Origin: Terramyces sp. JEL0728
Lineage: Eukaryota > Chytridiomycota > Chytridiomycetes > Rhizophydiales > Terramycetaceae
Assembly (NCBI GenBank): GCA_027603945.1
Contig: JADIIU010000097.1
Coordinates: forward strand, 1-49,331
Length of the DNA: 49,331 bases
Direction of reading: 5' to 3'
The notes beneath the pieces are model-generated. The model was not told where the DNA came from. It worked only from the letters and a program-made list of their open reading frames with translations, and did no database searches. The position numbers and the translations under genes are program-made. Positions 1 through 49,331 of this stretch are shown piece after piece. The number at the start of each line of letters is the position of its first letter. Position 1 is the first letter of the stretch.

Positions 1-385
1 TCGTCATGACTGGATGCGACCAAGTATGAACACCAATTTCCATACCTGCTTTGTAAGCTTGAATCAGTATTTGAGGATATTTTTTAGCTTGTGCTCCAAC
101 CACAAAGAAAGTGCCTCTAAAGTTGTGTTTTGTAAGTTGTTCAACTACTCCTGGTGTATATTGTGAAGGTCCATCATCATATGTCAATGCCCAATCGGTT
201 TTTCCTCTACAAGTAGATTTTTCCCAATCAACACTTGGCCCTGTCCTGATGTTCATCACAGACTTGTACTGGGCATTGAAAATTGGAGAAGGTGGCAGAG
301 GTGTTCCCATGTCAGTGGTTGGATAGTCCATTGAAAAGGTGACCTGGCCCACAACTAGTTGGAGCAAAATGTATATTCTATTCAT
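1..385 (-). CDS. Chitin (polysaccharide) deacetylase, N-terminal part, cut by window edge
   Basis: Reading from an ATG at 385-383, the frame is open to the window edge, so only the first ~128 residues are visible. It begins with a hydrophobic signal peptide (MNRIYILLQLVVG). It then shows the NodB metal and catalytic motif TYDDGPS and the zinc-binding HTWSHP motif. Such enzymes remove acetyl groups from chitin at the cell surface. It is a tandem paralogue of the interrupted gene at 553-1229/10995-11506, with closely similar blocks such as QYKSV and AGMEIGVHTW, and lies downstream of it on the same strand. A TATA box sits about 33 bp upstream. The C-terminal half, including any GPI signal, lies outside the window. 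Confidence 0.9.
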   Translation of the reverse strand, partial: MNRIYILLQLVVGQVTFSMDYPTTDMGTPLPPSPIFNAQYKSVMNIRTGPSVDWEKSTCRGKTDWALTYDDGPSQYTPGVVEQLTKHNFRGTFFVVGAQAKKYPQILIQAYKAGMEIGVHTWSHPVMT

Positions 386-417
386 TCTATTTAGTGGTTT
401 CTTCTATTGTGTTTTGC

Positions 418-424
418 TTTTATA
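418..424 (-). promoter_or_regulatory. TATA box of the partial chitin deacetylase
   Basis: On the minus strand the sequence GGTATAAAAGC places TATAAAA 33 bp upstream of the ATG at 385. The same spacing is seen upstream of the secreted-peptide genes at 48009 and 49078, which supports a real core promoter with a very short 5' UTR. Confidence 0.6.
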
Positions 425-552
425 CCATTTGCGGCCATGTTACACAACGGATCGTGCAGAAACGTTGTGACGGTTCTTTTGTGATTCTGCAGTCACACAA
501 ATGAAAACAATTCAAAACTGCCATTTAAACGGGATTAAAAATTTGAGGTTTC

Positions 553-1229
553 TTAAAGAATGTTTATTAAAAGAACCAAAATCAATGGCAGAGTAGTGCC
601 AAGTTTAAAAGAACCACTTGTCTTTGCTCGTTGAGGATTGGATACAACTGTAACCTGGGCAGTAAAGTAGTTGTTTACCGGATTGCTTGGTGGGCCTGGA
701 GTAATTGGAGAAGCAGATGGTATAGGAGTGGAAGGTCCGACATTTGGCTGTGAGCTACTAGGAAATGGCTCTATTCTACCATACGCTTGTTCTCCAGTAC
801 ATTGACTAATAGTTCTTTCTACATATGCACTTTTTGACAACTTGTTCATTCCATAAGGCGCCTTACTGGCAGTTTCAATGTGCAAGTCGTGTTCTAATGA
901 AATGGTACCAAACACGGCTTCAGCCATGAATTGATCGAATTTAGGAATAACTGATACACCATTAGTAACCGCATCGTTAGTATCCCTATTCCAGCTGACC
1001 AGTACAAATCCTAACGCCTTGATAACACCTCTAACTCTATCATTCGTGTCTCCATAAGGAGCTCTAACATAGCGGCAGTCAACACCAAGGATGTCTTTTA
1101 CAATGTGAAAAGTGTACATGATTTCCGAAACGATTTGTTCGTTGGTCAATTGAGTCAAGTGGGGATGTGTCCAGGTATGAACACCAATTTCCATCCCTGC
1201 CCGGTAAGCTTGCTTTAAAATTTCAGGAT
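553..1229 (-). pseudogene. Chitin deacetylase, C-terminal part, separated from its start by the viral insertion
   Basis: This is the 3' part of a NodB-family chitin deacetylase. Visible are the second copy of the HTWTHPHL zinc motif, RAPYGDTND, WNRDTND and the late LEHDLHI motif. A Ser/Pro-rich linker follows, then a hydrophobic C-terminus typical of a GPI-anchor signal. It has no start of its own: upstream of 1229 the frame runs into the antisense of the viral fibre gene. If the segment 1230-11199 (insertion plus one repeat copy) is left out, the two halves join in frame with 984 nt, i.e. 327 codons plus stop. The gene was therefore intact until a recent insertion. Whether an uninterrupted allele exists elsewhere cannot be seen here. 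Confidence 0.9.
1025..1229. repeat. Left copy of 205-bp direct repeat flanking the insertion
   Basis: Bases 1025-1229 match 10995-11199 with a single difference (1042 A versus 11012 G). The repeated sequence is an internal piece of the chitin deacetylase gene, from the PEILKQ codons to RVRGV. Similarity stops abruptly at both ends: at 1230 fibre-gene sequence begins, and at 1024 the deacetylase continues while the right copy has palindrome sequence. Confidence 0.95.
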
Positions 1230-4156
1230 TAGTTACAACAAATTTAACAAGTAGTAATTCATTAATTACGAATTCAACAACTACAAATTTACTAAACACA
1301 AATTCAACTATTACAAATCTAAATGTAAACAGTTTAGTATTCAATACAACATCATCTAATTTCAGTGTTAATAATTCTACAATTAATAACTTAATTTTGA
1401 CAAATTTAACTTTACCAAATATTTTGACAGTAAATTTAACTACAAATAATCTAACAACTACAAATGGGAATTTATTAAATACAACAACTGTAAATTTAGT
1501 TAATACAAATATATCAACAACAAATTTAATTTCAACTAACGGTAATCTAATTAATTCAACAATTACTAATTTAATAGTAAACTCTGTTAGTTTCAATACA
1601 ACAAGTTCTAATTTTAATGTTAATAATGTAACAATAACAAATTTATTAAACACAAGTTCAACAATTACAAATTTATCAACATCAACTGGAAATGTATTTT
1701 CTTTAAATTCAACAAATGGAAATTTTGTTAATTCAACAATTACAAATTTAATAAATACAAATTCATTAAATACAAATTCAACAATCACAAATTTAAATGC
1801 AACAAGTGGAATAATTACAAATATAACAAATTCAAATTTAATTTCAACAAATATTTCAACAAATAATTTAATTATAAATGGATCTCTAAAAATTACAGGA
1901 GGTAATATAAACGTTTATAATTCCGGAACTGTGACTTCATGTATAAATTTCCAAAACACATATGATAATCTTATAGTTGGAATGGATGGAACTGGATTAA
2001 CAGCCACTGCAAGTCAAGGAACTTTATATACATATCATAGTGATATAGGATTTTTACCAGGTGGATCACAAACAGTCACTTTTCATACTAATGGTAATTC
2101 AAATTTTAGTGGTACTATATTATCAAATGGTGTCACTACAAATTATATAACAACCACGAATTTACTAAACACAAATTCAACAATAACAAATTTAGTTGCA
2201 AATTCAATAAGTTTTAATACAACAAGTTCTAATTTCAATGTAAATAATTCAACAATTACAAATTTAATAAATACAAATGCAACTTCAACGAATTTATTAA
2301 ACACAAATTCTACAATAACAAATTTAAGTACAACAAATATTTCAACAACTTCTTTTACAAGTTCTAATGCAATAATTACAAATTTAACAAATGGAAATTT
2401 ATTTGTTATCAATTCAAGTACAACAAGTAATAGACAAATTCAAGTTGCAAAAAGTGGAGCATATTTAGGTTCTACAAGTGGTCAAATATCAATTTCAACA
2501 AATGTTGGAAATGAAGCAAGAAGTCATTATTATAATAATAATGGAACAGCTGAATACTTATTTGGTGTTAAATCAAGTTCAGCCAATTTTGCATTATCAA
2601 AATTAGTAGTAAGTACGGAAACTGATTTATTATTAGTTAATCCAACAACAAATTTAGTTTCAGTAATAAATTTTTCAAGTTCAAATCTAAGTTCAAATAA
2701 TATCACAACAAATACTTTATTATCAACAAATTTAATTGCAACAACAGCCAGTATTGGTAATATTTCAACAGGAACTTTATATTCTAATGGATTTATTATA
2801 AATAATAATGCAATTATATCTTTAAATACAGTAAATCCTGGTCCAAATGATATTATATATTTTGGTCAGGCTGAAACTCCAAATAATATTGGTATTTTAG
2901 ATTTTAATTACATTACTTCTGGAAGTTCTAATAATAGTATAGGTTTAGGTTTATATGCGTCAAATAACAAAATGGTTATAAAAGCTAATGGAAATGTTGG
3001 TATTAATACTACAAATCCAAATTATTCACTTGATGTAAATGGAACAATAAATTCACTTAGTTTAACAACAGGAAATGTTTATTCAACAAATTCTACAACA
3101 ACAAATATTTTAGCAACATATTCAACAATTTCAAATATGTTTGCAAATTCTTTAATGGTTTCTGGGGGAAATATTAATGTTCAACATTCTTCTAATTTCA
3201 CTTCTTATATTAATTTTACAAATATATATGATACCCTGTTTATTGGTATGGATGGAATTGGACTTACTGCGGCAGCTTCACAAGGAACATTATACACTTA
3301 CTTTTCAAATATTGGTTTTTATCCTGGTGGAACACAATCTGTATTATTTGCAACAAATGGAAATAGTTATTTTACTGGTTTAATTAGTTCTGCAAATCTT
3401 GCAACAACAAATATAACAAGTTCAAGTGCATTAATAAGTAATTTAAATAACACTTCAAATATTACAACAGGAACTATTAGATTAAATAACAACGCTATAT
3501 ATTTAAGAGGAGGAAGTGACACTGCACACGGAATTCAATATTCAAATCGTGACAATATGGATGGTATTTTATTATGGGGTAATGTTGGGGGAAGTTTAGC
3601 TTATCAAACTACTGGTGCAAATAAAGTTGTGACATGGAATAGTAATGGAATTGGTATTTTTAACACTTCACCAGCTTATGCAATGGATGTTAATGGAAGT
3701 ATAAACTTTACTGGAAGTTTCTATAAAAATAGTGCACTTTTTTATAATGATGGATTAACCAGTGTTACGTTGATTACTGTTAATGGAGGTAGTGTAACAG
3801 GTTTAAGTGTAAATTCTTCAAATTGTTATTATGTAAAAAATGGTAAAAGTGTTCTTTTAACTTTTTTGATAGCATTTAGTTATAGTTCAAGTAGTAATCA
3901 AACAATTTATATATCAAATTTGCCTTATAACTTTTATAGCGGTAATGCATCATTATGTTATGGTACAGGAAATTGTATGGCTAATCAAACATTTTTAGCT
4001 GGAAATTCAGGTCCATTTAGATTAGTGGCTCAATATGATGTTTTTAAAGGATATATAATTTATGTTGAAAATAGCTCCTCTAACCAAGTTTGGTTTCAAT
4101 CCGGAGCCCAAAGTTCACAACAAATTTTCGGAAGTATAAGTTATCAAAGTAATTAA
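1230..4156 (+). CDS. Viral fibre/tail-like repeat protein, 5'-truncated at the insertion edge
   Basis: The frame is open from the left junction to 4156 (about 975 codons). An ATG start is absent near the left edge, so the N-terminus was probably lost. The first two-thirds is a low-complexity Asn/Thr/Ser/Leu array of the form NSTITNL, typical of beta-helical fibres. Within it lies a duplicated ~75-residue module (nt about 1900-2120 and 3163-3384) containing GNINV, GMDG and ASQGTLYTY in each copy. Two NVGINTTNP..DVNG-type motifs (near nt 2990 and 3645) match those of phage and giant-virus tail fibres. The last ~140 residues form a non-repetitive, probably globular tip. The likely role is host attachment on the virion surface, inferred from architecture only. 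Antisense ORFs in this stretch are shadows. Confidence 0.75.
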
Positions 4157-4179
4157 AGTTCGAAAAAAATGAATTTTAA

Positions 4180-4470
4180 ATGAAACTCAGAAAAGAAATG
4201 TCAAACCTATTTGATTTACCAGCTGAACTACTCGTTCATATTTTTGAAATAAAGCGTAGTAATCATATGCATGAACGTATCAAGTTGTTGGAATCCAAGT
4301 TAAAGTTTTTCGATGTATATAAAACGTCAGATAACTTTCATAGTGGTTATTTAAAAACAACAAATGGATGCTTCATTGCAACTATTGATGATATGGGTGT
4401 TTATATGGATTACCAACAAACGATTAAAAACCAAATAAAAATAATTCATTGTCACTTGGCTACTTATTAA
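4180..4470 (+). CDS. Small viral protein with F-box-like N-terminus
   Basis: A 96-residue ORF begins 24 bp after the fibre stop and is preceded directly by TAAATG. Near its start is NLFDLPAELLVHIFE, which fits the LPxELLxxIF core of an F-box, followed by a basic helical stretch and a tail that I do not recognise. A second in-frame ATG lies at 4198. If the F-box reading is right it could recruit a host SCF ubiquitin ligase, but the motif is short and this is inference. It sits in the same orientation as its neighbours in an apparent late-gene row. Confidence 0.5.
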   Translation: MKLRKEMSNLFDLPAELLVHIFEIKRSNHMHERIKLLESKLKFFDVYKTSDNFHSGYLKTTNGCFIATIDDMGVYMDYQQTIKNQIKIIHCHLATY

Positions 4471-4521
4471 ATTTTGATTTCATAATGATTTCATAATATT
4501 TTTTTTAAAATCTATTATTAA

Positions 4522-5052
4522 ATGCCTAAAAAACCTAAGGAAACCATAGAAACTCCTGTTGAAATTGAACCAGAACCTCCAATTGTTGAAAAAACAAAAA
4601 GAGTTGTCAGAAAAAAACAAGTAGTTCAAGAAAAAGAATCTGAAAACTCTGATGATTTAGAACAAAAGATTCTTGACAAGATTGTCAAAGTTGTTGCAAC
4701 TAAAAAACTTCCCAAAAGTGAAAAACAAAAAGCTCATATAGATAAGCTTGCAGCGGTTAGAAAGGGAAAGAAAATGGTTGTAATAGATAAAGACGAAGAG
4801 GTGGTTAAAGAACCTGTAACAAAACCAAAGAGAATTATTAGAAAGAAACAAGATGAACCAGTTGAAGAGCCTGTAAAGAAAAAACCTGTCAAAAAGCAAC
4901 CAGTTAAAGAGGAAATAGTTGAGGAAAAACCAAAAGTTAAAAGACCGCTTAAAAAGAAAGCACCAGTAAAAGTTGAAGAATCACAAGTTAGAACTAATAG
5001 GTTATTTGGTAATATAACAAGAAATTTAACAAGACGTAATGGAATTTTCTAA
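4522..5052 (+). CDS. Lysine-rich basic viral protein (possible DNA-condensing core protein)
   Basis: This 176-residue product is dominated by Lys, Glu, Pro and Val, with repeated blocks such as KPKRIIRKK, KRVVRKK and KKPVKKQPVKEE. The tail is Arg/Asn-rich (RTNRLFGNITRNL). The composition resembles histone H1 tails or small viral core proteins that pack DNA. No enzyme motif is visible. The start is set by the ATG in TAAATG at 4519-4524. Its position between the fibre and capsid genes suggests a virion component. Low-complexity sequence makes homology assignment unsafe; function is inferred from charge only. Confidence 0.55.
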   Translation: MPKKPKETIETPVEIEPEPPIVEKTKRVVRKKQVVQEKESENSDDLEQKILDKIVKVVATKKLPKSEKQKAHIDKLAAVRKGKKMVVIDKDEEVVKEPVTKPKRIIRKKQDEPVEEPVKKKPVKKQPVKEEIVEEKPKVKRPLKKKAPVKVEESQVRTNRLFGNITRNLTRRNGIF

Positions 5053-5073
5053 ATTTATTTTAAGTATCTCTAT

Positions 5074-5079
5074 TAAATG
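5074..5079 (+). promoter_or_regulatory. TAAATG start motif shared by viral ORFs
   Basis: The start codon lies in TAAATG here and also at 4177-4182, 4519-4524, 8051-8056 and, on the minus strand, 6044-6039. That is five of the eight virus-region ORFs with a visible start, and each is preceded by an A/T-rich tract. The motif equals the core of poxvirus late promoters. Use as a late promoter here is inference, and the AT-rich background raises the chance rate. Capsid (AAACAAATGG) and penton (ATAAAATGG) starts do not carry it. Confidence 0.45.
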
Positions 5080-5859
5080 CAATACGGTGTTATAACACAA
5101 CCATCTTTAAAGCCAAATAATATAGCAGCTGCAAATCTTAATTTAAATGGAATAGCTTCAATAAAACCTCCACCAGAAATTAAATTTGAGCATCCCAACA
5201 GAATTCAAGTGGATTACAAAGCCCCTAACAAATTTGATTTTGTTAAAGGTAATCAATTAGAACTTGCAAGTGAAATTCAGTTGGAAAATCAAAAGAATGA
5301 ACTTAGACAAGCTTTGTTTAACCAACAAAATACCAATGGAAAACATATAGATACATTAACACCTATAACAAGTAGAGGTTACCGTTATCCTACTCAGGAA
5401 CAATTAACACCCAAAATTACTGAGAAAAGAAAAGCTAGTTTATTAGAGAACCAAAATACTAAAAGAAATAAACATGAATACGAAGGTAATAATCTGACTT
5501 TGGTAAATACTCATTATAATACAACACCTATATTGGGGAAGCGTAAAAGAGAACCTGATGAATTAAAACGTAATAAACACTCTCATGAATTTGATACAGA
5601 ACAAATTTTAGGGAAACGCAAACGAGAGTTTGACTTGGTTGGAATAGGTTCAGATAAAAAGTTAAAAAGCTCTCATACACCAATTTTTGGAAAACGAAAA
5701 GAAACTGACACTGTTACTTTTTCAAGACCTGCTTTAAAACACAGGAAAAAGGATGAAGATGATATAATTAATATTCCTGAAAGTTCTGGTTCAATTTCAA
5801 GTAGAACTCGTAGTAGAATTAAAAGAAATGGCCAAGGCGGAATGATAAAAGGAACTTGA
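5077..5859 (+). CDS. Viral protein with repeated GKRKRE motifs, function unknown
   Basis: The 260-residue product starts at the ATG inside TAAATG (5074-5079), 24 bp after the preceding stop. The N-terminal half is Asn/Gln/Pro-rich with no recognised domain. The C-terminal half carries three spaced copies of a basic motif: ILGKRKREPDE, ILGKRKREFD and IFGKRKETD. It ends in a Ser/Arg/Lys-rich tail. The motifs look like monopartite nuclear localisation signals or DNA-contact segments. I do not recognise the family. By position it is probably part of the virion or its assembly set. Confidence 0.55.
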   Translation: MQYGVITQPSLKPNNIAAANLNLNGIASIKPPPEIKFEHPNRIQVDYKAPNKFDFVKGNQLELASEIQLENQKNELRQALFNQQNTNGKHIDTLTPITSRGYRYPTQEQLTPKITEKRKASLLENQNTKRNKHEYEGNNLTLVNTHYNTTPILGKRKREPDELKRNKHSHEFDTEQILGKRKREFDLVGIGSDKKLKSSHTPIFGKRKETDTVTFSRPALKHRKKDEDDIINIPESSGSISSRTRSRIKRNGQGGMIKGT

Positions 5860-5903
5860 ACAAATTTTTAAAAAATAAGAATTGTATTATTTTTTAAAAA
5901 CCT

Positions 5904-6041
5904 TTATATTAATTTTGGTAAAGAGACCCCTTGGCTCTTATATGTAATTGGTGTGATGTCTCTACCTACTTGAATAGTCATAGCTCTATTAGAACTTAGC
6001 TGTTTTATTGTATTTTGATTGTAAATCCTTTTCAAATCCAT
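5904..6041 (-). CDS. 45-residue viral ORF next to the penton gene
   Basis: On the minus strand an ATG at 6041-6039, inside TAAATG, opens a 45-codon frame ending with TAA at 5906-5904. The product begins MDLKRIYNQN, ends VSLPKLI and is moderately basic, without a membrane segment. It lies 25 bp downstream of the penton stop and in the same direction, and fills an otherwise empty gap between convergent genes. I do not recognise it; small cement or core proteins are common in this kind of virus, but that role is a guess. Confidence 0.45.
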   Translation of the reverse strand: MDLKRIYNQNTIKQLSSNRAMTIQVGRDITPITYKSQGVSLPKLI

Positions 6042-6066
6042 TTACTATTAGAAATTAAAATAAAAT

Positions 6067-6816
6067 TCAAGGTTCAATGTTAAACAAAACTGTTAGAATA
6101 TAATCATTATTTACTTGCAAACTCCTTCCTCTTTCATCTGATAAAAAGAAGCTGAAATAGTTGATATCTTGAATTGGTGTATCAATAAAAGAATTAGAAT
6201 TACTATAAGACATAATCCCAGCAAATCCTACATTAACAGGAATACTACTGATAATGTTTTGGTTAGAATTTACAACTTGATTACCATTAACTAAATTAGA
6301 ACCGATATTAATACATTTAACACCAGATAAGTCATATAAAGAATCTCCTACTGTTGTTGTTTGATAAGTAGGACTTGATACAGCTAAATTAATGAAACCC
6401 ATTTCGTAATAGGCATTATTAGGAGCAGCTACTAACTGAATTGCAACACTTGAAGTAATTGTAGTTTTAAACGTCGTTGCACTACAAGCTACTGTAACAG
6501 TTCCTGTTGATTTACTTTGCATACTTGTTCCAAGTGTTGTAGCAAATGTTGAATTAGTATATACGCCATTTGGAATTGTCGCTTTCCTAACTGTTCCAGT
6601 TGAAGTACTTTCAACAAACCAAACTATATTATTACGTGAATCAATAGTAAGAAATGTATTAGGACATATGAAATTTGTAACCGTATATCCACAAACATTT
6701 TTTAGGGGATTTGTTAAATACCACGTTGGGTTATTTAAATCTGTTTGAATATTTCCTGAATTATTGTTTCTATTGACTGTATTAAATACCAAACTTTTTG
6801 TTGTAATGGAATCCAT
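6067..6816 (-). CDS. Penton-like minor capsid protein (single jelly roll)
   Basis: This 249-residue protein has the layout seen in penton proteins of polinton-like viruses and virophages. There is a short N-terminal arm with TWYLTNPL, then the conserved stretch around GYTVTNFICPNTF, the GVYTNSTFATTL segment and a C-terminal strand group FSFFLSDERGRSL followed by LTVLFNI. Such proteins form the five-fold vertices of icosahedral capsids. It is divergently arranged with the major capsid gene, whose start is 54 bp away, so the two may share a promoter in the A/T-rich gap 6817-6869. Length fits the family. No frameshifts or stops are present. Assignment is by pattern, not alignment. Confidence 0.75.
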   Translation of the reverse strand: MDSITTKSLVFNTVNRNNNSGNIQTDLNNPTWYLTNPLKNVCGYTVTNFICPNTFLTIDSRNNIVWFVESTSTGTVRKATIPNGVYTNSTFATTLGTSMQSKSTGTVTVACSATTFKTTITSSVAIQLVAAPNNAYYEMGFINLAVSSPTYQTTTVGDSLYDLSGVKCINIGSNLVNGNQVVNSNQNIISSIPVNVGFAGIMSYSNSNSFIDTPIQDINYFSFFLSDERGRSLQVNNDYILTVLFNIEP

Positions 6817-6869
6817 TTTATTACAATAGCTTTTTAATAAATTTTTTTTAATTATAATTATTAAAACAA

Positions 6870-8009
6870 ATGGCAGACTTAAATTACCATCCTTCTATGA
6901 CTTATCAACTTCCACCACAAACAGAATTGGGAGTTCCAAATTATGTATCATTTAAGCCAGTTCAAGCAACAACTTTTAATCCTAATGATACAATTCAAAT
7001 CAAATTATCCTCTAATAATGAATTGTTTAATTTTGAACGTTCTTATTGGAAATATACAATTACTCCAAGTGTTACAGGATCCACTAATGGAAATTACTTG
7101 AATCCTATGGGGTCAAGTGCAATTGTTAGTTCAATTCAAGAACAAATCGCAGGAACAATGTTACCTGTTTATAACAATTACAATATTAAAAATAGTGTTA
7201 GATTGTTTACTGCATCACAAGAAAGACAATCTATTCAATCAGCAACTGAAAGTTTTATTGCAAATACAACTGGAACATTACAAGTAGCTACGTCAACCAG
7301 TTATATTTCACCAATACCTTCTGGAACTGACTGGAACCAAGCAATGATACCACTGTGCGCTTTTAACGGAGGAATGAGTTATTTTATAACATTAGCACCT
7401 GCAAATCAAGTTTTCACAACTGGTACTTATACTGTAAGTAATGTAGAATTAGTAGCTCACTTAGTAACACCCCCTCAAAGTTTCTTGGAAGACTTGGATA
7501 ATGGATTAAGAGACGGACACCAATTACAAATCCCTGTTAATCTATACAAATCAATTCCAATGCCTTTAACATCAGCTACAACCCAAGACCTAATTCTTAA
7601 TACAAACTATTTACAAAGTTTGAACTCTATTTGTTGCATAACACACGATTCTACAAGTGGATTCTTTAATAATTCTAATATAGTTCAAGATTGGTATATT
7701 AATTGTAACGGTCAAAGATGGCCTCGTAACAAATTGATTACAGCTGGAATTGAAACTATTTATCAACAATTAGCCTCACAAAACACTGTTTATAGTTCTT
7801 TGAATAATTCAGTTCAACCATTCCAATATTTTTCGTGGAAAGCGTGTGGAGATTTCAATACGGGTATTTCAACAAACAATGGAGTGTTAGATGTAGCCTT
7901 TGATTATACTGGTGGTCCTTCTGGTGCAACTTCTTATTTCATTTTCAATTATGATGCAATTCTAAGTGTCAGTTTAGTTGGAGTGAATCTTAACGTAGGA
8001 CCATTCTAA
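6870..8009 (+). CDS. Major capsid protein, double-jelly-roll type
   Basis: The 379-residue protein carries the markers of hexon-like capsid proteins of small varidnaviruses. These are an N-terminal arm ending in PNYVSFKPVQ, the strand FNFERSYWKY, an inter-domain region with ELVAHLVTPPQSFLEDL, and a second barrel with QDWYINCNGQRWP and FQYFSWKACGDF. Trimers of such proteins build the capsid faces. It is shorter than polinton capsids (about 500-600 residues) and in the range of compact members. It is followed 44 bp later by the packaging ATPase and preceded by the divergent penton gene, the usual morphogenesis cluster. The frame is intact, which points to a recent acquisition or selection. Confidence 0.75.
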   Translation: MADLNYHPSMTYQLPPQTELGVPNYVSFKPVQATTFNPNDTIQIKLSSNNELFNFERSYWKYTITPSVTGSTNGNYLNPMGSSAIVSSIQEQIAGTMLPVYNNYNIKNSVRLFTASQERQSIQSATESFIANTTGTLQVATSTSYISPIPSGTDWNQAMIPLCAFNGGMSYFITLAPANQVFTTGTYTVSNVELVAHLVTPPQSFLEDLDNGLRDGHQLQIPVNLYKSIPMPLTSATTQDLILNTNYLQSLNSICCITHDSTSGFFNNSNIVQDWYINCNGQRWPRNKLITAGIETIYQQLASQNTVYSSLNNSVQPFQYFSWKACGDFNTGISTNNGVLDVAFDYTGGPSGATSYFIFNYDAILSVSLVGVNLNVGPF

Positions 8010-8053
8010 ATTAGTGAAACTATTTTATTTAAATATTCTAATAGTATATTTAA

Positions 8054-8845
8054 ATGAAATTTAAAGACAGTAGAATAATACCTCTTGATAAGCAAGTGGA
8101 TAAAGCACCAACTCTAATTCCAAAACTGCCATTTACATTATCAATTGTCGCAAATAAAGGCTCTGGGAAAAGCAATTTGATATTGAATATGTTACTGAAT
8201 CCTAATTTACTAAACAAGAAATTCAATAGGATACTTATAATATCACCAACAAGAAAATTAGACAAGAAATGGTTAGTATTAGATAGGTATGATGTAACAA
8301 CACTAAATAGACCTCTAATTAATCTGTTAAAGAAGAAGAGTAGAAATAGTATATTTGCAAAGGATAATGTTAATCAATCCTTTGAGAATTACATTGAAAA
8401 TTATGATGAACCAAACATTAAAATACTGGATGATTTGATAACAGAACAGAATTACATTATTAGGAGCTATGGTAAGGATATAGCAGACAAGATATTAGTT
8501 GTCTTGGATGATTGTGTAAGTTTCAAAAAGTTTTTCAATTCAGATGGATTCAGAAAGTTCATATTCAATTCCAGGCATTACAATATATCGTGTATAGTTA
8601 CAAGTCAAACGTATTTCAGTATTCCAAAGCCAATTAGATTAAACACAAGTGGAATTTGTTTGTTTTTCAATGGAAATGATAATGATATAAAGTTGATTTA
8701 TGAGGAGAATAGTTGCAAGTTGAATTTCAAGGAATTCTTGGCAATGTATAAGAAAGTAGTTAGCATACCTTTTAATTTCCTGTATATAAATTATCAGAAC
8801 ACGATTTCACACGTATTTGAAGAGAATTTTGAAAAGTTTGTGTAA
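8054..8845 (+). CDS. A32/FtsK-HerA-type DNA packaging ATPase
   Basis: This 263-residue P-loop protein has a Walker A motif ANKGSGKSNL near residue 38, after LPFTLSIV. It has a Walker B motif ILVVLDDC near residue 150, and a downstream segment SCIVTSQTYFSIP that fits the sensor/arginine-finger region of the family. Such ATPases pump the genome into the preformed capsid. The segment LIISPTRKLDKKW after the first helix resembles A32-like proteins of nucleocytoplasmic and polinton-like viruses. The start codon is in TAAATG at 8051-8056. With the capsid and penton genes next door it completes the virion-assembly trio. The reading frame is intact. Confidence 0.85.
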   Translation: MKFKDSRIIPLDKQVDKAPTLIPKLPFTLSIVANKGSGKSNLILNMLLNPNLLNKKFNRILIISPTRKLDKKWLVLDRYDVTTLNRPLINLLKKKSRNSIFAKDNVNQSFENYIENYDEPNIKILDDLITEQNYIIRSYGKDIADKILVVLDDCVSFKKFFNSDGFRKFIFNSRHYNISCIVTSQTYFSIPKPIRLNTSGICLFFNGNDNDIKLIYEENSCKLNFKEFLAMYKKVVSIPFNFLYINYQNTISHVFEENFEKFV

Positions 8846-9000
8846 AAGTTCTAAGCGACTAAACGTGACAGATTTTGTGACAATTATTCAAGCATTGATT
8901 CTTTATAATTTTTGAATTCAATGCTGTTAGAGGAGAAAAGCTTACCAATTGAAATTTAAACTCACCTTTGGGTTAGGTGTAACGATAGCAATGCAATTTA

Positions 9001-9174
9001 TTAAACATCTTTATCTTCATCATTAGGTGTATCAATGTCGGTTAGCTCAGCAACTTGGAATCCTAGTGAGGATTTTACTTTACGATATAAGTCTAGTTTC
9101 CATCCAGATAGTTGAAATCCTGTGAATAATATTTCTTTTTCTCCATTTTCATTGATTGTATATATTTGCAACAT
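9001..9174 (-). CDS. 57-residue ORF at the end of the viral segment
   Basis: On the minus strand an ATG at 9174-9172 opens 57 codons ending at 9001. The product starts MLQIYTINENGEKEIL, includes GFQLSGWKLDLYRKVK and ends in an acidic tail (DTPNDEDKDV). It is convergent with the ATPase gene. An overlapping frame just upstream (KPQELPFENLTQNV) is also open for 36 codons, so a frameshifted longer gene is possible. No family recognised. Low to moderate confidence that it is expressed. Confidence 0.35.
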   Translation of the reverse strand: MLQIYTINENGEKEILFTGFQLSGWKLDLYRKVKSSLGFQVAELTDIDTPNDEDKDV

Positions 9175-9561
9175 TTTGAGTCAAGTTTTCAAAAGGCAAT
9201 TCTTGGGGTTTCATGTCATCCAAATTAGAAAATTTTCTTGTGTTACTAATTTTGGAGAATTATGATTTATTCTTAGCAGTTATATAACGCTAATCTTTTG
9301 CACAATTGTTTAAGGTTTGATATTATTTTTATCAAGGTATCAATTTAATAGAGTTATTACAGTAGAATAGCAGGTTATTGAGTTGAATGTTGTGATTCTT
9401 GCGCCACAACTAATAATTATTTCCACTTACCATTTCGGTAATCATTAAGAAAAATTTTTAGGAAATTTACGATAAAAATAGTAATAACTTTTTGAATATT
9501 ATGTTATAATATATATTATTTTCTGACAGTTTAATAGCTTTTGATTTTATGCTTCACTCTT
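9175..9561. other. A/T-rich gap between viral ORFs and host-like segment
   Basis: No convincing gene is seen. The sequence is strongly A/T-rich and changes to more balanced composition near 9560, where the 61-bp repeat starts. The inner boundary between viral and host DNA probably lies here but no repeat or target duplication marks it. Confidence 0.5.
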
Positions 9562-9715
9562 AATATTTTTGACCACAAAGTGCGGCAACCGCATGGTCTA
9601 AATAGCTTTGTGTCTCAATCTCGATATTTTTGGCCACAAAGTGCAGCAACCGCATGGTCTAAATAGCTTTGTGTCTCAATCTCGATATTTTTGGTCACAA
9701 AGTGCAGCAACCGCA
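9562..9715. repeat. 61-bp tandem repeat, about 2.5 copies, in a promoter
   Basis: The unit contains CCACAAAGTGCAGCAACCGC followed by a segment with GGTCTAAATAGCTTTGTGTC. Equivalent bases fall at 9571, 9632 and 9693, a period of 61. The third copy breaks off into a TATA box (TATAAAAA at 9716). The copies differ by a few bases. Repeated upstream units next to a TATA box suggest a duplicated activator site for the secreted-protein gene at 9757; this is inference. Confidence 0.8.
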
Positions 9716-9723
9716 TATAAAAA
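9716..9723 (+). promoter_or_regulatory. TATA box upstream of the secreted-protein gene
   Basis: TATAAAAA lies 41 bp before the ATG at 9757 and directly abuts the 61-bp repeat array, matching the promoter layout of other secreted genes in this window. Confidence 0.55.
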
Positions 9724-9756
9724 AGCTCATCTTTTCGACTGTAATATAACATCATT

Positions 9757-10191
9757 ATGTACTTCAAGCCATTGCTCGCATCCCTCTTCTTTGCCGGTTC
9801 ATCTGTTGCGCACCTTTCCAAATTGAACGATGGATTGGTAGATTATCTATGGTACAAAGACATCTCTGGCTTAAATGGTGAATGGGTTGTCAAGGAAGAA
9901 GGCAAAAACTCATGGTACTCATTGAACAGCAACCGTACTGGAAGTATTCAATTGATTCAAAGTGCTGCTGAATACTTGGCATTGCCTTCAAAACCTACTG
10001 ATGGTATGCTTGGGAAGCCGAAAGATTTGAACATTGATGGTGTAGCAGTCAAATATATGGATTCTCATATGACTCCGGAAGAGTTTATTGGTAATTCAAC
10101 TGCGTCTGCAATTCATGCCAAACCAGTGGAAGATACTATCATTTACTGTGTTATTCAATTCTGCACCCAACCTCCAAAATCAAAAGAATAA
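9757..10191 (+). CDS. Secreted protein of unknown function inside the insertion
   Basis: The 144-residue product has a clear signal peptide (MYFKPLLASLFFAGSSVA). The mature region contains YLWYKDISGLNGEWVV and NNRTG-like and FIGNSTAS glycosylation sites, with two cysteines near the C-terminus (YCVIQFC). Codon use and the TATA-type promoter resemble host genes, not the A/T-rich viral ORFs to its left. I do not recognise a family. Its place between the viral module and the right edge means either that the viral DNA first sat next to this gene elsewhere and both moved together, or that the gene was captured. A single exon is sufficient. Confidence 0.65.
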   Translation: MYFKPLLASLFFAGSSVAHLSKLNDGLVDYLWYKDISGLNGEWVVKEEGKNSWYSLNSNRTGSIQLIQSAAEYLALPSKPTDGMLGKPKDLNIDGVAVKYMDSHMTPEEFIGNSTASAIHAKPVEDTIIYCVIQFCTQPPKSKE

Positions 10192-10947
10192 ACCAGAAGC
10201 AATAAAATTGGTACAATTAAAAATTTATCATTTAAATCCTTATGCTTAATATTTTTTAAAACTAGCAAGTGTGGCTTATATAAAGAAAGAAAAAATGAGT
10301 TAGGGTAGAATTTAGGGGCATTTGAGTGTTGCCCAGTCTGAATTTTAGGTAGAAATTGGATATTTTTGTATGGAGATGAGTGAGAGAAATGTGAGGGTCA
10401 AAAGGGCAGGTATATTTGAAAGCCGGTGAGATTTTTAATGAAAATATTTGAAGTGATATTTTAAAAAATATTTTGGAAAATAGTTATAGGAGTGGTTGAA
10501 AACAACTGCCCCAAGTGCCCTCATTTATTCTCTATGTATTTGTTAGTATATTTAGTAAATATCATTAATATAACTATAAAAAATATAGGGAGATTTGTAT
10601 GTAGAGCGATTGGGGCAAATAATTAGGGCAGTTTGGAAATTGGAGAATTGTAGCAAAACATTATAGGGAATTACAACAGAAATATAAGGGCGATTACTGC
10701 AAAAACATTATGGGGAATTACAACAGAAATTGGAATAGAAATTATAATGATTACAATTGAGGGGCAGGTACTAAGTGAAAGTAACTTTTCTGAATGAGTA
10801 AATACAGTGATTTATTGAAAATATTAATTAGAATTTACACAATAATCACATAATGAAACCATTATTGGCAATATTGGCAAGTTTTCACAGTGAAATACCG
10901 GGTAATTTTGGTATAATTGAATTCAAATTTATATGGTAATCTCTATC
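10192..10947. other. Gene-free stretch at the right side of the insertion
   Basis: No ORF of note. The plus strand is rich in G-runs within A/T-rich DNA (AGGGGCA, GGGGCAGG, TTAGGGCAG). An imperfect ~31-bp direct repeat is visible (core GGGAATTACAACAGAAAT; copies beginning near 10653 and 10699). It ends at the palindrome. Confidence 0.6.
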
Positions 10948-10995
10948 TATTGCAGTCCAAGAAAAGTATTATAATACTTTTCTTGGACTGCAATA
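10948..10995. repeat. 48-bp perfect palindrome at the right edge of the insertion
   Basis: The arms TATTGCAGTCCAAGAAAAG and its exact complement CTTTTCTTGGACTGCAATA meet with no spacer (centre between 10971 and 10972). All 24 base pairs match. It shares its last base with the start of the right 205-bp repeat. Such a structure can arise by fold-back DNA synthesis, from a hairpin-ended linear DNA, or as an amplification/assembly artefact. Confidence 0.95.
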
Positions 10996-11199
10996 CACCT
11001 CTAACTCTATCGTTCGTGTCTCCATAAGGAGCTCTAACATAGCGGCAGTCAACACCAAGGATGTCTTTTACAATGTGAAAAGTGTACATGATTTCCGAAA
11101 CGATTTGTTCGTTGGTCAATTGAGTCAAGTGGGGATGTGTCCAGGTATGAACACCAATTTCCATCCCTGCCCGGTAAGCTTGCTTTAAAATTTCAGGAT
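10995..11199. repeat. Right copy of 205-bp direct repeat flanking the insertion
   Basis: Matches 1025-1229 with one mismatch. It is the native continuation of the chitin deacetylase N-terminal part to its right, and abuts the palindrome to its left. Confidence 0.95.
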
Positions 11200-11506
11200 A
11201 CTGCTTCACTTGACAACCAACAACAAAAAAAGTACCTTTGTAGTTGTATTTACCCAGTTCTGCCAGCACGGAAGGAGTATTCGGAGAAGGACCATCATCA
11301 TACGTTAGTGCCCAATCACTCTTGCCTATGCAACCCGATTTCTCCCAACTGACGCTTGGCCCGGTAGTTATTCCCAAGACAGACTTGTACTGGGTACTGA
11401 ACACTGGGTTTACAGGTAGAGGGTTGCCAACCAGAGCGTCCGGATATTGCATAGAATAGGAAATTTGGCCAAGAGCTAAACTAATCAAAGCATATATTTC
11501 AAGCAT
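10995..11506 (-). pseudogene. Chitin deacetylase, N-terminal part, truncated by the insertion
   Basis: From the ATG at 11506 this segment encodes a signal peptide (MLEIYALISLALGQ), the NodB motif TYDDGPSPNT, the FFVVGCQ strand, HTWTHPHL and RAPYGD, then loses homology at 10995. The frame continues 17 codons into the palindrome before a stop. It therefore lacks the C-terminal catalytic motifs and GPI signal that lie at 553-1229. The protein as it stands would be a ~187-residue incomplete NodB domain, probably inactive. It is a paralogue of the gene at 1-385. Confidence 0.9.
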
Positions 11507-11848
11507 TTCTAGTTTCTAGTTGGTCAAATTCCACACCATTTTCGTGACTGACCGTATTGTTCCACAAATGGAACTCAAAAAGCACAAATTACAATGAAAT
11601 GAGAAACTATGGATATGTTGGACGCAGACGGCAAACTCTGAATGAGAATCTTAAGGAGTGGATGCTCAATGCCTTGCCATTCCTGGTAAACTTGGCTGTT
11701 GCATTTTACTTTAAATCTCGGCTGAGAAATCCTTAACCGAATGCAACCAATCCTCGTTACTGAAAGAGTAAAGAATAGTTCTTGCAAGTCGGATTTACGC
11801 TCATGCAATAGATTGGCTTACTCGGTATTCTAAACAGCTGCCATTAAT
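11507..11848. other. Intergenic region, no gene seen
   Basis: Between the truncated deacetylase start and the phosphate transporter stop I see no supported gene. A 77-codon minus-strand ORF (11575-11808) lacks any domain or codon pattern and is treated as chance. Confidence 0.5.
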
Positions 11849-13308
11849 TTATTTCTCGTATTCATCAAAGAATTCTCCTTTAGTTTCTGGTAATAATAAG
11901 GTAACAAGAAACCCGCTAAACATGACGACTGCATAAAAGCCAAGGACCAGCGAAGGATACTTTTCAAAATAAGGATTGATTAATGCTACTCCGACAATTG
12001 CGCCTACTTTACCCGATGCTGCTGATATTCCATGGCACCTAGATCGAAATCTGGTTGGGAATAGTTCACTCGGAATAACAAATGTGGTGACATTCGGACC
12101 AAAATTGAAAAAGAATTGCGATATAGTGAATATCAGTACAAACAGTGCTACATTTGTTTTGATCGTGTTCCAAAACACTGAGAGTATTGCAAGACAGGCT
12201 CCAATTACAACAAACCCTATGCATTGAATTGGTTTGCGTCCCATTCTTTCAATCATTGACACAGTCATCCAGTAGCCAGGTACTGTCCCAAGCAAGGAAA
12301 TAATCAGCCCACCAAGTGCCAATTCATAGTATTTGTCAAAGGCAGAGAGATGGCCTGTGCCTCCTCCAAATCCAATTAGTGATAGTATTAGTGGCTGATT
12401 CAGTGATAATCCATACCAGGCGATATCCAAAGCAAACCAGCAGTATGCACAACTGCATAACCTGATGAAATTACTCTTGACCATAGCCCATTCCTTAAAA
12501 GTTAAAACTTTACGAAAAGTCTCGTCCGAATCCACTGTTTTGAGACTAGTGTATGCTTTTGACTCTTTGAGCGTCAACCTGAAATACAAGACAATCGCAG
12601 AGGGAATAACTGAAAACAAGAGCACGATTCTCCACACATAATCCAGATTATAGAAATCCTGAATAATATCGTCTCTTAGATACAACATTGTAGATATTGT
12701 TACGATTGATCCTAGTAATATTCCAATTCCTTGCATTGAAAAAACTGCTGATACCATCATTCCTCTATATTTTGGACCTGTTCTTTCCGCTGTAATTATT
12801 GCAGATTGTGGATAGTCGCCCCCCATACCTGTATTAAACAGAAATAACCTATTCCCATGAACACCCGCCAAAATCCAAGTACTGGAAGGATTGAAAAAGT
12901 CCTTATGCTAGATGAAGCAAGAGTGCAGCCAATTGTGGAAACTAGTACAATCATCATTTCAATTCCGTATACTTTGTTTCTTCCAAACACATCTCCGGCA
13001 ACTCCAAATCCTATTTGTCCAATAATATTTCCAACATGAGTGCAGACTTTTAATAGTCCGTCGATCAGTGGATAGTCTGAAGCAAAAGTAGAAAGGTATG
13101 GCGGCTTGTCTGAAGGATAGTATGTTTGGTAAATTAATGGCAGCAGTATGGAAATTACAAAAATGTCGTAGGCATCAATCATGAAGCCAGTACCGGCCAA
13201 TAGGACAGTGGGTATGTCGAATCTATCATTATTTCCAATTGTTTCTGCATCGTTTCCTATATCCAATTCGTTTGTCAGCAGTTTGTCGTCTATTGTTTGC
13301 TCAGTCAT
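11849..13308 (-). CDS. Pho84-type phosphate:H+ symporter (MFS)
   Basis: Two reading frames join through a 20-nt intron (12829-12848, GTTATTTCTGTTTAATACAG), giving 479 residues. The junction restores the family signature GFWRVFMGIGMGGDYPQSAII. Further marks are the first-loop GDVFGRNKVYG, LTLKESKAYT after helix 6, SMIERMGRKP, and a C-terminal LLPETKG. The twelve hydrophobic helices are in the usual two blocks of six, with an acidic N-terminal tail. Members take up inorganic phosphate with protons at the plasma membrane. The start at 13308 is the first ATG and precedes the first helix by ~30 residues. It is divergent from the CNNM gene, with 263 bp shared upstream. Substrate is inferred from family. 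Confidence 0.85.
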
Positions 13309-13571
13309 TTGAAAAAATCTGTTTCAAAAAATAGCCAAGAAATTCAAGATCATCGACCGGCTGTATTTCCTACATTACTGTTATTTATATTGCCTGTTCA
13401 GGTTAAACGCATAATAATAATATCGTTCTTGTAGCATATTCCCACTAAATTATTCAAATTTCATCATAATTGGATGATAATGGAGAATGTGGTGATGTGC
13501 ATTATCAAAATCTGAAATAAAGAGTCCCTGATTCAGCGGTTATTATCAGGAAAAAGTTAAAAAAATATTTC

Positions 13572-15154
13572 ATGGACTTGCGATACTTTATTTTAACAGC
13601 ACTTGTACAAACCACTCCAATACGGAAAAAATTACCAGAGGAGCCGCTGCCAGAGTGGGAGTTTCTCACGCTGGTTTTCGCTATCGCTGCACTGGTTTTA
13701 ATTGGCGGTCTTGTTGCAGGTACGATTATTTAATACAGGGTTGACTATTGGCGTAATGTCGCTTGATGCTACTAATTTGGCTATTCTTAAAGTATCAGGA
13801 ACCCCATTTGAAAAGAAATGTGCGGAAAGGATCGAACCATTAAGAAAGAAAGGACACCTGCTACTTGTAACATTGCTATTGGTGAATACAGTCGTCAATG
13901 AAACACTACCGATATTATTTGATACGATACATTATACGGGATGGAAGGCGGTTTTATCGTCTACAGTTTTAATTGTTGTATTTGGAGAGTAGCTGCTATT
14001 AACGTAGAATTTTACCGCAGGCTGTTTGTTCAAGATACGGATTGCAAGTTGGAGCATTCTTTTCATGGTTAGTTCAAGCAATGATTTATGCACTGTATAT
14101 TATTGCATATCCCATTGCCGCGCTCTTGGATTATATCTTGGGGCACAAAGACGGAACAGTTTATTTGCACGCCGGGCTAAAGGAGCTCGTAGCGTTACAT
14201 GGCGAAGATCAGGAAGGACCTTTGTCCAAAGACGAAGTCTCTATTTTACGCGCAGTATTGGATTTGCGGTCAAAGACTGTCGAGGATGTGATGACTAAAA
14301 TACAAGATGTGTTTATGCTGTCAATGAACCAAAAACTGGATAGGACTACTTTGCAATTGGTATTTGTTTTTAATTTAGATGGTAAAAGCAGGACACTCCA
14401 GAGTGCCAGTGTTCATTGGGACAGACAGACATAGAATAGTAGGGACACTGTTAGTAAAACAGCTAGTGCTAAACGATCCAGACGAAGAAACACCTATTGC
14501 AACCATGAAACTCCGTAAACTACCCAAGGTGCGATCAGACACACCATTATTTGAAATGCTGCATATTTTTGAGAGTGGTGCTTCTCATATGGCACTGGTG
14601 GTACAAGAAGTAGAACCCGCTTGCGCAAGCGGACAAGAAGCAGTGGGACAAGTGCACGTTACTTCTAGCCCGAGATGGACGCTAAAGAATCCAGCACCGG
14701 AAGAAAGACCCTACCTCACACTCGGTATAGTTACGTTGGAAGACGTAATTGAAGAGCTTATTGGCGAAGAGGTAAATGCTGATTGACAAAGATTATTGAT
14801 GAAACCGATGTATACGTGGATATGCAATCCAAAATCAAAGTACACCGCAAAAAGACTCAATCCACCCAGGCACCACCTAGTGTACTCGAAATACCAGAAC
14901 TCAATATTGATGAAATGACAGATGACGAGCTAGAGCGCAAACCGCTGCTACAATACGTAAACAAAAATTCTGCATTGAACTATGAAAAACTAACTCTTCC
15001 AACTAGTATGCATGAACGTAAATCGTCTAGCGAGAAATGGAAGAAAAAGCAACTGTATGATGCAAAGGAGCTTGCTGGTGATATACGGCCTGATATTGAG
15101 TCGGCCAAGAAACTCTCCAAGTTGGGTAACGTTGCTGAAGATGATTTTGAATAA
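13572..15154 (+). CDS. CNNM/Mam3-type membrane protein (DUF21 plus CBS pair)
   Basis: Five exons separated by 19-20-nt introns (13720-13738, 13989-14007, 14360-14378, 14772-14791) give 501 residues. Splicing rebuilds family hallmarks exactly at the joints: GLVAGLTIGVMSLD, VFGEILPQAVCSRYGLQVGA, LQLMVKAGHSRVPVF and EELIGEEIIDETDVY. DUF21 supplies the first helices and CBS motifs follow. Family members (yeast Mam3, animal CNNM) take part in Mg/Mn homeostasis, Mam3 at the vacuole. The C-terminal tail is short and charged and lacks an obvious cyclic-nucleotide-like domain. The ATG at 13572 precedes the first hydrophobic stretch. Without the introns the locus would look like four broken ORFs. Confidence 0.9.
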
Positions 15155-15215
15155 ATATTTCTCGTTAGCTTATTGTTGCACACGACCAGGTAATATACGC
15201 TCCATCCTGTACTAG

Positions 15216-15410
15216 TTAGGGGCTTGATTCAGTCTCCATTCCTTCCTTTCGGCGTAAATAGCGCACTTGGTTTGGAACCAAATGCGCCACCAGATAAATT
15301 AATATGCAAAATGCAATGGAACCGCAGTAAAGTGGGTCTAAAGTCACGCTTGCTCCATTTCCAAGGGTAATCAAACGTCCATGGATGGAAATACACTTAC
15401 TTTCATGCAT
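15216..15410 (-). CDS. Possible small single-pass membrane protein
   Basis: A 64-codon ORF from ATG 15410-15408 contains LDPLYCGSIAFCILIYLVAH, a plausible membrane helix, followed by a basic patch (RYLRRKEG) and an acidic C-terminus. The upstream extension of the frame uses a TTG and is not supported. It is convergent with the CNNM gene and divergent from the CBM48 gene. No family recognised; it could be a tail-anchored organelle protein or chance. Confidence 0.35.
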   Translation of the reverse strand: MHESKCISIHGRLITLGNGASVTLDPLYCGSIAFCILIYLVAHLVPNQVRYLRRKEGMETESSP

Positions 15411-15513
15411 GATGTAATGTTGAAACTGGACCTCGCACCTGATTGGCCCCAACCTAAAACTTATACCATACAGATCTCGCCACCGCAATGGTAATTTTTT
15501 TATAATTTTAAAA

Positions 15514-16284
15514 ATGAAAGTCTTTTACAGAGAACCTGCAACAAAAGTATCTGCCAATTAAACTTAGGTAATTGTAACTGGTGATTTCGATAACTGGAGC
15601 CAGTCCGTCGAAATGACTGCTGTCTCTGGAGTGTTTGAAGCAGATATCAGAGAAGGTATTTTTAAGTTTGTAGCTGATGGCGAATGGATAGTCAGTCACG
15701 AATATGCCGTTGTAACCGATGAGCAAGGAAACCAAAACAACATCCTCAGAGAAGGTATAGATCTAGCACCAATAGAACAGTCTATTGAAACTCCAGAAGT
15801 TGCAGAAATGGCTGCTGGGGAGCCAAAGGAAGAGTTGAAGCAAGATATGGCTGCCGAGGTGCCAAAGGAAGAATCAAAGCAAGATATGGCTGCTGAGGAG
15901 CCAAAGGAAGAATCAAGGCAAGATATGGCTGCTCCGAAAGTGTTAGAAAAGGTTGATGAGGCAGCAATTGAAGGGTTGAAGCACGATGTTATAGCTCTAG
16001 TGCAAATAGTAGAAACTAGCGAGGGATCAAAGGTAGAATTAATGCAAGATATTGTAGCTCCGGTTGAATACGCACCAATCGTACTAGAAGCCGAAAAAGC
16101 TGTTGCTTCAGTGGTAGGCAATGTTGACAGTGCTCTTCAAGAAGCCAAATCTGAAGTCACAGTAGTGCCAGCAAAGAAGAAAAAGTCTTTCTTTAACATG
16201 TTCAAGAAGGAAAAGAAGGATAAGAAGGTTGTTTTGGCCAAGGGCGATAAAGGGCCAATATTTAGAAGAGTAACTATTGACTAA
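15514..16284 (+). CDS. CBM48/AMPK-beta-like glycogen-binding domain protein (Crp1/Mdg1-like)
   Basis: A first exon of 11 codons (MKVFYREPATK) joins through a 21-nt intron (15547-15567) to VIVTGDFDNWSQSVEM. The joined product of 249 residues starts with the beta-sandwich typical of AMPK-beta CBM48 modules and yeast Crp1/Mdg1. It carries the GDFDNW core and FKFVADGEW. After residue ~75 come three repeats of the form EVPKEESKQDMAA, and the C-terminus is strongly basic (KKKKSFFNMFKKEKKDKK). The tail could bind membranes or nucleic acids. Function in this organism is unknown; yeast relatives have been linked to signalling and cruciform DNA binding. Confidence 0.7.
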
Positions 16285-16640
16285 TCTTAGTTGACCAGAG
16301 TATTTTCCAAAGATAATGTTAAAACCGTCAACTGATTTCCTTAATAAATTACAATTTTCTTTTAGATCTTGCGAGTTGCATTGACAAGTGTAAAGACCGA
16401 GAAGCGATCAGCTTCAGATGCTTCTACCGTATAAGATGCCCACTAAAATTTCTCAATGACTTTCTCGCTTGAATTGTAGTTTATAATATTCAGTGTATAG
16501 GACTCACATTAAGTGTTGTATCCTGCAGAGTAGCGTAGCAATATTCTGGCAACAAATCAACGTGAAACGAAAACACATTGTGAAACATTTTTGACAGCGG
16601 CATGGGAGATATAAAAATGAAAATCAAGGTCTAAAACTTG
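16285..16640. other. Intergenic region, no gene seen
   Basis: About 356 bp between codirectional genes with no ORF, repeat or RNA fold that I can support. Confidence 0.5.
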
Positions 16641-17987
16641 ATGGACACATTACCTGTGGAGCTAACACTAGAAATATTACTGTGGCTGGACGGGATAGAC
16701 TTGTACAAATTCCTATCGACTTGCAAGTCCTATAGAAAACTAATTCCATTCATTCCAAAACTACAATATCCAGAGAACGTTTCTATTAAAAAATCAAGTA
16801 TAAATTATACTCAGAATGGTGCGGGGTTGCATTTGCCTCTTGTAGATGAAATACTTCCACCTGCACCAAACTACCCTCAAGGCAGAATGGTCGGGTTGCG
16901 GACCAAAGGCGATCGCTGTATAATTTCTCGACTGCCACTTGGAATCCAGTCTTCTGGATGGACAACCAGCAACCCGTACCAAGCTATTTATTTTGAAGTT
17001 GAAATTATGAAAGGAAACGGACTTCCCTTTCGAATTGGACTAGTTGGTGACGACTGGGATATGAAGAGACCCCCTGGATCGCTGCCAAATAGTGTAGGAT
17101 ATTGCAGTGTTGATGGATATATCAGCATTGGAGATATTTACGATTCTCGGTACATGTTTGGTCCTTCTTTTGACAAAGGAGATGTAGTAGGATGTGGATA
17201 CACAAAAGCAACCGGGAATGTGTTTTTCACACTTAATGGCAAATGGGTTGGCGAAGTGCCGCTTAAGATTGGAGATGTCGAGTCAAACTATTCAAAAAGA
17301 TGGTATGCTGCGTTCAGTTCATCTGGTCCAGCCCATGTAACCTTTAACTTGGGATCACTGCCATTCAAATATCAAATGGGAAAGGACAACACAGTCCCGT
17401 TTTTGATGGAGAGAGAGTCGCCCGATTTGAAACCAAAACCGCAGTTGGTGAAATGCTATCCTCATATTGCTGATGAACAAGATGACTTGCAAGTGGTGGA
17501 TGGATGGGAAGTGAATTTCTCCAGCTCGCCACGCTTCAACAGAGCGGTATTGTCCTCTGTTCCGTTGATTAATTGTCAGAAATGGGGGAAAAGAGGTTAC
17601 GCTTATTTTGAAGTCAAATTTGTTCAACCTGCCGTTGTCAGTTCATTTATATCCATTGGCTTAGCCACTAAACCATACGCTGCTTATCATCACATAGGCT
17701 GGGATAGCAATTCTGTTGGTTATCACTCTGATGACGGCCGCGTGTATGCTGGAAACCACTCTGAAGGAATATCATTGTCAGTGGGATATTCAGAGCAAAA
17801 CGTGATTGGCGTGGGATATAATCCTGAAAGTAGAAAGGTATTCTTTTGCCATGATGGGACGAAGCAATCCCAAGAGTTTTTCATTGATGGCCATGTATAT
17901 ATCGCTGCGGCAGCCTCCTTAAATTGGAATATAAAGGTAAATCTTGGCAGGGAGCCTTTCGTATTCAGCGAAGCAAATATAATATAA
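16641..17987 (+). CDS. F-box protein with two SPRY domains
   Basis: A single-exon gene of 448 residues. The first ATG (16641) starts an F-box: LPVELTLEILLWLDGIDLYKF, then CKSYRKL. Two SPRY/B30.2-like modules follow, residues ~105-235 and ~290-440. Each shows the YFEVxI strand, a GY/GYHSDDG-type loop and a VGCGY or IGVGYNPESRKVFFC strand pair. F-box proteins bring substrates to SCF ubiquitin ligases through Skp1, and SPRY domains bind the target. The tandem SPRY with an N-terminal F-box fits an adaptor role; the target is unknown. No intron is needed, unusual among its neighbours. Confidence 0.8.
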   Translation: MDTLPVELTLEILLWLDGIDLYKFLSTCKSYRKLIPFIPKLQYPENVSIKKSSINYTQNGAGLHLPLVDEILPPAPNYPQGRMVGLRTKGDRCIISRLPLGIQSSGWTTSNPYQAIYFEVEIMKGNGLPFRIGLVGDDWDMKRPPGSLPNSVGYCSVDGYISIGDIYDSRYMFGPSFDKGDVVGCGYTKATGNVFFTLNGKWVGEVPLKIGDVESNYSKRWYAAFSSSGPAHVTFNLGSLPFKYQMGKDNTVPFLMERESPDLKPKPQLVKCYPHIADEQDDLQVVDGWEVNFSSSPRFNRAVLSSVPLINCQKWGKRGYAYFEVKFVQPAVVSSFISIGLATKPYAAYHHIGWDSNSVGYHSDDGRVYAGNHSEGISLSVGYSEQNVIGVGYNPESRKVFFCHDGTKQSQEFFIDGHVYIAAAASLNWNIKVNLGREPFVFSEANII

Positions 17988-18073
17988 ATATCATTAATTT
18001 CATTGATGCTTGCTAGCATTGTGCTTTTTCGAGTGACATCATTATTTTGACACGCAAAAATCTCTAAACTAAA

Positions 18074-20056
18074 ATGACAAAGGCAGCAGCAGTGTTATCC
18101 ATAGAAAATGAAATGAACGACGGGATGGGTAATTACCGCTAATCGCAGCTGAGATAGAGCTTCAAAAATTGCAAAGACAATATAGAATCATGGAAGGAGA
18201 TAGGAAAGCCTATTCTGAGGAATCTAGACTGTTAATTGGGAAACAAAGGTAAATCAAGTTAACTGTAGAGCCTCCATTGAAAAATTACGGGTTGATAATG
18301 AACATTTGCAAGACGAATTGAGATTATTGGAACAGCGCAACGAAGATAGAAGGAAGAATGGCATTCAAAGTAAAAAGGCCGAGGCAATGGCAGAACAAGC
18401 AGGTACCCAAAAGTAATCTAGATTTATTGCAAAAGCGTATTAGGCAGATATTGGAAGAAATTGCCAACCTGGATAAAGAGACATCCAAACTGAATCATGA
18501 GGTTGATATTCATCGCGCAAAATTGGGCGGTGTGAATGCAGCGCAAATCAATAATGCGGCAATCGATAAGCAAGTGCGGGTATTGGAAAACAGACTGGAA
18601 AAAGCGCTCATCAAATTCAACAAAGCACTCGCTGTCAACAAGAAACTGCGCGGAGTGATTGATAATCTACGAAGAGAAAGACTTGTATTCGATAATATTT
18701 ACCATAAATTTGAAAGGGAACTGCTGGAACAAAAGAAACAAATGGCAGATATCATCGAAACGAGCAATGCTGCATACGAAGCTAGGTAATAGATTGTAAC
18801 AGCAGAGACGAGGCCCAATCTAAAATTATTGTTCTGAGGGAAAAAGCCGAAAAAGAATATCAGTCGTATATCCAAGAAATGAAAGAATACGACAGAATCT
18901 TGGAACAGGACAGAAGACTAAAAGAATTCATGGCTACCAAAGCAGCAAACAGGACTGAAAAGTTTGAAAGTAGAAACAAGCAAGCTAACGGTAATTTTAG
19001 TTAATCTCAGGCAAAAAGGATATACTCGGAAACAACAAATTCCCATCACAAGAGGCTCTCCACGTTCCTCTCAACACTTATGAAAGTGTATTCTCTGAAA
19101 TCCGTAAAGTCACTGGCATTTCAGACATTGGAGAATTAGTACAAAGATTCACTGCTGTTGAAGACCAAAACTTTTCACTCTTCAATTATGTAAACGAGAT
19201 CAACAATGAAATCGAATTGCACGCTGAAGAAATTGTAGAGTTACAAGCAAAACTAAATGCAATGAAAGTTGAAGGGGTTGCCGTCGAAGAAGAACGCAAA
19301 AAGACACTAAAGCAATTAGAAGTACATTTAATTAATGCTAGCATAATTTGAAGACCACTAATGAGAAATGTCAGCACTATGACAAGCAGTACAACGAAAT
19401 CAGTGTTATTTTGAGTGACTTGACTAAAGGCGTTGAAAGTATTATTGGCGTATTGCAGCAGATTGCCAAACAGAGGCCAGCTTCTGCCGCCCCGGCTAAA
19501 GAACTAGAAGACGACGGCGAAGAACATCCCGTTCATACACCTACTACCTCAAAGCGGTCTGAAAAGGTTCGCCAAATGATTGATTTCCCACTCCCTGCAG
19601 ACACTCTCGGTCCGCAGGGTGTATCAGAAGGCAACTTGATTCAGTTCTTGGGATTAATTGAACAGAAAGCAAATGACTTGCTGACACTAAACTATTTGGT
19701 AAATTCACCAAAGAAAGCGGTTCAGTTGACAGGAGACCAGGAAGGATTACAGATTATGCCTGCTGGCGGTGTTGCTGGATTGCTAGGACAAGGGCCTACA
19801 GCGCAGGTAGGAAATATCACAATCGTTGCTCCAAGCACACTGTAATTCTTTCTAATATAGTGATGACCATGATTCTGGAGATAATGCTTCTGACGAAGAT
19901 GATCGTCCACTAACTAGAGAAGAGCTGAAGCAAAGAACTCTAAGAGGAGTAAGCCGTTATTAATTGTAGCTGATTAAACGTGAAAAAACTGCCAATGCTC
20001 ATAACAAACAGACCGTAGCTAAATCAAAACGCAAAGTTGGACAAAAAAAGGAATAA
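18074..20056 (+). CDS. Outer dynein arm docking complex subunit (ODAD1/CCDC63/CCDC114 family)
   Basis: Nine exons split by eight introns of 19-21 nt (18129-18148, 18249-18268, 18403-18421, 18786-18805, 18991-19010, 19322-19341, 19842-19860, 19949-19969) give 607 residues, almost all coiled coil. Family blocks are clear: LENRLEKALIKFNKALAVNK, LRRERLVFDNIYHKFERELL and the run ending IETSNAAYEARDEAQ, the last restored by splicing. Chlamydomonas DC2 and animal ODAD1 dock outer dynein arms onto doublet microtubules. The gene shows that this organism makes a motile flagellum with outer arms. The C-terminus is acidic, then basic (AKSKRKVGQKKE). The first ATG after 17988 was chosen. Confidence 0.9.
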
Positions 20057-20092
20057 AACTTGATTTACTTTATTGTATATCCAGCGGGTATT

Positions 20093-20429
20093 TCAGAGTT
20101 CAAAGTTGCAGACGTCGTAGATGTCAGAAAACAAGTAATCCAGCCCAAAATATTTGAAAATATGATTGTTTTTGATATCCCCCAGTGAAGCAATTGTTGC
20201 GTCGTCCGGTATCAGTGTGTATGAGGATTTGTACATTTGCTTTTTCGGTTTCAAGAACGACAGCAAGTGGACAAGTTTTAGCTTTAGAGCTGATCTATGC
20301 ATTCCTGATTTTTGCCAAACAGTGGAACGTTTTTGAATTTGAAATTTTTGATTTTTTCGACTTTGAAACCCCCAAGTATTAATTGAGCACATACTATTGT
20401 CTTTGGAAAGCACTGAGATTATCAGACAT
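20093..20429 (-). CDS. Hypothetical protein, uncertain 5' exon
   Basis: A minus-strand frame of about 90 codons ends at 20093. It contains LSFLKPKKQMYKSSYTLIP and YFGLDYLFSDIYDV, which looks like a folded, conserved-type sequence, but I do not recognise it. An ATG at 20429 (MSDNLSAFQRQ) can be joined by a 34-nt GT-AG intron (20361-20394), giving 100 residues with the right frame. That intron is longer than the norm here, so the 5' end is tentative. It is convergent with the ODAD1 gene. Confidence 0.35.
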
Positions 20430-20661
20430 CCAATTTACGGTATTTTAGACAGGGAATTGTAATTTTCCAGCCCCAAGCACAGGCTAGAGCCAGCCCGCCT
20501 CAATTGTTCTTCGCACTAATTGATGGCAGCGCTATTCAAACGCAGCTCCAAGACAAGCATGGCTGGGTTTGCACCTGAAAGTTTGGTTGGAAAATTCACA
20601 TGGTGAGAATCGCGTGATCGCAGCATATAAAAAGACAGATGAAAAAATCTTCCAAATAATA

Positions 20662-21079
20662 ATGGTCGCTGTCACTGGTTATGATTCCTCTGCAATCTTT
20701 CAACAAATTGAAAAAGGATTAGCTGCCTCCCCTGCAGATAAAGAAGCAGCCATCAAAAAAACTAAAGCCATCTTCCAAGTACTTGTTATTAACCCTAGTT
20801 TGATGTCAAGAACAAGGAAGGTAAAGTTCAACAATGGACTTTGGACTTGAAATCCCAAGGAACTGTAAAGACTGGCGCTGCTTCTCCAAAAGCCGATATC
20901 ATCATTGCCGTTGCCGATGCTGACTTTGTTAACCTAGCTTCCGGTAAATTACAAGGACAAAAGGCATTCATGACTGGAAAAATCAAGATCAAGGGAAATA
21001 TGATGTTGGCAACCAGTAATTTGTTATTAATGTAGAACTCGACGGTGTATTGAAAGATTTAGGCAAGGCTAAGCTTTGA
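20662..21079 (+). CDS. SCP2 sterol-carrier domain protein with peroxisomal C-terminus
   Basis: Three exons with 20-nt introns at 20779-20798 and 21016-21035 encode 125 residues. The fold signature includes AIFQFDVKNKEGKVQQW (joint restored by intron 1), TLDLKSQGTV, ADIIIAVADADFVNLASGKL and the GKIKIKGNMM segment. It is a stand-alone SCP2 domain that binds lipids, acyl-CoA or sterols. The protein ends in AKL, a PTS1 peroxisomal import signal also found in animal SCP2. A TATA-like ATATAAAAA lies about 35 bp before the ATG. The short upstream frame from 20569 ends before this and is not part of the gene. Confidence 0.9.
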
Positions 21080-21319
21080 ATAAATAGTTTATCGTTAATC
21101 TACTCAGGGATTGATATTTAATGCAAGTTTTTAAACAGTTCCAGCTAAGAGTCTTTTTCATGGTGAGACGAATTGCGGACCGCACACCAAGTAATACCGC
21201 ACCTGAACTATATATCCGCATGAATAGTAGTGCTCTAATGTATTGTTGCCCACTGTTATGCGCAAATGTAATTATTACGTGATCATCTGCCCACTCGCCG
21301 CTGGTTTTTTTCATTTTAC

Positions 21320-22154
21320 ATGTCTCGATTAGCTGGAAAGATTGTATTCATTACTGGTGCTAGTTCAGGGATTGGACAAGCTTGCGCTGTTGAATATGCA
21401 AAGCACGGCTCACATCTCGTCCTTACAGCCCGCAGACAAGACAGATTAGACTCTCTAAAAACAGCTTTTGCAAAGGAATACCCTTCAGTCAAAGTCCATG
21501 CATTGAAACTAGATGTGCGCAACAAGGATTTAGTATTGGATGCAATCAAATCACTTCCAAACGAATTCAAGGATATTGATATCTTGGTCAACAATGCTGG
21601 GCTAGTTATCGGTGTTGATCCATTAGAAACGGTTGGCGAGGATGCAATCAACACCATGTTTGATACTAATGTTAAAGGATTGATTTATGTCACTCAAGCT
21701 GTGCTGCCTGGTATGAAAGAAAGACAACGCGGCGCGATTGTCAATATCTCTAGTATTGCTGGTACTGAAGCTTATCCGAATGGATCTATCTATTGCGCTA
21801 CTAAGCATGCAGTATGTGCAATGACCAAATCCCTACGACACGAATTGGTTTCGACCCCCATCAATGTAAGTACATACCAGCAATTTCTTGCGTGGATTAC
21901 ATTAACAAGACTAATGATAGGTTATCAGCATCGAGCCTGGACTAGTCGAAACGGAATTCAGCGTAATCAGGTTTGGAGGGGACAAGGAAAAGGCTGATAA
22001 TGTCTATAAAGGGTTGGAACCGTTGACTGGCCAAGATATTGCCGAGACTGTTGTGTTTGCCACCAGCCGTCCACCTCATGTCCAAATTGCCAGTATGATT
22101 GTATTCCCTACAAACCAATCTGCTGCAACTACAGTCTACAGAAAACCGCAATAA
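21320..22154 (+). CDS. Short-chain dehydrogenase (YMR226C/YdfG-like, NADP-dependent)
   Basis: Two exons separated by a 55-nt intron (21866-21920) give 259 residues. The Rossmann motif TGASSGIG lies near residue 12 and LTARRQDRL follows beta-2, fitting NADP preference. NNAG is near residue 92, the catalytic Ser lies in NISSIAG and the YCATKHA Tyr/Lys pair follows. After the intron, [11 protein letters not shown] is restored. The closest family I know is the yeast YMR226C group, which oxidises serine, allo-threonine and 3-hydroxy acids in the cytosol. This is the only gene in the window whose intron has ordinary length, with GTAAGT and ACTAAT signals. Confidence 0.85.
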
Positions 22155-22367
22155 ACTAGCCTGTTTCAATTGAGAAATTAGATCGGTGTTGGACTGCAGG
22201 ATAATTTGCAGGCCAAGATGCGAATACCCAGTGAGATTAGCATTACAAAGATTGGGCCCATCTGTTCTATTTACATCGACATCATTTGTGTGACCTGCAA
22301 AAGCCACCTTAAAAGCGAGAGCGAAACGAATTTGCGAAATTTTAAAACACTGATCAACCAACAATAA

Positions 22368-23229
22368 ATGCTTGCTTCCCCTGCTGAACCAATGACCACT
22401 AACGAAACCAAACAAGAATTATTCACCGTATTTGTAGGAAACCTCAGCTATGACACCAATGCTGACGCTCTCAAATCCTTGTTTGCTCCAGTCGCACCTG
22501 TCCAAGAAGTTAGACTCATCAATCGATTTGGTAAGCCAAAAGGATTCGGGTTTGTATCCTTTGGCACCCAAGCTGAAGCTGATTCTGCAGTTCAAACTCT
22601 CGATCAAAAGGAAATTGAAGGCCGTGTAATTAAAGTACAATTGGCCACTACCAAGAAACCAAGAGAGCCATCTGCAAAGAAACCAAAGAAGGCCAAGGTA
22701 CATTTTGACTTACAAGCAGAGAGTTGATGATGAAAAGGAAGAAAAAGAAGGGGAAAAGGAAACTCTAGCTGCAGCTCCAAAAAAGAATAAGCGCAGACCA
22801 AAGAGTGCCAAGAGAGCTGAAAAGGAAGAGTCCAAGGAGGAAGTGCAAGAAAAACCAAGGGAAAAACCACAAAAGAAGGACAAACCGGTGGAAACCAAGG
22901 AAAAGTCTCCAGAAGAAAAGGAAAGAAAACCACGCACTTTCCGTCCAAAAAAACAACGCGACCCTAACCAAGCTCTTTCTGAAACTGTTGCTTTTGTCGG
23001 AAACCTGCCTTTTGTTGTAGATGATTCTAGTCTTGGTGAAATCTTTTCTGATTTCAAAATTAAGCGATCTCGTGTAGTATTTGCCCCTAGTGGAAGAAGC
23101 AAAGGATTTGGATTTGTAGAATTCGAAGACAACGCTTCGTTGATGAAAGCAATTGAAGAATTTAATGGTGCAAAGGCTAACGATCGTATCTTGGTCATCA
23201 AGCAAGCTTTTGCTGAAAACCAAGAATAA
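22368..23229 (+). CDS. Two-RRM RNA-binding protein with lysine-rich linker
   Basis: Two exons joined over a 19-nt intron (22698-22716; an alternative acceptor gives 22 nt, also in frame) encode about 280 residues. RRM1 (residues ~20-95) has RNP2 VFVGNLSY and RNP1 KGFGFVSF. RRM2 (~205-278) has AFVGNLPF and KGFGFVEF. Between them is a highly charged Lys/Glu linker. The architecture is like fungal nucleolar or ribosome-biogenesis RRM proteins (Nop13/Rnp24 type), but linker-rich proteins cannot be assigned with certainty. A second in-frame ATG nine codons in could also serve as start. Confidence 0.8.
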
Positions 23230-23744
23230 GTTACTAATATACTTAATCCAGTAATTTCGTTAAGTTTTATATGGCGAGACTGAGGTGTCTGACCAGGTGT
23301 GTTGCTCGTCCGGTACACGGTGTATTCTGAGTTAACTTGAGCATGATTTGTTGTTAACAACGAATATGCCAGCCTATGGTAGTGCGGCGGAATCTCATTA
23401 TCATATGCAGCAAGGAGACCAGCATATCCCTAGTTTATGTTTGCTTGATTGTATTCATCACGTTATCTAATTCTTATTTTGCATAATCATCCGTGAGTTT
23501 GGATGATTAAGAGTGATTTCCACATGATTTTTCCTGAATGCGGATAAAGCCTAGCTGATAAACAAACAGATGCTGCGATCGCAATCGCGTTGTCAATCGG
23601 TGCAAGCCAAGTACCAATAATAGCAAATCATAATAATGAATAATAAACTGCTTGGTATTCCGTTTGTTTTTCAGGCAAGCGAGCCCGCTTCTTTAGTCCT
23701 CTTTCCGGTTTCAAACTAGAGGCGCAGAAATTTGACTTGCCAAA
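23230..23744. other. Intergenic region with a small hairpin
   Basis: About 515 bp without a gene. TAATCATCC (23484-23492) pairs perfectly with GGATGATTA (23501-23509) across an 8-nt loop. No T-run follows and the region lies between codirectional genes, so the role is unknown. Confidence 0.45.
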
Positions 23745-25372
23745 ATGAATCCAGTTGTAATCTCTTGCTTTGAATCCGTTCAACAACCCATCCTCCTAGT
23801 ATCTCCAGACCTCCAGATAGTATATAGAAACGAGCAAGCAAGAGCACACTTCAAATTAAAAAAATTAAGCTATTATTTTGATTTCATTCCTGGCGGCAAA
23901 ATTACTACTGTGTTCCGTAACAAAAAGACTGAAGTTTCCTGTGGAATACTAAAGCAAGAAACTGAATTTGAATATGTGCATGTCCTGGTACTGAAGATAT
24001 TTGATGACGAAATTGTCGGCAGGTACGAAACTGAATTCGAAGGTTGCTTGGAATTAATGTAGAAATCGAAGCTTTGGGAAAGGGAGGATTCGGGCAGGTA
24101 GTTCGATCAAGAAATAAGCTGGATGGGCAAGAATACGCAATCAAAAAAGTACTGTTGAATTGCTACCCTGAAGAAATACAAGATGAATTTGACTCGCCAT
24201 TCCAATGTTCTCCTACGCAAACATTGCTGAACGGACCTAATTCTTGGGTGGATAGCCATACCAGAAGATTGTCGATCCAAGATCACAGAGTCCTAAGAGA
24301 AGTAATCACTTTGGCATCCGTGTCGCATCATTCCAATATCGTCAGATACTATACATCTTGGATAGAAACGCATTCTGAATGCATCTCTAATGATAATGAC
24401 GATATTGAATCTGTAGATAGCGATCAATCTCCTCACTATGCTACCTTGTACATACAAATGCAACTCTACAAATGCGAAAACCTAAGAGAATGGCTCGATA
24501 ACCGCAAAGAAATTAACTTTGATCTGAATCTCTCGATATTCATGCAACTTGTCACTGCTCTATGCCATATTCACTCTCAAGGTGTTATCCATCGAGATTT
24601 CAAGCCCGACAATATCTTTATGGAAAATGGACAGGTCCATGTTGGCGATTTTGGACTGGCAAAGAATATTACTGATCATATTGTAAATCAAAATGAAATT
24701 GCAACCGAAGCATCATCAGATCTTGGAACTTACTTTTACATTGCGCCAGAAATCACAGAAAATTCCCGGTGCATCACGAAATCCGATATCTACTCCCTTG
24801 GAATTCTATTATTTGAGTTGTTTATCATATTCAAAACAGGAATGGAGCGCTCACTTGTCCTCAATGATTTGAAGAATGGTAAATTCCCCAAGGAAATGGA
24901 AATTAAATACCCAGTCGTTTGTGATTTAGTAGCACAATTGACGCAATTAGACGCAGAAAAAAGACCAAGCGGACAAGAAATAATGACCCATCATATCTTC
25001 AATAATGCCTTATCTGGGGGCGGCGTACCCCACACATATTCAAATGAGGTTGATTTGTTTTCAGCTTCATTCAAGAAAGCTATTCAAATATCGCCAATTC
25101 AAATGTACAAACCATCTATACCAAAAATTGACTTGTCAGAAGTAACCCCAAAGCCAAAATTTCAAACTGATAGTGGGATATTCCATCTTGACGATGTTGA
25201 ATCTCCTGAACCGTCAAACGATCATGTAGAATTGCTAGCGCAATTTGGAATGACTCTAAAGAAAAAGAGGGGGGACAAGGACAGAATCAGAGAATTGGAG
25301 AAAACTGTAAAGAACCTTGAAGCTCGATTGCAGTACATGCAAGTACGATCAGAGTTTCTTGAAAAAAAATAA
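23745..25372 (+). CDS. Protein kinase of the eIF2-alpha kinase (HRI-like) group with N-terminal PAS-like domain
   Basis: Two exons with a 20-nt intron (24043-24062, GTTGCTTGGAATTAATGTAG) give 535 residues. Residues 1-~100 look like a PAS sensor (LVSPDLQIVYRNEQARAHF). The kinase domain has the glycine loop GKGGFGQVV, AIKKV, HRDFKPDN, DFGLA and SDLGTYFYIAPE. An acidic insert after strand 5 (NDNDDIESVDSD) and the GT-FYIAPE activation loop mark the eIF2-alpha kinase group (HRI/PEK/GCN2). The C-terminus is coiled coil. Members phosphorylate eIF2-alpha under stress and lower translation. The PAS module suggests redox, light or ligand sensing, which is inference. Confidence 0.8.
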
Positions 25373-25473
25373 ATTCCTTTTGTAGTTTTAGTTGCATTTG
25401 TCATCTGGCTGCTCTGTTGTCGCCTACTGGCATCAAGAGACATTAAAAATAAAATTGATAATTTATAACAAAA

Positions 25474-27309
25474 TCAAGGATGTAATGTTGGCCAAATAGT
25501 GCCGTTATCCAGCTCAGACTTGCCAAATTTCACAGTTTCCGAAAATGTCAGTTTGGACCATCCATTCCCAGAAACATTCAGCCTCAGCAATGATTTCCAA
25601 AATCCTGGCTCTCTTTTCACCCAGGTAGCCTGTGCCCTAGCTTCTTGCATCCCCTCATTCCCCACTCCGAGTCGCAATTTGGTTATTTCTGTAGCAATAT
25701 GTTCCAAAACAATGCTGTCCAGACTACTAGAGTTTGGTCTGACTTCAGGAGATTGCGCTAGTATCTGTGATTTACCTTGCGCAGTAAAATAATGTCCAAT
25801 CAGTTTTGCAAGTGTGATTGCGTCCATTATTCCAAAACTCGCACCATGGCTTCCATGAGCGGATGTTGCTTGACTGTGAGCTGCATCACCCAAGAGTATT
25901 ACTCTACCTGGATGGAATTGCGGTGAAGTTAGCGATTTTAGCGGTGTATCAGTTAATAAATCTGTGTTATCGATCGATCCCGCGAGGTGCACATCTGATG
26001 CTGCGATTAGTGATAAAGCAGGATGGGGAATGCCGACGCACTCTTTTGCTAATTTTAATGCAAGCCCAATAGATTGGGGGCCAGTTAGAATTTCTGATCC
26101 GACTGACATGAAAGCAATTTCTGGCAATATTGTTGGGGGAGGAATAAATTCCATATTTGCTTTAAATGTTACCGGTTTGTCCACTGAATTTAGACTGCCT
26201 CTTTGCGAATCTGAAGGGAGGATCCAATCTTCAGCTGAACCACCAGACCCTGACCGGGCCAATTCTTGCTGAGGAGGAGCTAAATGTGACATTGAAGCTA
26301 AACTGCCAATTTCTTTTCTTCTTTGGGGCATGGTAAAATCATTCGCGTGCTGGCCAGGATATTTTTGAGGTACAACCAAATTCCAACCCAGCATGTCGTT
26401 ACCAATATTTGTTACACCGAATGAAAAGGATTGATCTACCCAAGTACTGCAAGTTCCATCCGGACAAAATGCCAGCAATTGTTCTCTATCCAACTTTTCG
26501 ACATTTTCGGATTCGCCAAAGTCACTCTTTGGAGAATCTAAAGGTGTTATTCCATGAATAACCAATTGGTTTACTTCTTGGCGGTTGATCTTGTTGTTCA
26601 GTAACAGTGAGCGGACTTTGGAATTGATTCCATCACAGCCTACGATTATTGCCCAATTACCAATCACCATGAAGCATTCCTCCTCGTGGCCGTTCTTGAA
26701 CTGCATAGTAACTTTGCCATAATTTCCAGACATGGACAGAGATAGCAACTCGTGTCCAAATCTAACATTCGGTAATAGCTCTTCAAATCCATCATTATTG
26801 AACCAATCTTCTCTTGCCAAGTCGCCTTCGATTCCCTTTACTCCGTCCGGACTCAAATTATTTGCAAAAGTAACTGCCAGTTGTAACCCGCCAACTAAAT
26901 CTTCCCTTCCGGCAAGCGCTGTCATTAGCATCCTGATAATATCTGTTTTTCTAACTCCGACCATTGGCGGCAAGTAAGATTGCTCGATTTCTTCATCATT
27001 TATATCTTCTGGCGGCCAGTTCCAGTGTAAAATAGATTCTCCACTTTCAGCATTTATTGTTGTAAGTTTTGCAATCGGCCAGCATATCTTTCCCAACCGC
27101 TTTGCAAGTCCTAGTTCCAGCAAACCTTCGATCCCTGATTTCCATAGAACATGATGCGGCGTTTGAAGCTCAGAATAAGCAACTTCCTTTTCATACACAA
27201 CAACTTTAATGTTGAGATCTTTCTTTAATCGTTCTAAGGCCAGAGCAAGCGACAATCCAGTGATTCCTGCTCCTATGATAACAATCTTTTTTGGTTCTTC
27301 CGACGCCAT
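25474..27309 (-). CDS. FAD-dependent monooxygenase (PHBH/UbiH-type)
   Basis: From ATG 27309 the single exon encodes 611 residues. It has the N-terminal dinucleotide motif VIIGAGITGLSLALAL and VVYEKE at the end of beta-2. The mid-protein motif VGCDGINSKVRSLLL contacts both cofactors, and the GD motif GRVILLGDAAHSQATSAHG closes the flavin site. These define group A flavoprotein hydroxylases. A Ser-rich insert (residues ~350-400) lengthens the protein relative to the usual 400-450. The frame stays open 62 codons upstream from a TTG, but that part lacks a Met and domain. The substrate cannot be told. It lies tail-to-tail with the kinase gene. Confidence 0.85.
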   Translation of the reverse strand: MASEEPKKIVIIGAGITGLSLALALERLKKDLNIKVVVYEKEVAYSELQTPHHVLWKSGIEGLLELGLAKRLGKICWPIAKLTTINAESGESILHWNWPPEDINDEEIEQSYLPPMVGVRKTDIIRMLMTALAGREDLVGGLQLAVTFANNLSPDGVKGIEGDLAREDWFNNDGFEELLPNVRFGHELLSLSMSGNYGKVTMQFKNGHEEECFMVIGNWAIIVGCDGINSKVRSLLLNNKINRQEVNQLVIHGITPLDSPKSDFGESENVEKLDREQLLAFCPDGTCSTWVDQSFSFGVTNIGNDMLGWNLVVPQKYPGQHANDFTMPQRRKEIGSLASMSHLAPPQQELARSGSGGSAEDWILPSDSQRGSLNSVDKPVTFKANMEFIPPPTILPEIAFMSVGSEILTGPQSIGLALKLAKECVGIPHPALSLIAASDVHLAGSIDNTDLLTDTPLKSLTSPQFHPGRVILLGDAAHSQATSAHGSHGASFGIMDAITLAKLIGHYFTAQGKSQILAQSPEVRPNSSSLDSIVLEHIATEITKLRLGVGNEGMQEARAQATWVKREPGFWKSLLRLNVSGNGWSKLTFSETVKFGKSELDNGTIWPTLHP

Positions 27310-27518
27310 TTTAGTTGCTACGCGTAAAACAGCGGCAAGTTGCTTTCTCAATCTTTTGATAAGCGGTCGGTTTGGACCTTCCGCGCTGTAATCTATGATA
27401 ACAAGAGCACCCGTCAGTAAATGTTTCTTGTTTTCTACGCGGTCAATATTAATGCCAGCTGACTGGGTTCCAATACCGGCAATCCTTCCAGTCAAATTAA
27501 AATAATCAAGCGTTTATT

Positions 27519-28646
27519 TCAGCTGATTCTGTATAAATATATCGCCATGAAACTGCAGCTAACCCAAACTGTAAAGTCGCTGATGGCTTTCAGTATTATA
27601 ATCGCCACATCATTCTGCTGAAAGTACGGCATCTCATATCCAATCAGCAACAGGCACAAGTTACACATTGTCATTACATACAATAGATAGATTACCATGT
27701 TGATGGCCAATCTGAAATTCGTAATTTTGGCTTGTCTCTTATCTACAGTGGATTTCACAGTGTATTTCTTTTTCATTGCGGAGGATTTGGAAACATTGCT
27801 TGTGACTGAAGGAGTATTTCCAATATCACTTTTTGGTCTGTGTTCCGAGTTTATGCTGTCAGCCGTTTTGGTTGCAATTTGGGAATGCCCTTCTTCCTTA
27901 TTTCTGCTATTCGAATTAGAGCTTCCTTCCATAATAACATGCAATACTTTGTTTGAAAAGAAGAGTATGACTGGCAGCGTCACAATTGCAATGGTACTTA
28001 TGCACAAGATAAATCCGCTTCTTCTGTACAAAGTATAGTATTCCACTCCAGCTGTTGTACCGATAGTTGCCCAGCAGATATTAAAAGACAAAGTCAAGAC
28101 AAGCACAACGATACGGAAAACGCGTAGTATTCTATCAGGAGAGATTACTGTACTGCCAATCTTTATGTCAGAGTACATGCTAACACCGGCAGTCGCAGAA
28201 ACTACGCTAGCCTAAAATAAAGCAATGGTTACCACGAAAACACTTGATGCAGCAATTCCAACTCCATAGTAGATAAAATCCATGAAAATATTGATTTGAA
28301 GGTACTGCCGTATTTGAAATTCAGACATTTTAGTAATATCTCTATAAGCAACCGATCTGACGTTTACCAGCTGAACGATCCGAAATACATTAGACAAGCA
28401 GCATAGTAAGCAGGTAGTATCAATCGCATTCCATTTTTTCCGATTATCCTTCTCCTTGATTACTTTGACGAAAAAGTTCTGGGCAATCTTTCCGGAATAC
28501 ACAAGGATAGAAACCACGGCCAGTATAATCATGATTATGTCAATCTTTGCAAACGCTTGTATTCTGGTTTGATTACATCCGAGATAGTTTGCTCGATAAT
28601 CGCATATATCTAGCAAGAAAGCTGCACTACTATTTACGAGAGCCAT
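27519..28646 (-). CDS. Seven-helix membrane protein, paralogue 1 of a local family
   Basis: Two exons with a 21-nt phase-0 intron (28212-28232) give 368 residues. It shows the family motif ICDYRANYLGC at the N-terminus, seven hydrophobic helices, a short basic first loop and a long polar third inner loop (residues ~225-305, Ser/Lys-rich). The last helices are INMVIYLLYVMTMCNLCLLL and DFTVWVSCSFMAIYLY. The topology (outside N-terminus, long loop between helices 5 and 6) is that of a GPCR-like receptor, but I find no known signature. It is the first of four head-to-tail copies on this strand. Confidence 0.75.
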
Positions 28647-28870
28647 TTAATTGTACAAGAGGTAAAATGATTCTCGTGGTGGTACTTACGTCACGCCATT
28701 GTGGACAACTTGATGGCTATGAGAAACGTATGCTACTTTATCGCTGCTGTAAATAATGTCCAGATATTCAATTGGGTAGAGCAAAAATGATTCGAATCTG
28801 GTAGGCTTGGAGATTCACTAGGCGTTGCTTGTCAAATATCCATTAATTTCCAGCAGTAGTTTATTTAGAT

Positions 28871-30042
28871 TCAATACAGATAAAGGTAAAGAAGCATAAA
28901 CCCACAGCTGACCCAAACCGATAAATCACTCGTGCATTTCAATACAATTACTCCTACAAAGCTATTTTGGAAGAACTGCGCTTCAAATCCAATAATCAGC
29001 AGGCAGAGATTACACAATGTCAAAAAGTACAGGAGCCATAAAACGGAATTGATAGCAAATTTAAACCCTGCGATTTTGGATTCTTTGGTACTCTTACCTT
29101 TCTTTGCAACTGCTACGGTTTTCCTATGTTCTTGGTCCAAAGGCTGTTTATTGTGTGATATCAACGATTTCTTGTCGTTTAAATCTGCACCTTTCAGACT
29201 TTCCTCTGCCTTGTGTTTATGAGAAGTTGCTTCACTTGGTACACGTGTTCCCTGCACTGATTCTTTGTTTGCCTGGGATGCCTCTCTTGTGCCCCTATCG
29301 CTTTTAGCTTCTTTCAACACAGCCAAGACTTTTCCAGAGAAGAACACCATCATGGGAATTGTGACTAGAGCAATGGAGCACATTGAAACAATATATCCAG
29401 CACGCCTATACTTTGTATAGCTGTAGACGTCTGTGCTGGTGCCCAGAGTCATCCAGCAAATGTTGAATGACAAAGTCAGAGCCAGGACAACTACCCGGAA
29501 TACCCGAAAAAATTTACTAGGAGAAAGTACGGTATCGCCGATTTTGATGTCAGAATAGAGATTTACCCCGGCAGCAGCACTGACTACCGAAGACTATTTG
29601 TTTAGCGACAACTTACCACAAAAATTGTTGAGGAAAGCACGCCGGCTCCATAATATATAAAGTCCATCGCTACGTTGATTTGAACATACTGGACAACATT
29701 CGAATCAGCCATAAGCGTCTTGTCCCGGAAAGCAACGGACCTTACATTAGCCAATTGAACGATCCGAAACACGTTTGACAAGCAGCACATCAAACAAGTC
29801 GTATCAATAGCATTCCATTTCTTTCTTCCTTCGCTCTCTTTAATCACTTTGGTTAAAATATTCTGAATGATTTTTCCACAAAGGCAAATGATTGACAAAA
29901 TGGTGAGGATGATTATAACCAGATCAATTGTGGCAAAGTACTGGATTAGCTGGTTGTCGCAGCCCATGTAGTTTGCGCGGTAGTCACAGATCTCCCTTAG
30001 AAACAGGGAGCTGTTTGTTGCATTACTGTTTCCCGTCGACAT
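28871..30042 (-). CDS. Seven-helix membrane protein, paralogue 2
   Basis: Two exons joined over a 23-nt intron (29594-29616), at the same codon position and phase as in paralogue 1, give 382 residues. Motif ICDYRANYMGC, then KKWNAIDTTCLMCCLSNVFR in helix 2, and LSFNICWMTLGTS in helix 4. The third inner loop is the longest charged loop of the set (Lys/Glu/Ser-rich). N-glycosylation-type sites (NATNSS) lie in the N-terminal tail, in keeping with an extracellular N-terminus. Family role unknown; tandem duplication and variable loop suggest a fast-evolving receptor or channel family. Confidence 0.75.
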
Positions 30043-30278
30043 TTTTCAGAAATAGCAAACAATGAAAAGGAAAAGACACCTAAATAAACAACAATGTACT
30101 CATTATCAAACATACACCAATGACAAAGTGATCACAAACAACATTCCCGACACACAAAACATTAGCTCTCAACTGTTTAACTGCAAGTAGTACAATTGGA
30201 TGATCTCATCGCGTTTAGACGGAAATTTTATTGTAAAAGTTTCCACCCAGGATCTGCCAATGCTAAATGGCAGCAATA

Positions 30279-31397
30279 TTAACACAGAAACAGATAGAGC
30301 AGCATAAATGAGCAGCTTACCCACACTGTAGAGTCGCTTACAATTTTCAATATAATTAGTGCTAGCGGATTCTGCTGAAAAAACGGTACTTCCATCCCGA
30401 CAATCAACAAAGTAAGATTAACCACGGTTAAAAAGTACAAGAACCAAATCGTGATATTGATTGCGAAACTAAAATTTGCGATTTTTGTTTCTAAAGGCGT
30501 TTTAGTATTTTTAACGACTTTTACAGCTTTACGAAGTGATTTTGCTGTAACAGTGGTATTTCGGTTTATTGTACTTGTATCTTTAGTTGATGGAGTCGGC
30601 CCTTCGTTTTGAATTTCGCTTTCAAGCTCACTTGCACAGTGAGTTGCTTGCTTTGAAGCTTTTCCGGACCCTTTTGTTCCCTTTTCTGCATTTTGGCTTT
30701 GGGAATTTCTCAGAATATCCAGTACTTTGTTTGAAAAATAGATGAGCAATGGTGCCGTAATAAGGACTATTGTGCAGAGGGAAACCGAAAACCCTGCCCT
30801 TCGGAAGAATATATAGTTGTCTATTGAAGTACTGGTCCCAAGTGTTGCCCAAGAAATATTAAAAGTGAGCAACAGAGTCAAGATCACCATTCGGAGTACT
30901 GCAAAAACTTTGCTGGTTGGTATAACTGCATTCCCTATTTTGACATCTGAATACAAATCAATCCCCGTTGATGCACCGACGACACTGGTGACAAACACAG
31001 TAGAACCCGCGACGCCAAATGCATAATAAAGAAAATCGATGATGATGTTGGTTTGCACATATCTGACAATTTCCGAATCAGTCATTGCACCAATATCTCT
31101 AAATGCTACAGACCTTGTGTTTGCCAGCGATACAATCCTAAATACACTTGACGAGAAACACAAAACGCATGTTGTATCCATCGGACTCCATTTCTTTTTT
31201 TGTTGCTGGTCCGACAAGACTTTGGCAAGTAAATTTTGAACAATTTTTCCTAAATAGCAAATTATGGAGGCAATGGCCATGAGTATCATTATCAAATCGA
31301 TAGTGGCGAAAATAGCTGTCTTTGATCCGCAGCCGAGATAATTTGCCCGGTAGTCGCATATTTCCAATAGGTATGAAGTAGGTATGGAGTCTGTCAT
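30279..31397 (-). CDS. Seven-helix membrane protein, paralogue 3 (intron-less)
   Basis: A single exon of 372 residues. Predicted helices lie near 28-52, 77-97, 114-142, 163-188, 202-225, 310-335 and 345-370. The family core ICDYRANYLGC, MDTTCVLCFSSSVFRIVSLA and DSTVWVSCSFMLLYL is kept. The intron present in paralogues 1, 2 and 5 (between VFV and the following SVV) is cleanly absent here with no codon change. The inner loop 3 (226-308) is Thr/Ser/Lys-rich. Confidence 0.75.
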   Translation of the reverse strand: MTDSIPTSYLLEICDYRANYLGCGSKTAIFATIDLIMILMAIASIICYLGKIVQNLLAKVLSDQQQKKKWSPMDTTCVLCFSSSVFRIVSLANTRSVAFRDIGAMTDSEIVRYVQTNIIIDFLYYAFGVAGSTVFVTSVVGASTGIDLYSDVKIGNAVIPTSKVFAVLRMVILTLLLTFNISWATLGTSTSIDNYIFFRRAGFSVSLCTIVLITAPLLIYFSNKVLDILRNSQSQNAEKGTKGSGKASKQATHCASELESEIQNEGPTPSTKDTSTINRNTTVTAKSLRKAVKVVKNTKTPLETKIANFSFAINITIWFLYFLTVVNLTLLIVGMEVPFFQQNPLALIILKIVSDSTVWVSCSFMLLYLFLC

Positions 31398-31544
31398 TTG
31401 TTTTTTTCAAACTGAGGTAATCAAATCAACCGTAACAATGGGTGTTGTCCTACGCGTATCGTTAATTTCATCTCTATTCTTCTGATTGGTATGCAATTTC
31501 ATACTATTGGTAAATATCAACAAGTGTAAAATATTGAATATTTA

Positions 31545-32651
31545 TTAACATAAATATAAATAAAGTAGCATGAAGCTGCAGCTGATCCATACCGAAAAAT
31601 CACTTGCAGATTTCAATACTAAAATTGCTAGATGGCCAGATCGGAAAAGTGGTACTTCAAAGCCAACAATCAGCAGTATCAGGTTGCAGAAAGTCATAAC
31701 GTACAGCAGCCAGATAACTGTGCTAATTGCGAACCTGAAATTTGCGATTTTCTGTTCAAGTGATAATTCATTCTTTACCCAACCTTTTACGACTCTTGAT
31801 GGGATTGGATTAGAAGATTTACCCATCACCACAGATGCACCGACCGACTGAGGCAATGAGATTTGATCAGCAGTATTGGTTCCTTGTTTAGTGTCTTTAA
31901 CAGCTGTTTTTGTCAAATCGCCCCTGGAGCGTTCAATTTTCAACCCTTCTTTCATTATGCTGATTACGTTATTGGAAAAATAAACTAACAAGGGCAGAGT
32001 AACAAACGCGCTTGCAAATAAAGCTATCAAATATCCTCCTCTTCTGAATAGAGTGTAGTTTTCAACTGTGGTGCTGGTGCCAAGCGTGGCCCAAGAAATA
32101 TAAATTGCCATTAGTAAGATTATAACAATCATTCGGAAAATTGCAAATACTTTGGCTGTATGGATAGTAGTGTCGCCAAACTTCAAATCAGAAAATAAAT
32201 TAACACCAGTAGCAGTGCCAACGACGCTCCCAACAAATACAGTTGCAGCAGCGACTCCGGTGCCGTAATAAACGAAATCCATAAATATGTTTACCTGTAC
32301 ATACTTTAAAATACTCTCATCTGTCATTTCATTTGTGTTTTTGGATGCAATTGACCTTGCATTTACTAATTGAGCAATACGAAAGATATTTGACAGGCAA
32401 CAAAGCAGACAAGTAGTGTCTAACGGGCTCCATTTCCTTTTATCTCCACTTTCATTCAGCACTTTGGTGATTAAACTTTGCACAATCTTTCCTGTGTATA
32501 ATGCAATCGTGAATACAGTCATCAGAATTACTACCAAGTCTATTGTCGCAAAGTGCTGCGTTAATTGACCGCATCCCAAGTAATTTGCTCTGTAATCGCA
32601 TATGCCCAGCAAATATGAAGTGGAGAGTGGAAAATCTATTGATTTTTGCAT
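31545..32651 (-). CDS. Seven-helix membrane protein, paralogue 4 (intron-less)
   Basis: A single exon of 368 residues from ATG 32651. It has the ICDYRANYLGC motif, LDTTCLLCCLSNIFRIAQLV, YISWATLGTSTTVENYTLF around helices 4-5 and the C-terminal DFSVWISCSFMLLYLYLC. Like paralogue 3 it lacks the shared intron, suggesting that 3 and 4 descend from one intron-loss event. It is the most upstream member of the array. The conserved cysteines in the N-terminal motif (C..C) and after helix 4 could form an outer disulphide; this is inference. Confidence 0.75.
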   Translation of the reverse strand: MQKSIDFPLSTSYLLGICDYRANYLGCGQLTQHFATIDLVVILMTVFTIALYTGKIVQSLITKVLNESGDKRKWSPLDTTCLLCCLSNIFRIAQLVNARSIASKNTNEMTDESILKYVQVNIFMDFVYYGTGVAAATVFVGSVVGTATGVNLFSDLKFGDTTIHTAKVFAIFRMIVIILLMAIYISWATLGTSTTVENYTLFRRGGYLIALFASAFVTLPLLVYFSNNVISIMKEGLKIERSRGDLTKTAVKDTKQGTNTADQISLPQSVGASVVMGKSSNPIPSRVVKGWVKNELSLEQKIANFRFAISTVIWLLYVMTFCNLILLIVGFEVPLFRSGHLAILVLKSASDFSVWISCSFMLLYLYLC

Positions 32652-33228
32652 TATTGTCTGAAATGTAAAGCTGCCGACAATGACCGTGTCTGTATTATGC
32701 TGGTGCTATAATGGATATATCACTCAAATAATGCCCAGAGTTACAAACTTTTTTAATATCACTGAAAATTGAGTGCTAATTCAGTTTGAAGTGAAAGCTT
32801 GGATGGTGGCATTTCATTTAGGTGCTCGCTTCTATTGCTATTGCGACGGGTTGGTACTGTTCATCTCAAGTTCCAGTGTCGATCACATAACCGGGGTATT
32901 TAGTTCTACCAGTCATTGCTGAGTAGCATATGCCCAATTGCCTCATGAGTGACATTGAGGGATGTCTGCCCGCCATTAGGCAAATAATATTCATTGAGAC
33001 CTTGTAGTTTAAATCACGGGTATGCCGAAATTGAATTCTTTCAAATCACCCTGGCTTCAGAACAGCCAGCAATCACAACTGAACAACACCTGCCAAGCAA
33101 CAAGCAGATCAATAGCCGGTATCCAGATAATTAATCTTGTGGGGGAAGTAATGGTGACCAGATATCATGTGAAAAAAATTACCGCTCAGTCACAGGAAGG
33201 GAAAAACTTGACTCAAAAAAACAGAAAA
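32652..33228. other. Divergent intergenic region
   Basis: About 577 bp between the 7TM array and the RIB3 fusion gene. The RIB3-side frame stays open back to an ATG at 33022, but that stretch shows no conserved sequence and is treated as leader DNA. No other feature seen. Confidence 0.45.
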
Positions 33229-34666
33229 ATGTCCAGGAGAATTGTATTAGAAAACATTCATTATCTTAATGGAAAGGAGTTTGAACTCGAATCAGGAAAT
33301 TTAGTTTTGAATGACGGGCCAGCTGTTACTCAAATCGTTGCTGATTGCCGTGGATATATCGCACTGCCATCATTCGTCAATGCATATGCAGAAACATTTA
33401 AAAAATCATTGGTTCAGCAAGGATTTACCATAAATATTACTTTTGACAGTGCCGATCCAACCGCTGTCGATATTAGAAAAAATGGATGGAATATCTCTAA
33501 AATTAACGATTTTCAATATTCATTGGTAAAGAACGGAACTAGAAAAACCATTGATAGCATTGAATTGAAGGATTTCTATGGGTCTGGAAATCTTGAACAC
33601 CATTCATCCAATATCTGGCCGTTGCTTTTAGCCAGGGCTGCAAGGTATATTCATTCTAATCAGACAAAATGACTGCAAGGAATTGTTGCGCCAACTTACT
33701 ATTGCTCCAGCAGAAATACTGGGATTGGGAGACACTTTCATTAACGATTCAAAAGCAAACTCTAATGTTATTCTATTTAAAGTTTTACCGCAGTGGGATT
33801 TAGCAACAACGGGTACTATTTTATTGATGTAGAATCCATCTTGAAATCAATCTTTTTACACGGCGGGAACGACAATAAAGTTGCCGCTGCATTCAAGGAC
33901 GGACAGCTGTTGTATGGACAGGACGAATTCACAGATATCTACCAAGCAGCTTCATTATCAATGTACTACGATCAAGAAAACGATCCTTCAAGGGCAGTTG
34001 GCGGTGAAAAGCATGAATTTGACTCTATTGAATCAGCACTTGAAGATTTCAGTAATCAGCATTAACAATAGAAAAAGGAAACTTTGTAGTAGTTGTAGAT
34101 AACGAAGACCGTGAGAATGAAGGTGATTTGATTATTGCCGGAGAAGATTTCACTCCTGAAAAAGCAGCATTTATGATCAGATACACAACGTATTTTGTTT
34201 TAACTGTAGCGGACTCATCTGTGCTCCTGCTACTGGCGCTATCCTGGATAGATTAAAGCTTCCATTGATGGTTGAAAAGAATACAGATTCTTTAAAGACT
34301 GCGTATACTATCTCCATCGACGCTACTAAAGGAACAACCACTGGTATTTCTGCACACGACAGATCTACCACAATCAGACTATTATCAACACCAGATTGTC
34401 AACCAGAATCATTCAACCGGCCAGGACATGTGTTTCCACTTAGAGCAGTTGAAGGAGGTGTCCTAAAAAGAGTTGGACACACTGAAGCATCAGTTGATTT
34501 GTGCCGCTTAGCAGGCAAGGCTCCAGTTGCAGCCATTTGCGAAATTTGTCTGGATAACGGTAAAATGGCAAGAAGAGATGATTTGATTGTATTCTGCAAG
34601 AGATGGAATTTCAAACTGATTACCATTAACGATTTGGTTAATTACAGAGTAAAACATGGACTCTAA
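33229..34666 (+). CDS. RIB3: 3,4-dihydroxy-2-butanone-4-phosphate synthase fused to an amidohydrolase-like N-terminal region
   Basis: Five exons with introns at 33645-33663, 33813-33832, 34052-34071 and 34190-34209 (19-20 nt) give one 452-residue frame. Residues from ~250 on are a complete DHBP synthase, the riboflavin-pathway enzyme acting on ribulose 5-phosphate. Motifs are [62 protein letters not shown] and [11 protein letters not shown]. The N-terminal ~240 residues resemble a shrunken amidohydrolase: [14 protein letters not shown] stands where PGFVNxHxH metal ligands are expected, and [15 protein letters not shown] resembles the usual C-terminal block. The metal histidines are missing, so this part is probably non-catalytic. 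No ATG lies between the two parts near the RIB3 domain start, which favours a true fusion. Confidence 0.8.
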
Positions 34667-34787
34667 ATAAAAGCATTCATTATTTACTTTGTGAGTCAGA
34701 TGCTTGTTTTAGAACAAACTAAACCATATCAGTCCAATTATATCTTGTAGGAAGGATAAGCAGATATTGGTGACAGCAATTTTATTG

Positions 34788-36127
34788 TTAGAAATCAGTA
34801 TCATCCAAATCGTCTTCTCCATCATCACCAATATCAATACTAGATTCATCATCTTCCTCCTCTTCCTTTTCTGGTTTTCTACCGCCTCTAGCTTCACTTG
34901 GTCGTTGTTTTGGCTCGGGGATATTGCCAGATTCTACATCTTCATCAACAAATTCTCCGCTCGACATGTCAGAGTCCATAGACATGCCATCATCCTAAGG
35001 TTAATACGTTTTACTTCAAATTCGTCTTCGTTAGAGTCTGAGTCTTCCTGTTTATTCAGTCTATTTCTTGACCCAGCAGCTACATTAGTCAAAAGTACCA
35101 GCCGGTCTATTCGGTCTAGCTGATTTATTTCCATCATTTTCGCCTCTCAGTAATTCCAACTCTTCTTCGCGCAATCTGCTCTGCATTCGTTTCAAGGATG
35201 ACTCTGTTTCTTCAAATTTATCCTGCTCTTCACGGTGGTACTCGTCCAACTGCTGTTCTAAAAATGTAAGATTCCTGAATTTTTCCATATATATATTGTA
35301 CACTCTTACAAGGTCCACTTCAATCTTTTCGTATTCGTCCATATAAGCAGGACTTGGTTAGTACTTTTGTTACCGCACTCCTTGAAGTGATTTCAGACGC
35401 TTTTCAGCCCGTTCCAATTCACCCTTCTTCTTTTCTATTTTTGCCAATAGATTGTATTCGTCTGCTTGCAAGCTCTCAAACGTATTTTGAGTCGTATTTA
35501 ATTTTTCGCGCAGCTTGTTTATTGCCTCTGTTACAGCTTTTTCCATTGCCATCAATTCAAATGGTTTTGAAATCACTGTTGTACGAACATCCCGCAATTC
35601 CAATTCGCGTCCAAGCAAATCAAACAGCTCTGCTCCTTTTTCTGTTATGGCGCTTGCTAGTGCTCTGCAAGCTTTAAGCTTCCCTAGTTTATTTGAGATG
35701 TCCAGAGGCGGAAGAGTAATCGACTCCTGAATTTAGCACTGAAATACATTTTCTTTACCGGTTATTCTTGCTCTGGATAACAATTCAGAGATTTTCATCA
35801 GTTCTCGGACTGCAAATCCATCTGCTTTATATAAATTCCTTGTATTTAATCGGATTTGCGCTTTTGGTGCTATGTAGGCTGCTATGGATTTCACAAATTG
35901 GACTCGACCGCTTTCTGACTTGAAGTCGAGTGGGATTCCAAATGATGGATCGTAGCTGGTTAATATTGATTTACTTGGTTACCAGCCAGTACAAGATATT
36001 TCCCATGGTTTCAAAATTTGGCGTTCTAAAGCTTTCCATAGATACAGGCTGCGGATACCCCAATCCCCTTAATTGCTCTGTAAACGCTTCATTAATTGCT
36101 CGTACCTCTCATTTCTCTAAACGACAT
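34788..36127 (-). CDS. IFT38: Intraflagellar transport protein IFT38 (CLUAP1)
   Basis: Seven exons with six introns of 19-21 nt (34995-35014, 35080-35098, 35353-35373, 35727-35747, 35956-35974, 36087-36105) give 406 residues, close to the usual ~410. The N-terminus MSFREMR plus FTEQLRGLGYPQPVSMESFR is typical of CLUAP1. Then come FVKSIAAYIAPKAQIRLNT and LYKADGFAVRELMKISELL, the coiled coil with SVxRPAYMDEYEK-type joint (here VRPAYMDEYEK) and YMEKFRNLTFLEQQL. The tail is Asp/Glu-rich. IFT38 is a core IFT-B subunit needed to build cilia. The gene starts 16 bp from the stop of the codirectional transporter gene upstream, so its promoter must overlap that gene. Confidence 0.95.
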
Positions 36128-36143
36128 TTTGACGCGAAAGATT

Positions 36144-37679
36144 TTATTCAAAAAACAATGATACAACTTGTAAAGCTCCAAACAGCACACCAAACCCAGA
36201 TAGCAAAATACCGATTGATTGCTTTGCGGTCCATGCTTCTGATTTTGTGACTTGGTAATAATAAAGCGTTGGCAAAACATAACACATGCAGACACCTCCA
36301 GTAGCACCCACAAACGCAAGGTAGAAATCTAAATTCGGAATTGCAAATGCAGTTGCATAAGAGGACACCATTATTACCGTCGAGAGAACTTTTCTGCGCG
36401 ATTCTCTTGTCAAAAGTATGTCTATTTCTGCATGGGTAGGAGAATAACTTGAAGAGTCGTCGTCAGGTATTTCAGAGTATCCGATAAAACGTTCATCTTT
36501 GAAATAATTGTAAAGCGATTCCATCGCCAGCCTGCATGGATGAGCTTGGATGGGAAAAGAGAGGGCGGCAAGCAGTGAATAAAAGAACTTGCCAATCAGT
36601 ATCAGCACTCCAGTTTCAACTATATTAGGCATGCTTACAATTATCTAGCACTATGAGTTTAGTTTCCGTGCCAAATGTCATGTATCCTATAATTCCTATC
36701 GACATGTATGTAAGCCCAACCAGTATAACCGATAAATCAATGACAGAGAATATGTGGATTAGCTGTTTCGGCTCCAAGCTCTGTCCTTGTATATAGTTTG
36801 CATCAATGAGATTATAAATGGAAAATATCTGCATTAGCAACACTTACATTCTGGTGGCAAGTGAATGCAAAGATGAATATGGGGATGCTTTGAAACGTTG
36901 ACCAGTCAAATACAAATAATTCATAATCGCCTATTGATCTGACAAATATTGCCAAGTATGGTATCAATACTGCCAAATAGCAGGCACAAAATAGCGCCAA
37001 ACCAGAAAACCACCAGAAATCATCCACCGATTTCGCGTAGTTTAACGGCATGATTACTACTAGAAACGCCAACATCCAAAAGAACCGATTTGTCAATACT
37101 GGATATAATATAGACTCTTTTGCTATTATATACTGGAATATTTCTGGCATTCCTTCTCCTATCGAAATCAAGTAGCTAACAGCGAAGCCCAAACATCCCA
37201 ATATAACTGATATATCGCATAGTGCTGCTAGTTGCTTTGGTAATACTGATTGTCCAATTGATGAAAATGAAGGTTCACCATCTGTAGTCACTAGGATATA
37301 AGGTTTCGGTCTTTGCTGTCCATGGGCCAATTCCGCCGAAAACACTAGTAGTCGCAGTGAAAACCAAGTTGCAGCAATAGCAAATACAGTGATAACGAAC
37401 CCTACATCAGTGGATATTACCTTGAACCAGACCAACTACAGAAAAAGCAAAGGGCAGTGAAACAATCCCAGTCCCAAGTATAGTATTACACAAATCAACA
37501 GTAGAATGTAAAACAGAGGATTTCTTTTTATCAATCATCAATTCCAAATCCGATATTGAAGGTTCAAGTGGTGGCAAAGTGTAATCTTCGTCGACAGTTG
37601 GATGAAAGACTGATTTTGTTATTTCGTACCTCGTTTTAGTCACTGAATTTCTCTTGTGTAGTTGGATTTCCGTTTCCAT
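36144..37679 (-). CDS. Amino acid transporter, AAAP family (Avt/SLC38-like)
   Basis: Four exons with 19-nt introns (36620-36638, 36829-36847, 37402-37420) give 492 residues. After a polar 60-residue tail comes the family's first-helix motif NTILGTGIVSLPFAFSVVGL, then FVITVFAIAATW restored by splicing, FIFAFTCHQNIFSIYN (the central FxCHxN block, also restored) and GIIGYMTFGTET. The C-terminal helices follow a cytosolic acidic loop. Eleven or so helices are visible. Members move neutral or other amino acids with H+ or Na+ across vacuolar or plasma membranes; substrate unknown. Confidence 0.85.
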
Positions 37680-37995
37680 AAAATGGAACGCGTAGTTTTA
37701 TTTGTTATTGACAAGGGATATGGGCATTTCGTAATTCAATACAGGATTGCATGTCAAGAGCATAACTGAATCGTAAGTGAGGGGGCGAGTGGGTTTACCA
37801 GCAGGTAGACTAAAATCAACTAAACTTGAATGTGTGTCCGTATCATGTCATTATCGCATATATTAACGATAATCATCTTAAAAGCAAGCTTGCTCATCTC
37901 CTTGATAAATGATGTGCTAGCACGCATTCCATAACGCTACCGTAATGTAGCCTCGGCGTAAGCTTAAAATCCGCCTAATAACTTTTGCGCGTATC
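37680..37995. other. Divergent intergenic region
   Basis: About 316 bp between the transporter and the SH3 gene start. No gene or repeat seen; it should hold both promoters. Confidence 0.45.
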
Positions 37996-38292
37996 ATGGC
38001 AACTTTCAGAAACCGACTATACGAAAATATAATCTCAGAGATAGAGTTCCTTTCAAAGCACAAGCTGATATCACCAAAACAACACCAGGAATCCATTCAA
38101 CTGCTCCAGTCTCAAACTCCTACGTATGTAGCAAAGTACGAATACAAAGCAACTGAAAGCGAAGAGCTGTCAATTGCAGAGGGAGATTTGCTCCAAGTAT
38201 TGCAAAACATTGATGAAAATTGGGCTCAAGCTTTGAAATTCAGTACAAAGAAAACTGGACTAGTTCCGCTCTCATATATAGACACGGAATAA
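37996..38292 (+). CDS. Small SH3-domain protein (Lsb/Pin3-like layout)
   Basis: A single exon of 98 residues. Residues 1-40 form a helical region (LYENIISEIEFLSKHKLIS). Residues ~44-96 are one SH3 domain with YVAKYEYKATESEELSIAEGD-like start (ALYDY equivalent AKYEY), the NIDENWAQAL tryptophan and GLVPLSYI closing strand. SH3 domains bind proline-rich ligands, often in actin patches and endocytosis. The helix plus SH3 layout recalls yeast Lsb1/Lsb2 without the prion-like tail. The partner is unknown. Confidence 0.8.
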   Translation: MATFRNRLYENIISEIEFLSKHKLISPKQHQESIQLLQSQTPTYVAKYEYKATESEELSIAEGDLLQVLQNIDENWAQALKFSTKKTGLVPLSYIDTE

Positions 38293-38494
38293 GCAAGTAT
38301 TGATTGTCTACAGTTTCAAGAGCCTACAGCCGATTCTGCAGCAATAAACTTTTTTAATATTTTGCTGTTAAAGCTCTCTTTGCCTTACATATTCGAGGAG
38401 CGTAGTATGCAGCCTCGATAATCGCTGTCCAGATATCAAAAAAGATTGATGGATTAGTCAAAATTTGTCGCAGGGAAATTTTTTTCACCATCAA

Positions 38495-39528
38495 ATGAAT
38501 CGCTTGCTACGAGTTCCAAGAATTGCCAAACCATCAACTCGCTCTAGCCACTCTTTAATTGTTCCATACTCCCACGTTCCACTTGTAAAGTTTATCAACG
38601 GAGTCCCAGCAGAACAAGTTAGAGAATTAACCGATTACGAAAAAAAATGGGACTTTTGGACAACCTCCACTTCATTCTACGAAAGAAAACCAATTACCAG
38701 AGTAATTTTTATTAATGTTAGGGTTTAGTCACTGTACCAGAAGGAGAATCCTGGGTTGTTGAACGGTTTGGAAGTTTCTCTAGAGTTTTACATTCAGGAA
38801 GCCATGTATTGCTTCCAGTTGTTGATCAAATCAAAGCTGTAAAGCCTTCCGCTGCAGTGTCAATGGGTGTATTCTCCCCTGGCGTCTCTTCAAAGAGTAA
38901 TTTATTTTAATGTAGATGGACTTGTTGATGTATACGCAGTTACATATTTCAAAGTAATCGATGCACAATCTGTATATTGCATTTAATCATAGTCTACTTA
39001 TTACCGCGATCCACAAACCAACAAACCAGATTCTGAAAGATCAGCAGCTAGAATTGTGCGTGAATCATTGGAAAATGAAATTGCAAATGTTGACGCAAAA
39101 TCTGGATTATCTGCATCAGCAAGAGAGTCACTAGCTGAAAAAGTGTTGACTCGTTTGAGAAACCATGAAGCAGATTTTGGATTAGAATTTACCGCTGTTG
39201 AGCTCCGTAATTATTTTTGATTGTAGGCGGTGCATATGATGTTGCTGATAAAGTTCCAGCTAGAATTAGAGCATACGAAGCTCCACACCCAGATTTCGAA
39301 GCACCTGGACACCATCTATCTAACGACTACTGGTCTGAATACTTGGTGCCACCTTTCTTCAACAAAGTTACCTATGGTTCCAACAAACAGCCAGTTACCA
39401 TTGCTACACCAAGTTTAGAGTGGAATATTCCATCTCCTCCAGATTTCCATCACTTTAACCAACAACCAAAAGTCACTGTTGCTCCTGAAGCTGAAGATTT
39501 GGCTAAATTGGGACTTAAAGCTCACTAA
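38495..39528 (+). CDS. Mitochondrial SPFH/stomatin-like protein
   Basis: Five exons with introns 38702-38721, 38897-38915, 38972-38992 and 39207-39226 (19-21 nt) give 317 residues. The Arg/Ser-rich N-terminus (MNRLLRVPRIAK) looks like a mitochondrial presequence. The SPFH core starts VTVPEGESWVVERFGSF and continues HVLLPVVDQI, GLVDVYAVTYFKVID, ARIVRESLENEI and FTAVELRGAYDVADKVPARI. Members such as SLP-2 scaffold inner-membrane complexes. The expected long C-terminal coiled region is replaced by a Pro-rich tail, so it may be a divergent subgroup. A single-TM anchor is not obvious. Confidence 0.7.
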
Positions 39529-39612
39529 AGAATTTGAATTTGTGTTGTTTTAGTATTTTAAGAGTCTGCAAACTTTTGCAACAGCTGAGGCAGTACAAAT
39601 AGAAAACTACGT

Positions 39613-40636
39613 TTATTGGTGCTCAATTGGCTTTGGATTGTAGATGGCTGCTTCCTCTCTTTCCTCCTGTACCACTTGCTCTTTATCCAATCTGTCCAAC
39701 TTGGACAATCTGTTCAAAACTTCCAATCTATAATTATCGACCTGTTCAATAGGGTTATCTGCATTAACTAGTATTACCGACAAGAACAAGCATCCTCAGT
39801 GAAGGTAGTTTTTGCAGTTTATCGATTTGGTCCATTGTTTCAATCTTGTTTTGACTGATTAGAAATTTCTTACCGCAAGTTCAAATAAGTAAGGTAATTC
39901 AATCGCTCAAACCCGTCCAAGTTGCTAATTTTGTTTTGTCTCAAATTTAGAACTTGCAGATGAGGTAAATCCGGGAATTTCAGAGCGGAAATGTCATTTG
40001 CAGCCTGGATTAAATCTACTTACCAAGTACAATCGCTGCAACTTTGGCAGATTCAATTTTGGATTGGTTTTCATTCTGTTTCCCCTCAATTCCAGATGCA
40101 GCATTTCCGGAAAGTCTTCAAAAGCGGCATTTTCAGTCAACTTGTTATCTACATTAGTGGAAAGTACCATTCAAGTTCAAGAACGACAGCATTGGCCAAG
40201 AAGTAACAGTAAAATCTTTCAGCTTGTTCTTTGCTAGATTAACGTGTTGTAGATATTTGAATTTATCTATAGTTGCAGGCAAATTCGAAATGAAATTACT
40301 TTGCAGATTCAGAGACAGTAAAAACTCTAGACTTGACAGTCCTTCAATATTAACCAAGTTGTTATCGGAACAGTCAATGTAACGCAAGTGAGGAAATCCT
40401 GCGATTGCATTTAGGTTTGTAATTTCCTTTTCGTGTACTTCCAATCTTGTGTAAGCATGAGATAATCCAACTGCTGTTCGCGCAATCAAAGAAAGATTTT
40501 GAGATATCAACTCTGCTGTCAAAGGTAGTGTTTCTGACGTTACTGGAATTACTTCTTCATCCTCAGCTTCTTTTTTTTCAGCTGGTTCGTCTGGAAGAAT
40601 TTGGTCTTCAATTTCTGCGTCGTTGATTTCTTCCAT
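39613..40636 (-). CDS. LRRC23-type leucine-rich repeat protein of the axoneme
   Basis: Five exons with four 19-nt introns (39759-39777, 39855-39873, 40006-40024, 40149-40167) give 315 residues. After an acidic N-tail the diagnostic block SLIARTAVGLSHAYTRLEV appears, as in LRRC23, then about seven leucine-rich repeats (for example LRYIDCSDNNLVNIEGL, LQHVNLAKNKL and LNLRQNKI). Introns cut in the repeats and splicing keeps the LxLxxN spacing. LRRC23 belongs to radial spokes of motile cilia. With ODAD1 and IFT38 it makes a third ciliary gene in this window. Confidence 0.85.
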
Positions 40637-40865
40637 CTTGTTTCGACGCGTAAAAAAGAATAGCAAGTGCTATTAAGCGGATCTAGTAAGTGTCAATTGT
40701 CACTCTGGAGTTAAATATCGCAGTTTAAACGATATTCGTTTGCAGATTTGCAGATCAAGCACCTGATCATTCTGTAACAACTTCTGAAGGCCCAGTCAAG
40801 TATCATTTCTGTGGTTACTGCTCCAATATTTCTTGGATAAATTAGCTGGTGACGTGTTCACCAAT

Positions 40866-41811
40866 ATGTCAAATACAACGTGCTATTTGGCAGGAATTTG
40901 TGATTACAGACTAAACTACTTTGGATGCACAGGAGAGAGAGCAAATATCTTTGCATCGATAGATTTGATCAGCATTATCTTCACCTCAGCTGTGCTTCTT
41001 ATGTACTTGACAAAGGTCAAGCAGAACTTTAAACAAAAAGTTTTACATCAAGGATCGAAACGGTGGTCCGCAATGGATAGTATTTGTGTAGTATGCTGCT
41101 GCAGCACGGTTGTAAGAATAATCCAGCTAGTAATAGTTCGAGCAACGGCATTTATAGATACGTCTCAAACGGATGCAATTGAATTACAAAGATACATACA
41201 ATCAACAATTCTAATGGATTTTCTGTACTTTGGGTCTGGCGTAATTGGATCAAATATGTTTGTCGTAGGCATTATTAATGTAGGCGACTGTGGTTACGGC
41301 TTACGTTGGCGTCAGCATGTATTCAGACGTGAGTATTTTCGGAATTCGAGTATCGACCGAAAAGGTACTAGGGATCATTCGTTTACTGGTGTTTATCGCT
41401 TCATTAATATTCAATATATGCTGGGCAACTCTTGGCACAACTACAACCAAAGAAGATTACACTTTGTTCAGACGGTGTGTATACGCTCTATTCCTCGTCT
41501 CAATCACATTCATTACTATACCGGTCGTGTGGTATTTTTCAAGCCAAGTTCTAAAGCAAGCGTCGACTCGTAAAAAGGCAGATATGCAAAAACGAAAGGC
41601 TAGTGTAAATAATTTCCGATTAGCCATTAATCTAGTGATTTGTTTGTTGTATTTGACGAATATCTGCAACAACATTTTGCTGCTGTGCGGGTATGAGTTG
41701 GATTGCTTTCAGCAAAACGACACTGCTATCATTTTTCTAAAGTGTGCTAGCGATTTAATAGTATGGGTTTCAAATTCTTTTATGGCCTTTTATTTCTACA
41801 AAATCGGATAA
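40866..41811 (+). CDS. Seven-helix membrane protein, paralogue 5 (dispersed, short loop)
   Basis: Two exons with a 19-nt intron (41265-41283, GTAGGCATTATTAATGTAG) in the same position and phase as paralogues 1 and 2 give 308 residues. ICDYRLNYFGC, MDSICVVCCCSTVVRIIQLV, FNICWATLGTTTT and DLIVWVSNSFMAFYFYK show membership. The third inner loop is only ~25 residues (KQASTRKKADMQKRK), against about 80 in the array members. The frame extends upstream to a TTG at 40833, but ATG 40866 fits the relatives. It lies on the opposite strand, 8 kb from the array. Confidence 0.75.
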
Positions 41812-41864
41812 TTACTCATTCAAATACACTCATTGATAATAAAACTGCTGTGAAATGAAATTTA

Positions 41865-42865
41865 TTAAATGACATCAGATTCTTCAGAAATATCTGCAAA
41901 CAATGGAGTAGACAAGTAACGCTCTGCAGTATCTGGTAGCATTGCCAAGATAGAACTTCCTTGTGGTGCATTTTCAGCTATTTTCAAAGCAGCATTGAAG
42001 GTAGCGCCGGCAGAGATACCAACAAAGATACCTTCTTTTTGAGCCAGCAATTTAGCAGTAGCGATAGCTTCTTCGTCCCTTGTAGTCAATAGTTGGTCGT
42101 AGCAGTTTCTGTCTAATACTTCTGGCAAGAAATCTGGAGTCCACCCTTGAATCATATGTGGTTGCCAAGGCTTTCCATTCAACAAACTTGCCTTTTCTGG
42201 TTCAACTGCAATAATTTGGGTTTCTGGTCTGGCATCACGCAACATTTTAGATACACCAGTAATAGTACCACCAGTTCCCCATCCGGAAACAAAGTAATCA
42301 AGGTTCTTTCCAGCAAAGTCACTCAAGATTTCCGAAGCGGTGGTTTGACGATGATAAGCTGGGTTAGCTGGGTTTGCGAATTGGGAAGTAAGGAACCATC
42401 CATGCTCCTTTGCTAACTCTTGAGCTTTGGCTACCATCCCAGATCCTTTTAATTCCTTTGGGGTCAAGATAACCTTGGCTCCCAAGTATTTCATCAGCTT
42501 TCTTCGTTCAATAGAGAAAGTTTCAACCTACATTAACTGAAATTACCATGGTAGCGACGAATGGATAGCCTTTGGCTGCACACACCATGGCCAATGCAAT
42601 ACCAGTGTTACCAGAAGTAGCTTCTACGACAGTCATGCCAGGTTTCAAGACACCTCTCTTTTCAGCATCTTCAATGATTGCAACGGCTGGATTAACTTTT
42701 GTCTACCTAAACGGTCCTTGACTGAAGCCATTGGGTTGAATGATTCAACCTTGACGTACATATCTATGCCCTTTGGAGCTAATTTGTTGATCTTTACGAT
42801 CGGGGTTCTTCCAATGGTTTCGAGAATCTACATTAACTGAAAACTACGTTTTGATAAATTGGCAT
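41865..42865 (-). CDS. cysK: Cysteine synthase (O-acetylserine sulfhydrylase)
   Basis: Four exons with introns 42528-42546, 42687-42706 and 42828-42847 (19-20 nt) give 313 residues. PLP-enzyme motifs follow in order: [26 protein letters not shown] (Schiff-base lysine), [12 protein letters not shown] (phosphate/substrate loop), [27 protein letters not shown] (phosphate cradle) and [15 protein letters not shown]. The enzyme makes cysteine from O-acetylserine and sulphide. No haem or CBS domains are present, so it is the plain OASS form. The first and third introns in gene order are nearly identical to each other. It is convergent with the 7TM paralogue 5 gene, 53 bp away. Confidence 0.95.
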
Positions 42866-43402
42866 TTTGGTTAAAAATTATTTCTGTGTTGAAGCAGCCT
42901 TGCCATTTGCGGAATAGGAAAAATATGCATAATGCAGCAGCGAATGAGATGCGGCAAAGGGGGAGCGTTGCGAATATTGATTTGAGATGCAAAGGTACCA
43001 AAAATCAATGGATAGTGTGGTCCGAACGTCTTGTACTTGGAAATACTTTTAGTGCACATCATTTTTCCTGCTGATGTCGCCATTCCTGAAACCGTTTTTC
43101 TGCGGACAAAAACATGCATCAATAGGAATCTGTATGCAAACTCTAATCAAATCTGTTTTCAGTCTCGTGGATTCTAATTGCCCGACAATTTGCTAAAACT
43201 ATATCGTGAACGCTGCTCATCCTCTATAAAGAATTGTAAGGGCTACACGACGCTACTGCAGACTATCAACGATGAAACAACTCTGCTCAAGAATCACAAC
43301 ACCAAACGCATATCCGCAATCGTACTGCGATTGTCATTGCAACATAACCAATCTTCCACGTATTAGTGTTGAAAAAAGCATTTTGAAAATCTAAATCTCA
43401 AA
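42866..43402. other. Divergent intergenic region with weak ORFs
   Basis: About 537 bp. A 70-codon minus-strand ORF (42871-43083, MATSAGKMMCTKS...) and a plus-strand frame at 43178-43366 (ends LQHNQSSTY) are open, but neither shows a known domain and the latter begins at TTG. Either could be an exon of a small gene; I cannot support one. Confidence 0.35.
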
Positions 43403-43952
43403 ATGAACAATTTGCAAAACAGACTGTCAACAGTCTCGAGCATGTACTCTACTGCATCAATGTTCTTTTTATTCTTCTGCGCTCTATCTCACTTGTACTA
43501 CATCCAATTTGAACAGCCAACACTGAAAACTTTGAAACCAGCCAAAATCGCACTTGCAAAAGGAAGGATTCCAAACGATTGGAAAAACAAGCCCACACTA
43601 GGACGACTGCATTTTGATATTGATGCTGATTTACGCAATTATTTCAATTGGAACACAAAGATGTTGTTTGTATCTGTTATTTGTGAATTCAGCAACGATC
43701 AGTACCATGTCAATCACGGAGTCGTATGGGATGATGTTATTTGGTAATTAGAACTAATTTAGGAACAAGGAAGATGCGTTGATCAAGTACAAAAAAAAGA
43801 GGGGGGAATACCCAATACATGATTTGACTGATAAATTACAAGGGACGAAAGCTAACCTCACTCTGCAGTTCCAGATTATTCCTTGGGTTGGGTTCATGGT
43901 TACTGATCGTGTAACTGTCGAGAATGCAGTCACTTTTATAAAAACTGCTTGA
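43403..43952 (+). CDS. SPC3: Signal peptidase complex subunit 3 (SPCS3/Spc3)
   Basis: Two exons with a 19-nt intron (43744-43762) give 176 residues, the usual size. It starts MNNLQNRLSTVSSMYSTASM with one N-terminal helix, then GRLHFDIDADLRNYFNWNTK (the family's FDIxADLxxxFxWNxK core). VNHGVVWDDVIWNKEDAL is restored by splicing. KANLTLQFQIIPWVGFM follows. The subunit is an ER single-pass protein that supports cleavage of signal peptides, in keeping with the many secreted products nearby. The first ATG is used. Confidence 0.9.
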
Positions 43953-44053
43953 TTTAATTTGGGGTTATTTCCATTGTCTTGATTGCAATTATATCTGCCG
44001 AAAGGCGTTCTTGAGCTTCCAAGTACAGTTCCTATTAAGACACCAAAGTATTT

Positions 44054-44605
44054 TTATTGCAATTGAGAAACTAGAGAAATAATCCTGTCGCTCTGCTCCC
44101 GTTCCTTCACCAAATACAGACAGGCATCAATAACCAAACCATAGTCGTTCTTCATTCGCAGCGCAGAAATATCATCCAAGGCAATTAATTTTGATAAATA
44201 GTAATGCATAAGTTGGATCTTTGTTCTTTCGATCCGCTTCCTTTCTATAGTATAAATAAACTCTTTAATCAAGTCATCCGGCAGCAGATCAAATCCAAGT
44301 ATTCGTAGCAATAGGTATTCAGCGTAGACCACAGAGTCTCGTAATTTCCAAAACAGGTCGTCGATTTCCAACAGTTTTTTATGGGTGATATAATAGAATA
44401 CGTTGATTATGTCTCGCAGTTTTCGTTTCTTTTCTGTCTGTTTGCAAGCCAGAAATATTGCAGCTGCAGCTATTAACTGGAATGGGATTGTAACTGTTTC
44501 TTGTAGCTTTTGGAATTGCTGGTATTTGTATACGTATAGAGTTGCGGTTGATGATGTGAGTAAATCCAGCTCTAGCATTTCTGCTGCTTCTGCCAGGATC
44601 TTCAT
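44054..44605 (-). CDS. Cyclin-family protein (cyclin Q/L/T-like box)
   Basis: A single exon of 183 residues beginning MKILAEAAEMLELDLLTSST. The cyclin box is seen in IPFQLIAAAAIFLACKQTEKK followed by RKLRDIINVFYYI and EYLLLRILGFDLLPD. The LACK/KTEE-like element and LRxLGFD motif are typical of transcription-type and Q-type cyclins. It is short, with little after the second fold. The partner kinase is not in the window. Assignment to a specific cyclin class is uncertain. Confidence 0.75.
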   Translation of the reverse strand: MKILAEAAEMLELDLLTSSTATLYVYKYQQFQKLQETVTIPFQLIAAAAIFLACKQTEKKRKLRDIINVFYYITHKKLLEIDDLFWKLRDSVVYAEYLLLRILGFDLLPDDLIKEFIYTIERKRIERTKIQLMHYYLSKLIALDDISALRMKNDYGLVIDACLYLVKEREQSDRIISLVSQLQ

Positions 44606-44844
44606 TTTTGTAAAAAAATTTGAGGTTTAAAGTTACTTGTAAAATGGGGTTTAAATTGATTGTTTGTAGCTCCAAAGTTGACCAATCAACATGAAATTCT
44701 ACACTTGCGTTCAGCCGGGATAGTCACTCTTCCTTGCCACTGTATCGAATGCTGCAGCCTAAAAGGCGAGTGTGATGCAGATTATTAAATAAAGATTGGA
44801 ATTTACAAATACACTTTATCAAATTACAGCGTTTACCAAATAGC

Positions 44845-45057
44845 TTAACATTCGTACATTTTTAGACTGGTATTCCAACAGCATTTGCCATCCATATTTG
44901 ACTGACACCGGATACAGTAGCCAATTTGATAGCAGTCGAATGTATCCATAAATTGATCCAGATTTTTGATATTTCCTTGATGCATGATTTCAAAATCTAC
45001 TTCCAGCGGAACAGCGAGTGCCAAGGCAGTGTAGAATAGTATCAACGATCTTTTCAT
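44845..45057 (-). CDS. Small secreted six-cysteine protein A
   Basis: A 70-residue product with signal peptide MKRSLILFYTALALAVPLE, then a short acidic propart (NLDQFMDTFD) and the cysteine pattern C-x5-C-x2-C-x7-CC-x9-C. The pattern is shared with the genes at 45233 and 45766 and, loosely, 49078. Pairing of six cysteines suggests a compact disulphide-stabilised fold. Such proteins are often effectors or antimicrobial-type peptides; I infer only secretion. No intron. Confidence 0.7.
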   Translation of the reverse strand: MKRSLILFYTALALAVPLEVDFEIMHQGNIKNLDQFMDTFDCYQIGYCIRCQSNMDGKCCWNTSLKMYEC

Positions 45058-45232
45058 TGTTATATTTGATGGACTATGTTTGAACTATCTTAAAAGAATC
45101 AACTTAAAGGATGTACACAAAAAGCCACAGATATCCCACAAAGGTAACATATCAATCTCCAATATAACTACTGGGGTAATACGGATTATCAAACAACTGT
45201 AAATCGAGAGAATTATTGAAAGGGGATGAGAT

Positions 45233-45427
45233 TTATTGATCGCAAGTAACAACACCAGTTTTTGGATCCTTGCAGCATCCTTCAACTCCATCTGGCGATG
45301 TGCAATACCAGCAGTGTCCAGAGTAATAGCATTTATTTGCAGCAGCTAAATCACTTTCGTTCTTGACATCACCGGAAGGTAGAGCGGAAACAGATGCAAC
45401 AATTGCTAGCAAAAGTACTTTGAACAT
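45233..45427 (-). CDS. Small secreted six-cysteine protein B
   Basis: 64 residues: signal peptide MFKVLLLAIVASVSALPSG, short spacer, then C-x5-C-x2-C-x8-CC-x9-C ending CDQ. The core CWYCTSPDGVEGCC is Gly/Asp-rich. It lies 175 bp upstream of gene A in the same direction. A TATA-like TTTAAAT lies ahead of the ATG. Function unknown. Confidence 0.7.
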   Translation of the reverse strand: MFKVLLLAIVASVSALPSGDVKNESDLAAANKCYYSGHCWYCTSPDGVEGCCKDPKTGVVTCDQ

Positions 45428-45765
45428 TTACGTTCTTTTTCTAATCTGTGGATTTAAAGCATTTGTGCATTGACCTTGTGGTTGCACAGTAACACGTCCG
45501 AAGCTTTTGCGGCTTTTACTGACTGCTTGTTAGATATGCCAGACCACAAGACCACAATCGTTTTTAATATCGGCACAGGAATGGTTAGAATACAAGCGTA
45601 TAGCATCGCAAACATCTGCCCCAAAATACCGCTGTGAAGCCAGATGCGCCTGGATCATGGCCCTGCTGGTTGCTGGGTTAGCTTATCTAGCGATAGCATT
45701 TGAAGATGCCGGCAACTAGAACCATGGACACAGACTTCAAGGGCTGATCCAGTTAGTTAATACGT
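45428..45765. other. Intergenic region, no gene seen
   Basis: About 338 bp between two secreted six-cysteine genes. No ORF with a signal peptide or Cys motif was found here. Confidence 0.45.
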
Positions 45766-45978
45766 TTATTTACATTCATACATTTCATAGTATTCGTCCC
45801 AGCAACAACTAGCTTCGTTATTTTCACAAAGCAAACAATTTGATTCAAATTTGCAATCATTTTGATCCATGAATTCAACCAAGGAGGCGATTGTGCCATC
45901 AGTTTCAAGTATTTCCTGCGAGGATATTGATTGGGCTGGGATTGCGACAGCTGCAAGTAGTAATAACGCTGTGTTCAT
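45766..45978 (-). CDS. Small secreted six-cysteine protein C
   Basis: 70 residues from ATG 45978: signal peptide MNTALLLLAAVAIPAQS, acidic segment TDGTIASLVEFMDQND, then C-x5-C-x2-C-x6-CC-x9-C. It is closest to protein A: both end in MYEC after the double cysteine, and both have F-MD before the first cysteine. An upstream in-frame ATG 12 codons earlier would put a charged stretch before the signal peptide and is less likely. Confidence 0.7.
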   Translation of the reverse strand: MNTALLLLAAVAIPAQSISSQEILETDGTIASLVEFMDQNDCKFESNCLLCENNEASCCWDEYYEMYECK

Positions 45979-46462
45979 CTTTTTTGTGAAATCGAAAACT
46001 GTCTTTTGTGACATGAAACTCGCGAGGCAAAGATAATTCGTACAAAAGTTTGCAGCGATAATACAAATAAACTTGGTAGATTATCTAGCCTTGAGAAGCG
46101 TACTTGTTATATCTGAAACCATTTACAACTGCAATATCGCCGAGCATTTGGCGGATCCACACTTTTTGCTGGACTGATGTTGGACAAGAGCGATTTGACT
46201 ACCATAGCTTACCAAGCTAAAGTATTCACTGTTATGTGCTTTGCCTCCAAAGGTCCCTTGAAAATATCATTAATTCATAGTGAGAAGCATCCTTGGCACT
46301 GGTAGCCAATAGCACAAAGCATCCATCAACACCACAAATAAAAAATAGGCTACCACTACTCATTCCGCCGTTTCTTCCGACCATTCCGCAACTATACAAA
46401 AATGATTTGTGAGCCCTTGAAGCCACTGACATTTTGTCTTGGTTAGCGGTTCCCAAATTACA
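45979..46462. other. Divergent intergenic region with one weak ORF
   Basis: A minus-strand frame from an ATG near 46432 to 46232 (MSVASRAHKS... to RDLWRQST) is open and has plausible sequence (GGMSSGSLFFICGVDG), but no family or signal is recognised. The rest holds nothing I can support. Confidence 0.35.
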
Positions 46463-47829
46463 ATGTGGCCAATACTTATCCCGCTTATAGCTGCAATACA
46501 AATAGACGTAAACAATAAGCAAGCAGTCAAGCAAATAACTACTCTGGCTGCCCAAAAGCTAAATTCTTTTTATGTTACATCAGGCCAAGGCAAAACCGCA
46601 GATGGAAAAGGATGCTTGAAGCAACACAAGATAGATGGTGATCCAACATCATTCAGTTGGTACGAATGCGGTGTCTTTTGGGGGTCGTTGATGGACTATG
46701 CTGAAATCACTGGCGACACCCAGTTCATCAATACAATTGTGAATTCAGTAACTTTGGCTTCTTATGGCAAAGTTGGATCATTTTTAGGGCCAGACAAGCA
46801 GTTCTCTGAAGTCTTTCATGGTGTATGGAACGATGATATCATGTAGCTGTTGCTAATTGTAGGTGGTGGTCATTGGTACCGTTATCTGGTGCAAAGCGGT
46901 TTGGTAAAGACCAAGTGATGCCTGGTGGTGTTGGGTACTTGCAGCTCGCAAAGAATACCTACGATGAAGTTTACCAACTGTGGACAAACGAATGCGATGG
47001 CGGAATATACTGGTCGAGATATCGCTCTAGCCCTAAAGATAACGAAAGATATTCCAAATCTGCAATTACTAATGCCCAGCATTTGCTTTCCGGCTCAACT
47101 TTATACAGTTTGTCTGGTAACAAGTCTTACTTGGAACAGTCTTATAGGATGTTTGACTGGATCGCTGCAAAACTGGTTTTCCCAGATTTTATGACTGCAG
47201 ATGGGATAAATGTGCAAAGCAGCGTCGGCCCTTGTTCGCTCAGTATTCCTAAAGATGGAAAAGCAGGCGTCTTTACTTCTCAGTCTTACATTTCCGGCAC
47301 TATTGTGGGTGCAATGGCGACTTTTTATTCGGTTTCAAAGAATGCTACTCACTTGACACTAGCTGAAAATATTGCAAAGAAGGCCTTATCCCAATTCCAA
47401 ACAAACGGAGTCATTTCCGACCACTGCGATCCAAACTGCGAAGTTATTTCAGTAAATCCAAAAGGAACGTATATCAGAGGGTTAGGAATATTGTACCAGG
47501 TAACTAAAGATCAAAAATTAAAGGATTTGATTAAATCCCAAGTCCAAAAAACTGTAACTGCCATGTTGAACACGTGCGATGCTAGTATGAATTGCAACAG
47601 CGCTAGTTGGGCTAAACCGCAGGTACTGGACAATAATATCCATGTAGCAATGAATAACCTTGAACTTTTGAATGCTCTCTCTATTGTTATGAATGGGGTT
47701 ACCAACCAGCAATTTACTCCACCTACTCAAGGTCCACCAGTTGCAATTGCTGAAACTGATCAAACTGGAAGCGCAATTTCGCTGTTCTCGCGGTATTCAA
47801 TCGCGCTCTTGCTTGTTTACTTTGTTTAA
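46463..47829 (+). CDS. GH76 endo-alpha-1,6-mannanase-like, GPI-anchored (Dfg5/Dcw1 type)
   Basis: Two exons with a 20-nt intron (46843-46862, GTAGCTGTTGCTAATTGTAG) give 448 residues. A signal peptide (MWPILIPLIAAIQI) starts at ATG 46463; the earlier TTG frame was rejected. The GH76 catalytic pair is in VWNDDIMWW, with the tryptophans restored by splicing. GGIYWSRY and the repeated helical-barrel segments are typical. The C-terminus (SRYSIALLLVYFV) is a GPI-attachment signal after a Pro/Gln linker. In fungi Dfg5/Dcw1 act in cell-wall cross-linking of GPI mannoproteins. This supports fungal affinity. Confidence 0.9.
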
Positions 47830-47975
47830 TAAACTGGAATTTCAGTCGCATTGCTCTTATCAAGGAATATTCTTTGGTTAATTCTTTTAAATTTCTTTGA
47901 TTCTCGAAAGGTTGGTCTTTGATTCATGCACAATACAGCCTTGTATCTGTGCCCTTACCACCAAACACAACCAAG

Positions 47976-47983
47976 TATAAATA
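47976..47983 (+). promoter_or_regulatory. TATA box of the repeat-peptide gene
   Basis: TATAAATA lies 33 bp before the ATG at 48009, in the same arrangement (AAGTATAAATA) as GGTATAAATA upstream of the gene at 49078. Confidence 0.6.
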
Positions 47984-48008
47984 CAAGTCTGCGAATACAA
48001 TTTCTAAA

Positions 48009-48263
48009 ATGAAATTCTTTTCTGCTCTTCTTGTTTCTGGTTCTCTTGCTGCACCATTCGTCATCAACGCTGTCAAACCACACGACGATTTTGTCATCAA
48101 CTCCAAAAACGGCGATCATTCCAAGCGCTTCGTCATCAACGCTGTCAAACCACACGACGATTTCGTAATCAACTCCAAAAACGGCGATCACTCCAAGCGC
48201 TTCGTCATCAACGCTGTCAAACCTGGACACAATGGTGCTCATTCTGATTTTGTCATCAACTGA
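48009..48263 (+). CDS. Secreted repeat protein with Kex2-type dibasic sites
   Basis: 84 residues: signal peptide MKFFSALLVSGSLAAP, then two identical 24-residue units (residues 17-40 and 41-64) and a divergent third (65-84). Each full unit holds FVINAVKPHDD and FVINSKNGDHSKR, so FVIN occurs six times. Lys-Arg pairs at the end of units 1 and 2 fit Kex2 processing. Cleavage would release two identical peptides and a variant, as in fungal pheromone and other Kex2-processed repeat precursors. The DNA copies (48057-48128, 48129-48200) are nearly identical, showing recent duplication. No cysteines or CaaX box. The function is unknown. Confidence 0.75.
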   Translation: MKFFSALLVSGSLAAPFVINAVKPHDDFVINSKNGDHSKRFVINAVKPHDDFVINSKNGDHSKRFVINAVKPGHNGAHSDFVIN

Positions 48264-49077
48264 GTAGAGCGATTTGGTTTCAATAAATCAAATTTCATCA
48301 ATCATATAAATTTCATACAGTTGGACATTCAATCCAATTGAATCGTGTTTGTAAACTGAATTGTATTGGCACTATGAATTTCTGCCATGAGCTTCATAGG
48401 GTTAGGTCTGTGCGTGCTTTTAAACTTCAATGCGTTGCTTTTATCAACACTAGGGAACTGTAAAAATCAAAGATTGAAAACAGGAAAAATCCTCAATGAT
48501 AACCCCATTAGAGTATGGGATAAGTGCCATTTACAATATTGACTGATGTTCAATAGATTTCATGCCAGTTATGCTTGTTTTGTGAGTTCCCCACAATTGT
48601 CGGTGTGAACTGTATATTAAATTCGGTTTGCAAAGAAAAGTTCAAGCTTGATAATTTCAATTCTAACAGAAATTGAATATCAAAATTTTCAGAGTATTGC
48701 GATTGGAATTAGAAGCAAAGATAAGCGGTGGTTCCATGGTATAGTGTCCTAATACCAGTAAATTCAGTTTTGAAACTGGTGTTAAATGAATCCGTGATCG
48801 TGTCAGTTGAACATTGCTTCTATCAATCAACCGATTTTTAATTCAAAATATTAATACCACAGACTTTTTCCAGTGGAATCTATCTTCTCATTCAAAATTC
48901 TAAACGCGGTAAAGTTGTCCTGGTGTAAAATACCTTAGTGCCATAGTGTGATCCATCAAGATACAACGACCAACATGGAGACAAAGAGAAAGAAGCCATA
49001 TGGTATCTGTGTGCTCGAATCCTACAAGCCGGGAAAGTTGGGTATAAATAGAAGATTCAAAGGACAGTCGATATCAA
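48264..49077. other. Gene-free region
   Basis: About 814 bp, A/T-rich, with no supported ORF; an 83-codon frame at 48948 is antisense-free but overlaps the next gene's promoter and start in another frame and is not believed. It ends in the TATA box at 49043. Confidence 0.5.
49043..49050 (+). promoter_or_regulatory. TATA box of secreted cysteine-rich gene D
   Basis: TATAAATA, 35 bp ahead of the ATG at 49078, in the same context as the box at 47976. Confidence 0.6.
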
Positions 49078-49284
49078 ATGTTCAAGTCACTCATCCTTTC
49101 TTTCGCACTCATCGCTGGCTCTTTGGCTGCTGCTCACCCTGCCGACGAAAAAGCTCCTGGAAAGCCAGTCGAGTTACTAGGATGGAGAGGTTGCCGTAAA
49201 ACTGGCAGATGTACTTTCTGCTGCGATGGATATGGTGATTGTGATTCTTGCTGTCCAAACAGTGATGGTACCTATGACTGTTAG
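49078..49284 (+). CDS. Small secreted cysteine-rich protein D
   Basis: 68 residues with signal peptide MFKSLILSFALIAGSLAAA, a short Lys/Pro-rich spacer and eight cysteines. The framework C-x5-C-x2-C ... CC-x8-C is as in proteins A-C, but two extra cysteines lie in the middle loop (TFCCDGYGDCDSCC). The signal peptide is closest to that of protein B (MFK start). It looks like a diverged family member on the opposite strand. Function unknown. Confidence 0.7.
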   Translation: MFKSLILSFALIAGSLAAAHPADEKAPGKPVELLGWRGCRKTGRCTFCCDGYGDCDSCCPNSDGTYDC

Positions 49285-49331
49285 ACAATAAATCTGTTTT
49301 CTATATTAATTTGTTTGCCAAATATTATATT

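Follow-up and report, generated by a model that had tools for sequence, protein, structure and literature searches.

The genes described here are interrupted by short segments that are very probably ordinary U2-type GT-AG spliceosomal introns in a near-minimal form of 19-22 nt, which a conventional spliceosome would remove by intron definition. This reading is drawn from genomic sequence. The window is the whole stretch of DNA that was analysed, 49,331 nt in length. The original prediction placed 47 introns of 19-23 nt in 18 genes between positions 11849 and 47829, and re-modelling gives 50 in 19.

Length and extent of the intron class

The intron-length histogram called for by the original prediction was sampled on 21 stretches, namely the window and 20 stretches of 10 kb, each on a separate contig elsewhere in the 15.0-Mb assembly (249,331 bases). 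A length-agnostic run used codon usage only, with one flat penalty for any intron of 10-400 nt. Introns with GT..AG ends were 18-22 nt long in 80 of 213 cases. The corresponding counts for decoy ends were 7/177 (CT..AC), 7/197 (TG..GA), and 9/183 (GA..TG), and the decoys lacked the 19-21-nt peak. A majority of introns at 18-23 nt, the mark of an ultrasmall class, was found with a site model both without a length model (196/317) and with one (291/316). In the latter run, 294 of the 316 introns were 18-25 nt long, including 283 of 19-22 nt. These runs replaced an earlier one in which introns were penalised harshly and which had yielded 128 introns. Tiny introns were predicted on all 21 stretches, at approximately 1.5 per kb of coding sequence, in keeping with their earlier description as a bulk class.

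It is rather improbable that the tiny introns are only part of the population and that longer introns exist beside them. The length model leaves 22 of 316 introns outside 17-25 nt, spanning 37-378 nt, and the gene finder is blind to introns of more than 400 nt and to those in UTRs. However, GT..AG introns of 41-400 nt were rarer than decoys in the 249,331 bases (98 versus 132, 135, and 128), so no excess was seen in this range. The 22 longer introns are probably errors.

Two further counts carry no weight. Of the 60 introns of length 3n, 54 contain an in-frame stop, but the finder is almost blind to 3n introns that lack one. Spliced lengths that are multiples of three are forced by the gene models and were not counted as evidence.

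Gene models within the window

The 50 introns of the length-weighted model (Table 1) comprise 21 of 19 nt, 19 of 20 nt, 8 of 21 nt, and one each of 22 and 23 nt. The earlier statement that almost all begin with GTA agrees with 48 of the 50. Both joints that had been quoted were recovered: GLVAGLTIGVMSLD spans the intron at 13720-13738 in the CNNM gene, and FTCHQNIFSIYN spans that at 36829-36847 in the transporter. At least one of the 50, in the antisense model, is doubtful and may be wrong. The model at 25474-28646 probably joins at least two genes, and a 272-nt "intron" in it is probably intergenic. Scanning the window for Rfam families and tRNAs gave no match.

Table 1. Gene models with tiny introns at positions 11849-47829 of the window
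Gene or model	Span	Strand	Introns	Support
Sugar/MFS transporter	11849-13308	-	12829-12848 (20 nt)	Sugar_tr 40-257 spans joint
CNNM/CBS	13572-15154	+	13720-13738, 13989-14007, 14360-14378 (19 nt each), 14772-14791 (20 nt)	CNNM, CBS matches span 3/4 joints
Two-intron gene	15514-16335	+	15547-15567, 16270-16290 (21 nt each)	Model only
ODAD1-like outer-arm docking	18074-20056	+	18129-18148, 18249-18268, 18403-18421, 18786-18805, 18991-19010, 19322-19341, 19842-19860, 19949-19969 (19-21 nt)	ODAD1_CC, 271 bits, spans 3/8 joints
Gene model	20662-21079	+	20779-20798, 21016-21035 (20 nt each)	Model only
Antisense model	20700-20967	-	20934-20952 (19 nt), doubtful	Model only; overlaps plus-strand gene
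Two-RRM protein	22368-23229	+	22698-22719 (22 nt)	Model; RRM-like matches 22416-22661, 22990-23238
Protein kinase	23745-25372	+	24043-24062 (20 nt)	Model; Pkinase match 24272-25000
Fused model	25474-28646	-	26640-26660, 28212-28232 (21 nt each)	Model only
Membrane protein	28871-29967	-	29594-29616 (23 nt)	Model only
DHBP synthase	33022-34666	+	33645-33663, 33813-33832, 34052-34071, 34190-34209 (19-20 nt)	DHBP_synthase 1-191/191 spans 2/4 joints
Cluap1/IFT38	34788-36127	-	34995-35014, 35080-35098, 35353-35373, 35727-35747, 35956-35974, 36087-36105 (19-21 nt)	Cluap1 1-267/268, 330 bits, spans 3/6 joints
Amino-acid transporter	36144-37679	-	36620-36638, 36829-36847, 37402-37420 (19 nt each)	Aa_trans spans 3/3 joints
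Band 7/SPFH	38495-39528	+	38702-38721, 38897-38915, 38972-38992, 39207-39226 (19-21 nt)	Band_7 spans 3/4 joints
Leucine-rich repeat	39613-40636	-	39759-39777, 39855-39873, 40005-40023, 40149-40167 (19 nt each)	LRR_9 spans 3/4 joints
Membrane protein	40866-41811	+	41265-41283 (19 nt)	Model only
PLP-dependent (cysteine-synthase-like)	41865-42865	-	42528-42546, 42687-42706, 42828-42847 (19-20 nt)	PALP 2-295/295 spans 2/3 joints
One-intron gene	43403-43952	+	43744-43762 (19 nt)	Model only
Glycosyl hydrolase family 76	46463-47829	+	46843-46862 (20 nt)	Glyco_hydro_76 match 23-402 spans joint at residue 126.7

Support from proteins, paralogues, and gene copies

In nine window genes, 23 of the 37 joints lie within Pfam matches; the same holds for 19 of 43 joints in ten sampled genes. 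Removal of the tiny introns turns two partial matches in raw DNA into one full match for Slu7 (139 and 104 bits to 289 bits), SF1-HH (66 and 43 to 114), and Prp18 (109 and 56 to 179). In raw DNA, U2AF_lg falls short of its cut-off (251.7 versus 310.3 bits) because the gene is broken into exons; the spliced protein matches human U2AF65. Three paralogous kinases, which are 35-57% identical, have two introns in common at the same column and in the same phase, with lengths of 23/20/21 and 21/21/21 nt.

Near-identical gene copies were compared for indels. In one pair (L046/L047), 1-nt indels number 2 in 121 intron bases and 0 in 2241 exon bases, with 3 indels in 744 bases of the remaining sequence; this contrast between intron and exon is that of a single gene pair. 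A second pair (L004/L005) has no indel in introns and none in exons, and a third (L002/L003) is unusable for this comparison beyond its homologous part.

Could the gaps be indels introduced by sequencing or assembly, or the mutations of decaying genes, repaired by a permissive gene finder? Restored frames raise the finder's score, and decoy ends also give 177-197 "introns". However, the decoys have no peak at 19-21 nt, and errors would lack GTA, YTAAY, and AG at fixed spacing. Nor would errors share column and phase across three diverged paralogues, or be expected inside the genes of Prp8, Slu7, SF1, U2AF65, and Prp18, all of which are interrupted by tiny introns. We consider this explanation already refuted, its remaining probability being close to negligible.

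Splice signals and branch spacing

The donor begins with GTA in 266 of the 294 modelled tiny introns. At donor position +5, T is found more often than G (128 versus 61, of 290), which is unusual for ordinary U1 pairing. A perfect YTAAY is present in 186/294 introns, and a branch motif could be scored in 285. The branch A is preceded by 13-15 bases in 238/285, placing it mostly at intron position 14-16, and followed by 5 or 6 bases, AG included, in 230/285. This leaves mostly 3-4 nt between A and AG, close to the 4-6 nt given earlier. The two spacings vary independently (p = 0.68).

When a GC donor was allowed, 10 introns were obtained, but GA and GG yielded about as many (10 and 9), so only the three GC-AG introns whose donor reads GCAAGT are considered credible. 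Protein fit confirms two of these, in SF1 and Prp18. A 15-nt SF1 intron of the first model was rejected and re-read as a 21-nt GC-AG intron.

We infer that the segments are spliced, which A serves as the branch point, and in what order the signals are recognised. In introns of 19-22 nt, the branch point would be fused to the acceptor, and length would be fixed by two short spacings, 13-15 nt upstream of the branch A and 5-6 nt downstream of it. U1 and U6 may recognise GTAATT- or GTAAGT-like donors, and SF1 and U2 the YTAAY. The nearest AG would then be taken as the acceptor, without a polypyrimidine tract, and the major spliceosome would remove the intron by intron definition.

Ciliate-like DNA elimination, translational bypassing, or a tRNA-type splicing endonuclease would each restore frames in a way that is invisible in genomic DNA. 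Such non-spliceosomal removal is nevertheless very improbable. The segments have GT/AG ends and a branch motif complementary to GUAGUA of the U2 found here, and GC-AG variants with GCAAGT donors occur in SF1 and Prp18. Every splicing factor sought among the proteins is present, the stops are standard, and the gene content is fungal, not ciliate.

Spliceosome components

The original prediction held that such introns imply a changed spliceosome and proposed inspecting U2AF, SF1, and Prp8 for loss or change. All three are present and conserved, and the implication found no support where tested. The proteins sought were SF1, U2AF65, Prp8, Slu7, and Prp18, and all five were found. Prp8 scores 4317 bits against the human chain over its fetched length, Slu7 and U2AF65 can be aligned to human structures, and SF1 retains its helix hairpin, KH domain, and zinc knuckles. 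The U2 RNA is canonical, with the ordinary branch-binding sequence GUGUAGUA.

U1 RNA was not found by Rfam at two thresholds, with E up to 10, and a U1 pattern had no match in 47 fetched loci. At the second threshold, the U1 model responded only weakly in 9 bacterial and archaeal controls and gave no match here. U6 RNA was not found by Rfam or by pattern. Two weak Rfam U6 matches were rejected as copies of one coding repeat, and a one-mismatch pattern match is not U6.

An altered spliceosome, with changed U1 or U6, lost U2AF35, or branching factors trimmed as proposed for Stentor, is favoured by the undetected U1 and U6 and by the T at donor +5. A precedent is given by the Stentor report, which lists Slu7 and Prp18 as not found and describes branching-factor regions as non-conserved (PMC9505925). 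We regard this as possible but unlikely: the five proteins sought are all present, with the likeness to human Prp8, Slu7, and U2AF65 and the SF1 domains described above, and ordinary U1 pairing is suggested by the GCAAGT donors of the three GC-AG introns. It appears that introns can be this small without loss of the spliceosome parts that were sought.

Host lineage and known short-intron systems

The host had been described as a flagellated fungus. The flagellar genes Cluap1, ODAD1, and IFT81 are present, as is MDM10, and 14 of 17 matches to the fungal transcription-factor family PF04082 are over the cut-off. Since fungal-type and flagellar genes occur together, the host appears to be a fungal-line organism with a flagellum (Holomycota).

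Introns of 19-22 nt are among the shortest known. The systems named earlier, ciliates and nucleomorphs, are correct as far as given, but the list is too short, omitting mikrocytids (16-17 nt) and dicyemids, which also carry ultra-short introns according to PMC10245619 and PMC2483917. According to PMC4494063, nucleomorphs of chlorarachniophytes (Bigelowiella natans and its kin) have GT-AG introns of 18-23 nt, several per gene, as here. The largest class is 19 nt in B. natans (70.3%) and L. oceanica (49.3%), and 20 nt is abundant in L. vacuolata. These relict endosymbiont nuclei are approximately 0.4-0.6 Mb in size, with U4 reported there as not found and U1 in one of four. In contrast, the present genome is 15.0 Mb and encodes all spliceosomal proteins sought; its size and its intraflagellar transport and outer-arm docking genes led us to reject a nucleomorph identity.

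In the heterotrich ciliate Stentor coeruleus, introns likewise fall in one narrow size class, and the branch A lies 5 nt short of the intron end (PMC9505925). However, they are 15-16 nt long with the A at position 10-11 and a weak branch consensus. Here, they are 19-22 nt long with the A mostly at 14-16, YTAAY is strong, and Slu7 and Prp18 are complete; a Stentor-type class was therefore rejected. Mikrocytids also combine a narrow class with strong motifs. PMC10245619 gives 224 introns of 16-17 nt in 179 genes of the intracellular parasite Mikrocytos mackini, with a highly reduced spliceosome, whereas here introns occur at approximately 1.5 per kb of coding sequence, lengths are 19-22 nt, and the spliceosome parts tested are intact.

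A literature search that covered few subscription papers returned no report of ultra-short introns in a fungal-line organism. On balance, we favour the view that a free-moving fungal-line organism has 19-22 nt as essentially its sole intron class while its spliceosome is conventional, Slu7 and Prp18 included, and that the minimum is set by the two spacings rather than by the loss of factors for the second step. Such a case would show that step-two factors can persist with the branch point 5-6 nt from the end, and would offer a cleaner system than ciliates for what sets the smallest spliceable intron. In genomes of this kind, annotation that imposes a customary lower limit on intron length will split most genes.

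A fused branch point and acceptor is also seen in the yeasts Yarrowia lipolytica and Candida guilliermondii, in which the branch-to-AG spacing is fixed at 2-3 nt by the measure used in PMC2483917, equal to that here. The same source describes Yarrowia as lacking a 3' polypyrimidine tract. Both yeasts are intron-poor and Yarrowia introns are rather long, whereas introns here are common and tiny.

A probable genome-wide class of tiny introns

The assembly that contains the window has 231 contigs and 15,016,339 bases, and the window is the entire contig C97 (49,331 bases). Intron length was analyzed in a sample of 249,331 bases, consisting of the window and 20 stretches of 10 kb (positions 20001-30000 of each of 20 other contigs). 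The gene finder was a Viterbi search over coding phase, with codon usage trained on long open frames; introns of 10-400 nt were permitted at a single fixed penalty regardless of length. The baseline run specified only the ends GT and AG, with neither a site model nor a length model. In later runs, a site matrix trained on short introns was added first and a length model second.

In the baseline run, 213 GT..AG introns were inserted, and 80 of them were 18-22 nt long (23 of 19 nt, 37 of 20 nt, and 12 of 21 nt). When false intron ends were used as decoys, this range held 7 of 177 (CT..AC), 7 of 197 (TG..GA), and 9 of 183 (GA..TG). At 41-400 nt, the same run gave 98 GT..AG introns against 132, 135, and 128 for the respective decoys. 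Since GT..AG falls below the decoys there, nothing points to an additional class of longer introns within the 400-nt limit. The site matrix alone placed 196 of 317 introns at 18-23 nt. With the length model added, 294 of 316 fell at 18-25 nt and the density was about 1.46 introns per kb of coding sequence, with 283 of the 294 short introns at 19-22 nt and at least one tiny intron in 108 of 202 gene models; these length-model figures are partly circular, and the evidence for the length class is the decoy test. The class is present in all 21 stretches, with 52 introns in the window and 3 to 27 in each sampled stretch. The original prediction of 47 introns in 18 genes between 11849 and 47829 was reproduced closely, with 50 introns in 19 gene models and an almost identical length distribution. 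The predicted tiny introns very probably exist and occur throughout the genome.

Protein matches and paralogues

Pfam matches cross 23 of 37 intron joints in nine window genes (CNNM, ODAD1, Cluap1, Aa_trans, Band_7, LRR, PALP, DHBP synthase, and a sugar transporter). On the sampled contigs, they cross 19 of 43 joints in ten genes from 16 candidates, including NIPA, Snf7, bestrophin, MDM10, and RPN6. In the raw DNA, the matches to Slu7, SF1, and Prp18 are each split in two; removal of the tiny introns turns each into one full-length match. Three kinase paralogues (35-57% identity) have two introns in common, identical in both alignment column and phase. These introns measure 23/20/21 and 21/21/21 nt, and their inner sequences have diverged.

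Near-identical loci were also compared for indels. In the pair L046/L047 (99.4% identical), the 121 intron bases contain two 1-nt indels, the 2241 exon bases contain none, and 744 bases outside both contain three. Introns and exons of the pair L004/L005 are free of indels; another pair, the third, was uninformative. L046/L047 and L004/L005 are near-identical duplicated stretches (99.4% and 98.8%), situated either on separate contigs or on a single contig at a distance of about 36 kb, and may be uncollapsed haplotypes or recent duplications.

Intron anatomy

The donor begins with GTA in 266 of 294 introns. GTAATT is the most frequent hexamer (46), followed by GTAAGT (16), and T exceeds G at position +5 (128 vs 61, n=290). 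In the 3' part, YTAAY is found in 186 of 294 introns, followed by 2-3 bases and AG. A branch motif could be scored in 285 of 294 introns; 5 or 6 bases follow the branch A in 230 of these and 13-15 precede it in 238. The motif was picked by our own scoring scheme, which is biased towards it. The spacing pairs (before+after A) were 13+5 (72), 13+6 (52), 14+5 (44), 14+6 (39), 15+5 (9), and 15+6 (9). The two spacings are independent (p = 0.68); therefore, two narrow and mutually independent rulers produce the lengths of 19, 20, and 21 nt. The short tract separating donor from branch is rich in T (41%). Three credible GC-AG introns of 20-21 nt with the donor GCAAGT were found, one each in SF1, Prp18, and another fetched locus, L027.

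Spliceosomal components

A changed spliceosome had been proposed, with loss in U2AF, SF1, or Prp8 expected. U2AF65 has an RS-rich start and RRMs that align to the human structure. SF1 retains the helix hairpin, the KH domain, and both zinc knuckles, and Prp8 scores 4317 bits against the human chain over 2163 residues of the fetched part. All three are present, and the expected loss is not seen. The entire Pfam domain of Slu7 is matched, as are positions 3-142 of 143 in Prp18. Tiny introns lie inside all five genes. In budding yeast, Slu7 is less needed when only a short distance separates branch and acceptor. U2 RNA gives a clear 140-bit match with GUGUAGUA retained, and U1 and U6 snRNA were not found in the same whole assembly, perhaps because their genes have diverged, are interrupted, or fall into an assembly gap. 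For the components examined (U2, SF1, U2AF65, Slu7, Prp18, and Prp8), the results give no support to an altered spliceosome.

Host organism and known tiny introns

The host likely belongs to the fungal line and is flagellated. Fungal-specific transcription-factor domains gave 17 matches, 14 over the cut-off (the 14 control genomes were all prokaryotic), and genes for MDM10 (ERMES complex), Cluap1, IFT81, ODAD1, chitin deacetylase, and GH76 are present and fit this assignment.

Introns are described as 18-23 nt long in chlorarachniophyte nucleomorphs (PMC4494063), 16-17 nt in mikrocytids (PMC10245619), and 15-16 nt in Stentor, where the branch A occupies position 10-11 (PMC9505925). Slu7 and Prp18 are described there as not found in Stentor (PMC9505925), whereas Terramyces sp. 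JEL0728 has both. Several yeasts are described as having a branch-to-AG spacing fixed at 2-8 nt in introns of normal length (PMC2483917). Searches of a collection of open-licence papers yielded no report of a 19-22-nt intron class in fungi. What is new is the combination of a flagellated organism of the fungal line, a dominant 19-22-nt class, and retained second-step factors.

Other features of the window

Two 205-nt repeats enclose a series of virus-like frames that lack introns. The stretch 1025-11199 resembles an integrated DNA-virus-like element that lies inside or next to a chitin deacetylase gene. Frames 6870-8009, 5077-5859, and 4522-5052 between the repeats match no Pfam family.

Additional features of the window and their positions
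Feature	Position	Remarks
Direct repeats, identical, 205 nt	1025-1229 and 10995-11199	Within chitin-deacetylase coding sequence
982-codon frame	1208-4156	Inside the virus-like element; many Asn/Thr-rich repeats, 15-nt spacing, fibre-like
Pox_A32 ATPase match	8054-8845	Frame between the 205-nt repeats
61-nt repeat, three tandem copies	9546-9728	Near far side of the virus-like element
Related membrane protein family	28871-32651 and 40866-41811	Common GICDYRANYLGCG-like start

The one member of the membrane protein family that was tested (30282-31397) has no Pfam match. A further copy is seemingly fused into the gene model at 25474-28646.
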